This document shows, piece by piece, positions 1 through 64,000 of a stretch of DNA of 64,000 nt. Both the position numbers and the translations under genes were made by a program. Below the pieces are notes generated by a model. That model saw nothing but the letters and a program-made list of their open reading frames with translations. It was not told the origin of the DNA and made no database searches. How positions within the stretch are numbered: position 1 is the stretch's first letter; the number at the start of each line of letters is the position of its first letter. Location of the stretch: NCBI RefSeq assembly GCF_001422485.1, contig NZ_LMNF01000003.1:163443-227442 (forward strand), written 5' to 3'. The DNA comes from Agreia sp. Leaf283. GTDB taxonomy: Bacteria > Actinomycetota > Actinomycetes > Actinomycetales > Microbacteriaceae.

Positions 1-1
1 C

Positions 2-226
2 CGCCCCGGCGCCTACCTTCGGGTCGTGACTCCAGGTGAGGTCGCGGCGGGCGACGAGGTGCGCGTGATCGAGCGCCCCGATCACGGAGTCAGTATCGCG
101 TCGTGGTTCACCGAGCGCCGCTCGGCCGACGCCGTCGCCCTTCTCGCCGCCCACGAGAGCGGTCGGCATCCGCTCGTGCCGGAGATGCTCGACTCGCTCG
201 AGGTCGCCATCGCATCGAGCCGATGA
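2..226 (+). CDS. MOSC domain protein, C-terminal fragment (5' end outside window)
   Basis: The reading frame is open from the first bases and ends at a TGA; the protein's N-terminus lies before the window. The visible residues include AYLRVVTPGEVAAGDEV followed by RPDHGVSI. This is the usual end of MOSC domains, which are sulfur-carrier domains related to the molybdenum cofactor sulfurase C-terminus. The catalytic cysteine region is not in the window. A GTG inside the frame is more likely an internal valine than a start, because the conserved residues begin before it. The next gene is convergent, 13 bases away. The family call rests on a short tail only. Confidence 0.6.
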   Translation, partial: RPGAYLRVVTPGEVAAGDEVRVIERPDHGVSIASWFTERRSADAVALLAAHESGRHPLVPEMLDSLEVAIASSR

Positions 227-239
227 GCCCCGCGGCGCG

Positions 240-1577
240 CTACTCGGCGAGGGCCGCCGCCGCGAGAAGGGCGCCGATCTGGTCGAAGTCGTCGCGCACC
301 CGGCCGGCCGTGATGCGGATGAACTGCTCGCCCGCGAGGGGTACTGCGTAGAACGAGCTGCCCGCGGCGACCTTGATTCCCGATGCGGCCAGCGACAGGA
401 TCGCGGCCTTCTCGTCACGCACCCGCAGCCACGTGTTGATGCCGTCGGAGGGGGAGTGGTCGGCGCCATTGCGCACGAGCGCTTCGGAAAGCGCGCGCTG
501 CCTCGCGTGGTACACCCGCCTCGCCTCGGAGATCTGGGTGACGCTGGGAGACGCGGTGAGCAGCTGGTAGAGGATCGTCTGCAGCATGCGCGAGGTCCAG
601 CCCGGGCCCACGATGCGTTTCGCGATGACCCGGTCGATGATGGCGGTCGGCCCGCCCAGGGCGCCGATGCGCAGATCGGGGCCGTGCGACTTCGCGAAGC
701 TGCGCACGTGCAGCGTGCGATGCGGAAACCACTCTCCGAGGCTGAACGCGGGACCAGTCGTGATCTCGCCCGAGTGGTCGTCCTCGATGATCACCGGGTC
801 GCAGATGTGCGACTTCGAGCGGATGACCCGCGCCAGTTCGCGCGCACGCTCGGCCGTGAGCGACACGCCCGTGGGGTTCTGCGCCCGGGGCTGGATGATG
901 ATGGCCGCGGGATTGAGGTCGAGTGCGGCCGAGAGCAACTCGGGCCTCATGCCCTGCGAGTCGATGGCCACGGGGATCGCCTCCGCGCCGAGCTGCTCCA
1001 GCAGGTCGAGAAAAGCCGGGAATCCGGGGTCCTCGACGACGACCCTGTCGCCGTACCGCACGATCGCCTCGAGCGACCGGCTGATCGCATCCAGTGCCCC
1101 GTCGAGAATCGTGAGGCTCGCGGGCACGAAGGGCCAGGATGCGCGCAGCTGCCTCTCGAGGTCGGGCAGCACGCGCATGTCGAGGTAGCTGGCCGTGTCT
1201 GCGCGGGTCGGAACGTGGCCGAGCGCGAGCGCGAGGTCGGGAAGCAGGAGGGGGTCGGGTGTGCCGGTGGAGAGGTCGAGTCGGGCGACGACATGCGAAC
1301 CCGCGAGCTCGCCGAAGTGGGGCGGCATCCAGGCGGTCGACGCCTCGAGCACGTAGCTGCCGGCGCGACCCCGTGAGTTGATGAGCCCCACCTTCGACAA
1401 GGCCTGCCACGCGTTGCTGACCGTGGCCGGGCTCACCCCGAGGGCGGCGGCGACATCCCGCACCGTCGGCAGCCGTTCTCCCGAGCGGAGTGCACCCCCG
1501 CGGATGAGCCGCGAGATCGCGGAGGCGATTCCCTCGGGCGTCTTCGCCTCGACGGCATCGATGATGGTCTCGAGCAC
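240..1577 (-). CDS. MocR/PdxR-type GntR regulator with aminotransferase domain
   Basis: A 445-residue transcription factor. An N-terminal GntR winged helix (about residues 14-77, with RLPTVRDVAAALGVS and SPATVSNAWQAL) is joined to a class I aminotransferase-like domain. The PLP-binding lysine is K296 in SFAKSHGPDLRIG, and AQNPTG at about 232-237 is the usual cofactor-pocket motif. Proteins of this type sense amino-acid or vitamin B6-like ligands and usually control a neighbouring operon. It is divergent from the pyrimidine/hydantoin operon, with 194 bases between the starts, so it is the likely local regulator. An effector such as beta-alanine or a related amino acid would fit the operon but is inference. 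Confidence 0.88.
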   Translation of the reverse strand: MLETIIDAVEAKTPEGIASAISRLIRGGALRSGERLPTVRDVAAALGVSPATVSNAWQALSKVGLINSRGRAGSYVLEASTAWMPPHFGELAGSHVVARLDLSTGTPDPLLLPDLALALGHVPTRADTASYLDMRVLPDLERQLRASWPFVPASLTILDGALDAISRSLEAIVRYGDRVVVEDPGFPAFLDLLEQLGAEAIPVAIDSQGMRPELLSAALDLNPAAIIIQPRAQNPTGVSLTAERARELARVIRSKSHICDPVIIEDDHSGEITTGPAFSLGEWFPHRTLHVRSFAKSHGPDLRIGALGGPTAIIDRVIAKRIVGPGWTSRMLQTILYQLLTASPSVTQISEARRVYHARQRALSEALVRNGADHSPSDGINTWLRVRDEKAAILSLAASGIKVAAGSSFYAVPLAGEQFIRITAGRVRDDFDQIGALLAAAALAE

Positions 1578-1627
1578 TGCGGCCGTCCTTTCTCGATGGA
1601 CTGAACTCTTGACTTATTTACGCCGAC

Positions 1628-1657
1628 GTCACAATCTGAAATCTAAGAGAAATGTTC
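1628..1657 (+). promoter_or_regulatory. candidate GlnR-like box and GAAATGTTC element upstream of the pyrimidine operon
   Basis: GTCACAATCTGAAATC at 1628-1643 fits a loose GTnAC-n6-RWWWC pattern resembling actinobacterial GlnR boxes. CTAAGAGAAATGTTC at 1643-1657 closely resembles CTAACATGAAATGTTC at 33097-33112. Both lie between the divergent MocR gene and the operon start at 1772. The identity of the binding protein is inference. Confidence 0.3.
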
Positions 1658-1771
1658 AACCCCGACAATAACAAAACGGGACCTGAGCACACAGTGGCTG
1701 CGTCGCCTCCTCACGGCTGGCACGGAGCCCTGCTCCGCCCGGCTCGAACGCTTCAGCGAGAGGACGATGCA

Positions 1772-2620
1772 ATGACGGTAGTACGTGCAGCACTCACCCA
1801 GGCGACATGGACGGGTGACAAAGAGTCGATGATCGCCAAGCACGAGCAGTTCGTGCGCGACGCGGCGGCCCAGGGCGTGCAGGTCATCTGCTTCCAGGAG
1901 CTGTTCTACGGGCCCTACTTCGGCATCATCCAGGACGCGAAGTACTACGACTACGCTGAGGCCGCAGACGGCCCGACGGTGCAGCGGTTCCAGGCGCTCG
2001 CCAAGGAACTCTCGATGGTCATCGTGCTGCCGATCTACGAGGAGGAGCAGCCGGGCGTTCTCTACAACACGGCCGTCGTCGTCGACGCCGACGGAACCGT
2101 GCTGGGCAAGTACCGCAAGCACCACATCCCGAACCTGCAGCAGTTCTGGGAGAAGTTCTACTTCCGCCCCGGCAACCTCGGCTACCCGGTCTTCGACACG
2201 GCCGTCGGCAAGGTCGGCGTGTACATCTGCTACGACCGCCACTTCCCCGAGGGATGGCGTGAGCTCGGCCTCAACGGCGCGCAGATCGTGTTCAACCCGT
2301 CGGCCACGAAGCCCGGCCTGTCGAACCGCCTGTGGGAGCTCGAACAGCCCGCGGCTGCGGCGGCGAACCAGTACTACATCGGCGCGAACAACCGCATCGG
2401 CACCGAGACCGAGGAGTTCGGCGACGACGCCGTGACCTTCTACGGCAGCTCGTACTTCGTCGACCCGCGTGGCAACTTCGTCGGAGACGTCGCGTCGACC
2501 GACACTGAGGAGATCGTCGTGCGCGACCTCGACCTCGAGGTGCTGCGCGAGGTGCGCAACTCCTGGCAGTTCTACCGCGATCGCCGCCCGGACTCCTACC
2601 TGGCGACGGTCGCACCGTAA
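1772..2620 (+). CDS. beta-ureidopropionase / N-carbamoyl amino acid amidohydrolase (nitrilase superfamily)
   Basis: A 282-residue carbon-nitrogen hydrolase. The catalytic Glu-Lys-Cys triad is visible: E43 in CFQELFYGPYF, K116 in KYRKHHIP and C153 in GVYICYDRHFPE. This family hydrolyses N-carbamoyl-beta-alanine (or N-carbamoyl amino acids) to the free amino acid, CO2 and ammonia, the third step of reductive pyrimidine breakdown. The ATG at 1772 is chosen because a purine-rich AGCGAGAGG site lies about 8 bases before it and the family starts at this point. An upstream in-frame ATG at 1652 would add 40 residues unlike the family. First gene of an operon, 14 bases before the hydantoinase. Confidence 0.88.
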   Translation: MTVVRAALTQATWTGDKESMIAKHEQFVRDAAAQGVQVICFQELFYGPYFGIIQDAKYYDYAEAADGPTVQRFQALAKELSMVIVLPIYEEEQPGVLYNTAVVVDADGTVLGKYRKHHIPNLQQFWEKFYFRPGNLGYPVFDTAVGKVGVYICYDRHFPEGWRELGLNGAQIVFNPSATKPGLSNRLWELEQPAAAAANQYYIGANNRIGTETEEFGDDAVTFYGSSYFVDPRGNFVGDVASTDTEEIVVRDLDLEVLREVRNSWQFYRDRRPDSYLATVAP

Positions 2621-2634
2621 GGAAAGGGGACATC

Positions 2635-4056
2635 ATGGCAACGACGCTGATCACCGGGGGAACGGTCGTCTCATCGACCGGTCGCGGCCGAGCAGACGTT
2701 CTCATCGACGGCGAGAGGATCGCCGCCGTGCTCGAACCCGGTTCGGTGCTGCTCGGCACCGACCTCACCTCCGCCGTCGACACGGTCATCGACGCCACCG
2801 GCAAGTACGTGATCCCGGGCGGAATCGACGCGCACACGCACATGCAGATGCCGTTCGGCGGCACCGAGGCATCCGACACGTTCGAGACCGGAACCCGGGC
2901 CGCGGCCTGGGGAGGCACGACGACGATCGTCGACTTCGCCATCCAGTCGTACGGCGAGCGGGTTCAGGATGGCCTGGCGGCGTGGCACGAGAAGGCGGCC
3001 GGCAACTGCGCCATCGACTACGGATTCCACCAGATCATCGGAGACGTCAACGAGGAGTCGTTGCGGGCGATGGACGGCCTGCTCGACGAGGGCGTGTCGA
3101 GCTTCAAGCTCTTCATGGCCTACCCGGGCGTGTTCCTGAGCAACGACGGGCAGATCCTCCAGGCGATGCAGAAGTCGGCGGCCACCGGCCTCATGACGAT
3201 GATGCACGCCGAGAACGGGTCGGCCATCGACGTGTTCGCTCAGCAGCTCGTGAAAGACGGCTACACCGAGCCCTACTACCACGGCGTCTCCCGCCCGTGG
3301 CAGATGGAGGAGGAGGCCACGCACCGCGCGATCATGCTCGCCAACCTCACCGGTGCGCCGCTCTACGTGGTGCACGTCTCGGCGAAGCAGGCCGTGGGCC
3401 AGATCGCCACGGCCCGCGACAACGGCCAGAACGTCTACGGCGAGACCTGCCCGCAGTACTTGTACCTGTCACTCGAAGACAACCTGGGGGCCGAGGGCTT
3501 CGAGGGTGCCAAGTGGGTGTGCTCCACGCCGCTGCGCTCCAAGCACGAGCACCACCAGGACCAGCTGTGGCAGGCGCTGCGCACCAACGACATTCAGATG
3601 GTCTCGACCGACCACTGCCCCTTCTGCATGAAGGGCCAGAAGGAGCTCGGCATCGGCAACTTCACCAAGATCCCCAACGGAATCGGCTCGGTCGAGCACC
3701 GCATGGACCTGCTCTACCAGGGCGTCGTCAACGGCCACATCTCGTTGGAACGCTGGGTCGAGATCACCTCGACCACGCCGGCGCGCATGTTCGGCATGTA
3801 CGGCAAGAAGGGCGTCATCCAGCCCGGTGCCGACGCCGACATCCTCGTCTACGACCCCAACGGGCACACGTCGATCGGCTACGAGAAGACGCACCACATG
3901 AACCTCGACTACTCCGCGTACGAGGGCTATGAGATCGACGGCCACGTCGACACCGTGCTCTCGCGCGGAAAAGTCGTGGTCGACGACAACCAGTATCTCG
4001 GCGCCAAGGGCGACGGCAGATTCATCAAACGCGGCCTCTCGCAGTACCTCATCTAA
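2635..4056 (+). CDS. hydA: dihydropyrimidinase / hydantoinase
   Basis: A 473-residue cyclic amidohydrolase of the usual length. Metal ligands are visible as H67 and H69 in GGIDAHTHMQMP, the carboxylated lysine K158 in SSFKLFMAYPG, H191 in MMHAENG, a later His in VVHVSAKQ and Asp in STDHCPF. The enzyme opens 5,6-dihydropyrimidine or hydantoin rings to N-carbamoyl amino acids, the substrates of the preceding gene product. A strong AAGGAAAGGGG ribosome site precedes the ATG. It lies in the same operon as the carbamoylase and an NMT1/THI5-type importer. Whether the natural substrate is dihydrouracil, dihydrothymine or a hydantoin cannot be told from sequence. Confidence 0.92.
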   Translation: MATTLITGGTVVSSTGRGRADVLIDGERIAAVLEPGSVLLGTDLTSAVDTVIDATGKYVIPGGIDAHTHMQMPFGGTEASDTFETGTRAAAWGGTTTIVDFAIQSYGERVQDGLAAWHEKAAGNCAIDYGFHQIIGDVNEESLRAMDGLLDEGVSSFKLFMAYPGVFLSNDGQILQAMQKSAATGLMTMMHAENGSAIDVFAQQLVKDGYTEPYYHGVSRPWQMEEEATHRAIMLANLTGAPLYVVHVSAKQAVGQIATARDNGQNVYGETCPQYLYLSLEDNLGAEGFEGAKWVCSTPLRSKHEHHQDQLWQALRTNDIQMVSTDHCPFCMKGQKELGIGNFTKIPNGIGSVEHRMDLLYQGVVNGHISLERWVEITSTTPARMFGMYGKKGVIQPGADADILVYDPNGHTSIGYEKTHHMNLDYSAYEGYEIDGHVDTVLSRGKVVVDDNQYLGAKGDGRFIKRGLSQYLI

Positions 4057-4066
4057 AGGACCACGC

Positions 4067-5083
4067 ATGGAATTCGGCGCAGTACTCCAGACCAACCCGC
4101 CCGCCTCTCGAACGGTGCACCTCGCGAAGCTCGCAGAGCAGCACGGCTTCGAATACGTGTGGACGTTCGACTCGCACCTGCTGTGGCAGGAGCCGTACGT
4201 GATCTACAGCCAGATCCTCAACGAGACCCATCGTGTGAAGGTCGGCCCCATGGTCACGAACCCGGCCACGCGCGACTGGACCGTGACGGCCTCTCTCTAC
4301 GCCACGCTCAACGAGATGTACGGCAACCGCACCATCATGGGTATCGGCCGGGGCGACTCGGCGGTGCGCGTCACGAACGGCGCCCCGACGACGCTCAAGT
4401 CGCTGCGCGAGTCGATCCACGTCATCCGCGAGCTGGCGAACTCGCGACCCGTCGAGTACAACGGCGCCGAGTTGCGGTTCCCGTGGAGCGTCGGCAGCGA
4501 ACTGGATGTCTGGGTCGCCGCATACGGTCCGCTCGCGTTGAAACTCACGGGCGAGGTGGGAGACGGCTTCATCTTGCAGCTGGCCGACCTCGACATCGCC
4601 GAGTGGATGATCAAGACGGTGCGCGCCGCTGCGGAGAACGTCGGACGCGACCCCGACTCCATCGCCTTCTGCGTCGCCGCCCCGATGTACATCGGCGACG
4701 ACTGGGAGCACATGCGCGACCAGTGCCGCTGGTTCGGCGGCATGGTGGGCAACCACGTGGCCGACATCGTGTCGAAGTACGGGGCCGACTCTTCGGTTCC
4801 GACCGCGCTCACCGACTACATCAAAGACCGCGAGGGCTACGACTACAACGAGCACGGCCGCGCCGGCAACAGCCACACGGCGTTCGTGCCCGATGAGATC
4901 GTCGACCGCTTCTGCCTGCTGGGCACCGCCGACGACCACATCGAGAAGCTGAAGAAGCTGAAGGACATCGGTGTGACCCAGTTCGCCGGCTACCTGCAGC
5001 ACGACAACAAGGAGGAGACCCTCCGCGTGTACGGCGAGACGGTGATCCCCGCGCTCAAAGAGCACATCACGGCCAAGGCATGA
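4067..5083 (+). CDS. LLM-class (luciferase-like) F420-type oxidoreductase
   Basis: A 338-residue luciferase-like TIM-barrel protein beginning MEFGAVLQTNPP. It contains TFDSHLLWQEPYVIYSQI, GPMVTNPATRDWTV and TIMGIGRGDSAVR, which place it near the methylene-tetrahydromethanopterin reductase (Mer)-like F420-dependent branch. The start is the ATG at 4067, 10 bases after the hydantoinase stop and preceded by AAAGGA. It overlaps the permease gene by four bases (ATGA). Family members often accompany dihydropyrimidinase genes. No dihydropyrimidine dehydrogenase is present in the window, so it may supply the ring-reducing or another redox step; that role is inference, and FMN use cannot be excluded. 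Confidence 0.82.
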   Translation: MEFGAVLQTNPPASRTVHLAKLAEQHGFEYVWTFDSHLLWQEPYVIYSQILNETHRVKVGPMVTNPATRDWTVTASLYATLNEMYGNRTIMGIGRGDSAVRVTNGAPTTLKSLRESIHVIRELANSRPVEYNGAELRFPWSVGSELDVWVAAYGPLALKLTGEVGDGFILQLADLDIAEWMIKTVRAAAENVGRDPDSIAFCVAAPMYIGDDWEHMRDQCRWFGGMVGNHVADIVSKYGADSSVPTALTDYIKDREGYDYNEHGRAGNSHTAFVPDEIVDRFCLLGTADDHIEKLKKLKDIGVTQFAGYLQHDNKEETLRVYGETVIPALKEHITAKA

Positions 5084-5964
5084 CCCGAACCGGCTCGCCG
5101 CTCGCCCGCCGCGTACTCCTCGGGGTGCTCGGGGTCGTCGTGCTGGCCGCCGTCTGGGAGCTCTACAAGGCGCTCGGCCCGGCGACCGGGGTGATGATCG
5201 GCGACCTCACCGTGCTGCCGCGCACCAGCGACCTCGCGATGCCTCATGTGTGGGACATGGTCGCCCGGCTCTTCCGCCCCGTTCGCTCGGCGGGCGACGA
5301 CGAGCTCATGTGGCAGGCCGTGCTCAAGGCGTCGTTCTTCAGCCTGGGCGTGGCGGCGGTGGGCTGGCTCGTCGGCGTGGTCGTGGGCATGCTGCTCGCG
5401 ATCGTCATGCAGCGCTTCCGCACGGCCGAGTCGGCGCTGCTCCCGTGGATCGTGCTCAGCCAGACCGTTCCCCTCATCGCCATCGCCCCGCTGGTCAAGC
5501 GCTGGGGGTCGCAGATCGAGGTCGGCGACTTCAGCTGGGAGAACTGGATGTCGGTGGCGCTCATCGCCTCGTACCTCGCGTTCTTCCCCGTGTCGATCGG
5601 TGCGCTCCGCGGCCTGGAGTCGCCCGACGTCAACCACGTCGAACTCATGCGCACCTACTCGGTGGGCTGGTGGGCGACGCTCATCAGGCTGCGCCTGCCG
5701 GCCAGCGTGCCTTACCTCCTGCCCGCCCTGCGCCTCGCGGCCGCCAATGCCGTCATCGGCACGGTCGTCGCCGAGGTGTCCATCGGCCTGCGCGGCGGCA
5801 TCGGCCGCATGATCGTGGAGTACGCCGCGGCGGCCGGCGGAGACCCCGCCAAGCCGTGGGCGCCCATCTTCGGGGCCGTCGTCGTCGGCCTCCTGGCCGC
5901 GGGGGTGGTGGCCCTGATCGGCCTCGCCCTCACCCGTTACCGTCGAGGAGAGACCCCCGCATGA
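5080..5964 (+). CDS. ABC transporter permease (SsuC/TauC-like)
   Basis: A 294-residue inner-membrane permease of the BPD_transp_1 family. It has an N-terminal membrane segment (RVLLGVLGVVVLAAVWELY), several further hydrophobic segments and the permease loop EAA-like region around LRGLESPDVNHVELMRTY. It starts at an ATG overlapping the previous stop. The ATPase gene overlaps its end, and a second permease follows, giving a heterodimeric permease of an NMT1/THI5-type importer. Its place in the pyrimidine operon points to uptake of a pyrimidine, hydantoin or related compound. Confidence 0.88.
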   Translation: MTRTGSPLARRVLLGVLGVVVLAAVWELYKALGPATGVMIGDLTVLPRTSDLAMPHVWDMVARLFRPVRSAGDDELMWQAVLKASFFSLGVAAVGWLVGVVVGMLLAIVMQRFRTAESALLPWIVLSQTVPLIAIAPLVKRWGSQIEVGDFSWENWMSVALIASYLAFFPVSIGALRGLESPDVNHVELMRTYSVGWWATLIRLRLPASVPYLLPALRLAAANAVIGTVVAEVSIGLRGGIGRMIVEYAAAAGGDPAKPWAPIFGAVVVGLLAAGVVALIGLALTRYRRGETPA

Positions 5965-6836
5965 GCACCGAACCCACAGAATCCGGCCAGCCCGTAGCGC
6001 AGGGCCAGCCCGTCGCATCCGCCCGGCCCCCGGCCGTGTCTGTCGCCGGTGTGAGCAAGGTGTTCGCGTCGCGCAAAGGCACGGATGTGACGGCGCTCGA
6101 GGCCGTCGATCTCACGATCGCGCCGGGCGAGTTCGTGTCGCTCATCGGGCCGTCGGGATGCGGCAAGTCGACGCTGCTGCGTCTCATCGCCGACCTCGAC
6201 ACCCCCACGAGTGGATCGATCGAGGTGTTCGGCAAGACCGCCAGGGAGGCCCGCATCGATCAGGCCTACGGCATCGCCTTCCAGCAGGCGGGCCTGCTGC
6301 CGTGGCGCACCGTTCGCGCGAACATCGAGCTGCCGCTCGAGCTGCACAAGGTCGGCAAGGCCGCTCGCGCGGCGCGTTCGTCGGAACTGCTCGCCCTCGT
6401 CGGTCTCTCCGACTTCGCCGACAAGTACCCCGACCAGCTGTCGGGCGGCATGCAGCAGAGGGTGGCCATCGCCCGCTCCCTCGCCGAGAGCCCGGGACTG
6501 CTGCTGATGGACGAGCCGTTCGGTGCCCTCGACGAGATGACTCGCGAGCGCATGCAGACCGAGCTCGTGCGCATCTGCGCCGAGACCGGTGCCGCCGTCG
6601 TCTTCGTCACGCACTCGATCCCCGAAGCGGTCTTCCTCTCGAACAGGGTGGTCGTGATGTCGCCCCGGCCGGGTCGCATTCGCGACATCATCGCGGTCGA
6701 CCTGGGACGCGCCGAGGGGCGCGACGAGGGGCTGCGCGAGGCCGACAGCTTCTTCGAGGCCGTGGTGTCCGTGCGCGAGAGCCTGCACGGCGAGGCCGCG
6801 GGTGCGCCGGCAGCGCGAGGGGTCGACATCCGATGA
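5961..6836 (+). CDS. ABC transporter ATP-binding protein (SsuB/TauB-like)
   Basis: A 291-residue ATPase. Visible motifs are Walker A GPSGCGKST, the Q-loop in AFQQAGLLPWRTV, signature LSGGMQQRVAIARS, Walker B LLLMDEPFGALDE and the switch His in VTHSIPEA. About 25 N-terminal residues rich in Gln/Pro/Ala precede the domain. The gene overlaps the permease before it (ATGA) and the permease after it (ATGA), so the three are translationally coupled. It powers the importer whose binding protein is encoded at 7672. Confidence 0.92.
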   Translation: MSTEPTESGQPVAQGQPVASARPPAVSVAGVSKVFASRKGTDVTALEAVDLTIAPGEFVSLIGPSGCGKSTLLRLIADLDTPTSGSIEVFGKTAREARIDQAYGIAFQQAGLLPWRTVRANIELPLELHKVGKAARAARSSELLALVGLSDFADKYPDQLSGGMQQRVAIARSLAESPGLLLMDEPFGALDEMTRERMQTELVRICAETGAAVVFVTHSIPEAVFLSNRVVVMSPRPGRIRDIIAVDLGRAEGRDEGLREADSFFEAVVSVRESLHGEAAGAPAARGVDIR

Positions 6837-7612
6837 AGCAGTCAGCCTCGCTGCCGCGCACGATCCTCGCACCCGTGCTCCTCGGGGTGCTCGCGGTCGC
6901 CCTCTGGCAGCTGGCCGTGGTCGCCCTCGAGATCAAGCCGTTCGTGCTGCCCTCGCCCGTGTCGATCGCGACCGAGTTCTCCTCGAGCGTGTCGAGTGTG
7001 TGGACGTCGAGCCTCGTCACCGGGGCGAACGCGCTCATCGGCCTGCTGATCGGCGCGATCGTAGGCATCGTCGCCGCGATCATCGCCACTGTGCTTCCGA
7101 TCACCGACGAACTGAGCGCCCCGCTGGTCGCCGCGGCATCCGTCATACCGATCGTCGCCCTCGCCCCCGTGCTGTACACGATGTTCGGCGCAGACAAGGA
7201 GACCGCGAGGCAGCTCGTGGCGGCGCTCGCGGTCTTCATTCCCGTGTACCTCAACACGCTGCGGGGCCTGCGCCAGGCCAGGCCGGTGCACCGCGACCTC
7301 ATGCGGGCATACGGCGCCTCGTCATGGCAGGCCACGCGGGCTGTCACCCTGCCGGGCGCCGTTCCGTTCCTCTTCATCGGGCTGCGGATCGCTTCGAGCC
7401 TCGCGGTGATCTCCGCGCTCATCGGCGAGTACTTCGGCGGTCCCATCGGGGGGCTCGGCAAGTCGATCACCTCGGCGGCGGCCTCGAGCAACTACTCGCT
7501 CGCCTATGCCTACGTTCTCGGCGCGATCATCCTCGGCCTGGTCTTCTACGTCGTGACCCTCGGTCTCGAGAAGATCGTCTCGCCGCACCGGGCCCCGTCG
7601 ACGGGCCCCTGA
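6833..7612 (+). CDS. ABC transporter permease (SsuC/TauC-like), second subunit
   Basis: A 259-residue membrane protein of the same family as the permease at 5080. The first membrane segment is TILAPVLLGVLAVALWQL. The PLPALIVAL-like region is VIPIVALAPVLYTMFG and the EAA loop lies around TLRGLRQARPVHRDLMRAYG. The start ATG overlaps the ATPase stop. The gene completes a two-permease, one-ATPase, one-binding-protein importer. Confidence 0.9.
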   Translation: MKQSASLPRTILAPVLLGVLAVALWQLAVVALEIKPFVLPSPVSIATEFSSSVSSVWTSSLVTGANALIGLLIGAIVGIVAAIIATVLPITDELSAPLVAAASVIPIVALAPVLYTMFGADKETARQLVAALAVFIPVYLNTLRGLRQARPVHRDLMRAYGASSWQATRAVTLPGAVPFLFIGLRIASSLAVISALIGEYFGGPIGGLGKSITSAAASSNYSLAYAYVLGAIILGLVFYVVTLGLEKIVSPHRAPSTGP

Positions 7613-7671
7613 CGACGTCCGCCGATCCCGGCGGCCCAAGCACCATTCACCGCACCAACACAGGAGGAACA

Positions 7672-8820
7672 ATGAAACACAGCAAACGCCTCATTGTCAC
7701 CGGCGCCATCGCGGCCGTCTCAGCGCTCGCGCTGGCAGGCTGCAGCTCGAGCGGCTCCGACGATTCCACCGATTCGGCGAGCGGAGAACTCACGCCGGTG
7801 ACCCTGCAGCTGCAGTGGTTCGCCCAGGCGCAGTTCGCGGGCTACTACGCCGCCCTCGACCAGGGGTACTACGAAGACGAGGGGCTCGACGTGACGATCC
7901 TCGAGGGTGGCGCAGACATCGTTCCGCAGGACGTGCTCTCGGGCGGCGACGCCGACTACGCCATCTCGTGGGTTCCGAAGGTTCTCGGCTCCATCGAACA
8001 GGGCGCCGAGATCACCGACGTCGCGCAGATCTTCGAGCGCAGCGCCACCACGCAGATCTCGATGAAGGACAAGAACATCACGACCGCGGCCGACCTGGCC
8101 GGCAAGAAGGTCGGCAGCTGGGGCTACGGCAACGAGTGGGAACTCTTCGCCGGAATGCAGAAGGCCGACGTCGCCACCGACGACATCTCGCTGGTGCAGC
8201 AGGCGTTCGACATGAACGGCTTCCTCGCCGGCGACATCGACGCGGCGCAGGCCATGACCTACAACGAGTACGCCCAGGTGCTCGAGTCGGTGAACCCGGC
8301 GACGGGCGAGCTCTTCACGCCCGACGACCTCAACGTCATTGACTGGAACGACGAGGGCACGGCCATGCTGCAGGACGCGATCTGGGCCGACTCGGCCAAG
8401 CTCGCAGACGACGACGCGTACGCCGACCAGACCGTCAAGTTCATCAAGGCCTCGATCAAGGGCTGGATCTACGCGAAGGACAACCCCGAGGAGGCTGCGG
8501 AAATCGTGACCGCCGCCGGCTCCACGCTCGGCGAGAGCCACCAGCTGTGGATGACCAACGAGGTCAACAAGCTGATCTGGCCGTCGACATCCGGCGGAAT
8601 CGGCATGATCGACGAAGACGCCTGGAAGCAGACGGTCGACATCGCCATGGGCACCAAGAACGAGACCGGCGCAACCGTCATCTCCGAGGAGCCCCCGGCG
8701 ACCGCCTACTCGAACGACTACGTCACGAAGGCTCTCGACGAGCTGAAAGAAGAAGGGGTCGACGTCGAAGGCGCCGACTTCACGCCCATCGAGGTCACCC
8801 TCAAGGCGGGTGGCGAGTAA
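7672..8820 (+). CDS. NMT1/THI5-type substrate-binding lipoprotein
   Basis: A 382-residue periplasmic-type binding protein anchored as a lipoprotein. A basic N-terminus (MKHSKR), a hydrophobic stretch and the lipobox LALAGC are followed by a Ser/Asp-rich linker. The mature part begins with VTLQLQWFAQAQFAGYYAA, typical of NMT1/THI5-like proteins that bind thiamine-pyrimidine precursors, hydantoins or related rings. A strong AGGAGG site lies just before the ATG. Probable specificity for a pyrimidine or hydantoin follows from the operon only. Confidence 0.9.
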   Translation: MKHSKRLIVTGAIAAVSALALAGCSSSGSDDSTDSASGELTPVTLQLQWFAQAQFAGYYAALDQGYYEDEGLDVTILEGGADIVPQDVLSGGDADYAISWVPKVLGSIEQGAEITDVAQIFERSATTQISMKDKNITTAADLAGKKVGSWGYGNEWELFAGMQKADVATDDISLVQQAFDMNGFLAGDIDAAQAMTYNEYAQVLESVNPATGELFTPDDLNVIDWNDEGTAMLQDAIWADSAKLADDDAYADQTVKFIKASIKGWIYAKDNPEEAAEIVTAAGSTLGESHQLWMTNEVNKLIWPSTSGGIGMIDEDAWKQTVDIAMGTKNETGATVISEEPPATAYSNDYVTKALDELKEEGVDVEGADFTPIEVTLKAGGE

Positions 8821-8842
8821 CACCAGCGTCACCATCACCATC

Positions 8843-8903
8843 GTTCCCTGAGCCCGTCGAAGGGAGCCCGTCGAAGGGCTTCCCTTCGGCGGGCTCAGGG
8901 AAC
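8843..8903. repeat. 22-bp repeat pair forming a long intercistronic hairpin
   Basis: GTTCCCTGAGCCCG at 8843 and CGGGCTCAGGGAAC ending at 8903 are perfect inverted copies. The match extends to 21 of 22 bases through the adjoining CGAAGGG. A partial extra copy lies in the loop. The core is the same family as the copies at 21983-22251. It sits between the binding-protein and aminotransferase genes and may act as a terminator, attenuator or mRNA stabiliser. Confidence 0.8.
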
Positions 8904-8930
8904 GCAACACAGAAAGAACAGGCACCACAC

Positions 8931-10259
8931 GTGATTCCCACATCAGACGACGGCAAGCGCGCGTACGACCTCGACCGGGCCTACGTGTTCCACTCCTGGT
9001 CGGCGCAGGCCGCCCTCGATCCCATGGTCATCGCCGGGGGGTCGGGCACGCTCGTGTGGGACCACGACGGCAACGAGTTCCTCGACTTCTCGAGCCAGCT
9101 CGTCAACGTGAACATCGGCCACCAGCATCCGGCCGTGCGCGACGCGATCAAGGCCCAGGCCGACGTTCTCACCACCGTCGCGCCCGCCCACGCCAACCTC
9201 GCCCGCGGCGAGGCTGCCCGGCGCATCCTCGATCGCGCCGGCTCCGGCTTCGGCAAGGTCTTCTTCACCAACGGCGGTGCGGATGCGAACGAGAACGCGA
9301 TCCGCATGGCCCGGCTCTACACGGGGCGCGACAAGGTGCTGTCGACGTATCGCTCGTATCACGGCAACACCGGCGCGGCCGTGGTCGCGACGGGGGACTG
9401 GCGCCGCGTTCCGAACGAGTACGCCCGCGGACACGTGCACTTCTTCGGCCCCTTCTCGTATCGCTCGGAGTTCTGGAGCGACAGTGTCGCGCAAGAGGGC
9501 GAGCGGGCCCTGCACCACCTGCGCCGCGTCATCCAGAGCGAGGGCGCGTCGTCGATCGCCGCGATCCTCATCGAGACCATCCCGGGCACGGCCGGAGTGC
9601 TCGTGCCGCCGCCCGGCTACCTGGCGGGGGTGCGTGCGCTCGCCGACGAGTTCGGCATCGTGCTGATCTTCGACGAGGTGATGGCTGGCTTCGGCCGCAC
9701 GGGGGACTGGTTCGCGTTCCAGTCGCTTGCCGATGAGAACGGTGACATCGTCGTGCCCGACCTCATCACCTTCGCCAAGGGCGTCAACTCGGGCTACGTG
9801 CCCGTGGGCGGCGTCGTCATCTCGCCGTCGATCGCCGCGGCGTTCGACGACTCGGTCTTTCCCGGCGGGCTCACGTACTCCGGGCATCCGCTCGCGATGG
9901 CCTCGATCGTGGGTGCGCTCGACGCCATGGAGAGCGAGGGGATCGTGGCCAATGCGAAGCGCGTGGGAGCGGATGTCATCGGGCCGGGCCTGCGTGCGCT
10001 GCAGGCCAAGCATCCATCGATCATCGGAGAGGTGCGGGGCCTCGGCGTCTTCTGGGCGCTCGACCTGGTGGCCGACCCTGAGACGCGCGAGCCGGTCGCT
10101 CCCGCGGTGATCGCAGCGCTGAAGAAGTCGCTGCTCTCGCTCGGGCTGCTGCCGTTCTTCGCCGACAACAGGTTGCACGTCGTGCCGCCCTGCGTGGTCA
10201 CCGACGACGAGGTCGCCAAGGCGCTCGACATCTACGACCGGGCGTTCTCGAGCCTCTGA
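8931..10259 (+). CDS. class III (omega) aminotransferase, probable beta-alanine:pyruvate type
   Basis: A 442-residue PLP enzyme. GTLVWDHDGNEFLDFSSQ near the N-terminus, FFTNGGADANENAIRMAR, the Asp in LIFDEVMAGFGRTG and the PLP lysine in LITFAKGVNSGYVPVGG are the usual class III features. Next to a hydantoinase and beta-ureidopropionase, the natural role is transamination of beta-alanine (or 3-aminoisobutyrate) to the semialdehyde. Taurine or other omega-amino acids are possible. The GTG at 8931 is used because the conserved N-terminal region starts soon after it. It has only a weak AGAAAGA site, and the upstream frame runs back into the binding-protein gene. Confidence 0.83.
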   Translation: MIPTSDDGKRAYDLDRAYVFHSWSAQAALDPMVIAGGSGTLVWDHDGNEFLDFSSQLVNVNIGHQHPAVRDAIKAQADVLTTVAPAHANLARGEAARRILDRAGSGFGKVFFTNGGADANENAIRMARLYTGRDKVLSTYRSYHGNTGAAVVATGDWRRVPNEYARGHVHFFGPFSYRSEFWSDSVAQEGERALHHLRRVIQSEGASSIAAILIETIPGTAGVLVPPPGYLAGVRALADEFGIVLIFDEVMAGFGRTGDWFAFQSLADENGDIVVPDLITFAKGVNSGYVPVGGVVISPSIAAAFDDSVFPGGLTYSGHPLAMASIVGALDAMESEGIVANAKRVGADVIGPGLRALQAKHPSIIGEVRGLGVFWALDLVADPETREPVAPAVIAALKKSLLSLGLLPFFADNRLHVVPPCVVTDDEVAKALDIYDRAFSSL

Positions 10260-10266
10260 CGCGGTT

Positions 10267-10300
10267 GGTGCAGCGGCGGCTCATGGCCTGCCGCTGCACC
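10267..10300. terminator. bidirectional hairpin between convergent genes
   Basis: GGTGCAGCGGC and GCCGCTGCACC form a perfect 11-bp stem with a 12-base loop. It lies just after the aminotransferase stop and before the 3' end of the small minus-strand gene at 10308. There is no T-run, as is common in high-GC actinobacteria. Confidence 0.7.
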
Positions 10301-10307
10301 GTCGGTG

Positions 10308-10412
10308 TCAGCGCGTGGGCTGGGGTCGGTAGCCATCCCGAACGACGGTCACGATGCTGGCGGCGACGCCTGCGAGTGCGAGAAGAGAGAATGAGACGAG
10401 TGCGATGATCAT
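10308..10412 (-). CDS. 34-residue single-pass membrane protein
   Basis: A short gene translating to MIIALVSFSLLALAGVAAS then IVTVVRDGYRPQPTR. One N-terminal membrane helix is followed by a basic C-terminal tail, likely cytoplasmic. A good ribosome site (GGAAAGGACAGG) lies 4-5 bases before the ATG, which supports translation. It is divergent from the LysR gene at 10535, with 122 bases between. I do not recognise a function. Similar tiny membrane proteins occur in this bacterial family by my recollection, which I cannot verify here. Confidence 0.6.
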   Translation of the reverse strand: MIIALVSFSLLALAGVAASIVTVVRDGYRPQPTR

Positions 10413-10534
10413 GGTTCCTGTCCTTTCCGGGATGAGTGATGTTGTCTCAACTCTGGCCTCGCCAACCATGTATCACAAGTGAATTGTCCTTTGCTCACTG
10501 TGTAGTCCAGCTTCCGTGATCTAGACTGCTGATC

Positions 10535-11470
10535 ATGGACGTCGGACGACTCAATCTGTTGCGCGAACTCGCCGAGCGGGGGAGTATCACCGAGGTGGCC
10601 AGAGCCACCCATCGCACCGCATCGGGAATCTCTCAACAGCTGCGCAAACTCGAGTCCGAGGCGGGTCTTCCGCTCACCGAGAAGGTGGGTCGAGGCATCG
10701 CCTTGACCGACGCCGGCAGGGCTTTGGCCCGCAGTGCCACCGACGTGGCCATCGCGCTCGAGAAGGCCGAGGCGGTGTGGGACGAGTTCCGCAACGACCC
10801 CACGGGCACGGTGTCGCTCGCCACGTTCCCGACGGCAGGGCAGATGCTGCTGCCGGGCATGCTCAAGCGCGTGGCCGAGACCGGCGGGCTCACGGTGCAC
10901 TGCTCCGACCGCGACCCGGAGTCCGAGGGCTTTCCCTCGCTCACCAGCGACTTCGACATCGTTCTGGCCCACTCGCCGAAGCCCGCGGCCTTCTGGAACG
11001 ACAAGAACCTCCTCGCCATCCCGCTCATGACCGAGCCGCTCGACATCGCGCTCCCTCCGGGGCACCGCCTGGCCGACAAGGACTTCCTCGTGCCGAGCGA
11101 CCTGATCGGCGAGCAGTGGATCGGCGTGCCCTGGGGCTACCCGTTCGAACGCACGCTCAACGACATCTTCGAGGCCGCGGGGGTTCCGGTGAACTTCTTC
11201 CAGCGCTTCGGTGACACCCGCGTCACCGAGGCCCTCGTGGCGGCCGGCCTCGGCGTCGCCGTGCTGCCCTGCTACACGGCCGCGGGCGCCTATCGCGACC
11301 GCATCGTGTTGAAGAATCTGCAGGGCGTCGTCGCCGAGCGCCACATCGCTATTCTCATGCGGCCCGATCGCGCCGAGCGCCTGGCCGTGCGCACCGTGGT
11401 GGATGCGCTGCGCGCCGAGGCGGCCGCCGTGGTCGAGGCGAACAAGCACCGCAACCCGCCGGCCGCCTAG
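10535..11470 (+). CDS. LysR-family transcriptional regulator
   Basis: A 311-residue regulator. The N-terminal winged helix-turn-helix covers about residues 1-60 (LRELAERGSITEVARATHR and SGISQQLRKLE), and a LysR substrate-binding domain runs from about 88 to 300. A TAGACT -10-like sequence about 15 bases before the ATG suggests a very short leader. Its divergent neighbour is the 34-residue membrane protein, and the pyrimidine operon ends just upstream. The target is unknown; the nearest catabolic gene is the aminotransferase. Confidence 0.88.
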   Translation: MDVGRLNLLRELAERGSITEVARATHRTASGISQQLRKLESEAGLPLTEKVGRGIALTDAGRALARSATDVAIALEKAEAVWDEFRNDPTGTVSLATFPTAGQMLLPGMLKRVAETGGLTVHCSDRDPESEGFPSLTSDFDIVLAHSPKPAAFWNDKNLLAIPLMTEPLDIALPPGHRLADKDFLVPSDLIGEQWIGVPWGYPFERTLNDIFEAAGVPVNFFQRFGDTRVTEALVAAGLGVAVLPCYTAAGAYRDRIVLKNLQGVVAERHIAILMRPDRAERLAVRTVVDALRAEAAAVVEANKHRNPPAA

Positions 11471-11479
11471 CGGTCGCCG

Positions 11480-12271
11480 TCAGTTCTTCGGGGTGGCCCT
11501 GCGCAGGATGAAGTATCCCGTGACGGCGGCGACTACCGTCGGCACCAGGCTCCATGCGATCACGCCAGACGGTCCGTTCGAGTCGAACCAGGCACCGACC
11601 GCGGGCCAGCTGTTCGTGAACGAGACCAGCGCGATGCCGGCGATCAGCACCAGGCCGAGGGTTCCGAACAGCGCCAGCATGCCGTTGTTACGCCAGCGCT
11701 GGTAGATGGTCGCGATCGCGGCGCCGACGAAGTAGAAGAACAGGTACGTCGCGAAGTAGAGCCCGAAGCGCTCGATCCACGACGCATCCGCGCCGCCGAA
11801 GTAGTAGCTGGCGAACATCGTGCCGCCGAGCCCCCACCCGTCGGTCGCCACCTCGATGGCGGCCAGGATGGTGAGGCCCGCGCTGTAGACCGCCGAGAGG
11901 GCGACGAAGGTGAGCGCACTGCCCAGCCAGAAGTCGCGGCGGGTCACGCTGAAGCCCAGCGCGAACGGGAAGGTGTAGGCCACTGCCTGGATGCCCAGCA
12001 CCAGCATGTACACGAAGATGTAGAACAGCGCCCCGGAGTAGGCGATGCCGTCGCGAGCGTCGGCCCTGTCGGCCTCGTCGGTCACCGAAGCGAAGATGAT
12101 CCACCAGATCGTGACGTTGACGACGAAGATGCCACCCATGATCATCCACGGCACGGCGAAGACGCTGTAGCGATTCACGAGGTGCAGGCGAACGACCGAG
12201 AGGATGCGACTGCCGGCGTCGTGTCCGTCGGCCATCGGCTCTGTCGGTTCGGTTCGAGTGACGGTGCTCAT
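11480..12271 (-). CDS. ABC transporter membrane subunit (multi-pass)
   Basis: A 263-residue membrane protein with about six hydrophobic segments, including WMIMGGIFVVNVTIWWIIF, ALFYIFVYMLVLGIQAVAY, YLFFYFVGAAIATIY and a C-terminal VVAAVTGYFILRR. The start is the ATG at 12271, four bases inside the ATPase stop (ATGA). With the preceding ATPase and YtrA-type GntR it forms a small exporter-like module, of the kind often induced by cell-wall antibiotics or involved in membrane stress. No substrate can be named. Confidence 0.78.
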   Translation of the reverse strand: MSTVTRTEPTEPMADGHDAGSRILSVVRLHLVNRYSVFAVPWMIMGGIFVVNVTIWWIIFASVTDEADRADARDGIAYSGALFYIFVYMLVLGIQAVAYTFPFALGFSVTRRDFWLGSALTFVALSAVYSAGLTILAAIEVATDGWGLGGTMFASYYFGGADASWIERFGLYFATYLFFYFVGAAIATIYQRWRNNGMLALFGTLGLVLIAGIALVSFTNSWPAVGAWFDSNGPSGVIAWSLVPTVVAAVTGYFILRRATPKN

Positions 12272-13164
12272 GCGCTCTGCTCCAATGCTGTCTCGGTCTG
12301 GTTTCCGCCGGTGAGGCGCACGACCAGCTGCTGCAGGGACACGGGCGAGAGTTCCAGCCCCATCTCCGAAGCGCGTGCGCGATCCTGCGGGGAGAGTCGG
12401 CCGACGGTGACCGATGCGAGTCCGCCGATGCCGTCTCGGTGCAGCACCTCGCGGTCGGCGACGAAGGCGTCGACGCCCTGCCGGGTGCCGACCACGGTGG
12501 TGGCCGAGCCGCGGAGGGTCTCCGCGTCGTCGTCGATGAGCAGCCTTCCCTCGTCGATCACGAGAACGTGCTCGAGCAGGTTGCTGACCTCGTCGATGAG
12601 ATGCGTCGAGAGGATGACGGTGCGGGGGTGGTCGCCGTAGTCCTCGAGGAGCCGGTCGTAGAAGATCTGCCGGGCCACGGCATCCAGACCCAGGTAGGGC
12701 TCGTCGAAAAACGTGAGCGGGGCGCGGGATGCTAGCCCGACGATCACGCCGATGGCCGACAGTTGGCCGCGCGACAGCTTCTTGATGCGCCGGTTCAACG
12801 GAAGCCTGAAATCGGCGATCAGGCGGTCGGCGAAGGCCGCGTCCCAGTTCGGGAAGAACCAGGGCGCGCTGGTGAAGACGTGCCGGGGCTTGAAGTCGTC
12901 GGGGTAGCGCTGGCTCTCCTTGATGAAGCACACGTTCTTCAGCACGCCGGAGTTCTCGACCGGGTTCTCGCCGAAGACGCGGATGTCGCCGCGCGTGGCG
13001 AAGTCCTGGCCGGTCAGAAGCTGCATCAGCGTGGTCTTGCCGGCTCCGTTGCGTCCGAGCAGACCGTGGATCGTGTTCTTCTGCACACTGAAGCTGATGT
13101 CGTCGACGGCTGTCGTGTCGCCGAATCGGCGGGTGAGGTGGGATGCCTCGACTACTGCACTCAT
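12268..13164 (-). CDS. ABC transporter ATP-binding protein
   Basis: A 298-residue ATPase with Walker A GRNGAGKTT, signature-like LSRGQLSAIGVIVG, Walker B LTFFDEPYLGLDA and the switch His in STHLIDE. The signature LSRGQ differs slightly from LSGGQ, as in YtrB-type exporters. It overlaps both the GntR gene before it and the membrane gene after it by four bases, so the three form one translation-coupled operon reading leftward. Confidence 0.9.
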   Translation of the reverse strand: MSAVVEASHLTRRFGDTTAVDDISFSVQKNTIHGLLGRNGAGKTTLMQLLTGQDFATRGDIRVFGENPVENSGVLKNVCFIKESQRYPDDFKPRHVFTSAPWFFPNWDAAFADRLIADFRLPLNRRIKKLSRGQLSAIGVIVGLASRAPLTFFDEPYLGLDAVARQIFYDRLLEDYGDHPRTVILSTHLIDEVSNLLEHVLVIDEGRLLIDDDAETLRGSATTVVGTRQGVDAFVADREVLHRDGIGGLASVTVGRLSPQDRARASEMGLELSPVSLQQLVVRLTGGNQTETALEQSA

Positions 13165-13517
13165 GCGGTGCCTTCCTTTCTGATCATGTCGATCACCTGC
13201 GTCTTGTCGATGCCGAGCTTCTCCGCCTCGACGATCAGGGGCGCGATGAATTCGTTCTGGAACTGGTCGCGGCGCTTGGCGACCAGACGATCGCGGGCGC
13301 CGGACGCCACGAACATGCCGATGCCGCGCTTCTTGTAGAGGATTCCGTCGTCGACGAGCACGTTGACTCCTTTGCCTGCGGTTGCGGGGTTGATGCGGTG
13401 GAATGCGGCGAACTCGTTCGTCGACGGAACCTGCGTCTCTTCGGGCAGCGCACCGGCGATGATGTCGTTCTCGATCAGCTCCGCGATCTGAACGAAGATC
13501 GGTCGGGAGTCATCCAT
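13161..13517 (-). CDS. GntR-family regulator, YtrA subfamily
   Basis: A 118-residue repressor consisting of a GntR winged helix (PIFVQIAELIENDIIAG, then VPSTNEFAAFHRINPAT) and a short C-terminal tail, as in the YtrA group. It is first in an operon with an ABC ATPase and membrane subunit and probably represses it. The ATG at 13517 is chosen. A GTG three codons earlier is possible but has no better ribosome site. A strong palindromic operator lies 14 bases upstream. Confidence 0.85.
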   Translation of the reverse strand: MDDSRPIFVQIAELIENDIIAGALPEETQVPSTNEFAAFHRINPATAGKGVNVLVDDGILYKKRGIGMFVASGARDRLVAKRRDQFQNEFIAPLIVEAEKLGIDKTQVIDMIRKEGTA

Positions 13518-13530
13518 GACGATCACTCTT

Positions 13531-13562
13531 GGTTGGTTCGTTACTCATGTAACTAACCAACC
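13531..13562. promoter_or_regulatory. palindromic operator for the YtrA-type GntR repressor
   Basis: GGTTGGTT at 13531 and AACCAACC ending at 13562 flank an inner GTTAC/GTAAC pair. Thirteen of 16 positions pair across the 32-base site. Its place immediately before the GntR start indicates autorepression of the ABC operon. That this GntR binds it is inference from position and symmetry. Confidence 0.7.
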
Positions 13563-13629
13563 AGCCTCCCGTCAAAATGTCAAGACTTTCCCGTGCGGAC
13601 CTTCAGGGGAGCGTCCGTCGGGACGGGGG

Positions 13630-13635
13630 TAGACT
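13630..13635 (+). promoter_or_regulatory. -10 element of the DUF177-rpmF-rnc-mutM operon
   Basis: TAGACT lies 8 bases before the GTG at 13644, so transcription would start at or next to the start codon. No Shine-Dalgarno sequence is visible. A leaderless transcript is likely. Confidence 0.45.
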
Positions 13636-13643
13636 CGAATGTT

Positions 13644-14207
13644 GTGAACAAATTCAAGAAGACGCCCTACACGGTGGGGGTGCACGATCTCATCCACCGT
13701 CCTGGCGAGATGCGCGAGCACGAGCTCGAGATCGTTGTTCCCGAGAAGCTCGGCGAGGGCCTCGTGGCCGTTCAGGCCGACTCGATCCTCGATGTCGACC
13801 TGCGTCTCGAGGGCCTGCACGACGGCATCCTGGCCTCGGTTCATGTCTCCGGAACGGCCGACGGAGTCTGCGGTCGCTGCCTCACCGACATCCATCTGCC
13901 GGTAGAAGTCGAATTCCAAGACGTTTTCGCGTATTCTCTTGACGAAGCTTTTGATTACTCGGTTCTCGACGATCACGTCGACCTCGAACCGATGATCAGG
14001 GATGCGGTGGTACTTTCACTGCCGTTCCAACCGGTCTGTCGGCCGGATTGCCCAGGACTCGACCCGGAGACGGGTGAAAAGCTGGCCGATCAGCCGCATG
14101 GCGAACCTCAGCAGATCACCGATCCGCGCTGGGCTGCGCTCGCAGGCTTCGAAGCTTCCACACAGACTGACCAAGCAGACACCGACGCGTCCACGCGACC
14201 CGAGTGA
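13644..14207 (+). CDS. DUF177 (YceD-like) protein
   Basis: A 187-residue cytosolic protein of the DUF177 family. It has the paired cysteines CGRC and CRPDC and a conserved C-terminal IRDAVVLSLPFQPVC segment. Members are encoded just before the L32 gene rpmF in most bacteria and have been linked to rRNA metabolism or large-subunit assembly. The GTG at 13644 gives the family start and is probably leaderless. The acidic Thr/Asp-rich tail is not conserved in the family as far as I know. Confidence 0.85.
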   Translation: MNKFKKTPYTVGVHDLIHRPGEMREHELEIVVPEKLGEGLVAVQADSILDVDLRLEGLHDGILASVHVSGTADGVCGRCLTDIHLPVEVEFQDVFAYSLDEAFDYSVLDDHVDLEPMIRDAVVLSLPFQPVCRPDCPGLDPETGEKLADQPHGEPQQITDPRWAALAGFEASTQTDQADTDASTRPE

Positions 14208-14234
14208 CCTGAACGATAGAGAGAAGAGAAGATC

Positions 14235-14438
14235 ATGGCTGTTCCGAAGAGAAAGATGTCGCGGGCTTCCACCCGCATGCGTCGCGCTCAGTGGAAGGCT
14301 ACGGCCCCCACCCTCGTCAAGACGATCGAGAACGGCAAGACTGTCTACAGCCTGCCGCACCGCGCCAAGATCGTCGAGGACTCCGCAGGCACCCCCCTGT
14401 TCATGGAGTACAAGGGCCGCAAGGTCGCAGACATCTAA
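14235..14438 (+). CDS. rpmF: 50S ribosomal protein L32
   Basis: A 67-residue basic protein starting [19 protein letters not shown], the L32 signature. It lies between the DUF177 gene and rnc, the usual order. A GAGAAGAGAAG ribosome site precedes the ATG. No zinc-binding cysteines are present, so this is the zinc-independent (C-minus) form of L32. Confidence 0.97.
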
Positions 14439-14488
14439 GACTCCTGCTGTCGGCAACGACATCAGAAGCGTCACCAAGGAGCGCCTCG

Positions 14489-15223
14489 ATGGTTTCGGAA
14501 CATGAAACCGACGGGTCGCTCCTTTTGGCGACTCTGCAGATCGATCTTCCCGACGATCTGCTGGAGCTCGCCCTGACCCACCGCTCGTACTCCTACGAGC
14601 ACGGCGGCATCCCCACGAACGAGCGTCTGGAGTTCCTCGGCGACTCGATTCTGGGGCAGGCCGTCACGGTCATGCTCTACCACCGCTTCCCCGACCTCGA
14701 GGAGGGCGAGCTGGCCAAGCGTCGCGCCAGCCTCGTGTCGACGGTCGCCCTCGCCGAGATCGCCCGCGGCATCCAGCTGGGCCGTTTCGTGCGGCTGGGC
14801 CGGGGCGAAGAGCTCACGGGTGGACGAGACAAGGCCTCGATCCTCGCCGACACGATGGAAGCCGTGATCGGCGCCAGCTATCTGGGTGCGGGTCCGGATG
14901 CGGCGACCGCCCTCGTGCTGAGACTCGTCGCGCCGCTGGCCACGGCCCCGGGCCACTTCCGCATCTCGATGGATCCGAAGACGTCGCTGCAGGAGGTCGC
15001 GGGACAACAGGGCCTGGCCGCCCCCGTCTACGAACTCACGGAGTCCGGGCCCGATCACCAGAAGGTGTTCGTGGCGACCGTGCGCGTGACGAGCGCCGCC
15101 GGTGTCGTCGTGGCCGAGGCATCCGGCACCGGCCCCTCGAAGAAGCAGGCCGAGGCATCCGCCGCCCGCGACGCCGTCGCGGCCCTGTCGGCCGCACCGA
15201 CGACCGACGCGGTCTCGGCCTAG
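14489..15223 (+). CDS. rnc: ribonuclease III
   Basis: A 244-residue double-strand-specific endoribonuclease. The catalytic motif NERLEFLGDSILG is near residues 40-52, the second metal-binding acidic segment is DTMEAVIGA, and a C-terminal double-stranded RNA-binding domain runs from about 160 to 228. The ATG at 14489 has AAGGAGCG before it. The mutM gene follows after one base, indicating coupling. Confidence 0.95.
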   Translation: MVSEHETDGSLLLATLQIDLPDDLLELALTHRSYSYEHGGIPTNERLEFLGDSILGQAVTVMLYHRFPDLEEGELAKRRASLVSTVALAEIARGIQLGRFVRLGRGEELTGGRDKASILADTMEAVIGASYLGAGPDAATALVLRLVAPLATAPGHFRISMDPKTSLQEVAGQQGLAAPVYELTESGPDHQKVFVATVRVTSAAGVVVAEASGTGPSKKQAEASAARDAVAALSAAPTTDAVSA

Positions 15224-15224
15224 C

Positions 15225-16130
15225 GTGCCCGAACTCCCCGAAGTCGAGGTCGTTCGCGCGGGCCTCGAAAGAGCCGTCTCCGGCGCGGTCATCACGGCCG
15301 TCGAGGTCTTCGAGCAGCGTTCGCTCAAGCGGCACAGCCCCGTGGTGGGCGCGTTCGTCGACCTGCTCGAGGGTCGCCGGATGCTGTCGGCGGTTCGCCG
15401 AGGCAAGTTCCTCTGGTTTCCGCTCGACGATGCGACAGACGCCGGAGGACATGCCCTCGTCACGCACCTCGGCATGAGCGGACAGGTGCTGCTGCGCACC
15501 CCGGGCGTCGAGGAGGACGGCCTGCTGCGCATCCGGCTGCACATCGAGCATCCCCAGCACGGCGAGTTCTGGGTGAACTTCGTCGACCAGCGCATCTTCG
15601 GATCGATGGCGGTCGACGGCCTCGTTCCGACGCCCGACGGGCGCGCGGCCGGCCGGGGGAGCGAGCTCGCCTCCCTTCCCGGCCAGGTGTCGCACATCGC
15701 CCGCGACCCGCTCGATCCCGCGTTCAGCGACGCGGCCTTCTTCGCCGCGCTCGCCCGCAAGAACACCGGCATCAAGAGGGCGATGCTCGACCAGAACCTG
15801 ATCAGCGGCATCGGCAACATCTATGCCGACGAGTCGCTGTGGGCGGCGCGCATCCACTACGAGCAGCCCGCGTCATCGCTGTCGCGCGCCAAGGCCAAGC
15901 TGCTGCTCGCCGAGGTGCGACTGGTGCTCGAGAAGGCGCTCGCCGAGGGCGGCACGAGCTTCGATGCCCAGTACGTGAACGTGAACGGGGCGTCGGGTTA
16001 CTTCTCGCACAGCCTCAACGCCTACGGCCGGCAGGGCGAGCCGTGCCCCCGCTGCGGGCGCCCGATCGTGCGCGAGAGCTTCATGAACCGCGGCTCGCAC
16101 TTCTGCGCGCACTGCCAGCGGCTGCGCTGA
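15225..16130 (+). CDS. mutM: formamidopyrimidine-DNA glycosylase
   Basis: A 301-residue base-excision repair enzyme. After removal of the initiator Met, the N-terminal PELPEVEVV supplies the catalytic proline and glutamate. A helix-two-turn-helix lies around QNLISGIGNIYADE, and the C-terminal zinc finger has four cysteines, CPRCG and CAHCQ. The GTG start at 15225 is fixed by the invariant N-terminus. It removes 8-oxoguanine and FaPy lesions, and its pairing with rnc is common in actinobacteria. Confidence 0.95.
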   Translation: MPELPEVEVVRAGLERAVSGAVITAVEVFEQRSLKRHSPVVGAFVDLLEGRRMLSAVRRGKFLWFPLDDATDAGGHALVTHLGMSGQVLLRTPGVEEDGLLRIRLHIEHPQHGEFWVNFVDQRIFGSMAVDGLVPTPDGRAAGRGSELASLPGQVSHIARDPLDPAFSDAAFFAALARKNTGIKRAMLDQNLISGIGNIYADESLWAARIHYEQPASSLSRAKAKLLLAEVRLVLEKALAEGGTSFDAQYVNVNGASGYFSHSLNAYGRQGEPCPRCGRPIVRESFMNRGSHFCAHCQRLR

Positions 16131-16167
16131 GCCGACTTTCGTGGAATCGGGTCACCCTTCGACTGCG

Positions 16168-16182
16168 TACCAATATTTGGTA
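16168..16182. promoter_or_regulatory. palindromic operator of the ParDE module
   Basis: TACCAATATTTGGTA has perfect 6-bp arms (TACCAA/TTGGTA) around TAT. It ends 10 bases before the antitoxin ATG, so a bound antitoxin would cover the promoter. Autoregulation is typical of such pairs; binding itself is inferred. Confidence 0.6.
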
Positions 16183-16192
16183 CATTGGCCTC

Positions 16193-16426
16193 ATGGCGAC
16201 GAACACATCCATCAGTCTCGACGATCACTTCACGGGCTTTCTTGCGCAGGAGGTGGCCACCGGGCGGTATCGCTCGGCCAGCGAGGTGGTCCGCGCGGCA
16301 CTGCGGCTGCTCGAAGACCAAGAAACGCAGATGTCGGCGCTGCGCGCCGCGCTTGTTGCCGGTGAGCAGAGCGGCGATGCCGAGCCGTTCGACTTCGACG
16401 CGTTCGTCGCGTCGAAGAAACGGTGA
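16193..16426 (+). CDS. ParD-type antitoxin (ribbon-helix-helix)
   Basis: A 77-residue protein starting MATNTSISLDDHFTGFL. The helix has RYRSASEVVRAALRLLE, the ParD ribbon-helix-helix signature, and the toxin-binding tail contains AEPFDFDAFVASKK. It overlaps the toxin gene by four bases (GTGA), the normal arrangement. The upstream palindrome suggests autorepression. Confidence 0.92.
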   Translation: MATNTSISLDDHFTGFLAQEVATGRYRSASEVVRAALRLLEDQETQMSALRAALVAGEQSGDAEPFDFDAFVASKKR

Positions 16427-16713
16427 GCACGTACCGACTCACCCCTGCCGCGCAGCACGACCTCTCGTCTATCTGGGATTTCACGGAGGAACGCTGGGAC
16501 GGGCGTCAGACGGAAACGTACATCACCGAGATCAGGTCAGCGATCGAACGCGTGGCAGCCGATGCCGAGCGAGGGCGAGCCTGTGACGACATTCGTGAGG
16601 GATACCGGCGTTACGCGATCGGCAGCCACCTGATCTTCTTCGTCGAACGCGGCGGCGGCATCGACGTGATCCGCATTCTGCACCAGCGGATGGACCCGAC
16701 CCTTCATCTCTGA
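16423..16713 (+). CDS. ParE/RelE-superfamily toxin
   Basis: A 96-residue toxin beginning with GTG. It contains YRLTPAAQHDLSSIWDFT, YRRYAIGSHLIFFVE and IRILHQRMD, all standard ParE features. ParE toxins poison DNA gyrase; members may differ in target. Full length appears intact. The pair sits between mutM and the DUF4407 gene without mobile-element marks. Confidence 0.9.
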   Translation: MSTYRLTPAAQHDLSSIWDFTEERWDGRQTETYITEIRSAIERVAADAERGRACDDIREGYRRYAIGSHLIFFVERGGGIDVIRILHQRMDPTLHL

Positions 16714-16833
16714 CGGTCCGGACAAACGAATGCGACGGACGCTCGCGCTGGGCTGATTGAGAGCACGCTCACCGGATGCTCAGGGTAGGTGGATGCATAC
16801 TTGCCGCTGACCATTCGACAGGAAGGACTCGGC

Positions 16834-18483
16834 GTGAGCGAGAACGACGAATCGACCGGGCCCCAGCTGGAGCCCTGGTTCAGCGAGACCCCGAAGCCGC
16901 GCAAGCGTCCCGAAGCGGAGACGGTTCCGATCGAGGCTTTGACCGCCGATCTGTCGAACGACTCGACGAACACCGCGCCGACCGAGCAGCTCTCGTTCGA
17001 GCAGCAGGAACAGCCCTGGTTCGAGCGAGACATCGACGCCCAGACCGCCGAGACCGCCCAGACCGCCGAGCCCACCCTGTCCGGCCAGCCCGACGCATCC
17101 GGCACCGAGGGCGACGCAGCGACGGCCGAGGCCGCGGCCGCCGAGAACGGCGAGAGGCCGAACGCACGCCGTCGCCGCCTGCGCCGCACCAGCCTGGCCG
17201 TGCTCGGAGGAGCACGCCCCGACGCCATCGAGGGCGCGCCCGGTGACCGCCAGGCCTACTCGTCCATGGCCCTCATCCTGATGTTCACGGCCACCGTCGC
17301 CGCACTCTCGATGTCCTTCGCGCTCGGCATGGTGTTCCACGCCGACTGGTTCTGGTTCATTCCCGTCGGCATCTTCTGGGGTGCGGGAATCTTCGCCATC
17401 GACCGCGCCCTCACCATCCAGCTCTCGAATACCAAGGGTGCGTGGAAGACCACCTTCGCTGTCGTGCCCCGCGTGCTGCTTGCGGCCATTCTCGGCGCCG
17501 TCATCTCGACTCCGGTCACCCTGCAGATCTTCGCGCCGGAGATCAGCGCCCAGATCCTCGTGATGGAGGCCGAGTCCCGCACGGCCTTCGCCGACCAGCT
17601 CGCGAGCGACCCCGTGCTCGCGACCGAAGACGACGTGCGCGCCACGATCGCCAGCAACCAGGCGATCATCGATACGAGCGACGCGGTCGATCCCCTCGAC
17701 GACCCCACCTACGCCGCGGCCAAGGCGGCAGAGGACGCCGCACTCGCCGATCTCAACGCCAAGACCGCCGCGTGGCAGGCCGAGGCGAACGGCACGGGAG
17801 GATCGGGGCAGGTCGGAGACGGCGCCGTCACCGAGATCGCGAAGCAGGCCGTCGACGCTGCCCAGGTCATCTACGACCAGGCGCAGGAGGCATCGGCGGC
17901 AGCCCTGACCAGCGCCCAGACCGCCCTCGGATCCCAGCTCGCCGAGTCGAAGACCACCGCCGAGGCCGCGCTCACCAAGGCCCAGGCCGAGCTGGCCACG
18001 ATCGAGCAGCGCAAGGCAGACTTCCAGGCCCAGAACGATGCGGCCGTCTCCTCGAGCGACGGCATCAGCAACCGGCTCACCGCGCTCGACCGGCTCAGCG
18101 CCGAGAGCCCGTCGGCCGGGCTCGCGCACGTCATGGTTTTCCTGCTGTTCTTCGCGATCGAACTGCTGCCCGTGATCATCAAGCTGCTGCGCAACCTCGG
18201 CAACAAGGACTCCGTGCACGACGAGACCGCACGCGAGCACGATCGAACCGAGATCAACCGGGTGCGCCAGCAGTTCGCACTCGAGCGCGACCAGGCACTT
18301 CTGGATGCCCAGATCACGTCGGGCAGGCTGGCCACACTCCGGCAACTGGCCGAGCACGAGGAAGAACTGGCGCTGGCCACGGGCAAGGAGCGCAACGTCG
18401 GACTCGACGACCGCGTTCGCCGCAAGAGCCAGGACTTCTTCGACGAGTGGGATCGTGACCAGTCGGCCCAGCGCCAGCGCTGA
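16834..18483 (+). CDS. DUF4407 membrane protein with coiled coil
   Basis: A 549-residue protein starting at a GTG with AGGAAGGA before it. An acidic, disordered N-terminal region of about 130 residues contains two similar EPWF/QPWF motifs. Three membrane segments follow (around MALILMFTATVAALSMSF, WFWFIPVGIFWGAGIF and VLLAAILGAVISTPVTL), then a long Ala/Gln/Glu coiled coil from about 240 to 415 and a fourth membrane segment (HVMVFLLFFAIELLPV). The C-terminal 120 residues are charged and helical. DUF4407 proteins have no established function. Confidence 0.8.
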   Translation: MSENDESTGPQLEPWFSETPKPRKRPEAETVPIEALTADLSNDSTNTAPTEQLSFEQQEQPWFERDIDAQTAETAQTAEPTLSGQPDASGTEGDAATAEAAAAENGERPNARRRRLRRTSLAVLGGARPDAIEGAPGDRQAYSSMALILMFTATVAALSMSFALGMVFHADWFWFIPVGIFWGAGIFAIDRALTIQLSNTKGAWKTTFAVVPRVLLAAILGAVISTPVTLQIFAPEISAQILVMEAESRTAFADQLASDPVLATEDDVRATIASNQAIIDTSDAVDPLDDPTYAAAKAAEDAALADLNAKTAAWQAEANGTGGSGQVGDGAVTEIAKQAVDAAQVIYDQAQEASAAALTSAQTALGSQLAESKTTAEAALTKAQAELATIEQRKADFQAQNDAAVSSSDGISNRLTALDRLSAESPSAGLAHVMVFLLFFAIELLPVIIKLLRNLGNKDSVHDETAREHDRTEINRVRQQFALERDQALLDAQITSGRLATLRQLAEHEEELALATGKERNVGLDDRVRRKSQDFFDEWDRDQSAQRQR

Positions 18484-18497
18484 TCAGGGCGGCCTGA

Positions 18498-19217
18498 TCA
18501 GGCAGTGGCTTCGACCTCCGACGGCTCCACGGGCGCGTGGTGCGGCCGGCCGGTGAGGTGTCCGGTCAGCGCGACCACGAGAGTGATGAAAGCGGCCAGC
18601 GCGACGCCCCAGCCGATGTGGACAGTCATCAGCAGAGCACCCACGGCGGCGCCTCCACCGATGAGCAGGATGGCGCCGGCCCGCCGGAACCACGGCTGAC
18701 CCGAGCCGCCGGCCAGTCGCGAGTCGGCGGCGAGACCCGTGATGGTCGACGTGACCACGACGGTGGTCACGTCTTTCACGGCGATGTGCCGGGCCGTCGC
18801 GGCCTGCACGCCCATCACCAGGGCGAAGAAGCCCGTGAAGATGTACTCGTAGGGAGCAGGGGGAGGGCCGTCGTTCACGAAGAGGGCGATGGCGAGGCCC
18901 ACCATGACCGTGCCGACGATGCTGAAGAGCACGGTGGTGCGGGTGGTCCAGCCGACCTTGACGGGGCGCAGTACTCGCCCGCCGATCGCTGCGCCCAGCA
19001 TGAATGCGAACAACGCCACGAGCGGGCCGATGACCGGCAGGTCGTCGGCGCCCGCGAGGGCCATTCCGAGGATCACCACGTTGCCGGTCATGTTGGCCGT
19101 GAAGACCTTGTCGAGGCCGAGGTAGCCCACGGCGTCGGCGATGCCGGTCGAGAAGGTGAGTGCGAGCATCAGGCCGAGGTGCAGATTGGCGGGCTTGCTT
19201 CGGAGTCGGCGGAGCAC
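18498..19217 (-). CDS. DUF1275 (YoaK-like) membrane protein
   Basis: A 239-residue multi-pass protein with the DUF1275 hallmarks GIADAVGYLGL and VFTANMTGNVVILGMALAG, and about six membrane segments. The GTG at 19217 (VLRRLRSKPANLHLGL) is chosen with a GCAGG site before it. Upstream residues in the same frame look unconserved. The function is not established for the family. It converges with the DUF4407 gene 14 bases away and is divergent from the formamidase-like gene. Confidence 0.82.
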   Translation of the reverse strand: MLRRLRSKPANLHLGLMLALTFSTGIADAVGYLGLDKVFTANMTGNVVILGMALAGADDLPVIGPLVALFAFMLGAAIGGRVLRPVKVGWTTRTTVLFSIVGTVMVGLAIALFVNDGPPPAPYEYIFTGFFALVMGVQAATARHIAVKDVTTVVVTSTITGLAADSRLAGGSGQPWFRRAGAILLIGGGAAVGALLMTVHIGWGVALAAFITLVVALTGHLTGRPHHAPVEPSEVEATA

Positions 19218-19323
19218 TGGGCACCTGCTCTTTCGATGTCGTGGTTGCGGGCGGGGCGGCTGGCGCACGATACTCTCGAAGCGACCGACCCCATCTTTCC
19301 AGACTTCGGAAGGCCCGCACCGG

Positions 19324-20421
19324 ATGCCCGTGACAGCCCCGCTCCAGCCCGGCCAGGGATTCGTCCAGGCCGCCCACTACCTGCCGGCCACGATCGGCAA
19401 CGTGCTGTGGGGCAGGCTGCCCTGCGAGAGCGATGCGGCTGTGCTCACGATCGACTCCGGCGACGAGGTCACGATCGACACCATCAGCCACGAGGGCGTG
19501 CTCGAAGACCAGGGCCGCGATCCGGCCGCCTTCTTCGCCGCACACGGTGTGGCGCGCGAGAATGTGCTCGACGACGCGATCGCTCTCGCGGCATCCGGAT
19601 ACCAGCGCGACCCCAAGGTCGACGGGCCGCACGTCGTGACCGGGCCCATCCGCATCCGGGGGGCGAAGCCGGGCGACCTGCTCAAGATGACCGTGCTCGA
19701 AGCGACCCCGCGCGTGCCCTACGGAGTGATCTCGAACCGGCACGGCAGAGGGGCGCTGCCCGGGGAGTTTCCTCAGGTCGAGGGCTCCGTCAGCATCTTC
19801 GCGGCCGTCGACCACGACCCCGACGGCAGCCAGGTGGGCACCCTGCCGCTCGTCGCGGGGGGAGAGCGCTCGGTGCGGTTTCCGCTTCACCCGTTCCTCG
19901 GCATCATGGGCGTCGCGGTCTCGGGGTCGACGCGTCCCCACTCCGTGCCGCCCGGCCCGCACGGCGGCAACATCGACATCAACCTGCTGACCGCGGGCAG
20001 CTCGCTCTACATTCCCGTGCAGGTCGACGGGGCCCTCGCCTACGTCGGCGACCCGCACTTCGCCCAGGGAGACGGAGAGGTCGCGCTGACCGCGATGGAG
20101 GCCTCGCTGCGCGTGACCGTGCGGTTCGAGGTCGTGCCGCAGAGCGACGCGCTCACCGCCTTCGGAGCCCTCGTCGGGCCGCTCGCCGAGACGCGGGAGT
20201 TCCTCGTTCCCACGGGAATGGACGCCGATCTCGACGAGGCGGTGCGCCGATGCGTGCGGGCCGCGATCTCGCTGCTGCACGCCCGCTACGGCATGCAGGA
20301 GGACCTGGCCTACGCCTACCTCAGCGCCGCCACCGACTTCAACATCTCCCAGGTCGTCGACCTGGTCACCGGCGTGCACGCCCGCGTGCGCGTCTCCGAC
20401 TTCGAAGGACATCATGCCTGA
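19324..20421 (+). CDS. acetamidase/formamidase family protein
   Basis: A 365-residue FmdA/AmdA-like amidase. Family features include DTISHEGVLED, GPIRIRGAKPGDLLKM and FLGIMGVA, and GGNIDINLLTAGSSLYIPV in two parts around the metal site. It would hydrolyse a small amide, releasing ammonia. The ATG at 19324 has GGAAGG ten bases before it. The following AtzH-like/amidase gene overlaps its end by eight bases, so they are likely co-translated and share a pathway for amide-bound nitrogen. Confidence 0.86.
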   Translation: MPVTAPLQPGQGFVQAAHYLPATIGNVLWGRLPCESDAAVLTIDSGDEVTIDTISHEGVLEDQGRDPAAFFAAHGVARENVLDDAIALAASGYQRDPKVDGPHVVTGPIRIRGAKPGDLLKMTVLEATPRVPYGVISNRHGRGALPGEFPQVEGSVSIFAAVDHDPDGSQVGTLPLVAGGERSVRFPLHPFLGIMGVAVSGSTRPHSVPPGPHGGNIDINLLTAGSSLYIPVQVDGALAYVGDPHFAQGDGEVALTAMEASLRVTVRFEVVPQSDALTAFGALVGPLAETREFLVPTGMDADLDEAVRRCVRAAISLLHARYGMQEDLAYAYLSAATDFNISQVVDLVTGVHARVRVSDFEGHHA

Positions 20422-21976
20422 TCAGATTCCTCCCACGTCCGTCACCGGCGAGTTGCCCGACGGCCTGATCGACGCCTTCTGGGCCTACGAGAACGCGCTT
20501 CTCACGAACGACCTCGAGGCGCTCGACTCAGCCTTCGCTCCGGGCGACACCACCCTGCGCGGAGACGCCGGCGGCCTGCTGGTCGGCCACGACCGCATCA
20601 GCTCCTTCCGTGGCGCCCGGGGTGGCGCCCCCGTTCGCACGATCACCTCGATCCACGTGCGTGTGCTCTCCGACGAGTACGCGCTCATCGTCAGCGAGAA
20701 CGAGCCGCGCTCCGGCGGGCGCGGGCTCGTCACACAGCTGTGGGCGCGGCATGCGGATGCCGGGGGCTGGGTCGTCGAATCGGCCCAGGTCGCGGGCGCA
20801 CCGGCCGCCATGAACACCGCCATCTGGCGAGTGCTCGGCAACCCGCTCGTCGCCTCGACCGCCTCCGACGGCGGCCCGCTCGCAGGCGAGACGGTCGCGG
20901 TGAAAGATCTCTTCGATGTGCAGGGCTTCGCCGTGGGCGGCGGAGTCCCCGAATTCCTGGCCGAGGCCGAACCCGCCCAGGCGCACGCGCCCGCGGTAGC
21001 CGCCCTGCTCGCGGCCGGCGCATCCATTCGAGGAATTGCGCAGACCGACGAATTCGCCTACTCGATCGCCGGAAAGAACGTGCACTACGGCACCCCGCCC
21101 AACGTGAAGGTGCCGGGCGCGATCCCCGGCGGCTCGTCGAGCGGACCGGCAGCGGCCGTCGCGCTCGGGCACGCCAGCATCGGACTCGCGACCGACACGG
21201 CCGGGTCGATCCGGGTGCCCGCGTCGTACCAGGGTCTCTGGGGGCTGCGCACGACGCACGGCGCGGTCGACGCCGGCGGGCTGCTGCCCCTGGCCGAGTC
21301 GTTCGACACGATCGGATGGCTGACGAGGTCGCCCTCCGTGCTGCGTGCCGCTGCCGCGAGCTCGCTCGACGGCGACGCGCAGCAGTCGGTCGAGCCGCGG
21401 TTCGTGATCTCGACCGAGCTGCTCTTCGCGGCCGACGACTCGATTCAGGGCGCGATGGTGGATGCCGTGGGCCGGCTCGAGGCCGACGGCCTCATCGGCG
21501 AGGTCGGCGTGGTCGACCTCGGCGACACGTCGGGATTCTTCGAGGCGTTCCGCACCGTGCAGGCTGCCGAGGCGTGGCGTCGTCACGGCGACTGGATCAC
21601 GGCGCACCCCGGGGTGCTCGCTCCCGATGTCGCTTCCCGATTCGAGTCGGCGTCGACGGTGACCGCCGAGGCCGAGTCCTTGGCCCGCGAGGTACTGCCG
21701 GCCGCTCGCACCCAGCTCGACGACGCGCTCGCCGGGCGCATCCTGCTTCTGCCGTCGACGTCGTCGACCGCGCCGAGCGTCGGAGCGGACTCCGATGAGA
21801 TCGACCGCACTCGCGCCGCGACCCTGGCGATGACCTGCTTCGCGGGCATCGGTGGGTATCCGGCGCTGTCGGTTCCGCTGCTCGAGGTCGACGGTGCGCC
21901 CGCCGGCCTCTGCCTCGTGGGCCCGCGCGGCACCGACCTCGCGCTCATCGACATCGCGGCCCCTTTCGTCCGCTGA
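20414..21976 (+). CDS. AtzH-like domain fused to amidase-signature enzyme
   Basis: A 520-residue two-domain protein. Residues about 10-130 form an AtzH-like (DUF3225, SnoaL/NTF2-type) domain with IDAFWAYENALLTND and GGRGLVTQLWARH. From about 135 on it is an amidase-signature hydrolase. K164 in VAVKDLFDVQG, the serines in PGGSSSGPAAAVA (238-250) and the nucleophile S265 in TDTAGSIRVPAS form the Ser-Ser-Lys triad. In cyanuric acid breakdown AtzH and the amidase AtzE work in consecutive steps as separate proteins; here they are one chain. It overlaps the formamidase-like gene. The substrate is unknown and may be a carboxylated urea or other small amide. Confidence 0.85.
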   Translation: MPDQIPPTSVTGELPDGLIDAFWAYENALLTNDLEALDSAFAPGDTTLRGDAGGLLVGHDRISSFRGARGGAPVRTITSIHVRVLSDEYALIVSENEPRSGGRGLVTQLWARHADAGGWVVESAQVAGAPAAMNTAIWRVLGNPLVASTASDGGPLAGETVAVKDLFDVQGFAVGGGVPEFLAEAEPAQAHAPAVAALLAAGASIRGIAQTDEFAYSIAGKNVHYGTPPNVKVPGAIPGGSSSGPAAAVALGHASIGLATDTAGSIRVPASYQGLWGLRTTHGAVDAGGLLPLAESFDTIGWLTRSPSVLRAAAASSLDGDAQQSVEPRFVISTELLFAADDSIQGAMVDAVGRLEADGLIGEVGVVDLGDTSGFFEAFRTVQAAEAWRRHGDWITAHPGVLAPDVASRFESASTVTAEAESLAREVLPAARTQLDDALAGRILLLPSTSSTAPSVGADSDEIDRTRAATLAMTCFAGIGGYPALSVPLLEVDGAPAGLCLVGPRGTDLALIDIAAPFVR

Positions 21977-21982
21977 CGGCCC

Positions 21983-22081
21983 GTTCCCTGAGCCTGTCGA
22001 AGGGGCCCCAGTCTCCACCCCGTTCCCTGAGCCTGTCGAAGGGCCGCGCTGTCACCGCCGTTCCCTGAGCCTGTCGAAGGG
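21983..22081. repeat. three direct copies of a 22-bp intergenic repeat
   Basis: The 22-mer with core gttccctgagcctgtcgaag occurs at 21983-22004, 22022-22043 and 22060-22081. An inverted copy lies at 22230-22251 and diverged copies at 8843-8903. Together with the elements at 22091-22222 it fills most of the gap of about 350 bases between the AtzH-amidase gene and pucG. No coding potential is seen. Confidence 0.9.
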
Positions 22082-22090
22082 CTGCCGCGC

Positions 22091-22222
22091 ATCGACTCGG
22101 CGCATATGCATTCACAATCGCTGCTGAGGGTGCCTTCGCGCCGAGTCGATCTGGGAGGCCCGATCGACTCGGCGAAGATGCACCTTCACGAGGCGAGGAG
22201 GGTGCGTTCGCGCCGAGTGGAT
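22091..22222. repeat. two 60-bp palindrome-ended repeat units
   Basis: Units at 22091-22150 and 22163-22222 are direct copies of each other. Each begins ATCGACTCGGCG. The first ends with the exact reverse complement CGCCGAGTCGAT; the second ends with one mismatch. Inside are conserved ATGCA and GAGGGTGC/TTCGCG blocks. Each unit could fold into a cruciform or hairpin. Confidence 0.8.
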
Positions 22223-22229
22223 TCGCGAT

Positions 22230-22251
22230 CCCTTCGACAAGCTCAGGGAAC
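22230..22251. repeat. inverted copy of the 22-bp intergenic repeat
   Basis: CCCTTCGACAAGCTCAGGGA plus the bases AC is the reverse complement, with one change, of the copies at 21983-22081. It closes the repeat block 25 bases before the candidate GlnR box of pucG. Confidence 0.85.
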
Positions 22252-22275
22252 GAGGGTGGTCAGGGAGCGCCATTC

Positions 22276-22307
22276 GTAACACGCATGAAACGCACGTTCC
22301 GTAGAAT
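22276..22307 (+). promoter_or_regulatory. candidate GlnR box and -10 element upstream of pucG
   Basis: GTAACACGCATGAAAC at 22276-22291 matches the actinobacterial GlnR consensus gTnAC-n6-GaAAc exactly. TAGAAT at 22302-22307 is a good -10 hexamer. The spacing puts the box across the -35 region, the normal place for an activator. Nitrogen control of allantoin and ureide use by GlnR would fit. The assignment is by motif only. Confidence 0.5.
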
Positions 22308-22404
22308 CGAAGCCTGAAACAGGTGAATCATTCTCAGCGAAAGCGGTCAGCTCATCTCCCTCTCGTCACTGCCCCAGCCCATCAACCCGCCCCAGCGACT
22401 CCTT

Positions 22405-23622
22405 ATGGGACCGGGGCCGATCAACGCCGACCCGCGAGTGCTGCGCGCCATGTCTGCGCAACTCGTGGGCCAGTACGACCCGGCGATGACGGCCTACATG
22501 AACGAGACCATGGAGCTCTACCGCGGAGTCTTCAAGACCGCGAATGAGCAGACGCTCGTGGTCGACGGCACCTCGCGGGCCGGCATCGAGGCCGCGCTCG
22601 TCTCGCTGATCGAGCCCGGCGACCGCGTGCTGGTTCCCATCTTCGGCCGCTTCGGCCACCTGCTGCGCGAGATCGCGGAGCGCTGCGGCGCCGAGGTGCA
22701 CGTCATCGAGGTTCCCTGGGGCGAGGTCTTCGCGCCCGAGGCCATCGAGGCAGCGATCATCGAGGTGCAACCCTCGCTGCTCGCGGTCGTGCACGGCGAC
22801 ACCTCCACCACGGTTGCGCAGCCGCTCGACGAGCTCGGTGCCATCTGTGCGCAGCACGGCGTGCTCTTCTACACCGATGTCACCGCCTCGCTCGCGGGCA
22901 ACACCATCGAGACGGATGCCTGGGGCATCGACGCCGTCACCGCGGGCCTCCAGAAATGCCTGGCCGGGCCCTCCGGTTCGGCTCCCGCCACGTTCTCGGC
23001 GAAGGCGGTCGAGCGCATCGTCGCGCGCAAGAGCATCGAGGCGGGAATCCGCGAGGCGGGCGACGCGGTCACCGCGCATCCGATCCGTTCCAACTACTTC
23101 GACCTCGCGATGATCTTCGACTACTGGGGCCCGAAGCGGCTCAACCACCACACCGAGGCCACGACCATGCTCTACGGGGCACGCGAGTGCGCCCGCCTGC
23201 TGGTCGACGAGGGCATGGAAAACGCCGTCGAACGGCACCGCCTGCACGGCTCGGCCATGCTCGCCGGTGTGCAGGGACTCGGCCTCGCGGTGTTCGGCGA
23301 CCTCGCCCACAAGATGAACAACGTCGTGGCCGTCATGATCCCCGACGGGGTCAACGGCGACGCCGTGCGCGGCGAGTTGCTGAACGACTTCGGCATCGAG
23401 ATCGGCACCTCCTTCGGCCCGCTGCACGGCAAGGTCTGGCGCATCGGAACGATGGGCTACAACGCCCGCCGCGACACCGTGCTCACGACGCTCGCCGCCC
23501 TCGAGGCCGTGCTGCGCCGGGCAGGCGCATCCGTGACCCCCGGCGGCGGAGTCGGGGCGGCCTACGAGATCTACGCCGACGCCGACCGGGCCGTTCGGGC
23601 GTCGTCGGGAGCCGGCGCATGA
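22405..23622 (+). CDS. pucG: (S)-ureidoglycine--glyoxylate aminotransferase
   Basis: A PLP aminotransferase (class V) of at least 405 residues that moves the amino group of ureidoglycine to glyoxylate in purine breakdown. Features: LLMGPGPINADPRVLRAM, VVDGTSRAGIEAAL, TDVTASLAGN and the PLP lysine in TAGLQKCLAGPSG. The coordinates use the only in-frame ATG, but the true N-terminus is probably earlier. The 19 codons before it, in the same frame back to 22348, read as the conserved lead-in QPINPPQRLL. An in-frame stop at 22324 leaves only ATC, ATT or CTG as starts, so either a rare start codon or a one-base indel is involved. It overlaps the next gene by four bases. Confidence 0.88.
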   Translation: MGPGPINADPRVLRAMSAQLVGQYDPAMTAYMNETMELYRGVFKTANEQTLVVDGTSRAGIEAALVSLIEPGDRVLVPIFGRFGHLLREIAERCGAEVHVIEVPWGEVFAPEAIEAAIIEVQPSLLAVVHGDTSTTVAQPLDELGAICAQHGVLFYTDVTASLAGNTIETDAWGIDAVTAGLQKCLAGPSGSAPATFSAKAVERIVARKSIEAGIREAGDAVTAHPIRSNYFDLAMIFDYWGPKRLNHHTEATTMLYGARECARLLVDEGMENAVERHRLHGSAMLAGVQGLGLAVFGDLAHKMNNVVAVMIPDGVNGDAVRGELLNDFGIEIGTSFGPLHGKVWRIGTMGYNARRDTVLTTLAALEAVLRRAGASVTPGGGVGAAYEIYADADRAVRASSGAGA

Positions 23623-24866
23623 CGCAGCCCGACTCGACCAGCGCGCACGCCATCCTCGAGCGCTGCGACGAACTCGCCACTTACTCCTCGATGGAGGACG
23701 GGCTCATCGAGCGCGTGTACCTCTCGCCCCAGCACGCGGCGGTCAATGCCCTCGCCGGTCGCTGGATGACCGAGGCGGGCATGACCACCTGGCAGGATGC
23801 CGCCGGCAACCAGTGCGGTCGGCTCGAGGGCGCGACCCCCGGCCTGCCCGCGCTGCTGCTCGGATCGCACCTCGACACCGTCCCCTCGGCCGGACGCTAC
23901 GACGGAATCCTCGGCGTCTTGTCCGCCATCGCCGTGGTCGACCGCATCCGCTCGTCGGGGCGCACGCTTCCGTTCGCCCTCGAGGTCGTGGCGTTCGGCG
24001 ACGAGGAGGGCACCCGCTTCGGCCGCGCCCTGCTCGGCAGCCGCGCGCTCGCGGGCACCTGGCTCGACGAGTGGTGGCAGCTCGAAGACGAAGACGGGGT
24101 GTCGTTGCGCGACGCGTATGTGCATTTCGGCCTCGATCCGGATGCCGTGGGCGAGGCCGCGCGGTCGCGCGGAGATTTCGTGGGCTACCTCGAGACCCAC
24201 ATCGAGCAGGGGCCGTACCTCGAAGACGAGAACAAGGCGCTGGGCGTCGTCTCGTCGATCGCCGGAGCGCGCCGCTTTCTGCTCACGATCACCGGCCAGG
24301 CGGGCCACTCGGGAACGCCCTACGAGCGTCGCCGCGACGCCCTCGCGGGTGCGGCCGAGGCCATCACCACCATCGAGCGCATCGCCCGCTCGGCCCAGCT
24401 CATCGCCACGGTGGGCCACCTCGAGGTGTTCCCCGACGCGGTCAACGTGATTCCCGGAAAGGTCGAGTTCAGCCTCGACCTGCGCGGCGAGTACGACACC
24501 GAGCGCGACAAGGTGTGGCTGCAGATCGAGGAGGCCATTCTCGAGATCTGTCAGCGACGACGGCTGCGGCTCACGAGCATCCAGACCCACTCGGCCAAGG
24601 CGGCCGTCTGCGCGCGCCGGCTGCGCGATGCGATCTCCGACGGCATCCGGTCGACGGGCGACACACGACCCATGTCGCTGTTCTCGCGCGCCGGCCACGA
24701 CGCCATGGCCATCGCCGAGATCGCCGACATCGGCATGATCTTCGTGCGCTGCAAGGGCGGCGTGAGCCACAATCCCGAAGAGCACGTCACCGAGGCCGAC
24801 GTGGCGAAGGCGCTCGACGCGTTCGAGGCCACCGTTCTGCGGCTCGCCGACGGCTACGAGGGGTAG
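23619..24866 (+). CDS. allC: allantoate amidohydrolase (M20 family)
   Basis: A 415-residue zinc-dependent amidohydrolase. Metal-site motifs are LLGSHLDTVPSAGRYDG, GDEEGTRFG and, near the end, FSRAGHDAMAIA and VSHNPEEHV. The dimerisation region has ETHIEQGPYLEDE. In this context it hydrolyses allantoate to ureidoglycine, CO2 and ammonia, giving the substrate of the preceding aminotransferase. N-carbamoyl-L-amino acid hydrolase is the close alternative by sequence. The start overlaps the pucG stop (ATGA), and the regulator gene follows after three bases. Confidence 0.88.
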   Translation: MTQPDSTSAHAILERCDELATYSSMEDGLIERVYLSPQHAAVNALAGRWMTEAGMTTWQDAAGNQCGRLEGATPGLPALLLGSHLDTVPSAGRYDGILGVLSAIAVVDRIRSSGRTLPFALEVVAFGDEEGTRFGRALLGSRALAGTWLDEWWQLEDEDGVSLRDAYVHFGLDPDAVGEAARSRGDFVGYLETHIEQGPYLEDENKALGVVSSIAGARRFLLTITGQAGHSGTPYERRRDALAGAAEAITTIERIARSAQLIATVGHLEVFPDAVNVIPGKVEFSLDLRGEYDTERDKVWLQIEEAILEICQRRRLRLTSIQTHSAKAAVCARRLRDAISDGIRSTGDTRPMSLFSRAGHDAMAIAEIADIGMIFVRCKGGVSHNPEEHVTEADVAKALDAFEATVLRLADGYEG

Positions 24867-24869
24867 TCC

Positions 24870-25724
24870 ATGATCGCGGCCGCGCCCACGATCGGGCAGC
24901 GCATCGACGCGCAGTACGGCGCCCTGTCCCGACAGGAGCAGCGTGCCGCCGACTTCATCCTCGATCACCTCGGCGACCTTGCCGTGTACAACGCCACCGA
25001 GCTCGCGAAGCTCAGCGGGGTGTCGAAGGCCACGGTGTCGAGGCTGTTCCGCCGGCTCGGGTTCTCGGATTCGGCCGAGGTGCGCGAGCACGCCCGCGGT
25101 CTGCGCAGTCAGGGTGCACCCCTCGGGGGAATCGGCGCCGCCGCGGGCACCCCGTCGGCTCTCGCTGCGCACGCCGTGCAAGAGCAAGAGAACTTGCAGA
25201 AGCTCCTGGCCGGCCTCGACGACGGGCGACTGGATGCCGCGGCCCGGCTCATCGCGGGCGCCGGCGAGGTCGTGCTGATCGGCCTGCGCAACAGCTACCC
25301 GCTCGCGCTGCACTTGCGGCAGCAGCTCGCGCAGGCTCGCGATCGGGTGCGGCTGGCGCCCGTTCCCGGGCAGTCGCTGGGGGAGGACATCGCGGCTCTG
25401 GGCTCGCGCGACGTTGTCGTACTCGTGGGCTTCCGCCGCCGCCCCTCGGGGTTCGGGCTGATCATGCAGACGCTCAGGGAGCGCGGCGTTCCCGTGATCC
25501 TCATCTCGGACTCGTCGGCTCGCCGGCACGCTGAGGGCGCCGCGTACTGGCTGGAGTGCCCCGTCGACAGCGTCTCGGCGTTCGACAGCTATGCGGCAGC
25601 CATGAGCCTGGTGAACCTGCTCGCGAGCGGGGTGCTCGGCGTCGATGTGCGCGATGGACGGACCCGCATCGCGTCGATCACCGGCGTGTACGACGCCCTC
25701 GACGAGCTCGAAACCCCCTGGTAG
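24870..25724 (+). CDS. MurR/RpiR-family transcriptional regulator
   Basis: A 284-residue regulator with an N-terminal HTH_6 domain (LSRQEQRAADFILDHLGDL, then LSGVSKATVSRLFRRLGF) and a C-terminal SIS domain from about 115 (GEVVLIGLRNSYPLALH, VLVGFRRRPSG). It is the last gene of the pucG-allC run and probably controls it. SIS domains normally bind phosphosugars, but members controlling ureide and allantoin use are known. The effector is not deducible here. Confidence 0.88.
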   Translation: MIAAAPTIGQRIDAQYGALSRQEQRAADFILDHLGDLAVYNATELAKLSGVSKATVSRLFRRLGFSDSAEVREHARGLRSQGAPLGGIGAAAGTPSALAAHAVQEQENLQKLLAGLDDGRLDAAARLIAGAGEVVLIGLRNSYPLALHLRQQLAQARDRVRLAPVPGQSLGEDIAALGSRDVVVLVGFRRRPSGFGLIMQTLRERGVPVILISDSSARRHAEGAAYWLECPVDSVSAFDSYAAAMSLVNLLASGVLGVDVRDGRTRIASITGVYDALDELETPW

Positions 25725-25730
25725 GACTCT

Positions 25731-25832
25731 CGATCTGTGCTCGGCTCGGCGCTAACGGAGCACGTTCTTAGCGACACGCCGACGCTTCACGGCTGACGCG
25801 CCGCGAGGATGTCGATCTGTGCTCCGTTAGCG
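25731..25832. repeat. intergenic inverted-repeat element between convergent genes
   Basis: CGCTAACGGAGCAC at 25750-25763 and its exact reverse complement at 25819-25832 enclose a 55-base loop. The word CGATCTGTGCTC also appears twice in direct orientation (25731 and 25813). It fills the gap between the RpiR gene and the convergent NADP-binding protein gene. It may terminate both transcripts. Confidence 0.75.
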
Positions 25833-25838
25833 TCGGGG

Positions 25839-26489
25839 TCAGCGGGTCGCTGCCGCCAGCATGTCGGTGATCTCCGCTACCGTGCCGCGCGGGCCGTAGG
25901 CCGGAGTACCCGGCTCGACGCGCCAGCTGTTCGCCAGCGAACCGTCGTCGACGACGTCGAAGCCGAATCCGTCGATGAGGCTGGAGACGATGGTCTTCGC
26001 ATCGCCGTTGTCGCTGGAGATCACGAGCGCCCGACGGTTCTCTGTGCGGGGGGCCTGTGCCTCGGAGGTGAGCTTCGCCGCCTCGATGTGGTTGAACGCC
26101 TTGACGACCTTCGACGTGGGCAGGTGCTTCTGCAGGAGCCCGGCCGACGTGGTCGACTTGGAGTCGAGCTCGGCGATGTTGCCGTCGCGCTGCGGGTAGT
26201 AGTTGTTGGTGTCGATCACGATCTTGCCGGCGAGCGGCTCCACGGGAACCGACTCGTAGGCCTTCAACGGGATCGTCACGATCACGAGGTCTCCGGCCTT
26301 GGCCGCCTCTTCGGCAGTGGCCGCTCGCGCCTTGGGGCCGAGCTCCTCGACGAGCGCGCTGAGGGTCTCGGGGCCGCGCGAGTTGCTGATGACGACGTCG
26401 TAGCCGCTGGCGATGCTGAGGCGCGCCAGCTGGCTGCCGATATGTCCGGCCCCGATGAGGCCGATGGTCGTGATTCCGGGAATAGTCAT
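25839..26489 (-). CDS. NAD(P)-binding F420 reductase-like protein
   Basis: A 216-residue protein with an N-terminal Rossmann motif GLIGAGHIGSQLAR. Further motifs are VVISNSRGPETL, VIVTIPLKAYESV and VIDTNNYYPQRDG, which resemble F420H2:NADP oxidoreductases and related NAD-binding proteins. It might interconvert NADPH and reduced F420 and so serve the F420-type oxidoreductase at 4067, but many members have unknown partners. No ribosome site is clear. Convergent with the RpiR gene. Confidence 0.7.
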   Translation of the reverse strand: MTIPGITTIGLIGAGHIGSQLARLSIASGYDVVISNSRGPETLSALVEELGPKARAATAEEAAKAGDLVIVTIPLKAYESVPVEPLAGKIVIDTNNYYPQRDGNIAELDSKSTTSAGLLQKHLPTSKVVKAFNHIEAAKLTSEAQAPRTENRRALVISSDNGDAKTIVSSLIDGFGFDVVDDGSLANSWRVEPGTPAYGPRGTVAEITDMLAAATR

Positions 26490-26529
26490 GACCGGATCAA
26501 CGCACGTACCCCGCCGAGGATTCCTGTTG

Positions 26530-27486
26530 TCAGGCGAAGCTCAGCAGCCGGTCCATCAGCAGAGGAGCGTACGGCCGGTCGAGTTCGAGCACCACCCGCA
26601 CGTGGGCGCCTCGCTGCGGCGGGTAGCCGTTGTAGACGCCGCGCATGTCGCAGATCGTCTGTCCGCGCCCCGGCCCGTCCGTCGCATCCACCGTCACCCG
26701 CACCAGCGGGGCGAGGGTCGGAACGATCTCACCCGTGCTGATCGCCACGGCCAGCGGATCGTGCAGAGCCGAGCACGGCCTGCCGAAGACCGATACGTAG
26801 AAGTCGAAGTAGACACCGAGCATGTCGGCCAGCATCGGCGCGATCGCGCCGGGCGCCGAGCGCAGCCGTTCGCGGTCGTCGGCCTCGATGAGCTCGCCCA
26901 TGGTCACGTCGAGTCCGACCATCGTGATGGTCCAAGGGGCATCGAACACGATCTCGGCCGCGTGCGGGTCGTTGATGATGTTCGCCTCGGCGACGGGTGA
27001 GGCGTTGCCGGGAACCAGCGCGGCGCCGCCCATGATCGTAAGATCTCCGATCAGTTCGGGAAGGCGAGGTTCTAGTTCGAGCGCGAGGGCCAGGTTGGTG
27101 AGCGGTCCGATGGCGATGACCCGAAGCTCGCCCGGGTACTCGCGGGCCATGCGCACGATGAACTCGGGCCCGGATTCGGAGAGCGGATCAACGTGCGACT
27201 CGGGAAGCTGAACGCCGCCGATGCCGTTGTCTCCGTGGATGTGCGGCACCCCGCCGTCGAACTCCGCCATGCGGAAGTGGTGCGCACCGATGGCCACGGG
27301 CACGTCGGTGCGGCCGGCGAGCGAGAGCAGCCGCAGCGTGTTGTCGGCAGCCTGCGCCGCCGAGGTATTTCCCGAAACGGTCGAGACGCCTACGAGGTTC
27401 ACGTCGGGGTCGCTCAGCAGGTGGAACAGGGCGAGCGCGTCGTCGACCCCGGTGTCGCAATCGAGCAGGTAGGGGCGTGCGGGCAT
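26530..27486 (-). CDS. nucleoside hydrolase (IunH/URH family)
   Basis: A 318-residue nucleoside N-ribohydrolase. The calcium-binding signature DCDTGVDDA is at residues 9-17, followed by VSTVSGNTSA and the later IGPLTNLALALE. The enzyme splits purine or pyrimidine nucleosides into ribose and base, supplying bases to both catabolic routes in this window. Specificity (inosine, uridine or other) cannot be set from the sequence. Confidence 0.9.
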   Translation of the reverse strand: MPARPYLLDCDTGVDDALALFHLLSDPDVNLVGVSTVSGNTSAAQAADNTLRLLSLAGRTDVPVAIGAHHFRMAEFDGGVPHIHGDNGIGGVQLPESHVDPLSESGPEFIVRMAREYPGELRVIAIGPLTNLALALELEPRLPELIGDLTIMGGAALVPGNASPVAEANIINDPHAAEIVFDAPWTITMVGLDVTMGELIEADDRERLRSAPGAIAPMLADMLGVYFDFYVSVFGRPCSALHDPLAVAISTGEIVPTLAPLVRVTVDATDGPGRGQTICDMRGVYNGYPPQRGAHVRVVLELDRPYAPLLMDRLLSFA

Positions 27487-27549
27487 CGGGTTTCCTCCAC
27501 AGGATCGGGCTGGGGCTTCCTTCGATTATGGCGCGGCGGCGCGGGCGTC

Positions 27550-28185
27550 TCAGACCGCGGTATCGTCGGGCGTATCGACGTCGACGCCCGATCCCAGGTC
27601 GGAGCAGTCGACCAGTCGCACCCCGTGCGCCACGAGGTAGGGGCGCGCCCCGACGTCGCCGGTCACGCTCTCGGCAAGCGCCTCCCAGTGGTCGCGGCCG
27701 ATGACCACCGGATGCCCAGGGCGACCCGAGAAAACGGCCTGGCGCAGGGTGTGGCGACCCACGGCATCCGGCTCGGGCGCGATCAGCCGCCGCACCTCGG
27801 CGGGGCCGAGCGACGGCACGTCGACGGTGACGATCGCGACGGCGACGGGTGCGGACTCGGATGCGGGCTCGTACTCGAGGGCTCTCGCGGCGGTGAGGCC
27901 ACGACGCAGCGACGCGGCCATGCCCGTCTGCCAGTCTTCGGCGCGCACCACGTGAACCGATCCGTTGTGTATGAAGGAGCGCTCGACCAGAGCCTCGGCC
28001 TCGTCGGCTGCGGCGCCGAGAACGACGATGACGGGGGAGCATCCGCCCGCGAGCAGGCTGCGCACGGCGTTCGCGAGCCACGACGTGCCATCGGCGGACT
28101 CGACGAGCGCCTTCGGTCGGCCGAAGCGTATGCCGCCGCCTGCCGCGAGCACGATTCCCGCGACGGGTGCGGGTGCGTTCGACAT
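27550..28185 (-). CDS. MocA-like molybdenum cofactor nucleotidyltransferase
   Basis: A 211-residue MobA-like NTP-transferase. It has the N-terminal GIVLAAGGGIRFGRPKAL motif and TVDVPSLGPAEV with the metal-binding Asp; PGHPVVIG lies near the end. Such proteins attach CMP to molybdopterin (MocA) for xanthine-dehydrogenase-type enzymes. The xanthine dehydrogenase, XdhC and moa genes in this window make that role likely. The ATG at 28185 is preferred over an upstream start, because the motif normally lies within the first ten residues. Confidence 0.8.
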   Translation of the reverse strand: MSNAPAPVAGIVLAAGGGIRFGRPKALVESADGTSWLANAVRSLLAGGCSPVIVVLGAAADEAEALVERSFIHNGSVHVVRAEDWQTGMAASLRRGLTAARALEYEPASESAPVAVAIVTVDVPSLGPAEVRRLIAPEPDAVGRHTLRQAVFSGRPGHPVVIGRDHWEALAESVTGDVGARPYLVAHGVRLVDCSDLGSGVDVDTPDDTAV

Positions 28186-28280
28186 GGCCTCATCGTACGG
28201 CTCGCGGTGGAGCCGCCGAATAGAATTCAGGTGTCGCCCGCGAACGACCGCGGGGCGCATTCTGCCCGAAAGGCCGACCA

Positions 28281-28784
28281 ATGAATGACCTCTCCGTCGA
28301 CCATCTGCGCGTCGACCTGCGCGCCTGCCTGGCTGTTCCGCGGTGGATCGACGAGGTCGCGGAGCAGGCTCCGTTCGCCTCTGTCGACGATCTGCTCGAG
28401 GCCGGTCGAACGGCCGCGAACCCGCTGACTCCCGACGAGGTCGAGGCGGCGCTCGCCGATCATCCGCGCATCGGCGACAAGCCGGAGGGTGAGGGTGCGG
28501 CGCAGGCCTTCTCCCGCTCGGAGCAGGCGTCGCTCGATGACGACGACGCCGAGACCGCGGCGGCCATCGCCGAGGGCAACGCTCTGTACGAGAAGCGGTT
28601 CGACCGCGTGTTCCTCATCCGCGCGGCGGGACGCAGCCGCGGCGAGATCCTCGCCGAGCTGAACCGTCGCATCCGCCTCGACGACGACGAGGAGTTCACC
28701 ATCGTCGAGCAGCAGCTGCGCGAGATCGCCCTGCTCCGACTCGAGAAGACGTTCACCGAGCGCGGCATCGAGCCCGCCGAATGA
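28281..28784 (+). CDS. uraD: OHCU decarboxylase
   Basis: A 167-residue 2-oxo-4-hydroxy-4-carboxy-5-ureidoimidazoline decarboxylase. It shows the catalytic His in DHPRIGDK (H61) and the helix EGNALYEKRFDRVFLIRAAG. It converts OHCU to (S)-allantoin, the third step from urate. The ATG has a purine-rich stretch before it (CCGAAAGG). It overlaps uraH by four bases, so both are made together. Confidence 0.94.
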   Translation: MNDLSVDHLRVDLRACLAVPRWIDEVAEQAPFASVDDLLEAGRTAANPLTPDEVEAALADHPRIGDKPEGEGAAQAFSRSEQASLDDDDAETAAAIAEGNALYEKRFDRVFLIRAAGRSRGEILAELNRRIRLDDDEEFTIVEQQLREIALLRLEKTFTERGIEPAE

Positions 28785-29125
28785 GCGCGCGCAGCCACAT
28801 CACCAGCCACGTGCTCGACGCGGCCACGGGAACGCCGGCGACTGGTGTGCCGGTCACGCTGTCGCACCTCTCTGCCGACGGCTGGGTCACTCTCGCCGAG
28901 GCGGTGACGGACGCCGACGGCCGGGTCTCGCAGTTCGGTCCCGAGACCGTGCCGGCCGGCCGGTACCGGGTGACGTTCGATACGCAGGCGTACTTCGCGT
29001 CGCTGGGGCAGACAGCATTCTATCCCGAGGTGCAGGTGGTGTTCGAGCTGTCCGAGGTCGACGCGCACTATCACGTGCCGCTTCTGCTGAGCCCGTTCGC
29101 GTATTCGACGTACCGCGGCAGCTGA
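28781..29125 (+). CDS. uraH: 5-hydroxyisourate hydrolase
   Basis: A 114-residue transthyretin-like enzyme. Key features are SHITSHVLDAATGTPA at the N-terminus and the invariant C-terminal YRGS. It hydrolyses 5-hydroxyisourate from urate oxidase to OHCU, the uraD substrate. The overlap with uraD and the facing guanine deaminase/uricase genes complete the route. Confidence 0.96.
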   Translation: MSARSHITSHVLDAATGTPATGVPVTLSHLSADGWVTLAEAVTDADGRVSQFGPETVPAGRYRVTFDTQAYFASLGQTAFYPEVQVVFELSEVDAHYHVPLLLSPFAYSTYRGS

Positions 29126-29126
29126 G

Positions 29127-29152
29127 GGAGGCGCGCGTTCGAGCGCGCCTCC
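29127..29152. terminator. hairpin after uraH
   Basis: GGAGGCGCGC and GCGCGCCTCC form a perfect 10-bp stem around GTTCGA, starting right after the uraH stop. A second hairpin with CTCGCCGA/TCGGCGAG arms follows before the convergent guanine deaminase gene. No T-run is present. Confidence 0.7.
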
Positions 29153-29248
29153 GGCGGGCAGGCGCGCGCTCGCCGACCGCGCGTTCGCCCGCTAAGGGCG
29201 CGCTCGGCGAGGTGAGGCGAGGCGAGACGGCACGGCACGACGCGCGAA

Positions 29249-30655
29249 CTACTCCGGCGACACAGCCCGCCTGCCCTGCACGAACGTGCCCACGATCGCC
29301 GGCTCGCGCAGCCCCATGAGCAGCGCGAACAGCTCCCGGTCGGTGTCGACCTGATCGTCGTCGGCACGAACCCGCCCCTCGAGCAGCATCGCGAGCGGCT
29401 CCCAGCGTGCCGGGTCGATCAGCAGAAAGTCGGCGTCTTTGCCCACGTCGAGGTTGCCGAAGCGCTCCTCCATGTCGAGCGCCCGAGCCCCGGCGAGAGT
29501 GCCCGTGAACAGCAGCTCGGCCGGATGAAGCGACACGCTCGCCTCGCCGGGCTCGCTGATGTGCACCTTGAACGCGTCGTTGAGCACCCTCGAGATGAGC
29601 CACTCGTCGCCCGCGCCCACGTCGGTTCCGAGGGCCACGGTCACACCCGAACCGGTCGTGCGCGTCCACGGCATCGTGCCCGATCCGAGGAACTGTTGCG
29701 AGGTCGGGCAGTGCGCGATCGACGATCCGGTCGCCGCGAGCCGAGCCAGCTCGTCGTCGGTGCAGTGCACCGCGTGCGCGAAGATGCTGCGCCGCCCGAG
29801 CAGCGTCGAACCGCCCACCTGCGACCCCGGCAAGAACTTGCCGTCGTACGTGTCGAGGTAGCTGCCCGTCTCGTACACGGCCTTGACCGCGGCGATCTCG
29901 CCGCCGACGGCGCTGTCGTTCTCGCTCAGATGACTGTGGAAGTACACGCCCGCGGAGCGCACCTCGTCGTACAGCTCGCCGAGCGCACGCAGCGTCTCGC
30001 GCGTGACCGACAGGCTGAACCGCGGCACGATCGCGACCTGGATGCGCGCCGTCGCCGCATCGCCGGTATCGACGGCGTGCCACCTCGAGATCTCATCGCG
30101 CACGAGCGCGATCGCCTCGGCCTCGCCGGTGATCAGCGCGCCCGCCGACTCCGGCCCCACGGTCTGGATGCCGCGGCCCGACACCACGCGAAGCCCGGCA
30201 TCCCGCGTGGTGCGGAAGAGGGCATCCTGAGCGTGCGGAAAGGCGGAGCCGAAGACCATGGCGGCCGTTGTGCCGGCGGCGACGCGGCGACGCGTGAAGT
30301 CGCGCGCAATGCGCTCGGCGAATTCGGGATCGGCGAGCCGCGACTCGGCAGGGAAGATGCAGTTGTCGAGCCACTCGAGCAGCTGGCCGCCGCCGTACGA
30401 ATCGGTGGAGTACGTCTGCGGAAAGTGCACGTGCGCGTCGACGAAGCCCGGCACGATGTAGCCGCCCCTGTTGTCGACGACGGATGCGCCGGCGAACGTC
30501 GACGGCAGCTCGGCGGCAGCGCCAATCCATTCGATCGTGCCGGCATCAGACACGACCAGCGCGCCGTCGGGAAGCGACACGAGGTGCTCCCGCGCATCCA
30601 CAACATTGGGGGAGCCGGAGACGTGAAAGATGTGCCCCCGGTAGATGGTGCTCAC
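29249..30655 (-). CDS. guaD: guanine deaminase
   Basis: A 468-residue amidohydrolase. Metal-site motifs: VDAHVHFPQT, the His in YFHSHLSEN, FAHAVHCTDDE and the Asp in VALGTDVGAGD. GGGQLLEWLDNCIFP and HCPTSQQFLGSG are guanine deaminase signatures. It turns guanine into xanthine for the xanthine dehydrogenase at 56.8-60.4 kb. The GTG at 30655 gives the family start. It lies seven bases after the urate oxidase stop in the same leftward operon. Confidence 0.92.
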   Translation of the reverse strand: MSTIYRGHIFHVSGSPNVVDAREHLVSLPDGALVVSDAGTIEWIGAAAELPSTFAGASVVDNRGGYIVPGFVDAHVHFPQTYSTDSYGGGQLLEWLDNCIFPAESRLADPEFAERIARDFTRRRVAAGTTAAMVFGSAFPHAQDALFRTTRDAGLRVVSGRGIQTVGPESAGALITGEAEAIALVRDEISRWHAVDTGDAATARIQVAIVPRFSLSVTRETLRALGELYDEVRSAGVYFHSHLSENDSAVGGEIAAVKAVYETGSYLDTYDGKFLPGSQVGGSTLLGRRSIFAHAVHCTDDELARLAATGSSIAHCPTSQQFLGSGTMPWTRTTGSGVTVALGTDVGAGDEWLISRVLNDAFKVHISEPGEASVSLHPAELLFTGTLAGARALDMEERFGNLDVGKDADFLLIDPARWEPLAMLLEGRVRADDDQVDTDRELFALLMGLREPAIVGTFVQGRRAVSPE

Positions 30656-30662
30656 GGGCGGT

Positions 30663-31568
30663 CTACGCGAGGTTCGCCGCGGGTGTCCACGCGGGTCCGG
30701 CATCCGGCGCGTCGTCGCGCATGACGGTGGCCTGGATGAGCCCGTAAGGGCGGTCGTCGGCGTGGAACACCTCGTTGTTGTTCTCGACCCCGAAGGTCTC
30801 GAGGTTGTAGAGGAAGTGGTGCTTGTTGGGGGCGGAGAACTTGATCTCGGCGATGAACGGGTACTCCTCGAGCACGGCCTTGCCCATCTCGTAGAGCGTC
30901 TGCTGCAGGGCCAGCGAATGCAGCGTGGCGAACTGGGCGATGAGAATGCGCTTCACTCCGGCGTACACGGCGTTCCAGTCGACCTCGGTCTCGGTGAACC
31001 GCCACTGCGCGACGAGGGCCGTGGCCATCACGCGGTCGGTGGTCGGCTCGAGGCGCGTGTACTCGTCTTCGAGGAATCCGTGGAACTCGCTGCCCGTCGA
31101 CTTGAGGATCACGAAGTCATTGAGCCCGCCGATGACCCACGTCTTCTGTTCTGCGCCTTTTCCCTCGACCGTGATGGAGGCGGTGCGCACCTCCTGGCCG
31201 AGGCGCACGAAGGTGTGCTCGTGCTCCACACCATCGACAATCGCGTGCTCCCATGCATACTCCTCGATCTCGATGCGGGCGCCCTCCACGGGAACGACGT
31301 CGTCGACGAAATGGCGGGCCAGCTCGAGCCCGTACGCCTCGATCGACTCGATGCCCTTCTCCTTGGCGTAGGAGTAGGCGGTCTGCTTCTGCGTGTCGGT
31401 GGGCAGCACCTGCGACTGGTCGCCCACGAGGTGTGCGGCCGAGAAGTCTCCGCGCAGGGCCGTCGACACGTTCAGGTCACGGATCTCGTGACGCGCGCTG
31501 TCACGCGTGATGCGCACGACGCGGTTCTCCGCCTTGCCGTACTGGTTGGGTCCGAGAACGATTGCCAT
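30663..31568 (-). CDS. uox: urate oxidase (cofactor-free)
   Basis: A 301-residue uricase. Catalytic threonine T57 is in VLPTDTQKQTAYSYAKEKG, with the matching lysine near the N-terminus (GPNQYGKAENRVVRI). STGSEFHGFLEDEYTRL and LQQTLYEMGKAVLE are conserved. It oxidises urate to 5-hydroxyisourate and H2O2. A GGAGTTC site lies before the ATG. It is downstream of allantoinase and upstream of guanine deaminase, all reading leftward. Confidence 0.95.
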   Translation of the reverse strand: MAIVLGPNQYGKAENRVVRITRDSARHEIRDLNVSTALRGDFSAAHLVGDQSQVLPTDTQKQTAYSYAKEKGIESIEAYGLELARHFVDDVVPVEGARIEIEEYAWEHAIVDGVEHEHTFVRLGQEVRTASITVEGKGAEQKTWVIGGLNDFVILKSTGSEFHGFLEDEYTRLEPTTDRVMATALVAQWRFTETEVDWNAVYAGVKRILIAQFATLHSLALQQTLYEMGKAVLEEYPFIAEIKFSAPNKHHFLYNLETFGVENNNEVFHADDRPYGLIQATVMRDDAPDAGPAWTPAANLA

Positions 31569-31610
31569 GGGTGAACTCCTGCTGTCGAGAAAGGGTGGGT
31601 GTCGTCGGGG

Positions 31611-32987
31611 TCAGACGCGTGAGAGCAGTCGACCGGTGGGGGTGGATGCGGGCGCGTCGTCGACGGCGCCTGACGTGTAGACCGGCACGCCGGCCAGCCA
31701 CGTGACGGCGACCAGGCCGGTGAGCTCGGAGCCGTCGAAGGCCGAGACCTTGTTCTTGTGCAGCAGTGCGTCGGCGCTCGCGGTGAAGGCGGCCTCCGGG
31801 GCGAACGCCACGAGGTCGGCGTCGGCTCCCACCTCGATGCGGCCCTTCTGCGCGAGGCCGGCGAAGCGGGCGGTCTTGGTGGACATCCACTCGACGACGG
31901 TCTCGAGCGGGATGCCGCGTGCCTTCGCGCCTGTCCACACGGCGCTGAAGCTGAGCTGCAGGCCCGAGATTCCGCCCCAGGCGAGCTGGAAGTCGCCGTC
32001 GTGGGCGAACTTGAGCTCTTTCGTCGAGGGGGAGTGGTCGGAGGCGACGATGTCGATCAGCCCCGACTCGAGCGCCTGCCACAGCAGCTCGCGGTTGCCC
32101 GCGTCGCGGATCGGCGGGCAGCACTTGAACTGCGTGCCGCCGTCGGGGATGCCCTCGGCCGAGAAGCTGAGGTAGTGCGGACAGGTCTCCACCGTGATCG
32201 GCAGACCCTCGGCCTTGGCCGCCTCGATCTGCGGCAGGGCGCGGGCGCTCGAGAGGTGCAGGATGTGTGCGCGGACGCCGGTGGAGCGCACGGCCTCGAT
32301 GATGTGCGCGATGGCGTCTTCCTCGGCGAGGTCGGGGCGGCTCGAGACGAAATCGAGGTAGTCGGGGCCCCCGTGGCTCTCGGCATTCTCCGACATCGCC
32401 TTCTCCAGCACCGCCGGGTCCTCGGCGTGCACGATGAGCAGGCCGCCGAACTCGGAGATCTCGAGCGCGGCGGCGAACAGCTGCTCGGTCTCGAGGTGGG
32501 GGAACTCGTCGACCCCGGAGGGCGAGAGGAACGCCTTGAACCCGAACACACCGGCGTCGTGAACGGACTTCAACGATCCGAGGCTCGAGGGGATGGCGCC
32601 GCCCCAGAACCCGACGTCGACGCTGGCCTGGGGAGCGGCCGCCTGGCGCTTCAGCTCGAGCGCCTCGACGGTAGTGGTGGGCGGGATGCTGTTGAGCGGC
32701 ATGTCGATGATGGTGGTCACGCCTCCGGCCGCGGCGGCGCGGGTCGCGCTGGCGAACCCCTCCCAGTCGGTGCGCCCGGGTTCGTTCACGTGCACGTGGG
32801 TATCGACGATGCCGGGAATGAGAACCTGGTCGTCGGGCAGGGTGACCGTCTCTGCGGCGTCGAACGGGGCATCCAGCTCGGCGATCGCCACGATCACGCC
32901 GCCGGCCGTGGCGACCGACGCGGGGCGGAACTCGCCATCGATGAGCACCTTCTCGGCCCTCACGACCAGGTCGTACTGTTCTGCCAT
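31611..32987 (-). CDS. allB: allantoinase
   Basis: A 458-residue cyclic amidohydrolase. The first metal ligands are in IVDTHVHVNEPGRTDWEG, the carboxylated lysine is in VFGFKAFLSPSGVDE, and further ligands are in LIVHAEDP, HILHLSSARALP and IVASDHSPSTKE. It opens the allantoin ring to allantoate, which feeds allC at 23619. It is the first gene of the allB-uox-guaD operon and is divergent from the MTHFR-like gene. Confidence 0.95.
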   Translation of the reverse strand: MAEQYDLVVRAEKVLIDGEFRPASVATAGGVIVAIAELDAPFDAAETVTLPDDQVLIPGIVDTHVHVNEPGRTDWEGFASATRAAAAGGVTTIIDMPLNSIPPTTTVEALELKRQAAAPQASVDVGFWGGAIPSSLGSLKSVHDAGVFGFKAFLSPSGVDEFPHLETEQLFAAALEISEFGGLLIVHAEDPAVLEKAMSENAESHGGPDYLDFVSSRPDLAEEDAIAHIIEAVRSTGVRAHILHLSSARALPQIEAAKAEGLPITVETCPHYLSFSAEGIPDGGTQFKCCPPIRDAGNRELLWQALESGLIDIVASDHSPSTKELKFAHDGDFQLAWGGISGLQLSFSAVWTGAKARGIPLETVVEWMSTKTARFAGLAQKGRIEVGADADLVAFAPEAAFTASADALLHKNKVSAFDGSELTGLVAVTWLAGVPVYTSGAVDDAPASTPTGRLLSRV

Positions 32988-33071
32988 GGTGTCGTGATCT
33001 CCTCGTTCGTCGGTGGTTCTATCGACGGATCAAGCCTACTGACGGGGCCCGATCCGCCGAGGCGGGTTCGG

Positions 33072-33112
33072 AAACACCCGTGTTACACGCCGGAGCTAAC
33101 ATGAAATGTTCG
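33072..33112. promoter_or_regulatory. candidate GlnR-like box and GAAATGTTC element in the allB divergent region
   Basis: On the minus strand GTAACACGGGTGTTTC (33072-33087) fits GTnAC-n6-RWWWC. On the plus strand CTAACATGAAATGTTC (33097-33112) nearly repeats the element at 1643-1657. Both are 85-125 bases before the allB start and 52-92 before the gene at 33164. The regulator is inferred. Confidence 0.35.
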
Positions 33113-33163
33113 CACCCCCGAAGATGAAACTCGTCGGGCCTGCGACTCTTCGGAAGGACCCTC

Positions 33164-34207
33164 GTGGAATCGCTTCTCACCCCTGCCGCCGCCCACGCGG
33201 GCTGCCCCAAGAACATGGAGTACGGGCCGTGCGGAGGGGTCGACTTCGACGGCAGCTGCGAGGTGGCCGACTTCCGCTGCGTCTTTCTCGGCGACCCCCT
33301 CGTGACCTGGCACGGCGCAGTGCCGTCCGAGCCCGACGTCGTGCCGCGCTCATCCGGCGCCACAGAGATGATGGCGCTGATGGACACACGCCCGATCGTC
33401 GTCGCCGATTTTCCTGCACGGGCGATGGATGCGGAATCGCTGGCAGAGTGCGCTTCCCTGCTCGCCGGCCCCGTCGACGCGGCGCTCGCGGGCGACCACG
33501 GCAAAGCGCGCGTGCAGTTCTCGCCCAGCTACCGGGCGTCGCTCATTCGCGCTGCCGGGCTGCAGGTGTGGACGGGCATCAACTGTCGCGACCGCAACCG
33601 CGTTGCCATCGAGGGCGAGCTCGCGGGCCTGGCGCATGTCGGCGTCGCCGGGGTGCACTGCGTGACCGGCGACCACACCCTGCTCGGCTCCCGCCCCGAC
33701 GCCGCGCCGGTCTTCGACCTCGACTCGCCGCAGGTCGCCGCCCTCGCGCGGGCCGCCGGCCACCTCGTCTCGGTGGGGGAGTCGCCGACCACGCCGCCCG
33801 TCGAGCTCCGGGCGGCGCGACTGCTCGAGAAGACGCGCGCGGGCGCCGACGTCTGCTTCGTGAACCACTGCGGGGGTGTGGATGCCGTGGGCCGGTTCGT
33901 GCGCGAATCGCACGACCTCGGCGTGACGGCCCGGTTCATCCCGTGTGTGCCGATGGTCACGGATCACGCGAGTGCGCAGCTGTTGCGGTCGTTCACCACG
34001 CTCGTGCTTCCGGAGGGGTATCTCGACCGCATCCTGTCGGCCGCGGATCCGCGCGAGGAGGGCATCCGGGCGGCCGTGGAACTGGGCCTCGAGCTGCTGG
34101 AGATCGAGGGCGTGGCGGGAGTGAACCTCTCGGGCGGAGCGGGACCGGGCCGCGAGGCGGAGTTCGCGATCGTGCTGGCAGAGACGGCGCAGCGCCTGGC
34201 CCTGTGA
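33164..34207 (+). CDS. methylenetetrahydrofolate reductase-like protein with N-terminal Cys-rich domain
   Basis: A 347-residue protein. Residues about 10-45 form the MTHFR_C-type cysteine cluster (GCPKNMEYGPCGGVDFDG plus later Cys). A TIM-barrel domain related to methylenetetrahydrofolate reductase follows, with GVHCVTGDHTLLGSRP and ADVCFVNHCGG. The GTG at 33164 has GGAAGGA before it. Proteins with this cluster often accompany demethylation or one-carbon catabolic genes. It may handle one-carbon units from methylated purines or from glycine/glyoxylate turnover, but this is inference. It is divergent from allB. Confidence 0.75.
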   Translation: MESLLTPAAAHAGCPKNMEYGPCGGVDFDGSCEVADFRCVFLGDPLVTWHGAVPSEPDVVPRSSGATEMMALMDTRPIVVADFPARAMDAESLAECASLLAGPVDAALAGDHGKARVQFSPSYRASLIRAAGLQVWTGINCRDRNRVAIEGELAGLAHVGVAGVHCVTGDHTLLGSRPDAAPVFDLDSPQVAALARAAGHLVSVGESPTTPPVELRAARLLEKTRAGADVCFVNHCGGVDAVGRFVRESHDLGVTARFIPCVPMVTDHASAQLLRSFTTLVLPEGYLDRILSAADPREEGIRAAVELGLELLEIEGVAGVNLSGGAGPGREAEFAIVLAETAQRLAL

Positions 34208-34241
34208 CGCTCGGTCGTTTCGTCACGCCGGGGCCGCTTTT

Positions 34242-34300
34242 GTGCACGAATACCTCCAATCGTGCAGAGGTGGCGTGCGCAAATGGAGGCATTCGGGCAC
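34242..34300. repeat. 59-bp imperfect palindromic element, copy 1
   Basis: It starts GTGCACGAATACCTCCA and ends TGGAGGCATTCGGGCAC, so the arms are near reverse complements. A second 59-bp copy in the same orientation lies at 35358-35416, and the two flank the gene at 34408-35355. Confidence 0.8.
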
Positions 34301-34407
34301 AGTCACCGCCGCTCTTCCATTCCTGTCCCTTGTCGAGGCACGCCGATCTATCCACAGGCGGCGGATCCTGCGCCGCTAATGCCGGGGTGACCCGGTTGGC
34401 TGTGGTC

Positions 34408-35355
34408 ATGGATACCCCCTCGCCTGACGATCCCCTCGTTTTCGCTCGCGATGTGCGGAAGACAGGAGAGAATCCGAACTCACTGACTCGGGCTGTTCGA
34501 CGCAACGAGCTCGCACGCATCGCTCCGGGCAGCTACATGTCACGTCAGCACTGGGACGCGCTGAACGAGATTCAGAGAACGACGCAGCGGGCACGCGCTG
34601 CGTCGGAGCGATGGAAGTCGGCGCCTGTCTTCTCTCACTGGACCGCAGCCGCGATCCACGGGATACCTTTGATCGGCGCGTGGCCCACCCGAATTCATGT
34701 CATTGTCGAGCGAGACTCCTCGGTGCGTTCGCGCGGGGAGATCGTTCGCCATGCGGTCGGGGTGAATCCGGATGACGTCGTGCTTATCGATGGAATGCTC
34801 GTGACCTCGGTGGCCCGCACTGTCCTCGATCTCGCCGTCGATGCCACGTTCATGTCGGCCGTTACCGCTGCGGACTTCGCCCTGTGTCATAGGAGGGAGG
34901 CGCGGATCGAGAAGCCTGCGCTCGACGAGATGTGGGAAAGACGACTGCCTTTTCGTGGCCACGTCCGTGCTCGACGGGTGTTGGACTTCGCCACGCACCT
35001 TGCGGAGAGTCCTTTGGAGTCGGGCAGCCGAGTGAACATGCACCTGCTGGGATTTCCGGCGCCCGAGTTGCAGGTTGAGTGGCGCGACTACCGAGGACTC
35101 ATCGGATACAGCGACTTCTTCTGGCGCGCGTTCAATCGTGTGGGCGAGGCAGACGGACGCGCCAAGTACTTCGACGACGCGCTGACCCGCGGCAAATCGC
35201 TCAAACAGATCCTCTTTGACGAGAAGATTCGTGAGGATCGGATACGCGCTCTCGGTCCGGGCTTCTCACGATGGGACTGGGACATCGGAATGAACCCGCG
35301 CCGGCTGAAGCCGTTCCTGCTTGCGGCTGGGCTTCCGATCGTGCCGCGGCGGTGA
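34408..35355 (+). CDS. AbiEi-like antitoxin-family protein (solitary)
   Basis: A 315-residue protein. The N-terminus has a short winged-helix-like region (NSLTRAVRRNELARIAPGSY), followed by PVFSHWTAAAIHGIPLIG, HVIVERDSSVRSRG and VTSVARTVLDLA, as in actinobacterial AbiEi-type antitoxin/transcription-factor proteins. The C-terminal part contains RAKYFDDALTRGKSLKQI, a DUF559/nuclease-like segment. No AbiEii toxin is adjacent, so it is probably not a working toxin-antitoxin pair. The ATG at 34408 is chosen; a GTG 21 bases earlier is possible. Its base composition is less GC-biased than its neighbours. Confidence 0.65.
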   Translation: MDTPSPDDPLVFARDVRKTGENPNSLTRAVRRNELARIAPGSYMSRQHWDALNEIQRTTQRARAASERWKSAPVFSHWTAAAIHGIPLIGAWPTRIHVIVERDSSVRSRGEIVRHAVGVNPDDVVLIDGMLVTSVARTVLDLAVDATFMSAVTAADFALCHRREARIEKPALDEMWERRLPFRGHVRARRVLDFATHLAESPLESGSRVNMHLLGFPAPELQVEWRDYRGLIGYSDFFWRAFNRVGEADGRAKYFDDALTRGKSLKQILFDEKIREDRIRALGPGFSRWDWDIGMNPRRLKPFLLAAGLPIVPRR

Positions 35356-35357
35356 CC

Positions 35358-35416
35358 GTGCCCGAATACCTCCATTCGTGCAGTGGAAGCGAGCGCAAAT
35401 GAAGGTATTCGGGCAC
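35358..35416. repeat. 59-bp imperfect palindromic element, copy 2
   Basis: It starts GTGCCCGAATACCTCCATT and ends AATGAAGGTATTCGGGCAC. It is three bases after the AbiEi-like stop and may act as its terminator. Same length and orientation as the copy at 34242. Confidence 0.85.
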
Positions 35417-35437
35417 GAAAGCACTCCCAGGCGAGGG

Positions 35438-36046
35438 TCAGCCGGGGAGGGTGGCCGTGCTCCAGGTGCCGTCGGCCGCGCGGCGGTACTCGGTGCGGCG
35501 GCTCGCCGTGAGCGGGGTCCCGTTCCAGAACGTGATGCGCGTGGGCTCGATCACGAAACCGAGCCAGGTGTCGGGCGGGGTCAGGGTGCCGTCTGGGTGC
35601 GCGGCGTCGAACTCGGCCCACGCCTCCTCCCGCTCGCCCGTCGGGCGCAGCGCGAACTCGGGAGAGTTGAGCCACGCCAGCAGCTGCAGGTAGCGGGAGC
35701 GGCGCGCGTACGCGACGCTCTCCTCCTCGGCCGACGCCCGCCGAGCGACGCCCTGCACCGTCAGCTGCCGGAGCTCCGCCGGCCACGCGATCGAGAACGC
35801 CACCTCGGCGTGGGCCGCGATGTCGGCGACCTTGCGGGAGCGCGAGTCGGTGTGCACGAAGAAGCCCCCCTCATCGAATTCGCTGAGCAGCACGCTGCGC
35901 GAATCCGGGCGCCCCTCGGCGTCGACCGTGGCCAGCGCGATCAACGGACGCGCGTGGTCGTCGTTCGTCGGCAGCCACTCGGTCAGCACGGCGAACGCGT
36001 CGGCAGGGATCACCGCGGCGGCCGGAGCCGGGTCGGTCGAGGTCAC
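35438..36046 (-). CDS. pyridoxamine 5'-phosphate oxidase family protein
   Basis: A 202-residue FMN-binding split-barrel protein. Family features are GRPDSRSVLLSEFDEGGFF, HTDSRSRKVADI, VQGVARRASAEES and the C-terminal TYR/FWNGTP region, close to PdxH-type enzymes. It may oxidise pyridox(am)ine phosphate, helping the several PLP enzymes here, or be a PdxH-like flavoprotein of another role. The GTG at 36046 overlaps the stop of the creatininase-family gene, so it belongs to that leftward operon. Confidence 0.78.
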   Translation of the reverse strand: MTSTDPAPAAAVIPADAFAVLTEWLPTNDDHARPLIALATVDAEGRPDSRSVLLSEFDEGGFFVHTDSRSRKVADIAAHAEVAFSIAWPAELRQLTVQGVARRASAEEESVAYARRSRYLQLLAWLNSPEFALRPTGEREEAWAEFDAAHPDGTLTPPDTWLGFVIEPTRITFWNGTPLTASRRTEYRRAADGTWSTATLPG

Positions 36047-36870
36047 GCCGACGGTCCGGCGGGGTCGAAGCGCGCGATCTCGGCGAACGCCGCCGCGGCC
36101 TGCGCCACGGAGTGCTCGAACAGCGCCGCGCCGTACGCCGCGTTGGCGGCGGTCGGGTCGCCCAGCACGCCGTCGGTTCCGAAGTCGTTCGACAGCCAGC
36201 CGAACGACACGGGCTTCTTGAACCCGATGTGTTCGAAGTCGGCCAGATGCTCGGGAACGCTGCGCTGTGCCAGCGACAGATCGACCAGGTCGGGGCGGAT
36301 GTGCATGATGAGCGACGTCTCGCTGTGGCCGCCATGGATGCCGAGGCCCAGCTCGTCGGGCCCGTCGCCCGTGCCGTCGGCCATGGGAGGCACGATCGGT
36401 CCGAGCAGGAACGTCTGCAGCCCGAAGCGGCGGCGCAGCTCGCGGCAGGCGACCTGCAGCAGGGCGAGGTTGCCTCCGTGTCCGTTGAAGAACGCCACCT
36501 TGTTCGCGGGCGTGGCCGCGATCGAGTTGCCGAGGTCGACGATGGTGTTCATCATCGTCTCCCACGTGAGCCACATGGTTCCGGATGCCCAGTGGTGCTC
36601 GTCGCTCTTGGTGTAGGCGAGGGTGGGAAGGATCCACGCGTCGACGCCCTGCCAGGCCGCGCGTTCGACGGCGGCGTTCGCGATCGCATCCGCGAGCAGG
36701 TAGTCGGTCATCAGCGGAAGGTGCGAGCCGTGATGCTCGATCGCGCCCGTGGGGATGACGACGACGGAGTCGGCGTCGAGCGCGGCGGTGGCGGCGGGAC
36801 CGGACAGCTCGACGAGCTTGCGCGTGCCCAGGTCGTTCACGACCGCGTCGTTCGCATGCGCGCCGCTCAT
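36043..36870 (-). CDS. creatininase family hydrolase
   Basis: A 275-residue protein with the metal-binding motifs PTGAIEHHGSHLPLMTD, NGHGGNLA and GIHGGHSETS. The creatininase family includes creatininase and amide hydrolases acting on heterocycles (for example FAPy deformylases of the ArfB type). It overlaps a flavoprotein gene and a PdxH-like gene, and an NMT1-type transporter is encoded upstream. A second family member lies at 48509. The substrate is not known. Confidence 0.85.
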   Translation of the reverse strand: MSGAHANDAVVNDLGTRKLVELSGPAATAALDADSVVVIPTGAIEHHGSHLPLMTDYLLADAIANAAVERAAWQGVDAWILPTLAYTKSDEHHWASGTMWLTWETMMNTIVDLGNSIAATPANKVAFFNGHGGNLALLQVACRELRRRFGLQTFLLGPIVPPMADGTGDGPDELGLGIHGGHSETSLIMHIRPDLVDLSLAQRSVPEHLADFEHIGFKKPVSFGWLSNDFGTDGVLGDPTAANAAYGAALFEHSVAQAAAAFAEIARFDPAGPSA

Positions 36871-38186
36871 GCGTCGGCTCCGACAGTCGGCTTGCCCTGC
36901 AGCTTGCCCGGGTTGAGGAGTCCCTGCGGGTCGGTGGTCTCGGCGAGGGCGAGCGTGCGCTCGACCTCGTGGTCGACGAACCAGATGTGCGGGTTGTGCA
37001 CGCCGACGCCGATCGCGGCGAGCTTGCCGAAGCCCTCGTAGACCTTCTCGGCGCTCTCGTAGATACCCGCGAGCATGCCGATCGGGCGGTTCCTCTGGGC
37101 TTCGATGTGCAGCATGCCGCCGGGGTACACGGCGTGCACCTCGTCGATGCGGTCGACGAGGGCGTCGCCCGCGACCTCGATGTGGAAGTACTTTCCCGGG
37201 TCGCTCTTCTGCAGCCACTCGATCGGGTGGTTGTACGAGATCATGCTCAGCTTCATGGCGGTCTGGGCCCCCTCGCGCACCTCCTCGACGCGGCCGCCCG
37301 CGGCCTCGATGAGAGCGGTCGCGGCCGGAACAGCTGCGATGTCGATGATCGCTCGCAGGCTCGCCCGGTCTTTCGGGATGCCCGGGTCGGCCGGAAGGGC
37401 GTTGGCCAGAACCGGGAGGTCGGCCGACACGAGTCGCGGCGTCGGCTCGAGCCGCCCGATCTCGCGGATCACCGAGATGGCCTCGTTGAACGTGTCGAAA
37501 CTGGCGAACAGGCCGCGCCAGTCCTGCAGCGGCTCGAGGGCGATCGTCGCCTGCGCGATGATCCCCGCGGTGCCGTAGGTGTGCACATAGGGCTGCGCCT
37601 CGTCGCCGTCGACGTGCACGAGCTGCGCATCCGCCGCTGCGTGCACCACGTCGAGCGCGAGCACAAAGCCCTCGTGGTTGGAGCCGTGGGCGATCGACCC
37701 GGTGCCGCCGGAGCCGCCGGAGAGGAAGCCGCCGATCGAGGACTGGGCCGTCGACGGATACATGAGGATCTGCTGGCCCGACTCACGGGCGGCCTGCTCG
37801 ATCGTGACGATCGGGGTGCCTGCGAGCGCGGTGAGGAACCCGTTTCCGACCTCCACCACCCCGCGCAGCTTCGACAGGTCGAGCACGAGGCCGTTCTCGA
37901 TCGGAATGGCCTGTCCGTAGTTGCCCGTGCCCTTGCCCCGGGGCGTGATTCCCACCGAGTGGCGAACGGCGGCGGCGACGACCTGCGCCACCTGCTCTGC
38001 CGTCGTCGGGAACGCGACGATGTCGGCGAGCCCGAGGGGGAGCTGTTCGGTGATGATCGGCGACAGGTACGAGCCGTCGGCCGAGGCCTTCTCGCGGGCT
38101 CGCAGTTCGGTCGTCACTCCCCGCTCGCCCAGGATGTCGGTGAGCTCGGCGGCGAGGGAGGTGATGTTCTCGGGCAGATCGGTCAT
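36867..38186 (-). CDS. FAD-binding oxidoreductase (GlcD/VAO-like)
   Basis: A 439-residue flavoprotein of the FAD_binding_4 type. Visible motifs are ADIVAFPTTAEQVAQVV, TPRGKGTGNYGQA, SIGGFLSGGSGGTGS and, near the C-terminus, the FAD_oxidase_C-like DPQGLLNPGK. It resembles glycolate or D-lactate dehydrogenases. In this operon, between a transporter and a creatininase-family gene, it would oxidise a hydroxyl or amine made from the imported compound. This is inference. Confidence 0.85.
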   Translation of the reverse strand: MTDLPENITSLAAELTDILGERGVTTELRAREKASADGSYLSPIITEQLPLGLADIVAFPTTAEQVAQVVAAAVRHSVGITPRGKGTGNYGQAIPIENGLVLDLSKLRGVVEVGNGFLTALAGTPIVTIEQAARESGQQILMYPSTAQSSIGGFLSGGSGGTGSIAHGSNHEGFVLALDVVHAAADAQLVHVDGDEAQPYVHTYGTAGIIAQATIALEPLQDWRGLFASFDTFNEAISVIREIGRLEPTPRLVSADLPVLANALPADPGIPKDRASLRAIIDIAAVPAATALIEAAGGRVEEVREGAQTAMKLSMISYNHPIEWLQKSDPGKYFHIEVAGDALVDRIDEVHAVYPGGMLHIEAQRNRPIGMLAGIYESAEKVYEGFGKLAAIGVGVHNPHIWFVDHEVERTLALAETTDPQGLLNPGKLQGKPTVGADA

Positions 38187-38219
38187 GGTGCAGGTCCTTA
38201 GATGGTGCCGAATGGTGAT

Positions 38220-38280
38220 GGCCCTGCGCCTGCCGTCCGACGCCCACACGAGGTGAGCGTCGGACGGCAGGCGGAGGGCC
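38220..38280. terminator. 24-bp intercistronic hairpin after the binding-protein gene
   Basis: The arms 38220-38243 and 38257-38280 pair over 24 bases with one mismatch; the core is CTGCCGTCCGACGC/GCGTCGGACGGCAG. It lies between the binding-protein stop (38301) and the flavoprotein start (38186), reading leftward. It may attenuate downstream genes or protect the binding-protein mRNA. Confidence 0.75.
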
Positions 38281-38300
38281 GACGGTGGTGCAGTCGCGGG

Positions 38301-39476
38301 TTACTTGAGACCGATGCTCTGGTCGAGGAACTCGTTGGTGAACAGGTCGGCGGGCGTGATGCCCTCGACGGGCGGCGTTCCGAGCTTGGTGAAGATCGGA
38401 GTGTCGCTGTCGATGATCTTCTGCACGCGGGCCTCGTCGAAGTCGCCGATGTAGTCGTTGTCGCCGTTGCTGACGAGTCCGAGGTCGATCATGGTCTTCA
38501 CCGAGTAGTCGGCGACGCCCTCCGAGTAGACCCAGCCGGTGTCGTACTGGTCGACGAGGTCGAGGATCAGCGCGTTCGTGGCGGCCGGGTCGTCGAAGTA
38601 GTCGACCTCGGCCTGCTGCAGAACGGGCACGAGTGCGGTGAGGCACGGGCTCAGCTCCTCGAGCTCGCCGGTGCGTACGGTGACCGCGGATGCGTAGATC
38701 TGGTAGCCGGCATCGTGGATCAGCTGGAACTTCACCGGCTTGTCCCAGGCGTCGACCTCGTTCTCGTAGATGTAGGGCTCGGCGCTCGCGAAGCCCTGCT
38801 GCGCGTCCTTGCCGCCCGAGGCGACGAAGTTGGCGGGCGTGCCGTCGTAGCCGCCGTCGGCCTGGGCCTCGGGCACGATGCCCGCTCCGATGAAGTAGTC
38901 CATGTACGCGGCTCCGCCGAAGTACTTGATGACGGCTCCAGCCTTGGTGAGATCGGCGATCGTCTCGACGTCGGGGTACGTCTCCGGATCCCACATGATC
39001 ATCTGGGGGTTGATCTCCATCGGAGCGAAGACCGCCGTGGTGGGCATGTCGGGCGAGAGCCGGAGCGACTCGTCGGTGTTGGAGTATCCGAGCGTGATGT
39101 CGGAGTCGGTGTACATCTGCGAGCTGACCGTCTGGAAGCCGATGGCAGGGCCGCCGGCGCGCACCTCGAGGTTGACGCCCGTGTACTCACCGCTCGAGTA
39201 CAGCGGACCGGAGACGCTCTTGTTGCTGGCGTCGATCACGGCGTCGTCTCCGAACATGGAGTAAAGGTGGCCGTGCTCCGATTCCGGGTTCCAGTCGGTC
39301 TGGATCGTGACGGTCGCCGGGCAGCCGGCTGCGGCCAGGTCGATCGCGCCGATGGTGAGATCCGACGCGGCGTCGGTGGCCGTGTCGGTTCCGCCGGAGG
39401 CGCAACCGGTGAGGACCAGTGCGGTTGAGGCGAGAACGCCCGCGGCCATGAGTGACCTCGATCGAGTGATACGCAT
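38301..39476 (-). CDS. NMT1/THI5-like substrate-binding lipoprotein
   Basis: A 391-residue lipoprotein with a signal peptide and the lipobox LVLTGC. The mature part has TVTIQTDWNPESEHGHLY, VNLEVRAGGPAIGFQTV and GGYDGTPANFVASGGKDA. TDWNP resembles the DWTPN/DWYPN opening of NMT1/THI5 proteins. AAGGAG lies before the ATG. The permease and ATPase genes are upstream in the same leftward operon. A close paralogue is encoded at 44598. The ligand is unknown, perhaps a pyrimidine-like ring. Confidence 0.87.
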   Translation of the reverse strand: MRITRSRSLMAAGVLASTALVLTGCASGGTDTATDAASDLTIGAIDLAAAGCPATVTIQTDWNPESEHGHLYSMFGDDAVIDASNKSVSGPLYSSGEYTGVNLEVRAGGPAIGFQTVSSQMYTDSDITLGYSNTDESLRLSPDMPTTAVFAPMEINPQMIMWDPETYPDVETIADLTKAGAVIKYFGGAAYMDYFIGAGIVPEAQADGGYDGTPANFVASGGKDAQQGFASAEPYIYENEVDAWDKPVKFQLIHDAGYQIYASAVTVRTGELEELSPCLTALVPVLQQAEVDYFDDPAATNALILDLVDQYDTGWVYSEGVADYSVKTMIDLGLVSNGDNDYIGDFDEARVQKIIDSDTPIFTKLGTPPVEGITPADLFTNEFLDQSIGLK

Positions 39477-39594
39477 GTCTTCTCCTTGAGTGATGTGCAG
39501 GGTGTGGAGGGTGCTGTTCGGTGCTGTGAACGGGTGCTGCTGAATGACGTGCTGAGTGACCGATGAGTCGAGGGGGCGTGCTGTCGCCCGGCGC

Positions 39595-40467
39595 CTACTT
39601 GCTGTAGTCGTACCACTTGCCGACGGCGAGCTTGCCCAGCCAGCCGAACACGAGGAAGACCACGACGCCGAAGAGCGCCGCCGTGATGATCGCCGCGAAG
39701 AGTTCCGGGCCCTGCACGCGCGACTGGTAGTTGCTGATGAGTGCTCCGAGGCCGGGCTCGCCACGACGGAAGAAGAAGTCGCCGACGATGGCGCCGACGA
39801 CCGCGAGGCCGGCGGAGATGCGCATGCCCGCGAAGATCGCGGGAAGGGCGGCGGGGAACTCGAGCTTCGTCAGCACGGTCCAGCGATTCGCCTTCTGCAG
39901 CTGGAACAGCTCGCGCTGGCCCTTGTCGACCGACTGCAGGCCGAACAGGGTGTTCGAGACGATCGGGAACAGCGCGATCAGGATGCAGACGATGACGCGG
40001 GCGGGAAAGTCGAAGCCGAACCAGAAACCGATGAGCGGAACGAGCGCGAGGATCGGGATGCACTGCAGGATGACGGCGTAGGGGAAGAGCGAGCGCTCGA
40101 TCCACCGCGCCTGGCTCATGGCGACGGCCCAGACGAAGCCGATGACGATGGCGATCGCGAGGCCGGTCAGGGCGACGCCGGCCGATCGGGCGAGCGCCTC
40201 CATGATGTCTCCGAGCGTCTTCGGGTCGAAGAACGCGTCGGTGAAGATCGTGTGCGGCGGCGGAACGAGGAACGACTGCTTCGGGTCGATGACCACGTAG
40301 CTGACGAAGTACCACAGGGCGACGATGACGACGAAGACCAGCACGGGCGGCACCCACGACGGAAAACGTGCGCCTCTGCGTGCGGGCATCTCCGATGCCC
40401 GGGAGATGGTTCTGATCTTCGGGTTGCTGGTGGTCACGGGCCCGGTCGGGGGAGCGGTGGTGGTCAT
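39595..40467 (-). CDS. ABC transporter permease (SsuC/TauC-like)
   Basis: A 290-residue permease with a membrane segment at WVPPVLVFVVIVALWYFV, further segments (VALTGLAIAIVIGFVWAV, VIVCILIALFPIVSNTL) and the EAA loop around GLQSVDKGQRELFQLQKAN. The ATG at 40467 overlaps the ATPase stop. It is the only permease beside the binding proteins at 38301 and 44598, so it probably works as a homodimer serving one or both. Confidence 0.9.
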   Translation of the reverse strand: MTTTAPPTGPVTTSNPKIRTISRASEMPARRGARFPSWVPPVLVFVVIVALWYFVSYVVIDPKQSFLVPPPHTIFTDAFFDPKTLGDIMEALARSAGVALTGLAIAIVIGFVWAVAMSQARWIERSLFPYAVILQCIPILALVPLIGFWFGFDFPARVIVCILIALFPIVSNTLFGLQSVDKGQRELFQLQKANRWTVLTKLEFPAALPAIFAGMRISAGLAVVGAIVGDFFFRRGEPGLGALISNYQSRVQGPELFAAIITAALFGVVVFLVFGWLGKLAVGKWYDYSK

Positions 40468-41234
40468 GAGTGTCCCTCTCGGAGCGCGTGGGAGACCTCG
40501 CCGGCGAGTTCGGCGAACTCGGGAGTGAAGCGGATCTCGGGGTCGCGGGGGTAGGCGAAGGGAACATCGAAGGTCTCGACGATCTTTCCCGGTCGGCCGG
40601 ACATCACGACGACCCGTGTCGAGAGGTATACGGCCTCGGAGACGGAGTGCGTGATGAAGAGGCCGGCGAACTGCTGCTCGGTGAAGAGCTTGATGAGTTC
40701 GTCGTTGAGGCGCTCGCGGGTGATCTCGTCGAGGGCGCCGAACGGCTCGTCGAACAGGAACAGCTCGGGGTCGAGCGTCAGGGAGCGGGCGAGGGAGGCG
40801 CGCATGCGCATGCCGCCCGAGAGCGTCTTCGGCAGGTGCTTCTCGAAGCCCTTCAGTCCGACGAGCTCGATGGCCTCGGCGGCCTTGGAGACGCGCGTCT
40901 TCTTGGGGATGCCGTTGAGTTCGGCGAGCAGTTCGACGTTCGCCTGCACGGTGCGCCAGGGCAGCAGGGTCGCGTCCTGGAAGACGTAGCCGATGCGCTT
41001 GGTCGCCACGTGCGTCTCGCCGGCCGTCGCGGGGGTGAGTCCGGAGGCGATGCGGAGCAGCGTGGACTTGCCGCATCCCGACGGGCCCACCACGGTGACG
41101 AACTCGCCTTTCTTGACCGTGAGGTCGACGCCGGAGAGCGCGGTCGTGCCGTTGGGGAACGTCATGGCGACGTCGGAGAAATTGAGAAGCTCGGTCGTCG
41201 TTGTGGCCACAGGGGGATCTGTCGTCAGCGTCAT
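40464..41234 (-). CDS. ABC transporter ATP-binding protein (SsuB/TauB-like)
   Basis: A 256-residue ATPase with Walker A GPSGCGKST, the Q-loop in VFQDATLLPWRTV, signature LSGGMRMRASLARS, Walker B LFLFDEPFGALDE and the switch His in ITHSVSEA. The ATG at 41234 has AGAGGTGA eight bases before it. A GTG at 41246 overlapping the previous stop (GTGA) is an alternative that adds four residues. It is coupled to the permease gene by ATGA. Confidence 0.9.
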   Translation of the reverse strand: MTLTTDPPVATTTTELLNFSDVAMTFPNGTTALSGVDLTVKKGEFVTVVGPSGCGKSTLLRIASGLTPATAGETHVATKRIGYVFQDATLLPWRTVQANVELLAELNGIPKKTRVSKAAEAIELVGLKGFEKHLPKTLSGGMRMRASLARSLTLDPELFLFDEPFGALDEITRERLNDELIKLFTEQQFAGLFITHSVSEAVYLSTRVVVMSGRPGKIVETFDVPFAYPRDPEIRFTPEFAELAGEVSHALREGHS

Positions 41235-41242
41235 TCGGCTCA

Positions 41243-42508
41243 TCACCTCTTTTCGAGAAGGAGTTCGGTCGGCTCGGTGGTTCGAGCCGGGAGGGCTGTG
41301 TGGTGCGTGACCTCGCTGAAGGCGACGAGGCGCCCCGCGTGGATCACGTACCGGTCGGCGGGCGCGTTCGCGACCACATCCGCAAGATTGTCGCCGCGCA
41401 CGGCGAGCAACTCTGCTTTCGCACCGACGGAGACGCCGGCGGGTTCGAGGTTCATCACCGAGCGGGCCCCGGTGCTGACGGCGGCGTACGCCTCGGTCAG
41501 GGTGAGGTGTCCGGCGGTGACGAGAAGTGAGGCGGTTTCGAGGGCGTCGCTGCGGCCGACGGGGTTGAACGGGTCGCGCACGTTGTCGGCGCCCGCACCC
41601 AGCCGCACCCCGGCATCCAGAAGCCTGCGCACGGCCGTGAGGCCGCGCGGCGTCGACACCGGATGCTGCCAGCCCTGCAGATAGAGATTGGTGATCGGCA
41701 GGGTCACGATTCCGATGTCGCTGGCCAGCACCTCGTCGATGACACGATCGAGTTCGCCCTGTTCGAGGGTGCCGAGGCGCACGCAGTGGCCGGCGGTCAC
41801 GGGCCTCGAGTCGGGCCAGTCGCGCACGGTGCGCGCGAGTTCGGCGAGCGTGTAGCCGCCGGTGAGGCTCTCGTCGGTGTGGATGTCGACGCCGACGCCG
41901 CGGGCGGTCGCGATGGCGAGCAGCCTCTGCAGGTCGGCGCTCTGGTCATCGGCCAGATGCGGGGCACCGCCGACGAGGTCGACGCCGAGGTCGAGGGCTG
42001 CCTCGACGTCGGCCGTGGGAATCGTGGGCCCGGCGAGGGCGGCGAGCTCGATGTGCATCAGCTCGCTGAGTTCGTCGCGCACCTGAACCAGTGCCTGCAC
42101 GCCGCGCAGGGGCTCGTCGCCCGACAGCACGTCGACGTGGCAGCGCACCGCGGTGGTTCCGTTCTGCAGCAGCAGCAGGGCTGCCCGGCGGGCGCGGTCG
42201 GCGATCGACTCGACACTCATCGTGGCCGAGTAGGTCTTCCACGACTCGATGGCCAGCCCGAGGTCGCCCATGGGCGGTTCGATCAGGTCCCAGGACAGCG
42301 CCTTGTCGAGGTGGGCGTGGGGTTCGGCCGGTGCGGTGAGCAGCACGAAGCCCGTCAGATCGAGGGTCTCGGATGCGGCGACCGGCGTGGAGCCGCCCGC
42401 CGGACGGATCGCGGTGACCGTGTCGGCGGTGATCTCGACGTCGACGACGGAGCCGTCGTCGAGGGTCGCCGAGCGGAGCAAGGAGATGTCTCTCGGCAGT
42501 GCGCTCAT
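41243..42508 (-). CDS. cytosine deaminase-like amidohydrolase
   Basis: A 421-residue metal-dependent amidohydrolase. The first ligands are in APAEPHAHLDKALSW, the next in VRCHVDVLSG and GVDIHTDESL, then TAGHCVRLG and the Asp in LGAGADNVRDPFNPVG. HAHLDK and the DNVRDPF pattern resemble cytosine deaminases and N-isopropylammelide-type hydrolases. It would remove an amino group or open a ring of an imported N-heterocycle. First gene of the leftward operon with the ABC transporter, divergent from the reductase at 42714. Confidence 0.85.
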   Translation of the reverse strand: MSALPRDISLLRSATLDDGSVVDVEITADTVTAIRPAGGSTPVAASETLDLTGFVLLTAPAEPHAHLDKALSWDLIEPPMGDLGLAIESWKTYSATMSVESIADRARRAALLLLQNGTTAVRCHVDVLSGDEPLRGVQALVQVRDELSELMHIELAALAGPTIPTADVEAALDLGVDLVGGAPHLADDQSADLQRLLAIATARGVGVDIHTDESLTGGYTLAELARTVRDWPDSRPVTAGHCVRLGTLEQGELDRVIDEVLASDIGIVTLPITNLYLQGWQHPVSTPRGLTAVRRLLDAGVRLGAGADNVRDPFNPVGRSDALETASLLVTAGHLTLTEAYAAVSTGARSVMNLEPAGVSVGAKAELLAVRGDNLADVVANAPADRYVIHAGRLVAFSEVTHHTALPARTTEPTELLLEKR

Positions 42509-42586
42509 TCTGTGCCTCCCGATGAACTTCTGGGGCCCGCGCCGGCCGGTGGTGACTTCACTCTAAGAGGTGGATATTTCGACGAC

Positions 42587-42602
42587 GTAACACGAACATT
42601 TC
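42587..42602 (+). promoter_or_regulatory. candidate GlnR-like box with GAACATTTC
   Basis: GTAACACGAACATTTC fits GTnAC-n6-RWWWC and contains the reverse complement of the GAAATGTTC element seen at 1649 and 33104. It lies 79 bases before the minus-strand amidohydrolase start and 112 before the reductase start. Confidence 0.3.
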
Positions 42603-42713
42603 CTCCGGTGACGATGCGAGGAATGCTCGACGCCTGCGGTCTCGCCGGGGCCGTGCGCGAGGTACTGTCTGGAGATAACGTCGCCCGAACCTCACCGAAA
42701 GTCCTCGCCTCAC

Positions 42714-43670
42714 ATGTCTGTGCACCTCACCGAGATCCCCGCCGTCGTCTCCCGCATCGTCGATGTGGCCGACGGGGTCAAGACGATCGAGTTCCGTGCC
42801 GTCGACGGTTCCGAGCTGCCCGTGTGGACGCCCGGCGCCCATCTCGACGTGGTCATCCGCGATGGCGTCGAGCGGCAGTATTCGCTGTGCGGCGATCCGG
42901 CGTACAGGCAGTCCTACCGCATCGGCGTGCTGCGCGAAGACGGCGGTCGGGGCGGTTCCCTGTCGATGCACACCGAGCTGGCGGTGGGCAGTCGCGTGCG
43001 ACTGCGGGGCCCGTTGAACCACTTCGAGCTCGTGCCCGCCGACAGCTACCTCTTCATCGCGGGTGGTATCGGCATCACTCCTCTTCTCCCCATGATCCGC
43101 TCCGCCGAGATGGCCGGGGCGACCTGGACTCTCGCCTACGCCGGTCGCAGCCGGCGAACGATGGCGTTCCTCGACGAGCTCGAGAGGCAGTTCGGCGACC
43201 GGGTGCGCGCGTACACCGCCGACGTCGACGAGCGAATGGATGTCGCGGCTCTCGTCGCCGGGGCGAGTGACGGCACCCTCGTCTACTGCTGCGGGCCCGC
43301 CAGGCTGCTCGCCGCGGTCGAGGACGCATCCACCTCGCTTCCGCACGGCAGCCTGCACCTCGAACGATTCGAGGCGCGCGAGACCGGCGCGCCCATCCTC
43401 GACGATTCCTTCGAGGTCGAGCTGACCCTGTCGGGGGAGACGCTGACGGTGCCGCCCGACCGGTCGATCCTCGACGTCGTCGAGGAGGCCGGAGTACTGG
43501 TGCTCTCGTCGTGCCGGGAGGGGACCTGCGGAACCTGCGAGACCCCGGTGGTGTCGGGCGAGGTCGATCACCGCGACTCCGTGCTCACCCCAGACGAGCA
43601 GGCCGACAACGAGGTCATGATGATCTGCGTGTCGCGGGCCGCCTGCCCGCGTCTGGTGCTGGAGCTCTGA
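42714..43670 (+). CDS. PDR/VanB-type ferredoxin reductase (FMN and [2Fe-2S])
   Basis: A 318-residue oxygenase reductase. An N-terminal flavin-binding barrel has RQYSLCGDP. An NAD-binding domain follows (FIAGGIGITPLLPMIR, LVYCCGPARLL), and a plant-type ferredoxin ends the protein with CREGTCGTCE and a fourth Cys in ICVSRAACPR. Such proteins pass electrons from NADH to Rieske oxygenases or demethylases. No oxygenase gene is present in the window, so the partner is either elsewhere or unknown. Divergent from the cytosine deaminase-like gene. Confidence 0.9.
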   Translation: MSVHLTEIPAVVSRIVDVADGVKTIEFRAVDGSELPVWTPGAHLDVVIRDGVERQYSLCGDPAYRQSYRIGVLREDGGRGGSLSMHTELAVGSRVRLRGPLNHFELVPADSYLFIAGGIGITPLLPMIRSAEMAGATWTLAYAGRSRRTMAFLDELERQFGDRVRAYTADVDERMDVAALVAGASDGTLVYCCGPARLLAAVEDASTSLPHGSLHLERFEARETGAPILDDSFEVELTLSGETLTVPPDRSILDVVEEAGVLVLSSCREGTCGTCETPVVSGEVDHRDSVLTPDEQADNEVMMICVSRAACPRLVLEL

Positions 43671-43688
43671 GGCTGGAGTTCTGACGCC

Positions 43689-44375
43689 CTAGAGAGCTTC
43701 GGACTCGGCATCGATCGCGCGGTCCTCCACGAGCCGGCGCACATCGGCCAGGTGGTTCTCCATGGCGAGGCGCGCCGCCGCGGGCTCTCCGGCGACCACC
43801 GCGTCGAGGATGTCGCGGTGTCCCTCGATCGAGCGCCGGCGGGCATCCGGCGTGGCGTGAGAGTGGCGACGGGGCTCGAGGGTCCAGTCGTTGGTCACGC
43901 CCACCAGCGTGCTCAGCAGGGGATTGTGCGCGGCGTGCGCCAGCTCGAGATGGAACTCGACGTCGAGCCGCAGCGACTCGTCGGCGCTCAGCGCGTCTGC
44001 GCTTCTGCGAAGGGTCTCCTCGAGCCTCTGGATGTTCGTGGTCGCGCGCCGGGTCGCGGCAAGAAATGCGATGGTCGGCTCGACGATGTCGCGCAGCTCG
44101 GCCGCGTTGCGCTGCTCGACCTGCTGCTTCGACAGCTCGTCGAGAAGCGAGAGCCGCTCGGCGGTGGGCTCGGCGACGGTCGTGCCTCTTCCCTGGCGCC
44201 GGTCGATGAGGTTGCGCGACTCGAGGTCGTGCATGGCCTCGCGCAGGGAGGCTCGAGAGACGCCGAGCGTCTTGGCGAGCACCCGTTCGGGCGGAATGCG
44301 GTCGCCGGGCTGCAGCTCGCCGTCGACGATGAGCTGCTCGATGTGCGAGGCGATACCCGTGATGAGAGCGGCCAT
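43689..44375 (-). CDS. GntR regulator, FadR (FCD) subfamily
   Basis: A 228-residue regulator with a winged helix at about 1-75 (ELQPGDRIPPERVLAKTLG, VSRASLREAMHDLE) and an all-helical FCD domain (VEFHLELAHAAHNPLL, GHRDILDAVVAGE) containing the metal-binding histidines. It is convergent with the reductase gene and divergent from the binding-protein gene at 44598. A perfect TGGTCAGACCA palindrome stands in that intergenic region. It very likely controls the 44.6-49.3 kb genes and perhaps the whole locus. Confidence 0.92.
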   Translation of the reverse strand: MAALITGIASHIEQLIVDGELQPGDRIPPERVLAKTLGVSRASLREAMHDLESRNLIDRRQGRGTTVAEPTAERLSLLDELSKQQVEQRNAAELRDIVEPTIAFLAATRRATTNIQRLEETLRRSADALSADESLRLDVEFHLELAHAAHNPLLSTLVGVTNDWTLEPRRHSHATPDARRRSIEGHRDILDAVVAGEPAAARLAMENHLADVRRLVEDRAIDAESEAL

Positions 44376-44539
44376 GCAGGCGTTCCCCTCCCTCTGATCA
44401 TCCTCATGCTAGGGGTAGAGAGCGGGTGGGCTCCGCAACGCGGTTCGACCCATATTTCGGGAGTATTTCGGGCTCGTTATTTTTGTCGTCATCGACGAAT
44501 GTCGAGTATTTCCATGGCCTACCGTGGCGAGAGTCAGAT

Positions 44540-44550
44540 GGTCAGACCAA
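44540..44550. promoter_or_regulatory. FadR-type operator TGGTCAGACCA
   Basis: An exact palindrome TGGTC-A-GACCA of the form bound by FCD-type GntR proteins (TGGTnnnACCA). It lies 48 bases before the binding-protein ATG and 165 before the regulator start. Binding by the adjacent GntR is inferred. Confidence 0.65.
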
Positions 44551-44597
44551 TCCTGATTCCCCCACACACGCACACGACCCGCACCGGGAGCACACCC

Positions 44598-45776
44598 ATG
44601 ACGTCACGCCACTCGAAGGCCTTCCTGGTATTCGGCCTCATCGGAACCGCGGCCATAGGCCTCACCGCCTGCAGTGCCGGTTCGACCCCCGAGGCGACCA
44701 GCTCCAGCAGCATGGAGATCGGATCGGTCGACCTGAAGGCGGCCGGATGTCCCGCCACCATCTCGATCCAGACCGACTGGAACCCGGAGGCGGAGCACGG
44801 AAGCCTCTACGAGATGCTCGACCCGTCGGCGGTCACCGTCGACACCGACGCCAAGACGGTATCGGGACCGCTGATGGCCGGTGGCGAGTACACGGGCGTC
44901 GACCTCGAGGTTCGCGCCGGAGGCCCGGCCATCGGATTCCAGAGCGTGCCCGCACAGATGTACACCGACGACACGATCACGCTCGGCTACGTCTACAGCG
45001 ACGAGGCCGTGCAGAACTCGGTCGCCCAGCCGACCGTCGGAGTGTTCGCACCCCTCGACAAGACGCCCACGATGATCATGTGGGACCCGGCCACCTACCC
45101 CGACGTCGACACCATCGAAGACCTCGGCAAGACCGACGCCTTCGTGCGCTACTTCGGCGGATCGGCCTACATGGAATACCTGATCGGCAGCGGACTCCTG
45201 AAGCAGGAGCAGACCGACGGCGGCTACGACGGCACCCCGGCGAACTTCGTCGCCGCGGGCGGCAAGGACGCCCAGCAGGGCTACGCCAGCGCCGAGCCCT
45301 ACATCTACGAGAACGAGGTCTCGGCGTGGATGAAGCCGGTCAAGTACCAGCTCATCAACGACGCCGGCTGGGAGATCTATCCGGTCGTCGTGTCGGCCCG
45401 CACGGAGGACATGGAAGACCTCAAGCCCTGCCTCGCCGCGCTGGTTCCCGTGATGCAGCAGGCCGACGTCGACTACTACAGCGACCCCTCCACGGCGAAC
45501 GGGCTCATCCTCGACCTCGTCGAGCAGTACGACACCGGCTGGGTCTACTCGCAGGGCGTCGCCGACTACTCGGTCGAGACACAGAAGGAGCTCGGACTCG
45601 TGGGCAACGGATCGGACGAGGTCGTCGGAAACTTCGACATGGACCGCCTGCAGAAGTTCGTCGACCTCGCGACTCCCATCTACGAGGGGATCGGCAGCGC
45701 ACCGACCGAGGGTCTGACCGCCGACGACATCGCGACGAACGAGTTCATCGACGACTCCATCGGCTTCACGAAGTAA
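44598..45776 (+). CDS. NMT1/THI5-like substrate-binding lipoprotein, paralogue
   Basis: A 392-residue lipoprotein with a signal peptide and the lipobox IGLTAC. It shares long identical stretches with the protein at 38301 (QTDWNPE-EHG-LY, LEVRAGGPAIGFQ, GGYDGTPANFVA, SAEPYIYENEV), so the two arose by duplication. No permease or ATPase is next to it; it probably docks on the transporter at 39595-41234. It starts a rightward operon with an amidohydrolase, cysteine hydrolase, cupin and creatininase-family protein. Confidence 0.87.
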   Translation: MTSRHSKAFLVFGLIGTAAIGLTACSAGSTPEATSSSSMEIGSVDLKAAGCPATISIQTDWNPEAEHGSLYEMLDPSAVTVDTDAKTVSGPLMAGGEYTGVDLEVRAGGPAIGFQSVPAQMYTDDTITLGYVYSDEAVQNSVAQPTVGVFAPLDKTPTMIMWDPATYPDVDTIEDLGKTDAFVRYFGGSAYMEYLIGSGLLKQEQTDGGYDGTPANFVAAGGKDAQQGYASAEPYIYENEVSAWMKPVKYQLINDAGWEIYPVVVSARTEDMEDLKPCLAALVPVMQQADVDYYSDPSTANGLILDLVEQYDTGWVYSQGVADYSVETQKELGLVGNGSDEVVGNFDMDRLQKFVDLATPIYEGIGSAPTEGLTADDIATNEFIDDSIGFTK

Positions 45777-45778
45777 TC

Positions 45779-47188
45779 ATGACGACACCACGCAGCATCC
45801 TGATCACGGGCGCCACCCTGCTGCCCGTGGCGAACGACGCCCCGGAGACCATCTTCGACGGCTGGATGCTCGTGGAGGACGGCATCATCGCGTCGCTCGG
45901 GGAGGGCGAACCTCCCCGGGTCGACGCGCATGTCGAGGTCGTCGATGTGGCGGGCGCGTTCGTGGCGCCGGGATTCGTTTCGGCCCACAGCCATCTCTTC
46001 ACCAGCGGCTCACGTGGACTCGGTGTGAACGAGACGCTCTACGGCTGGTGCACCGCGATGTTCGCCGTGACGGGTGCGGCGACGCCGGAGCAGATCTACT
46101 GGTGCACGCTGCACGGCGCCTTCGACATGCTCAACAACGGCGTGACGACGGCGTTCGACTTCACCGACGGGAGGCTCGCCTGGGAGCCGCTCGTCGACGG
46201 CCGACGTGTCGACGACGGGCCGCAGGAGCTGCGGGCCCTCGAGTATCTGACCCGGCAGGCCGACGCGAAGCTCGACAGCGGAATCCGCTTCGTGAACTCC
46301 GTGATGATCGACGACACCGTCGGCACCCGAGAGGATGTTCTCGCCCGGCTCGGCGGGATCGTCGCGCACTGCGAATCGCTCGACCGCGACTTCATGCTGC
46401 GCGCCGCGATCTCGGGAGCCGGCCAGTGGTCCCCGAATCCCGACTGCGCCGAGATCGAGGTCGAGGCGATGCGTCGCTTCGGGCTCATCAACCAGGCTCA
46501 TCTGCTCGAGACGCGCGAGGCCGTCGAGCTGCAACGCGAGAAGTTCGACCGCTACGAGGCGGCGGGCGCCCTCGGGCCCGACTTCATCTTCGGGCACTTC
46601 ATCCAGACCACGCCCGACATCCTGCGCCGCACGGCCGACGGTGGAGCGAGCATGTCGTGGCAGCCGAACGCGAATGGCCGACTCGCCTCGGGCGTCGCGG
46701 CCATTCCCGAGATCCGGGCCCTCGGCATCCGGGTCGGCATGGGCCTCGACGACCAGGCCTGCACCGATATCTCCGACCCGTGGCAGAACATGCGCATGGG
46801 CATGTACGCCGTGCGCGCCACGACCGGCGACCCCGATTCGCTCTCGACGGCCGACATGCTGCGGATGCATACACTCGGCTCGGCGGAGATTCTCGGCATC
46901 GACGACAGGGTCGGCTCCCTCGAGCCCGGCAAGTTCGCCGACTTCGTGATCGTCGATCCCCGGTCGCCCGACATCGGGCCCCTCTGGGAGCCGATGTCGA
47001 GCTACGTGCTGGCGTGCGGCCTGCGCAACCTCAAGAAGGTGTACGTCGGGGGAGTGCTGCGCTCGGTGAGCGGCGACGCGATCGACCCCCTGGCCTCCGA
47101 GGCGAGTCGTCAGATCCACCGCATCCTTCCCGAGATCACCACGGGCGCGCCCCTGGCCGCCGCGGCCCTCGCCGGAGCCCGCTCGTGA
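45779..47188 (+). CDS. TrzN/AtzA-like amidohydrolase (deaminase/chlorohydrolase family)
   Basis: A 469-residue enzyme of the cytosine deaminase-like superfamily. The first metal motif is FVSAHSHLFTSGS, where AHSH supplies the HxH ligands. Later parts are GLINQAHLLETREAV, FGHFIQTTPD and the Asp in MGLDDQACTDISDPW. LEPGKFADFVIVDP is the usual end. It would remove an amino or other leaving group from a heterocycle. The first codon lies two bases after the binding-protein stop, and it overlaps the next gene by four bases (GTGA). Confidence 0.84.
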   Translation: MTTPRSILITGATLLPVANDAPETIFDGWMLVEDGIIASLGEGEPPRVDAHVEVVDVAGAFVAPGFVSAHSHLFTSGSRGLGVNETLYGWCTAMFAVTGAATPEQIYWCTLHGAFDMLNNGVTTAFDFTDGRLAWEPLVDGRRVDDGPQELRALEYLTRQADAKLDSGIRFVNSVMIDDTVGTREDVLARLGGIVAHCESLDRDFMLRAAISGAGQWSPNPDCAEIEVEAMRRFGLINQAHLLETREAVELQREKFDRYEAAGALGPDFIFGHFIQTTPDILRRTADGGASMSWQPNANGRLASGVAAIPEIRALGIRVGMGLDDQACTDISDPWQNMRMGMYAVRATTGDPDSLSTADMLRMHTLGSAEILGIDDRVGSLEPGKFADFVIVDPRSPDIGPLWEPMSSYVLACGLRNLKKVYVGGVLRSVSGDAIDPLASEASRQIHRILPEITTGAPLAAAALAGARS

Positions 47189-47940
47189 GCACTCCGTTCT
47201 CGCCGCACGGCTGGCCCGTCGTCGACGGCCGCGTCGACCTCACCCGCACCGGCCGCGCTCCGGAGCCCGTCGACCTCGAGGCTCAGCCGCAGCCACTCAC
47301 CCTCGACCTCGACCGCACCGCGATCATCGTGGTCGACATGCAGAACGACTTCTGCGCGCCCGGCGGATGGCTCGACGGCATCGGCGTCGACGTCTCGCCG
47401 GCGCTCGCGGCCATCGAGCCGCTGAACGACATCCTTCCGGCGCTTCGCGGCGCCGGCGTGCCCGTGATCTGGCTCAACTGGGGTAACCGGCCCGACCGGC
47501 TCAACCTGCCGGCGAACGTGCTGCACGTCTACGACGCCGACGGCTCGGGCGGCGGCATCGGAGATCCGACGGAGAACGGCGACGCCGTGCTCACGAAGGG
47601 AAGCTGGGGAGCGGCCATCGTCGACGGCCTCGAGGTGGCGCCCACCGACATCCATGTCGACAAGTTCAGGATGAGCGGCTTCTGGGACACCCCGCTCGAC
47701 AGCATCCTCCGCTCCCTCGGCGTCGACTCGCTGCTCTTCGCCGGTGTCAACGCGGACCAGTGCGTGCTCGCGACCCTCACCGACGCCGCGTGCATCGGCT
47801 ACGACTGCGTGATGATCGAGCAGGCCAGCGCCACCACGTCGCCCGACTTCTGCCTGGCCGCCACGGTCTACAACGTGCGCCAGTGCTTCGGCTTCACCAC
47901 CACACCGGATGCGCTCTTGAACGCGCTTCCTCGACCCTGA
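47185..47940 (+). CDS. isochorismatase-family cysteine hydrolase (RutB-like)
   Basis: A 251-residue amide hydrolase. The catalytic Asp is in IIVVDMQNDFCAPGGW, the Lys in VDKFRMSGFWDT and the nucleophilic Cys in AGVNADQCVLATL. This pattern is close to ureidoacrylate (RutB), biuret or N-carbamoyl hydrolases. It probably cleaves a carbamoyl or ureido product left after ring opening by the neighbouring enzymes. GTG start overlapping the amidohydrolase stop. Confidence 0.87.
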   Translation: MSTPFSPHGWPVVDGRVDLTRTGRAPEPVDLEAQPQPLTLDLDRTAIIVVDMQNDFCAPGGWLDGIGVDVSPALAAIEPLNDILPALRGAGVPVIWLNWGNRPDRLNLPANVLHVYDADGSGGGIGDPTENGDAVLTKGSWGAAIVDGLEVAPTDIHVDKFRMSGFWDTPLDSILRSLGVDSLLFAGVNADQCVLATLTDAACIGYDCVMIEQASATTSPDFCLAATVYNVRQCFGFTTTPDALLNALPRP

Positions 47941-47957
47941 CCACGAAACACCTTCCG

Positions 47958-48019
47958 ACACCCCGAACAAGCACACCCCGAACAAGCACACCCCGATCAA
48001 GCACACACCCCGAACAAGC
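47958..48019. repeat. four tandem copies of a 15-bp unit before the cupin gene
   Basis: The unit ACACCCCGAACAAGC occurs at 47958, 47973, 47988 (one change) and 48003 (17 bases, with an AC insertion). The array ends shortly before the ribosome site of the cupin gene and fills the gap after the cysteine hydrolase gene. No coding frame is evident. Confidence 0.85.
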
Positions 48020-48032
48020 ACAGGAGAGCCCC

Positions 48033-48509
48033 ATGGCCGCCGCACCCATCCTCAAGCACCTCAGCGATCTGAAGGCCCACCGCATCACCCCTGGCGACAC
48101 CGTGCGCCTCGTGCCGCTCGCCGGCCCCGACGACGACTCTCCCGCGAGCGTCTTCTTCGAGATCTGGGACCCGTCGGGCGTGCAGCCGGACAACTCCCAC
48201 CCCGACTCCGTCGAGATCTTCGTGTTCCTCGAGGGAGAGGGCGAGGCCTTCAGCGACGAGCACTCGGTGAAGGTCGCCGCGGGCGACGTGCTCATCCTGC
48301 CCAGCGGCTCGGTGCACCACATCAAGAACACCTCCGAGACGGAGCGCCTCTACGCCGTCACGATCATGGCGAACGACCTGGGATCTCAGGAGCTCGGCGC
48401 GACGACCGGGTTCGAGCACCTCGTGAAGAGCGGCGGAGAGGTCGAGTTCGAGGACTCCGACAAGGCCGTGCTCTTCGCGAGCCTCCGCGCGCTCGCCGGC
48501 CCCGCCTGA
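48033..48509 (+). CDS. cupin domain protein
   Basis: A 158-residue single cupin. The first motif is around NSHPDSVEIFVFLEGEGE and the second is GDVLILPSGSVHHI, giving a typical metal-binding barrel. AGGAGAG stands before the ATG. It may be an isomerase, dioxygenase or ligand-binding protein in the same pathway; nothing decides between them. The next gene begins one base inside its stop (TGATG). Confidence 0.82.
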   Translation: MAAAPILKHLSDLKAHRITPGDTVRLVPLAGPDDDSPASVFFEIWDPSGVQPDNSHPDSVEIFVFLEGEGEAFSDEHSVKVAAGDVLILPSGSVHHIKNTSETERLYAVTIMANDLGSQELGATTGFEHLVKSGGEVEFEDSDKAVLFASLRALAGPA

Positions 48510-49297
48510 TGCCGCATAGGCCCCTGCTCGCCCGCCTGTCGACCACGCGGGTCGCGGCGATCGATATGACCGACGCTGTCGTCATCCAGCCGATCGGCGC
48601 CTTCGAGCAGCACGGCCCGCACCTGCCGCTCGACACGGATGCGCTGGTGGCCGAGACGGTCGCGGCGCGCGCGGTCGCCGGCCTGCCCGACGACTCCAAC
48701 GTGTGGATCCTGCCGACGCTGCGCTACGGCAAGTCGAACGAGCACGCGGGCCGCGTGGGCACCATGACCCTCAGCGCCTCGACCCTCATCTCCCTGCTGC
48801 TCGACGTCGGCGAATCGGTCGCCGCCTCGGGCTTCCGCAAGCTGGTGTTCGTGAACGCGCACGGCGGCCAGCCGCAGCTGCTCGAGATGGTGTCGCGAGA
48901 CATCCGGGCGGCCACCGGCCTGCAGGTCTTTCCCGTGAGCGCCATGCACCTCGGCGAGCCCGAGGGCATGACCTGGGACGACGAGGGCTTCAGCATTCAC
49001 GGCGGGCAGTCGGAGACCTCTGTGGTGATGGCGATCGACGAGAGCCTCGTCGATCTCGACGTGGCGGCCGCCGACGGCGTGGCACTGGGGAGCCTGTTCG
49101 CGGGCTTCACCCACCTGACTCTCGAGGGGGCCGTTCCCACGGCGTGGCTCACGAACGACGTGTCGACGAATGGCGTGATCGGCGACCCGCGGCGCGCGAG
49201 CCCTGAGCTCGGTGCGCGCGTGCTCGGCCACTGGAGCGGCGCCCTCTCGGAGGCGCTGCTCGAGATCAAGCGGTTCGAGTGGCCAGAACTGCGCTGA
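48509..49297 (+). CDS. creatininase family hydrolase, second member
   Basis: A 262-residue protein with QPIGAFEQHGPHLPLDTDA, NAHGGQPQ and SIHGGQSETS as metal-binding motifs. It is related to the protein at 36043 but differs clearly, so the two probably take different substrates. It ends the rightward operon begun at 44598. Its last 32 bases overlap the end of the convergent amidohydrolase gene. Confidence 0.86.
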   Translation: MPHRPLLARLSTTRVAAIDMTDAVVIQPIGAFEQHGPHLPLDTDALVAETVAARAVAGLPDDSNVWILPTLRYGKSNEHAGRVGTMTLSASTLISLLLDVGESVAASGFRKLVFVNAHGGQPQLLEMVSRDIRAATGLQVFPVSAMHLGEPEGMTWDDEGFSIHGGQSETSVVMAIDESLVDLDVAAADGVALGSLFAGFTHLTLEGAVPTAWLTNDVSTNGVIGDPRRASPELGARVLGHWSGALSEALLEIKRFEWPELR

Positions 49298-50582
49298 GCC
49301 GCGAGGCCAGCTCGCGCTGGTCGTGGTCGACGAGCTCGTAGTCGCGCACGACCACGCGGCCTGCCACGACGACGTGCTTCGGCCGGCGGCCGGGATTCGC
49401 CCAGAGCAGGCCGGCGACGGGATCGGCGACCCCCGCGTCGGCGACCCCCGACACGTCCCAGACGCACAGGTCTGCGGCGGCGCCGTGGCGCAGGTGGCCC
49501 AGTTCGTCTCGGCCCAGCCCCCGTGCGGAACCCTCGGTCGCCATGCCGAGCACCTCGCGCGCGGCCAGGGCCGGGCCGACGAGAGGCGCGACCTGCATGG
49601 CCAGGCGCGCGTCTGCGAGCAGGTGTCCGGCGTCGTTGCTGCCACCCCCGCTCGTGCCGAGGCCCACCGGGATACCCGCGGCGCGCAGGGCGGCGACGGG
49701 CGCGATTCCCCAGCCCATCGGCAGATCGCAGCCGGGCGCGTGCGTCGCCGTGACGCCGGTGGATGCGAGTCGGGCGATCTCCTCGGGCGTGACGGCGCAG
49801 AGATGGGCGATCGTGACGTCCGGCGCGAGCCAGCCCCACTCGTCGAGCAGCTCGATCGGTCGGCGGCCGTACTTCTCGAGGGCGATCGCCACGTCGACCT
49901 GCTCGTTGGCCTGCGTCCTGCGGCGCAGCCCGTGCCGCTCGGCGACCTCGCCGAGAAGGCGGAACGTCTGCTCGCTGTCGCTGTGCACCCCGGCCGGCCC
50001 GACGGCGAGCTGCAGCATCCCGTCGTTCGAGACGCCGCCCTCGGCGTTGGCCACCAGATCGGCGACGATGCGTTCTGCCGAGAGGGCGGCCTGCTCGGGG
50101 TCGTCGCGGGCGGAGCCGCGCACGAAGACCAGGCGCCCGCCCAGCTCGGCGGCCGCCGACGCGGTGGCGCGAGCGATACCCACGTCGTCGCACCCCTCAG
50201 GCCACGTGAGGTGGTGGTCGGCCACGGTGGTGACGCCCGAGAGCAGCCCCTCGGCGACACCCACGAGCCCCGCCGTGCGCGCGAGTTCTGGGTCGATGCC
50301 GACCGCGCCATAGGCTGCCGCCATCGTCTTCAGCCACTCGCTCATCACGACACCGCGCGTGCCCGGAAGCGTTCTGAATGCGCTTTGCAGCAGGTGATGA
50401 TGCGCGTTGACGAGACCCGGCGTCACGACGCAACCGGATGCATCCAGCACCTCGGTCTCGTCGCTCTCGCTCGTCGCCGCGATCGCGTCGGAGACGACGA
50501 ACCCGTCGACCAGGGCCAGATCAGCGGTGCTCTCGCGGGTCTCGTCGATGAGGGTGGTCACGGCATTGCGGATGAGAAGCAT
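49266..50582 (-). CDS. amidohydrolase lacking two expected metal ligands
   Basis: A 438-residue protein of the 8-oxoguanine deaminase/atrazine chlorohydrolase group. The HxH motif is present (LVNAHHHLLQS) and so is the His in TIAHLCAVTPEE. The His of the HxxE motif is replaced by Gln (RTQANEQ, codon CAG), and the catalytic Asp of the GTDG motif is replaced by Ser (LGTSGGGSNDAGHLL, codon AGC). The homologue at 51825 keeps both. The reading frame is intact, so it may be a pseudoenzyme, a partner subunit or a differently tuned hydrolase. It is divergent from xdhC. Confidence 0.8.
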   Translation of the reverse strand: MLLIRNAVTTLIDETRESTADLALVDGFVVSDAIAATSESDETEVLDASGCVVTPGLVNAHHHLLQSAFRTLPGTRGVVMSEWLKTMAAAYGAVGIDPELARTAGLVGVAEGLLSGVTTVADHHLTWPEGCDDVGIARATASAAAELGGRLVFVRGSARDDPEQAALSAERIVADLVANAEGGVSNDGMLQLAVGPAGVHSDSEQTFRLLGEVAERHGLRRRTQANEQVDVAIALEKYGRRPIELLDEWGWLAPDVTIAHLCAVTPEEIARLASTGVTATHAPGCDLPMGWGIAPVAALRAAGIPVGLGTSGGGSNDAGHLLADARLAMQVAPLVGPALAAREVLGMATEGSARGLGRDELGHLRHGAAADLCVWDVSGVADAGVADPVAGLLWANPGRRPKHVVVAGRVVVRDYELVDHDQRELASRLSAVLATRTA

Positions 50583-50670
50583 TGACCAGTTCTAGCACCT
50601 CCGTGTGTCAGGATTGTTGCAGTCGCAACGAGGCCTCTCCACCGCCCTCCTCGCCGAAAGAGACGCTCCC

Positions 50671-51828
50671 ATGCTCGACATCGCAGACGACCTGCTCGAG
50701 GCTCTCGGCGAGGGCCGCCGTCTCGCCGTCGCGACCGTCACCACCGTGGATGGCTCGGCCCCGCGGGCCCTCGGCACCTCGATGGCCGTCGACGACCGAG
50801 GGCGCGTGCTCGGCAGCATCTCGGGCGGGTGCGTGGAAGGCGCCGTCTACCAGGCGGCCGAAGGCGTGCTCGAGACGGGCGAGCCCGTTCTCGCCGAGTT
50901 CGGCTTCACCGACGGAGACGCCTTCGCCGCCGGCCTCAGCTGCGGCGGACGCATCGAGGTGTTCGTGCACGAGATCGCTATGTCGGGCGCTCGTGGGCGG
51001 CTCGGCGACCGGGTCGTGCACGAGCTCAAGGCCACCCGCGACCGGCGCCCCGCGGGCATCGCCGTGGTGGTCGCCGGCGCAGCGGTGGGAACCGTGATCG
51101 CCGCGACGGCCTCGGCGACCGAGGTCGAACGCGACGGGCTCGATCTCGCCACCGCGCAGCGCATCCTGCACGAACTCACGGCGCGGGTGTCGTCCGGCCT
51201 CTCGGGCACCGTCGACATCGAATGCGACGGCGAGCCGCTGCGGGTGCTGTTCGTCGTGGCGGCGACGGCCCCCCGCATGATCATCTTCGGCGCCGTCGAC
51301 TTCTCGGCCGCGCTCGCCGACGCCAGCAGCCTTCTCGGTTACCACGTGACGGTATGCGACGCGCGGCCGCTGTTCGCCACGTCGCAGCGCTTCCCCTCGG
51401 CCGACGAGGTCGTCGTCGCGTGGCCCTCGGAATACTTGCGCACCACCCCAGTCGACGAGCGAACCGTGATCTGCGTGCTCACCCACGACGAGAAGTTCGA
51501 CATCCCCTTGCTGTCTCTGGCTCTTGGACTGCCCGTGGCGTACGTGGGGGCGATGGCGTCGCGCACGACGCACGAACGTCGCGTCAGGGCTCTCGAAGAC
51601 GCGGGTCTGAGCGCGGCCGAGCTCGGGCGCCTGCACTCGCCGATCGGTCTCGACCTGGGCGGCAGCACACCGCAGGAGACCGCGGTGTCGATCCTCGCCG
51701 AGGTGATCGCAAGTCGAACCGGCTCGGCCGGGGTGTCGCTGCGCACGCAGACCGGGCCCATCCATCGCACCGAAGCGGCCCGCACCGAGTCGGCTTCAAC
51801 GGTCTCGACCGGGGCGGCCCGGCCGTGA
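50671..51828 (+). CDS. xdhC: XdhC/CoxI family protein
   Basis: A 385-residue protein. The N-terminal XdhC/CoxI domain has TTVDGSAPRALGTSMAV, GSISGGCVEGAVY and GLSCGGRIEVFV. The C-terminal Rossmann domain has YHVTVCDARPLFAT, HDEKFDIPLL and SPIGLDLGGSTPQETAVSI. XdhC binds and sulfurylates the molybdenum cofactor and inserts it into xanthine dehydrogenase, here probably the enzyme at 56782. It overlaps the following deaminase-like gene by four bases (GTGA). Confidence 0.92.
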   Translation: MLDIADDLLEALGEGRRLAVATVTTVDGSAPRALGTSMAVDDRGRVLGSISGGCVEGAVYQAAEGVLETGEPVLAEFGFTDGDAFAAGLSCGGRIEVFVHEIAMSGARGRLGDRVVHELKATRDRRPAGIAVVVAGAAVGTVIAATASATEVERDGLDLATAQRILHELTARVSSGLSGTVDIECDGEPLRVLFVVAATAPRMIIFGAVDFSAALADASSLLGYHVTVCDARPLFATSQRFPSADEVVVAWPSEYLRTTPVDERTVICVLTHDEKFDIPLLSLALGLPVAYVGAMASRTTHERRVRALEDAGLSAAELGRLHSPIGLDLGGSTPQETAVSILAEVIASRTGSAGVSLRTQTGPIHRTEAARTESASTVSTGAARP

Positions 51829-53189
51829 CCGGCGCGCGCACCGTGATCGAGGGCGCCTACATCGCCACGGTCGACGCCGCCGACACAGAGCACGTCTCCG
51901 GTCACGTGGTGATCGACGGCACCGACATCGTCGCGGTCGGCCCCGGTGCTGCGCCGCAGTGGGCGACAGAGGGGCCGGTGACGCGCATCGACGCACGCGG
52001 GCACCTGCTCACTCCGGGCCTCATCAACACGCACCACCACCTCTACCAGTGGCTCACCCGAGGCATCGCCCAGGATTCGATCCTCTTCGACTGGCTGACC
52101 GCGCTCTACCCGATGTGGTCGAAGATCGACGCCGAGGTCGTGGCGGCCGGCGCTCTCGGCGGCATGGCCGTGGCCGCTCGATCGGGATGCACCACCCTTG
52201 CCGATCACCACTACGTGTTCCCGCAGAACTCCGGCGACATCCTGGGCGCGATCGTCGACGCTGCCGGCAGGCTCGGAATCCGCCTGCATGCGACCCGGGG
52301 GTCGATGGACCTCGGCCGAAGCCAGGGAGGGCTGCCGCCCGACTTCGCCGTCGAGACGACGTCGGCGATCCTCGATGCCAGCATCGACGCGGTATCCCGT
52401 TTCCACGACCCCTCCCGCGATGCCATGACGCAGATCGCCCTCGCGCCCTGCTCGCCGTTCTCGGTGACCTCGGATCTGCTGAGGGAGTCGGCCGTGCTCG
52501 CCCGCTCGCTCGGCGTTCGACTGCACACCCACGGGTCGGAGACGGTCGAGGAGGACGCCTTCTGCGCCGAGAAGTTCGGCCGCACGCCCACCGAGTACCT
52601 CGACGACCTCGGCTGGCTCGGCGACGACGTGTGGATGGCGCACTGCGTGCACCTCGACGACTCGGCGATCGCGCGGTTCGCGGCGACGGGAACGGGCGTC
52701 GCGCACTGCCCCTCGTCTAACGCGCGCCTCGCCGCCGGCATCGCGCCGGTGCCGCAGCTGCTCGCCGCCGGTGTGCCTGTCGGTCTCGGCGTCGACGGCT
52801 CGGCATCGAACGAATCCGGCCAGCTCGGCACCGAGATCCGTATGGCGGTGCTCATGAACAGGCTCCGCGCGGGCGCCGACGGGATGTCGGGTCGCGCGGG
52901 GCTGCGCCTCGCCACCATGGGCGGCGCCCGGGTGCTCGGCCGAGAACGGGAGATCGGTTCGATCGAGGTGGGCAAGCTCGCCGACCTGGCCCTGTGGAAG
53001 GTCGACGGGATCGAGCACGCCGGCATCGCCGACCCGGTGGCCGCCCTCACCCTCGGCGCTCAGCCGCCGCTGGCGCTGCTGCTCGTGAACGGTTCGGCCG
53101 TCGTGCGCGAGGGAGAACTGACCCGCCTGCGCGAGGCCGACGTCGCGCGCGACGTGGCCACGGCATCCGCTCGCCTTCGGTCGCGCTGA
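51825..53189 (+). CDS. 8-oxoguanine deaminase-like amidohydrolase
   Basis: A 454-residue enzyme. Metal-site motifs are intact: INTHHHLYQWLTRG, RLHTHGSETVEED, WMAHCVHLDD, AHCPSSNARLAAG and the Asp in LGVDGSASNESGQL. This arrangement matches 8-oxoguanine deaminases and the related chlorohydrolases. It would deaminate a purine-like base, possibly before oxidation by the XdhC-dependent dehydrogenase. The GTG overlaps the xdhC stop, so the two are co-translated. Confidence 0.88.
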   Translation: MTGARTVIEGAYIATVDAADTEHVSGHVVIDGTDIVAVGPGAAPQWATEGPVTRIDARGHLLTPGLINTHHHLYQWLTRGIAQDSILFDWLTALYPMWSKIDAEVVAAGALGGMAVAARSGCTTLADHHYVFPQNSGDILGAIVDAAGRLGIRLHATRGSMDLGRSQGGLPPDFAVETTSAILDASIDAVSRFHDPSRDAMTQIALAPCSPFSVTSDLLRESAVLARSLGVRLHTHGSETVEEDAFCAEKFGRTPTEYLDDLGWLGDDVWMAHCVHLDDSAIARFAATGTGVAHCPSSNARLAAGIAPVPQLLAAGVPVGLGVDGSASNESGQLGTEIRMAVLMNRLRAGADGMSGRAGLRLATMGGARVLGREREIGSIEVGKLADLALWKVDGIEHAGIADPVAALTLGAQPPLALLLVNGSAVVREGELTRLREADVARDVATASARLRSR

Positions 53190-53213
53190 CCGGCGACCGT
53201 CGCCCTGCCGGGG

Positions 53214-53918
53214 TCAGTACGTGGCGCGGCCTCCGCTGATGTCGTAGACGGCGCCGGTGGAGAAGCTGACCTTGTCGGAGACGAGCCACGCCACGAGTTC
53301 GGCGAGCTCCGACGGCCTGCCGAGGCGCTTCATGGGGATGAGGTTCGTCATGTACTCGAGCACCTCGGGAGTGTTGTGCTGATTCATCGGCGTCTCGAAC
53401 ACGGCGGGGGCCACGGCGTTGACCAGCACGCCCGAGGTCGCCAGCTCCTTGCCGAGCGACTTCGTGAGGCCGATGACCGCGGCCTTCGACGCGGAATACA
53501 CGCCCAGGTTCGGGTTGCCGTCCTTGCCCGCCATGCTCGCGAAGTTCACGATGCGACCCCAGCCGCGCTCGCGCATCCCGGGCACGAACGCGCGACAGGC
53601 GTTGAACGTGCCGGTCACATTCACCGCGAAGACGGCTTGCCATTCGTCGTCGGAGACCTCCCAGATCGGCTTGTTCGGTCCCACGATTCCCGCGCAGTTC
53701 ACGAGGATGTCGATGGGCCCGACGTCGCCGGCCACGCGCGCGACCGCAGCCGGGTCGGACACATCGAGCACGACGTCGGCGCCCGGGGCGAGGTCTGCCG
53801 TGATCACCTCGATGCCGTCGTCGGCGAGGCGATGGGCGGATGCCGCGCCCAGTCCGCTCGCCCCACCGGTCACGAACGCCCGGCGGCGCGGCTGGCTGGC
53901 CTGGTCAGTGCGATTCAC
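53214..53918 (-). CDS. short-chain dehydrogenase/reductase
   Basis: A 234-residue SDR. The cofactor motif is TGGASGLGAASA, followed by NCAGIVGPN, a catalytic Ser in IVNFASMAGK and YSASKAAV, then the C-terminal STGAVYDISGGRATY. The GTG at 53918 has GAAGGTG before it and overlaps the dehydratase gene by 14 bases, so both form one leftward operon. It may oxidise a sugar acid or its product, typical for IlvD/Edd neighbours. Confidence 0.9.
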   Translation of the reverse strand: MNRTDQASQPRRRAFVTGGASGLGAASAHRLADDGIEVITADLAPGADVVLDVSDPAAVARVAGDVGPIDILVNCAGIVGPNKPIWEVSDDEWQAVFAVNVTGTFNACRAFVPGMRERGWGRIVNFASMAGKDGNPNLGVYSASKAAVIGLTKSLGKELATSGVLVNAVAPAVFETPMNQHNTPEVLEYMTNLIPMKRLGRPSELAELVAWLVSDKVSFSTGAVYDISGGRATY

Positions 53919-55620
53919 GAGACACCTTCGATCCGGATGAGCCTTGCAGGAAGTCGAGGTCGGCACCCGTGTCGGCCTGGGTGACGTGCTCGACGTAGAG
54001 GCGCTCCCAGCCACGCTGCGGGTTCGCGAACCCGGCGACGGTGGCGGCGTTGGGCCGGCGCGCGTCGAGCTGTTCCTGGGTCACGTCGAGGGTCAGCCGC
54101 CTGGCGGGCACGTCGAGAACGATCCAGTCGCCGGTCTCCACGATGCCGAGGGGGCCGCCGGCCGCGGCCTCCGGCGTCACGTGCAACACCACGGTTCCGT
54201 AGGCGGTGCCGCTCATGCGGCCGTCGCAGATGCGCACCATGTCGCGCACGCCCTGCTCGAGCAGCTTCTTGGGAAGGGGCATGTTGGCCACCTCGGGCAT
54301 TCCCGGGTAGCCCCTCGGCCCGCAGCCGCGCAGAACGAGCACGCTGTCGGCGTCGACCTCGAGGAGGGGGTCGTCGATGCGCGCGTGCATGTCCTCGATG
54401 GTGTCGAAAACCACCGCCCGACCGCGGTGCACCAGCAGGTGCGGGGATGCGGCGGCCGGTTTGATGATGGCACCACCGGGCGCGAGATTGCCGCGGAGGA
54501 CGGCGATGCCGGCATCCGGAATCAGCGGGGTGTCGCGGGGCGTGATCACCTCGGGGTCCCAGATGCGCGCCTCGTCGAGGTGGTCGACCAGGGGGAGGCC
54601 CGTGACCGTGAGCGCTGTCGGATCGAGCAGGTCGCGCACCTCGCGCAGCACAGCCTGAAAGCCTCCGGCGCGGAAGAAGTCGTCCATCAGGAATCGACCG
54701 GCGGGCTGCAGATTCACGAGCAGCGGAACATCGGCGCCGATGCGGTCGAAGTCGTCGAGAGTGAGGTCGATCCCCAGTCGCCCGGCGATCGCGAGAAGGT
54801 GCACCACCGCGTTGGTCGACCCGCCGATCGCCGCCAGAGCCACGATCGCGTTGTGGAACGAGGCACGCGTGAGAAACGTGCTCGGGCGTCGGTCGGCCTC
54901 GATCAACTCCACGATGAGCCTGCCGCTCGCGTGCGAGTTCTCCAGCAGCCGGCTGTCTGCGGCGGGGGTGCCGGCGACGCCGGGAAGCACCGTGCCCAGG
55001 GCCTCCGCGACGAGCGCCATCGTCGAGGCGGTGCCCATCGTGTTGCAGTGACCCCGACTGCGGATCATCGACGACTCGGACTTAAGGAACTCCTTCTCCG
55101 AGAGCGTGCCCGCGCGCACCTCCTCGCTGAGTCGCCAGACGTCGGTTCCGCAGCCCAGCGCCACGCCTTGGAAGGTGCCGGTGAGCATGGGCCCGCCAGG
55201 CACCACGAGAGCGGGGATATCGACCGATGCAGCAGCCATCAGCAGCGAGGGGATCGTCTTGTCGCAGCCACCGAGCAGCACCACGCCATCGATCGGGTTG
55301 GCGCGGAGCATCTCCTCTGTGGCCATCGCGGCCATGTTGCGCCACAGCATCGCGGTGGGTCGCACCTGGGTCTCACCGAGGGAGACCACGGGCAGGTTGA
55401 GCGGAATGCCGCCGGCCTCGTAGATGCCCTGCTTGACGCTCTCGGCCACCTCGTCGAGGTGGGAGTTGCACGGGGTGAGGTCGGACGCGCTGTTGGCGAT
55501 CGCGATGTGCGGTCGGCCGTCGAACGCGTTCTCGGGCAGCCCCCTCCGCATCCATGCCCTGTGGATATAGGAGTTGCGGTCGGTTCCCTCGTACCATTCG
55601 GAGCTTCGTCGCTCTGACAT
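53905..55620 (-). CDS. IlvD/Edd-family dehydratase (sugar-acid type)
   Basis: A 571-residue iron-sulfur dehydratase. The cluster cysteines are in LTPCNSHLDEVAE, LLGGCDKTIPS and RSRGHCNTMGTAST, and MEVAN-like PEVANMPLPKKLL and ICDGRMSGTAYGTVVLH follow. The N-terminal RRSSEWYEGTDRNSYIHR is of the sugar-acid dehydratase type (arabonate or xylonate) rather than biosynthetic IlvD. It sits between an SDR and a zinc alcohol dehydrogenase, which suggests use of an aldonic acid. Divergent from the dehydrogenase at 55706. Confidence 0.88.
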   Translation of the reverse strand: MSERRSSEWYEGTDRNSYIHRAWMRRGLPENAFDGRPHIAIANSASDLTPCNSHLDEVAESVKQGIYEAGGIPLNLPVVSLGETQVRPTAMLWRNMAAMATEEMLRANPIDGVVLLGGCDKTIPSLLMAAASVDIPALVVPGGPMLTGTFQGVALGCGTDVWRLSEEVRAGTLSEKEFLKSESSMIRSRGHCNTMGTASTMALVAEALGTVLPGVAGTPAADSRLLENSHASGRLIVELIEADRRPSTFLTRASFHNAIVALAAIGGSTNAVVHLLAIAGRLGIDLTLDDFDRIGADVPLLVNLQPAGRFLMDDFFRAGGFQAVLREVRDLLDPTALTVTGLPLVDHLDEARIWDPEVITPRDTPLIPDAGIAVLRGNLAPGGAIIKPAAASPHLLVHRGRAVVFDTIEDMHARIDDPLLEVDADSVLVLRGCGPRGYPGMPEVANMPLPKKLLEQGVRDMVRICDGRMSGTAYGTVVLHVTPEAAAGGPLGIVETGDWIVLDVPARRLTLDVTQEQLDARRPNAATVAGFANPQRGWERLYVEHVTQADTGADLDFLQGSSGSKVSRESH

Positions 55621-55651
55621 TCGATTGCTTCCGCTCGAGTCGGTGCCTGCC

Positions 55652-55709
55652 TACACTGGCCTACACGATGCACACTACAGTCAACGTCGACGCGGGCGCC
55701 ACGCCGTGA
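55652..55709 (+). other. promoter and 13-codon leader ORF before the alcohol dehydrogenase
   Basis: TACACT at 55652-55657 is a -10-like hexamer. The ATG at 55668 is a few bases past the expected start of transcription and opens a 13-codon frame, MHTTVNVDAGATP. It ends at a TGA that overlaps the dehydrogenase GTG (GTGA at 55706-55709). This would couple dehydrogenase translation to a leaderless mini-ORF. Confidence 0.3.
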
Positions 55710-56722
55710 GGGCGTTCGTCGTGACGGCCCCCGGCGAGTCGGCTGTGGTCGAGGTCGACGCGCCCGTAGCCGCGGCAGGCCAGGCGGTGATCGACGTGGA
55801 GCGCGTCGGCGTCTGCGGCACCGACGTCGAATTCTTCACCGGCGACATGGAGTATCTGCACTCCGGCCACGCCGCCTTTCCGTTGCGCCTGGGCCACGAG
55901 TGGGCGGGCACGGTCGCGTCGGTGGGGGCCGGGGTGGATGCCGATGCCTGGCTCGGCCGGCGCGTCACGGGAGACACGATGCTCGGCTGCGGCGCCTGCC
56001 GGCGGTGCGATCGCGGCGACCAGCACGTGTGCGCGAACCGCTTCGAAGTGGGCATCCGCGGAGGCTTCGCCGGTGCGCTCGCGGAGCAGCTCGTGGTGCC
56101 CGTCTCGTCGCTGCATCGGCTGCCGGATTCGGTCGACGCGACGCTCGGGGCGCTCGTGGAGCCCGGGGGCAACGCGCTGCGAGCGGTGCGCGCCGCGGCC
56201 CTGTCGCCCGGAGACCGCCTGCTCGTTCTGGGGCCGGGAACCATCGGACTCCTCGTCGCCCTGATCGCCCGTGCCCACGGTGCCGAGGTGCATCTGCTCG
56301 GTCGCGAGCCCCGCTCACTCGATGGTGCGCGTTCGCTCGGCTTCACGGGCGTCTGGACCGATGAGACCCTGCCCGATCTGCCGTTCGACGCCGTGATCGA
56401 CGCCTCGAATGCGCCGACACTCCCCGCTCGGGCGTTGGAGCTCGTCGAGCCGGCGAAGCGGGTGGTGTACATCGGACTGGCGGGCGTACCGAGTCTCATC
56501 GACACGCGAACGCTCGCGTTGAAGGATGTGACGGCCGTCGGCATCCTGAGCGCATCACCCGGGCTGGCGGGAACGATCGAGCTGTACGCCTCCGGTGCCG
56601 TCGACCCGAGCCCGCTCGTAGCGGCCACGGTCGGACTCGGCGAGGTGGGCGCGGTGCTGGCCGGACACCGCCCGCACGGAGCCGGCGACGGCCCAAAGCT
56701 GCACGTCGACCCGCGCCGGTGA
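55706..56722 (+). CDS. zinc-dependent alcohol/polyol dehydrogenase
   Basis: A 338-residue medium-chain dehydrogenase. The catalytic zinc Cys is in GVCGTDVEFF and the His in LGHEWAGTV. The structural zinc cysteines are in CGACRRCDRGDQHVC, and the NAD motif is VLGPGTIGLLVALI. Close relatives act on threonine, sorbitol or galactitol. It is divergent from the dehydratase operon and likely part of the same sugar or sugar-acid route. The GTG at 55706 fits the family start; the ribosome site is weak, so translation may depend on the leader ORF or on an upstream in-frame start. Confidence 0.85.
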   Translation: MRAFVVTAPGESAVVEVDAPVAAAGQAVIDVERVGVCGTDVEFFTGDMEYLHSGHAAFPLRLGHEWAGTVASVGAGVDADAWLGRRVTGDTMLGCGACRRCDRGDQHVCANRFEVGIRGGFAGALAEQLVVPVSSLHRLPDSVDATLGALVEPGGNALRAVRAAALSPGDRLLVLGPGTIGLLVALIARAHGAEVHLLGREPRSLDGARSLGFTGVWTDETLPDLPFDAVIDASNAPTLPARALELVEPAKRVVYIGLAGVPSLIDTRTLALKDVTAVGILSASPGLAGTIELYASGAVDPSPLVAATVGLGEVGAVLAGHRPHGAGDGPKLHVDPRR

Positions 56723-56783
56723 GTGCAGGCACCGCTGAGTGCAGGCGCCGCTGAGTGCAGGCGCCGCTCAGTGCACAGCCGCT
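56721..56783. repeat. 16-bp tandem repeats between convergent genes
   Basis: GAGTGCAGGCGCCGCT (one change in the first copy) occurs at 56721, 56737 and 56753, with a degraded fourth copy to 56783. The array covers the gap between the dehydrogenase stop and the stop of the xanthine dehydrogenase gene. Confidence 0.9.
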
Positions 56784-59616
56784 AGTTCTGCAGCAGGCGC
56801 CAGATGCGGTCGCGCGACATGGGCAGCTCCGTGGGTCGACGACCGATCGCGTCGGTGACGGCGTTCGCGAGGGCCGGGGCCACGGGGTTGTAGGGTGCCT
56901 CGCTCATCGACTTGGCGCCGAACGGGCCCAACGGGTCGCGGGTATCGGCGAAGTAGACCTCGGTGACGGGCAGGTCGGAGAGCTGGGGGATGTGGTAGTT
57001 GCGCAGCACGGTCGTGAGCACTGTTCCCTCGCCGTCGTTGATGATCTCTTCGTAGAGCGAGGACCCGATGGCCTGCGCCACGCCGCCCTCGATCTGGCCT
57101 CGCAGCTGGGCGGGGTTCAGCACGAATCCGGCATCGGCAGTCTGGATCGACTGCAGAATCAGCACCTCGCCGGTGAGCGTGTTTACGGCGACGCGGAACG
57201 CGTGCACGTTGAACGCGATCGAGCGTCGCGCCCCGTCTTCGTTGGCCGTGGCGGTGAGTCCCTCGGGTGCGACGAGCTCGGAGATTGGGAGCCGGCGATC
57301 GCCTGATGAGAGCGCGCCGTCGTCGAGGGTCCAGTCGTCGGGTGCGGTCTCGGTGTGGTCGGCCGCGAGTTGCCGCAGCTGGCGCGCGAGAGCCTGCGCC
57401 GCGGCGAGCACCGCCTTGCCCGCGACGACCGTTCCCGCAGACCCGAACGCGCCCGTGTCGTAACGGGCGGCGTCGGTATCGCTCTGCTTCACCCGGATGC
57501 GCGAGGGCGTCGTCGACAGCGCCGTGGCGGCGAGCTGGGTGTGCACCGTGGTCGTGCCGTTTCCGAACTCCGCCGTGCCGACGCCGATCGTGAAGCCGCC
57601 GTCGGCATCCGCGGTGACGGTGACCTCGGAGAAGTGACCGCGCGGGGGCATCGTGGCGATCATCGACGAGGCCATTCCCTGACCCACCCGCCAGTCGGCA
57701 CCCGTCGGTGCAACCGCGGAGTTGCCTCGGGCGAGCGCCTGCTCGGCCAGGTCGAGGCACTGGTCGAGCCCGTAGCCGCCCAGGATCAGGTCGTCGCCTT
57801 CGACGTGCGTGACGATCAGGGGGTCGGTGGCGGTGACGGAGTTGAGCCTGCGCAGCTCGAACGGGTCGATGCCCGTCACCCGGGCGAGCTCGTCGAGCGC
57901 GGATTCGATCGCGAAGATCACCTGCCCCAGGCCGTAGCCGCGGAAGGCGCCCGACGGAACGTTGTTCGTATAGACGCATCGGGCATCCACCCGCTTGTTC
58001 GGGGCGTTGTAGAGGCTGATCGACTCGGAGCACGAGTGGTACATGGTGCCCGGGCCGTGGTTGCCGTAGGCACCGGTGTCGGAGAGCAGCTCGACCTTCA
58101 TCGCGGTGAGGAGGCCGGCGGTGTCGGCGCCGAGCGTGACCTGCACCTCCATCGGGTGCCGAGTGGGCGAGAGCGTGAACTCGTCTTCGCGGGTGAACTC
58201 GTACTGCACGGGGCGCCCCGTTGCGAGAACGGCGAGGCTCACGATGTCTTCCGTGAGGATCTCCTGCTTGCCGCCGAAGCCGCCCCCGACTCGTGCCGTG
58301 AAGACGCGAACGGTCGACGGGTCGCGGTCGAAGAGCCTGCAGATCTCGGTCTGCACGAGAAACGGCACCTGCGAGCTCGTGCGCAGCACCAGCCTGTCGG
58401 CCTCGTCGATCCATCCGATCGTGGCGTGGGTCTCGAGGTGCGTGTGCGCCACGCGCTGGGTCTGCCAGGTGCCGCTCACGGTGTGCACGGCATCGGCGAG
58501 CCCCTGCGCCACGTCTCCGTATTCGCCGTGCAGTTCGGCCACCAGATTGTGCTGGGGGTCGACGATGCGCGACGTCGTTCCGTTCTTGTCGCCGTGGATG
58601 CTCGGCGCCCCGTCGAGCGTCGACAGGTGCGGGTCGAAGACGGCCGGCAGCACCTCGTAGTCGACCTCGATGAGACGCGCCGCGGCTTCGGCGATGCCGA
58701 CGGATTCGGCCACGACGGCGGCGATGCGTTGGCCCCGGTAGCGCACGACGTGATCGAGGATGAGAGTGTCGTCGGGGTCGTCGAGCCGGGACTCGTGGCG
58801 CGCGGTCGAGAACAGGGTCTGGGGGGAGTGCTCGTGCGTCAGCACGGCGTGCACTCCGGGCAGGGCTGATGCGCGCGTCGTGTCGATCGCCGTGATGCGC
58901 GCGTGCGCGTGCGGCGACTTCAGAACGACGAGGTGCAGCAGCCCGGGGATCGCGACGTCGAGGGTGAAGGGCTCCTGGCCGCTGACCACCCGTTCGCCGG
59001 CGGGTGCGCCGACCGAGGTTCCGATGGGCGCGCCGGTCGCCGGCGCCTCGATGGATGGCACCTCGATCAGCGGAGTGTCGGCACCGGCTGCCCGCGGCCG
59101 GGTCTTGATCACGGGGGTCGTGCGCGACTCGGGAAGCAGGGTGCCCGCCGCGCGCGCATCCGGCTCGAGTTCGACGCCGCACGAGTCGGTGTGAACGTGG
59201 TCGATGGCCTCGTCGATGGCGCGGTAGCCGGTGCAGCGGCAGAGGTTGCCCTTGAGCAGGCGGGGCAGGTCGGCCATGTCGTCGTCGTCGAAGGTCGACG
59301 CGGTGACGACCATGCCGGCGGTGCAGAACCCGCACTGGAACGCCGCATGGTCGACGAACTTCTGCTGCACGGGCGAGAGCTCGCCGGGCAGGCCGAGCCC
59401 GGCGGCCGTGGTCACGTCTTTGCCCTCGACCCGGAACGCCGGATAGACGCAGGAGTGCACGGGCGTGCCGTCGACGAGCACCGAGCAGGCGCCGCAGTCG
59501 CCGGTGTCGCAGCCCTTCTTGACCTCGAAGTGCTCGTGGTCGCGGATGAAGGTGCGCAGGCTCTGGCCGGCGCGGGGTTCGGAGTCGAACGCCTCGCCGT
59601 TGATGGTGAACGTCAT
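56782..59616 (-). CDS. xanthine dehydrogenase, fused [2Fe-2S] and molybdopterin subunits
   Basis: A 944-residue xanthine oxidase family protein. N-terminal cluster cysteines are C36, C41, C44 and C56, and the second cluster has C95, C98, C126 and C128 (QCGFC, CRCTG). From about 215 the molybdopterin domains follow, with GGGFGGKQ, the substrate-site Arg in GAFRGYG and the catalytic Glu in KSMSEAPYNPVAPAL. FAD is on a separate subunit encoded just upstream. It oxidises hypoxanthine and xanthine to urate, or a similar heterocycle. The ATG at 59616 overlaps the FAD-subunit stop. The fusion resembles Mop-type aldehyde oxidoreductases. Confidence 0.9.
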   Translation of the reverse strand: MTFTINGEAFDSEPRAGQSLRTFIRDHEHFEVKKGCDTGDCGACSVLVDGTPVHSCVYPAFRVEGKDVTTAAGLGLPGELSPVQQKFVDHAAFQCGFCTAGMVVTASTFDDDDMADLPRLLKGNLCRCTGYRAIDEAIDHVHTDSCGVELEPDARAAGTLLPESRTTPVIKTRPRAAGADTPLIEVPSIEAPATGAPIGTSVGAPAGERVVSGQEPFTLDVAIPGLLHLVVLKSPHAHARITAIDTTRASALPGVHAVLTHEHSPQTLFSTARHESRLDDPDDTLILDHVVRYRGQRIAAVVAESVGIAEAAARLIEVDYEVLPAVFDPHLSTLDGAPSIHGDKNGTTSRIVDPQHNLVAELHGEYGDVAQGLADAVHTVSGTWQTQRVAHTHLETHATIGWIDEADRLVLRTSSQVPFLVQTEICRLFDRDPSTVRVFTARVGGGFGGKQEILTEDIVSLAVLATGRPVQYEFTREDEFTLSPTRHPMEVQVTLGADTAGLLTAMKVELLSDTGAYGNHGPGTMYHSCSESISLYNAPNKRVDARCVYTNNVPSGAFRGYGLGQVIFAIESALDELARVTGIDPFELRRLNSVTATDPLIVTHVEGDDLILGGYGLDQCLDLAEQALARGNSAVAPTGADWRVGQGMASSMIATMPPRGHFSEVTVTADADGGFTIGVGTAEFGNGTTTVHTQLAATALSTTPSRIRVKQSDTDAARYDTGAFGSAGTVVAGKAVLAAAQALARQLRQLAADHTETAPDDWTLDDGALSSGDRRLPISELVAPEGLTATANEDGARRSIAFNVHAFRVAVNTLTGEVLILQSIQTADAGFVLNPAQLRGQIEGGVAQAIGSSLYEEIINDGEGTVLTTVLRNYHIPQLSDLPVTEVYFADTRDPLGPFGAKSMSEAPYNPVAPALANAVTDAIGRRPTELPMSRDRIWRLLQN

Positions 59617-60434
59617 CGTTTGGCTCCCTCGGAGAGTTCGACCCGGATCTGCTCGGCCAGCACGCCGCTCACGGCGAGCCGCCAATCGGCCGCGCCGTGC
59701 GCATCCGTGAACCAGCTGTCGATGCCTTCGATCGCCGCGTGCAGCTCGGATGCCGTGGGCAGGGCGGCGAAGCGCAGCTGCTCCGGTCGCACGGTGGCCG
59801 CCGAGACAGTGAGCACGAAATTGCTGTCGACGGGGTCGAGGCGGCCGATGACGACCGCGCCGCTGCGGCCGAGCGCCGAGAGGGCGATCTTGCGATACGC
59901 GGTGACGGAGTCGAGCGATCGGGCGGGAACGTGCAGCGATCGCAGCACGTCGCCGGGCTCCAGCGCGGTCGTGGTGTTGCCTGTGACGAGTTCGCTCACC
60001 GGAACGCGCTGGTCGCTGCCGTCGGCCTTCCAGATGAGCGCCTGCGCGTCGAGCGCGCTGAAGAGCGAGGTCATGGGACCGGCCGGCAGGGCCGTGCAGA
60101 TGTTGCCGCCGATGGTGGCGACGTTCCAGACCTTGAACGAGCCGAACAGGGCCGTGCAGCACTGGCGGAAGAGCGGATGCGCCTGCCATCCGTGGTCGTC
60201 GGGCAGCGTGGAGAGCTGGGTCAGCGTCGTGGTCGCAGCGACCTCGAGCCCCTCGTCGGTGACCATGAACGGCTGCCACTCGAAGGTCTGCAGATCGACG
60301 AGGGTGTGGATGCTCGGGTTCGGCTCGGCGAACAGCACGCTTCCCCCCGCGAGCGGGACGGCTCCGCCGCCGAGGCTGCTGAGATCGGTGCGTGTTCGAG
60401 CGGGAATGACCCGGGTCACGGTGTTGAGGTCCAT
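59613..60434 (-). CDS. xanthine dehydrogenase FAD-binding subunit (CoxM-like)
   Basis: A 273-residue FAD-binding protein. The flavin motifs are VPLAGGSVLFAE and NVATIGGNICTALPAGP, with a CO_deh_flav_C-like C-terminal domain from about 165. It passes electrons from the iron-sulfur clusters of the following subunit to NAD. AGGAGAC stands before the ATG. Upstream is a palindrome ACACATGTGT (60488-60497) that could be an operator. Confidence 0.9.
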   Translation of the reverse strand: MDLNTVTRVIPARTRTDLSSLGGGAVPLAGGSVLFAEPNPSIHTLVDLQTFEWQPFMVTDEGLEVAATTTLTQLSTLPDDHGWQAHPLFRQCCTALFGSFKVWNVATIGGNICTALPAGPMTSLFSALDAQALIWKADGSDQRVPVSELVTGNTTTALEPGDVLRSLHVPARSLDSVTAYRKIALSALGRSGAVVIGRLDPVDSNFVLTVSAATVRPEQLRFAALPTASELHAAIEGIDSWFTDAHGAADWRLAVSGVLAEQIRVELSEGAKR

Positions 60435-60521
60435 GTACGTCTCCTCGTACCGAAGGATTGCTGTGGTGCTGTCCTCCAGTACACCTCACACATGTGTCGA
60501 GCGTGTAAACCGCGCCGGAGT

Positions 60522-61991
60522 TCATGCCCGCCTGCGTTTCACGGCATGGGCTGCGCCTGCGCTGAGAGAGGGGTTGTGCCGCACGGCACCGGAGAATCGC
60601 AATCGCCGAGGCCGTTGTCGTGGATCGGCCGATCGAGGGGGAGTGAGCCAGTACCGGTTCTCGTACCGGTCGTCGGCGGAGGACGCGTCTCGGTGGATCC
60701 TCCACCCGTTCGAGTGCAGGAGCAGATGGTGGTGTTTGCAGAGAAGCACACCGTCGTGGATGTCGGTCTTCCCTCCTGTATGCCAGTGCTCGATGTGGTG
60801 AATCTCGCAGAACGATGGCGGTTTCTCGCAACCGGGCCATACGCATCCGCCCTGGACCGCGTTCAGAGCGAGGCGTTGAGCAGGCTGAAAAAGTCGATGT
60901 TCGCGACCGAGATCGAGGGGTGATCCGTCGGCGGAGATGACGACGGGCTGGTAGCCCGTGTCGCAGACCAGTCGATCGACCGTCTTCATGGTGACGGCAA
61001 TGCCGGTGCCCTCGATGAACGCGATGCCATCGCCATCGGGCCTGGTCAATTCGGAGGCGGTGACGACGATCTGGACTGCGGGGCGCTTCTTCGCGAGAAC
61101 AGCGCCGTGCTCCACGGCTGCTCCGGCCCTGACGAGCGCGACAAGCGCGCCGGCGGTGAGCTGCTCGATTGTGCGCGGGTCGTCTTGCACCAGTTGCGAC
61201 TGGGCCATGGCTTTCTTGTCGGCGAGACGCGGACCACCGATCCGTGGCCCGAGGAGGAGGTCGAGGGCGCTCTTGACGAACGTTCCGTCTTCGGGGGCGA
61301 AGACGGCGCTGAGGTGCACCATGCCTTCGCGGTCGCGCCAGACCTTCGCCTGTTGCCGTGTGTACTGCTCGTTCTCCCTCTCGGCCACTCCTTCACGGTC
61401 GATAAGGGCACGGGCCGCACGGGAGTCTCGGTAGACGGTTTCTGGCAGGTCTTCGGGATGAAGAAACGACAGAACCTGTTGCGCGGCGGCCGCGAGGTCT
61501 GCAGCCGACACCTGCGCGGTCGGCTCTCCCAGGCCCGAGTGGAGCGCTTCGAATCGATCAGGCGTTATCTCGCCGGCGATCATTCGAGCGCTGATCGCGG
61601 CATGCCACGGCGGCGTGACCGGCGAGTCATCAGACGCGTCGGAAGCCTCGTTCGGTCGTGGAAGAGGAACCGCCTGCATGATCGATCTGCCGAGCCCGTC
61701 GAGCTTCTTCGCCTCTGACCTCGAGCATCCGGTGAGCAGGGCGATCATGTTCTGCGGATTGACGTGCCCCTCGGCCTTCGCCATGCCTGCGGGCCCGAGT
61801 TCGCGACGTGAACGCTGATGGATCTCCGCTGCTCCCAGCGCGAGAACCCGGTCGGTTGCATTCTTCACCACCGAGGCAAGACGCATGAGAGTTTTCAGCT
61901 CGTCGCCGGACGCGCCCGAGAGGTTCACGGAAGCGCACATGGTCGAAAGCCGAGTCTCAAGGGCTCGCAGTTCATCGAATACGGCTTCCAT
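60522..61991 (-). CDS. DUF222 / HNH endonuclease domain protein (13E12-like)
   Basis: A 489-residue protein. The N-terminal DUF222 domain is mainly helical (residues about 1-330, QPAKVWRD-like QQAKVWRDREGMVHL). The C-terminal HNH nuclease has CVWPGCEKPPSFCEIHH, HWHTGGKTDIHDGVLLC and KHHHLLLHSNGW. This family is frequent and repetitive in actinobacteria (13E12 in mycobacteria). A LexA-like site lies 30 bases upstream of the start. The frame is intact, so this is not a remnant copy. Confidence 0.93.
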   Translation of the reverse strand: MEAVFDELRALETRLSTMCASVNLSGASGDELKTLMRLASVVKNATDRVLALGAAEIHQRSRRELGPAGMAKAEGHVNPQNMIALLTGCSRSEAKKLDGLGRSIMQAVPLPRPNEASDASDDSPVTPPWHAAISARMIAGEITPDRFEALHSGLGEPTAQVSAADLAAAAQQVLSFLHPEDLPETVYRDSRAARALIDREGVAERENEQYTRQQAKVWRDREGMVHLSAVFAPEDGTFVKSALDLLLGPRIGGPRLADKKAMAQSQLVQDDPRTIEQLTAGALVALVRAGAAVEHGAVLAKKRPAVQIVVTASELTRPDGDGIAFIEGTGIAVTMKTVDRLVCDTGYQPVVISADGSPLDLGREHRLFQPAQRLALNAVQGGCVWPGCEKPPSFCEIHHIEHWHTGGKTDIHDGVLLCKHHHLLLHSNGWRIHRDASSADDRYENRYWLTPPRSADPRQRPRRLRFSGAVRHNPSLSAGAAHAVKRRRA

Positions 61992-62020
61992 GAGTATAGA
62001 CTACCATTCGACTATTAATA

Positions 62021-62032
62021 GAACAAGTGTTC
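62021..62032. promoter_or_regulatory. LexA (SOS) box upstream of the DUF222-HNH gene
   Basis: GAACAAGTGTTC matches the Gram-positive LexA consensus GAACRNRYGTTY fully and is a near-palindrome. It lies 30 bases before the ATG of the minus-strand DUF222-HNH gene, over its probable promoter, and about 80 bases before the plus-strand gene at 62113. DNA-damage induction is inferred; related mycobacterial 13E12 genes are known LexA targets. Confidence 0.7.
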
Positions 62033-62112
62033 GATGCGTCGAATTGCGTGACGTAGCTCGTGTGGTTGGCCAACTCTCTGATCGCACCCCGGCGGCTCAG
62101 TACCATGAGCGG

Positions 62113-62532
62113 ATGATTGCTCTCGCCTTAACAGCACGAGCGCTCAGAGTGTTTCAGGCCATGTGGGTGATCGGGTTCCTCGTTGGAACGACCACTCACA
62201 CGGCGGATCTGATCATGGGCGGAGTGGACGCCTACAGCGGCTTCCCTCTGGGCGTCCGGCTGTTCTGGGTGACACTGACGATCCTGGATCCGGCCACCGC
62301 TCTGCTGATCATCTGTCGACGACGCTCCGGCGTCGTGCTCGGAAACGCCGTGATCATCGCCGACATCGCCGTGAACTGGACCGTCTTCGCTGTCGTCGGC
62401 GGACTCTCCTACTTCGGCGTCATCAGTCAAAGCCTGTTCGCGGTGCTCATCGTCGTCACGGCTCGCCCCCTGTGGAGATGGTTCGGGCCATCTTCTTCAC
62501 GACAACGCGCCGACACGAACAAGGTGGCCTGA
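62113..62532 (+). CDS. small membrane protein of unknown function
   Basis: A 139-residue protein with about four membrane segments (VFQAMWVIGFLVGTTTHTA, LFWVTLTILDPATALLII, VIIADIAVNWTVFAVVG and ISQSLFAVLIVVTA). The C-terminus is Ser/Arg-rich. I do not recognise a family. The ATG at 62113 has GAGCGG before it. It is divergent from the DUF222-HNH gene, so the LexA site may also affect it. Confidence 0.6.
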   Translation: MIALALTARALRVFQAMWVIGFLVGTTTHTADLIMGGVDAYSGFPLGVRLFWVTLTILDPATALLIICRRRSGVVLGNAVIIADIAVNWTVFAVVGGLSYFGVISQSLFAVLIVVTARPLWRWFGPSSSRQRADTNKVA

Positions 62533-62571
62533 GCACCCACGATCGTGACGCGGGCGACCAGCGCCCGGGAG

Positions 62572-63081
62572 TCACCCGAGCGCGGCCACCCACTCCGTCG
62601 AGCCGTCGGTGAATCCCTGTTCCTTCCAGATCGGAACGCGCGCCTTGATCTCGTCGACCAGCTCGGCACATGCGGCGAAAGCCGTGCCCCGGTGCGCCGA
62701 GGCGACGGCGCACGCGAGAGCGACGTCGGTGATCGCGAGGTCGCCCACCCGATGGGCCGCGGCGATGGTCGTTCCCGGATGCGCGAGGGCGACCTCGGCG
62801 ACGACCTCGCGCAGAACGGCGTCGGCCGTCGGATGCGCGGAGTACCGCAGCCAGGTGACGCCCTTGCCCTCGTCGTGGTCGCGCACCACGCCGGCGAACG
62901 TCACGACGGCACCCGCGTGATCGTTCTCGACCGCGGCCACGCACTCGTCGACCGACACGACCTCATCGGTGACGCGGGCGAACGCGACGACCGCCGGCGC
63001 GGACTCGCCGAAGGCGGCAGCCGCAGCGGCAGCGGCAGCCGCAGACGAAGCCGAAGCAGCCCCCACAGACTCAGCGCTCAT
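62572..63081 (-). CDS. moaE: molybdopterin synthase catalytic subunit
   Basis: A 169-residue MoaE. The core has GAVVTFAGVVRDHDEGK, YSAHPTADAVLREV, AAAHRVGDLAI, AHRGTAFAACAELVDEIK and the catalytic-lysine motif PIWKEQG. The first 25 residues include a run of ten alanines and are not part of the enzyme fold. It makes molybdopterin with MoaD. The gene overlaps mogA by 11 bases. Confidence 0.94.
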   Translation of the reverse strand: MSAESVGAASASSAAAAAAAAAAFGESAPAVVAFARVTDEVVSVDECVAAVENDHAGAVVTFAGVVRDHDEGKGVTWLRYSAHPTADAVLREVVAEVALAHPGTTIAAAHRVGDLAITDVALACAVASAHRGTAFAACAELVDEIKARVPIWKEQGFTDGSTEWVAALG

Positions 63082-63592
63082 GATCTCCTCCGTGCAGCTG
63101 ATCGATCACATGGTCGAGCAGGTCGTCCAGAACGGCCAGTCCGTCTTTCACGCCCCCCGTCGACCCCGGCAGGTTGACGACGAACGTCGTTCCACGGGCG
63201 ATGCCCGCGTGCCCTCTCGACAAGGCAGCGAGGGGCGTCGACGCGGAACCTCGCAGGCGGATCGCCTCCATGACCCCCGGCAGCTCGCGATCGAGCAGCG
63301 GGAGTGTGGCCTCGGGCGTGCGATCGCTCGGGTTCACGCCCGTTCCGCCCGTCGTCACGACGAGATCGACACCTGACGCGACGGCATCCTGGAGCGCGGC
63401 GGCGACCTCCTCGCCATCCGGAACCACCTGCACCAAGGGCTCTGCCCACCCGCGACTGCGCAGCCACTCGGCGATCACAGGGCCGGTGCGGTCGTCGTAG
63501 ACGCCCGTCGCGGCCCGCGTCGAGGCCACGATGACACAGGCTGTGCGCGTGCGATCGCTGCTGCTGTCGGATTCGCCTGCGTCGACCGTCAT
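63071..63592 (-). CDS. MogA/MoaB-family molybdenum cofactor protein
   Basis: A 173-residue protein of the MogA/MoaB type. The central motif is [20 protein letters not shown] and the MPT-binding loop is [13 protein letters not shown]. It adenylylates molybdopterin in the cofactor route serving the xanthine dehydrogenase. The ATG at 63592 overlaps the moaC stop by four bases. MogA and MoaB cannot be separated here by sequence alone. Confidence 0.9.
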
Positions 63593-64000
63593 TCGGCGAC
63601 CCAGTCGCCCGACTTGCCGCCGGACTTCGCCGTGACGTGGATGTCGGTGATCACCACGTGCTTGTCGACCGCCTTGATCATGTCGTAGAGGGTCAGGGCG
63701 GCCACGGAGGCCGCGGTGAGCGCCTCCATCTCGACCCCCGTCACGCCGCGCGTCTTCACGGTGGCCGTGATCACGATGCGGTCGTCGTGGGGTGCGAAGT
63801 CGATCGTGGCGCCCGACAGGGGCAGCGGATGGCATAGCGGGATGAGCGACGACGTCTGCTTGGCCGCCATGATCCCCGCGACCCGCGACACCGCGAGCGC
63901 CTCGCCCTTCGGCAGTTCGCCCGCGAGCAGGAGCTCGAGCACATCGGGGCGGGTGATGACCGTGGCGACGGCGCTCGCGCGCCTCGACGTCTCGGCCTTG
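63589..64000 (-). CDS. moaC: cyclic pyranopterin monophosphate synthase, 5' end outside window
   Basis: The gene runs off the right edge. The frame is open to position 64000, and the residues before the first internal Met ([19 protein letters not shown]) are conserved MoaC sequence, so that Met is not the start. [14 protein letters not shown] and [20 protein letters not shown] are catalytic-site motifs, and IKAVDK is the C-terminal lysine region. It makes the first pyranopterin intermediate with MoaA. The visible part lacks only about the first 20 residues. Confidence 0.94.

Follow-up and report, generated by a model that had tools for sequence, protein, structure and literature searches.

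An actinobacterial relative of the 6V42-type flavin oxygenase module, set in a purine cluster of Agreia sp. Leaf283, may import and open a pterin-type heterocycle

In the Rut pathway of uracil breakdown, a flavin oxygenase and a separate reductase open the ring and amidases finish the degradation; the fold of the Rut oxygenase differs from that of the FAD enzyme (FADox) described below. A second system centres on 6V42/6V43, a flavin oxygenase that its PDB deposit describes as "involved in folate catabolism", and on clusters of rhizobia, Pantoea and Klebsiella that encode relatives of this enzyme and share with the locus studied here the FAD enzyme family, a creatininase, an ABC importer, a cytosine-deaminase-type amidohydrolase and a reductase. 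Pterin deamination is treated in PMC9513972, which describes the pterin deaminases Arad3529 and Variovorax F1 PDA, amidohydrolases near predicted cytosine and creatine amidases, with a downstream endoribonuclease gene as in the Pantoea cluster, and a folate/pteroate deaminase of 399 aa that is followed by endoribonuclease genes. Our literature search, of limited scope, found no paper on 6V42 or on the present gene set; within that scope, the statement of an earlier note that no pathway with this gene set has been described was borne out.

The window, a 64,000-nt stretch of contig NZ_LMNF01000003.1, was held in the earlier note to contain, at 36043-53189, a single undescribed locus for the import and breakdown of an N-heterocycle. 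Profile searches of the window ORFs recovered the named gene families between these positions: two creatininase-family proteins, four amidohydrolases, a RutB-like hydrolase, a cupin, XdhC, a FadR-type regulator, a flavoprotein and a reductase. There is good support for the general function proposed, uptake and degradation of an N-heterocycle. The block is not a single pathway, however, but consists of three layers, namely a widespread conserved core (35438-43670 plus 49266-50582), a six-gene insert present in few genomes (43689-49297), and two genes, XdhC and the 8-oxoguanine deaminase Amh5, which are most readily assigned to the ordinary degradation of purines through uricase and allantoin, a pathway that they fit together with the genes flanking the block. 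The features are as follows.

28281..29125, plus strand: OHCU decarboxylase and HIU hydrolase, purine context (PF09349 1.8e-39, PF00576 2.9e-38)
29249..30661, minus: guanine deaminase, purine context (NF006679 351.1 bits, cut-off 351)
30663..31568, minus: uricase, purine context (TIGR03383 343 bits, cut-off 168)
31611..32987, minus: allantoinase AllB, purine context (TIGR03178 554 bits, cut-off 358)
33173..34207, plus: MTHFR-like protein with DUF5981, core neighbour (PF02219 1.7e-6)
35438..36046, minus: PNPOx/PhzG-like FMN split-barrel protein, core (PNPOx_N 2.6e-15, PNP_phzG_C 2.6e-7)
36043..36870, minus: Creat1, creatininase-family amidohydrolase, core (PF02633 2.8e-60, scored on the longer ORF 36043-37218)
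36867..38186, minus: FADox, FAD_binding_4 protein, 6V42-family flavin oxygenase, core (PF01565 4.3e-22)
38301..39476, minus: SBP1, lipoprotein substrate-binding protein, core (ThiY-like by predicted-fold match)
39595..40467, minus: ABC permease, core (PF00528 2.9e-26, scored on a longer ORF)
40464..41234, minus: ABC ATPase, core (PF00005 1.6e-28)
41243..42508, minus: CytDl, cytosine/pterin-deaminase-type amidohydrolase, core (Amidohydro_3 2.8e-19)
42714..43670, plus: Red, PDR-type NAD(P)H reductase with C-terminal 2Fe-2S, core (Fer2 2.4e-15, NAD_binding_1 9.9e-6)
43689..44375, minus: FadR/GntR regulator, insert (FCD 1.8e-23, GntR 7e-20)
44598..45776, plus: SBP2, second binding protein, insert (60.6% identical to SBP1)
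45779..47188, plus: Amh3, TRZ/ATZ-type amidohydrolase, insert (Amidohydro_1 8.8e-36; ATG at 45779)
47185..47940, plus: RutB/BiuH-like cysteine hydrolase, insert (Isochorismatase 4.2e-34)
48033..48509, plus: cupin, insert (Cupin_2 1.6e-12)
48509..49297, plus: Creat2, second creatininase-family protein, insert (PF02633 1.3e-64)
49266..50582, minus: Amh4, TrzN/8-oxoguanine-deaminase-type amidohydrolase, core (Amidohydro_1 3.2e-34; 3ls9 3e-64)
50605..51828, plus: XdhC, molybdenum-hydroxylase maturation, purine layer (XdhC_C 1.2e-39)
51825..53189, plus: Amh5, 8-oxoguanine deaminase, purine layer (NF006055 642.7 bits, cut-off 532; 3hpa 8.7e-126)
56782..60434, minus: xanthine dehydrogenase-type large and FAD subunits, purine context (PF02738 4.2e-74; FAD subunit at 59613-60434, PF00941 1.6e-18)

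The PNPOx-like gene, absent from the earlier note, closes the minus-strand operon, its GTG start overlapping the stop of Creat1. Also absent from that note was the uricase, allantoinase and xanthine dehydrogenase context on both sides of the block. Uricase, allantoinase and 8-oxoguanine deaminase all score above their curated cut-offs, and the guanine deaminase falls under that of TIGR02967 (304.5 bits, cut-off 375.4). The large xanthine dehydrogenase-type subunit, whose 2Fe-2S part was read by eye, holds the only PF02738 match in the genome.

By sequence, 6v42 is the best solved relative of FADox (E 1.2e-45, next 1.7e-10; 1.9e-56 by profile), at about 28% identity, and it is also the best fold match (E 1.1e-32, next 1.1e-23). 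The word GTGNYGQ of the flavin domain occurs in 6v42 and in all 27 family rows, and in none of nine loci of the genome's other FAD_binding_4 proteins. A midpoint-rooted tree placed the FADox clade as sister to the proteobacterial enzymes and outside the group formed by the nearest relatives of 6v42, the fork that unites the two being weakly supported (81/47) and subject to a long-branch warning. As a glycolate oxidase, FADox was rejected (GlcD, TIGR00387, 63.7 bits against 567.9).

A direct search for FADox in plasmids gave no match at 1e-30, and the proteobacterial clusters were reached through a match to SBP2 in Nitratireductor. Among 17 plasmid regions opened, 11 contained a 6V42-type enzyme, with GTGNYGQ in ten and missing in L189. 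All 11 carried a creatininase and a three-gene ABC importer, ten a deaminase-type amidohydrolase, and eight a reductase (NAD(P)H-dependent oxidoreductase in six, PDR/VanB in two); these same four components all lie beside FADox in Agreia. FADox, permease and ATPase were reciprocal best matches with their proteobacterial counterparts in the sets compared. The ATPase is 69% identical to that of the Nitratireductor cluster, and Red is 35.5% identical to the PDR/VanB reductase of the Pantoea cluster, a value that stands by itself, with no control from other PDR reductases. The core differs from the 6V42/6V43 clusters in its distance from 6v42, its separate FADox clade, its purine-cluster setting and MTHFR-like neighbour, and its Amh4- and PNPOx-type genes, two types for which no proteobacterial cluster viewed has an annotation next to its FAD enzyme. 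RidA is annotated in 10 of the 11 clusters, following an amidohydrolase of 399 aa in Pantoea, and was not found in the window or in the best 80 of 245 relative loci (tblastn, two queries, E 1e-3). We take the endoribonuclease gene downstream of the pterin deaminase to be of the RidA type. The amidohydrolases of pADP-1 and Agrobacterium leguminum p3, 44% identical to that of Pantoea, have no FAD enzyme nearby.

When the neighbourhood was sought in other genomes, as the earlier note had suggested, the grouping recurred and a conserved core could be listed from the best 80 of 245 relatives, loci found partly through GTGNYGQ, which is present in all 80. Within these best 80, PNPOx and the CytDl-type deaminase each occur in 75, the creatininase in 74, the ATPase in 73, the permease in 72, the reductase in 71 and Amh4 in 66; all nine core genes, the importer counting as three, are present in 47 of the 59 untruncated loci. 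In a phylum-wide sample of 396 genomes, with four candidates scored per listed genome, FADox was detected at 1e-80 in at least two. An MTHFR-like gene lies near the core in 44 of the best 80 loci, and FTCD_C genes in only two (near the core in L145, adjoining a 47% FADox homologue in L070). By these computations the core is homologous to the proteobacterial module, and its gene families are conserved. The insert, in contrast to this widespread core, was absent from four Agreia relatives; among the best 80 loci a homologue of Amh3 was found in ten, PsM10 among them, and an isochorismatase in one. A 72% homologue of the cupin directly follows the creatininase in Arthrobacter L131. Creat2, 39% identical to Creat1, was the closest window match, ahead of Creat1, for all nine proteobacterial cluster creatininases compared. 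The RutB/BiuH-like hydrolase of the insert recalls the Rut pathway, but scores below the cut-off for the RutB ureidoacrylate amidohydrolase (TIGR03614, 152.7 of 377.95 bits) and also below that for the biuret hydrolase BiuH (NF050097, 129.7 of 370).

In CytDl, residues H64, H66, H210, E213, H241 and D308 are invariant in alignment A2 and, after cytosine deaminase, presumably form the metal site. A cytosine deaminase proper was rejected (NF005748 175.1 of 438, NF005759 169.5 of 403; on NF005759 the rhizobial cluster enzyme scores 692.5 and that of Pantoea 220). Among the proteins compared, CytDl was closer to three enzymes outside 6V42-type clusters than to those inside (27-32%); its best matches came from Paracoccus, Sinorhizobium and Aminobacter clusters that carry xanthine dehydrogenase, urate hydroxylase or similar genes (33-35%). 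The plasmid clusters of these relatives (Paracoccus, two; Sinorhizobium; Aminobacter) contain nucleobase or purine genes but no annotated 6V42-type enzyme and no GTGNYGQ. The PNPOx-like protein was rejected as PdxH (110.3 of 180) and as PhzG (83.8 of 270) at curated cut-offs, and Creat1 likewise as MftE. For Red, a Rieske partner was rejected: the genome's three Rieske matches are all on contig C2, and the locus is on C3.

Neither SBP1 nor SBP2 has a Pfam match, and SBP1 has no NCBIfam match and no PDB match by sequence. The AlphaFold model of SBP1 (pLDDT 91.0) best matched the fold of ThiY 3ix1 (4.2e-15), with a thiamin-binding protein also among the best solved matches, at TM-scores of 0.59-0.60 over the query and 15-18% identity; the same list includes binders of sulfonates and other ligands. 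Of the NMT1/THI5-type importer proposed earlier, the ATPase, the permease and the two binding proteins are present, and the NMT1/THI5 likeness of SBP1 and SBP2 is predicted from the SBP1 model only.

Taken together, we read the core as the actinobacterial form of the 6V42-type flavin oxygenase module, a module that is itself well supported and that would most likely import a pterin-type heterocycle, such as a folate breakdown product, and open its ring, a reading from sequence whose chances we consider evenly balanced. The lead to the substrate comes from the distant FADox homology, a binding-protein fold akin to aminopyrimidine binders and the frequent MTHFR-like neighbour. The last may be the ordinary MetF of the cell, because it is the sole PF02219 match in the genome. 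Pterin, the best lead, was not among the substrates suggested earlier, which were an analogue of a purine or pyrimidine, a triazine-like ring and an N-methylated lactam. We infer the substrate, the order of steps and the pairing of FADox with Red as follows. SBP1, the permease and the ATPase would take up the compound, and CytDl, perhaps also Amh4, would strip an exocyclic amino group. FADox, with electrons from Red, would oxygenate and open the ring, and the cyclic amide so formed would be hydrolysed by Creat1. The PNPOx-like FMN protein might oxidise a dihydro form or supply flavin, and the insert could provide a second set of import and hydrolysis functions that serves a related ring. The adjoining xanthine dehydrogenase could hydroxylate a pteridine, which might account for the placing of the module among purine genes. 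Against the pterin substrate count the low identity of FADox to 6v42 and its place in a sister clade, the greater closeness of the cluster creatininases to Creat2 than to Creat1, the rarity of FTCD_C genes, the lack of annotated Amh4- and PNPOx-type genes beside the proteobacterial FAD enzymes viewed, and the other ligands bound by ThiY-like folds. Against it stand also the source of the folate link of 6V42, a deposited title, the missing RidA, and the affinity of CytDl for enzymes outside 6V42-type clusters, which lowered our confidence from slightly better than even.

That affinity also speaks for the strongest alternative, possible though unlikely, that the core itself acts in purine breakdown on methylated or oxidised purines or derived hydantoins, its resemblance to 6V42 being uninformative on the substrate. 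The window holds 8-oxoguanine deaminase, guanine deaminase, allantoinase and uricase, and, of the proteobacterial clusters, L159 has genes for ureidoglycolate lyase and hydantoinase B in its vicinity and L164 those for XdhC and molybdenum aldehyde oxidoreductase. Of the 59 untruncated loci, 28 have uricase within reach and 28 have XdhC or xanthine dehydrogenase, but 20 hold the core without a detected member of a set of eight purine genes. Moreover, the known enzymes of the window's purine route are already present, and the incomplete gene tables of the 11 proteobacterial stretches list no uricase.

An aminopyrimidine as the substrate, for example the pyrimidine moiety of thiamin as HMP or the formylamino derivative, would suit both the cytosine-deaminase type of CytDl and the match of the SBP1 model to formylaminopyrimidine-binding 3ix1 and a thiamin-binding protein. 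We regard it as improbable, given that those matches reach TM-scores of just 0.59-0.60 and that the relative of FADox, 6V42, is filed under folate. Furthermore, no Rfam family matched at its gathering score in the whole window, which therefore has no thiamin riboswitch (two chance-level matches at E up to 1 fell within 27000-57000). Breakdown of creatinine or N-methylhydantoin, with a deaminase, ring opening, the isochorismatase as carbamoylsarcosine amidase and MTHFR for the one-carbon unit, finds its families and an MTHFR-like neighbour here but is very improbable, since creatininase proper (EC 3.5.2.10, TIGR04448) has a cut-off of 235 bits, of which Creat1 reaches 79.6 and Creat2 84.3, the isochorismatase is confined to the rare insert, and the 6V42-type enzyme would be left without a role.

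Returning to the pterin substrate, we suggest more tentatively that the core may be a complete, widespread route for opening the pteridine ring of folates and pterins, combining a VAO-fold flavin oxygenase with a creatininase-family hydrolase and common to Actinomycetota and Proteobacteria, in which the insert would add a second pteridine and MTHFR/FTCD-type neighbours would recover one-carbon units from imported folates. If the core does act on pterins, the family names glycolate oxidase, cytosine deaminase and creatininase would be misleading here. PMC9513972 leaves as a question the further fate of deaminated folate products in soil and rhizosphere bacteria, namely if they are degraded and by what route. 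A conserved gene set that occurs in actinobacterial genomes and on proteobacterial plasmids, and that combines an importer with an enzyme related to a solved flavin oxygenase, turns that question into testable enzymes.

Gene models built from ORF lists and start-codon checks, together with Pfam and NCBIfam matches, confirmed the gene block reported in the earlier note. In the 3.98 Mb genome that carries it, the block is arranged as follows:

35438-43670, minus-strand operon, in order: CytDl (cytosine-deaminase-like amidohydrolase), ATPase, permease, SBP1 (binding protein), FADox (FAD_binding_4 flavin enzyme), Creat1 (creatininase), PNPOx-like; divergent from CytDl, Red (PDR-type reductase with a 2Fe-2S domain)
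43689-49297, insert beyond Red: FadR, SBP2, Amh3, RutB-like, cupin, Creat2
49266-50582, minus strand: Amh4
thereafter: XdhC, Amh5 (8-oxoguanine deaminase)

By their coordinates, adjacent reading frames share four bases at three junctions: FADox/Creat1, permease/ATPase and Creat1/PNPOx. An ORF at 34405-35355, between the purine and core genes, resembles by eye an AbiEi-type antitoxin protein.

The earlier note had proposed a single locus for import and breakdown of an N-heterocycle, and this was upheld in part: the module holds up and is conserved, and the likeliest assignment of Amh5 and XdhC is to purine breakdown. FADox was 99% identical to its counterpart in Agreia sp. PsM10, 94-96% identical to those of four other Agreia genomes, and present in 38 of 249 genomes in the family sample. 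When the window genes were mapped onto 21 regions from 20 of these 38 genomes, the order PNPOx, Creat1, FADox, SBP, permease, ATPase, CytDl, Red, Amh4 was seen in most; Creat1 and FADox were swapped in three and in Subtercola loci among the named genomes, and one region (G087) had no importer. Genome G007 carries a second FADox copy in a different gene setting. The named-genome scan kept the best 80 of 245 relatives, a set therefore biased toward close relatives; members include Microbacteriaceae, Arthrobacter, Cellulomonas, Demequina, Kineosporia, Blastococcus, Modestobacter and Klenkia. The set contained PNPOx in 75 loci, Creat1 in 74, SBP in 74, permease in 72, ATPase in 73, CytDl in 75, Red in 71, Amh4 in 66 and an MTHFR-like gene in 44. 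Among untruncated loci from this best 80, all nine core genes occurred in 47 of 59, and CytDl, ATPase, permease, SBP and FADox kept their order on one strand in 47 of the 57 scorable. Two further genes recur in the best 80. An SDR gene placed between SBP and FADox was counted in 35 loci with clustering and in 39 with tblastn (e.g., L101 9140-9907); its only counterpart in the window is a 37% match at 53229-53885. A gene for an XRE-cupin regulator was counted in 48 loci by the first method and in 53 by the second (e.g., L111 4720-5352) and had no match in the window. A literature search that covered only a minority of subscription journals found no paper with this gene set, and we therefore do not call the set wholly new.

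The gap between Red and Amh4 spans 17-106 bases in four other Agreia loci, versus 5596 bases and six genes here. The complete insert was found in one of 20 sampled genomes (G192), and the PsM10 locus, which stops at the cupin, shows its first five genes. SBP2 is 60.6% identical to SBP1, and Creat2 39% to Creat1. Among the best 80 of 245 relatives, homologues of Amh3 occurred in 10 loci (PsM10 and nine more), of the cupin in two (PsM10 and Arthrobacter L131, there directly after Creat1) and of the RutB-like gene in one; the Amh3 and cupin homologues in core loci thus link some of the insert genes with the core.

The single-locus reading had left unused the purine context on both flanks. To the left lie guanine deaminase, OHCU decarboxylase, HIU hydrolase, uricase, allantoinase and the MTHFR-like gene; to the right are the sole PF02738 (molybdenum hydroxylase) match of the genome and an FAD subunit. 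Since purine genes flank the block and the uricase, allantoinase and 8-oxoguanine deaminase exceeded curated cut-offs, Amh5 and, judged from its family, XdhC fit best among the purine genes. Uricase was nearby in 28 of 59 untruncated loci from the best 80 of 245 relatives; in 20 of the 59, none of eight purine genes sought was detected, and the core is therefore separable from purine breakdown. Elsewhere in the window are a pyrimidine-type cluster (1652-5964: carbon-nitrogen hydrolase, dihydropyrimidinase-like amidohydrolase, luciferase-like monooxygenase, ABC permease) and, at 19141-23622, an FmdA/AmdA formamidase, an amidase with an AtzH-like domain and a class V aminotransferase, which adjoin the purine genes in several relatives.

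Among solved structures, sequence and profile comparison found a single close relative for FADox, 6v42, at about 28% identity; its entry is titled "Crystal structure of the flavin oxygenase with cofactor bound involved in folate catabolism". It was also the top fold match (1.1e-32) of the FADox AlphaFold model (mean pLDDT 84.7), followed by D-lactate dehydrogenases (1.1e-23). The word GTGNYGQ was present in 27/27 family rows, in 80/80 named loci (the best 80 of 245, found partly with that word itself) and in 10 of 11 proteobacterial regions with a 6V42-type enzyme, the Klebsiella region being the exception; it was absent from all nine loci of this genome's other FAD_binding_4 proteins. The tree separated actinobacterial from proteobacterial FAD enzymes as sister clades; the node uniting them was weakly supported (81/47) and carried a long-branch warning.

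A Nitratireductor plasmid, reached via SBP2, groups creatininase, cytosine deaminase, FAD-binding oxidoreductase and ABC genes; its FAD enzyme matches 6v42 at 513.8 bits, and an Agrobacterium one at 693.2 bits. Of 17 plasmid regions opened, whose gene tables are incomplete, 11 carried a 6V42-type enzyme (ten by comparison or BLAST, L164 by annotation and the signature word). All 11 had a creatininase and a full importer, ten a deaminase-type amidohydrolase (not L170), ten RidA, formerly named "endoribonuclease" (not L161), six an NAD(P)H-dependent oxidoreductase (flavodoxin-like in L161, the one tested) and two a PDR/VanB-type reductase. Among the sets compared, FADox, permease and ATPase were best matches in both directions, SBP1 and SBP2 split the proteobacterial binding proteins between them, and Red was 35.5% identical to the Pantoea reductase. 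The cluster amidohydrolases found their best window match in CytDl, at 27-32%, versus 33-35% between CytDl and amidohydrolases of Paracoccus, Sinorhizobium and Aminobacter; nine of nine cluster creatininases compared were nearer Creat2 than Creat1. This creatininase result and the closer outside kin of CytDl point away from a core of 6V42 type. The atrazine plasmid pADP-1 carries, close to atzD and the LysR regulator next to it, an amidohydrolase (L188 7941-9272) that shares 44% identity with the Pantoea cluster's deaminase-type enzyme. A second creatininase cluster in the Leaf283 genome (L185 7748-15533, G000:C1) includes a pair of amidohydrolases with distant similarity to Amh5, plus an ABC importer; the binding protein of this importer shares 28% identity with its counterpart in a Paroceanicella cluster.

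We give an even chance that the core acts on a pterin or folate fragment. This lead draws on the 6V42 title, the MTHFR-like and FTCD_C neighbours, the SBP1 fold and a Variovorax deaminase layout. FTCD_C genes lie near the core in two of the best 80 of 245 loci (L145 by Pfam, L152 by tblastn only), and one stands beside a 47% FADox homologue in L070. For the SBP1 model (pLDDT 91.0), the best structural matches are the formylaminopyrimidine-binding protein 3ix1 and a thiamin-binding protein. The published Variovorax folate/pteroate deaminase has 399 aa with endoribonuclease genes downstream (PMC9513972). The Pantoea cluster has a similar layout, a 399-aa amidohydrolase and then RidA. Counting against a pterin are the roughly 28% identity between FADox and 6v42, the placement of FADox in a clade apart from the proteobacterial enzymes, the nearer relatives that CytDl has outside 6V42-type clusters, and RidA, for which two queries gave no tblastn match in the window or the 80 loci. 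Purine breakdown is a rival role for the core: the Paracoccus, Sinorhizobium and Aminobacter kin of CytDl are encoded next to genes for xanthine dehydrogenase or urate hydroxylase, with no FAD enzyme alongside. This check lowered the pterin reading from slightly favoured to evenly balanced and raised the purine role from quite unlikely to somewhat less so. Also counted against the pterin lead, the MTHFR-like gene (33173-34207, with DUF5981) is perhaps an ordinary MetF, because it is the sole PF02219 match of the genome. For its route to methionine, the cell may rely on this gene or on an unrecognised enzyme.
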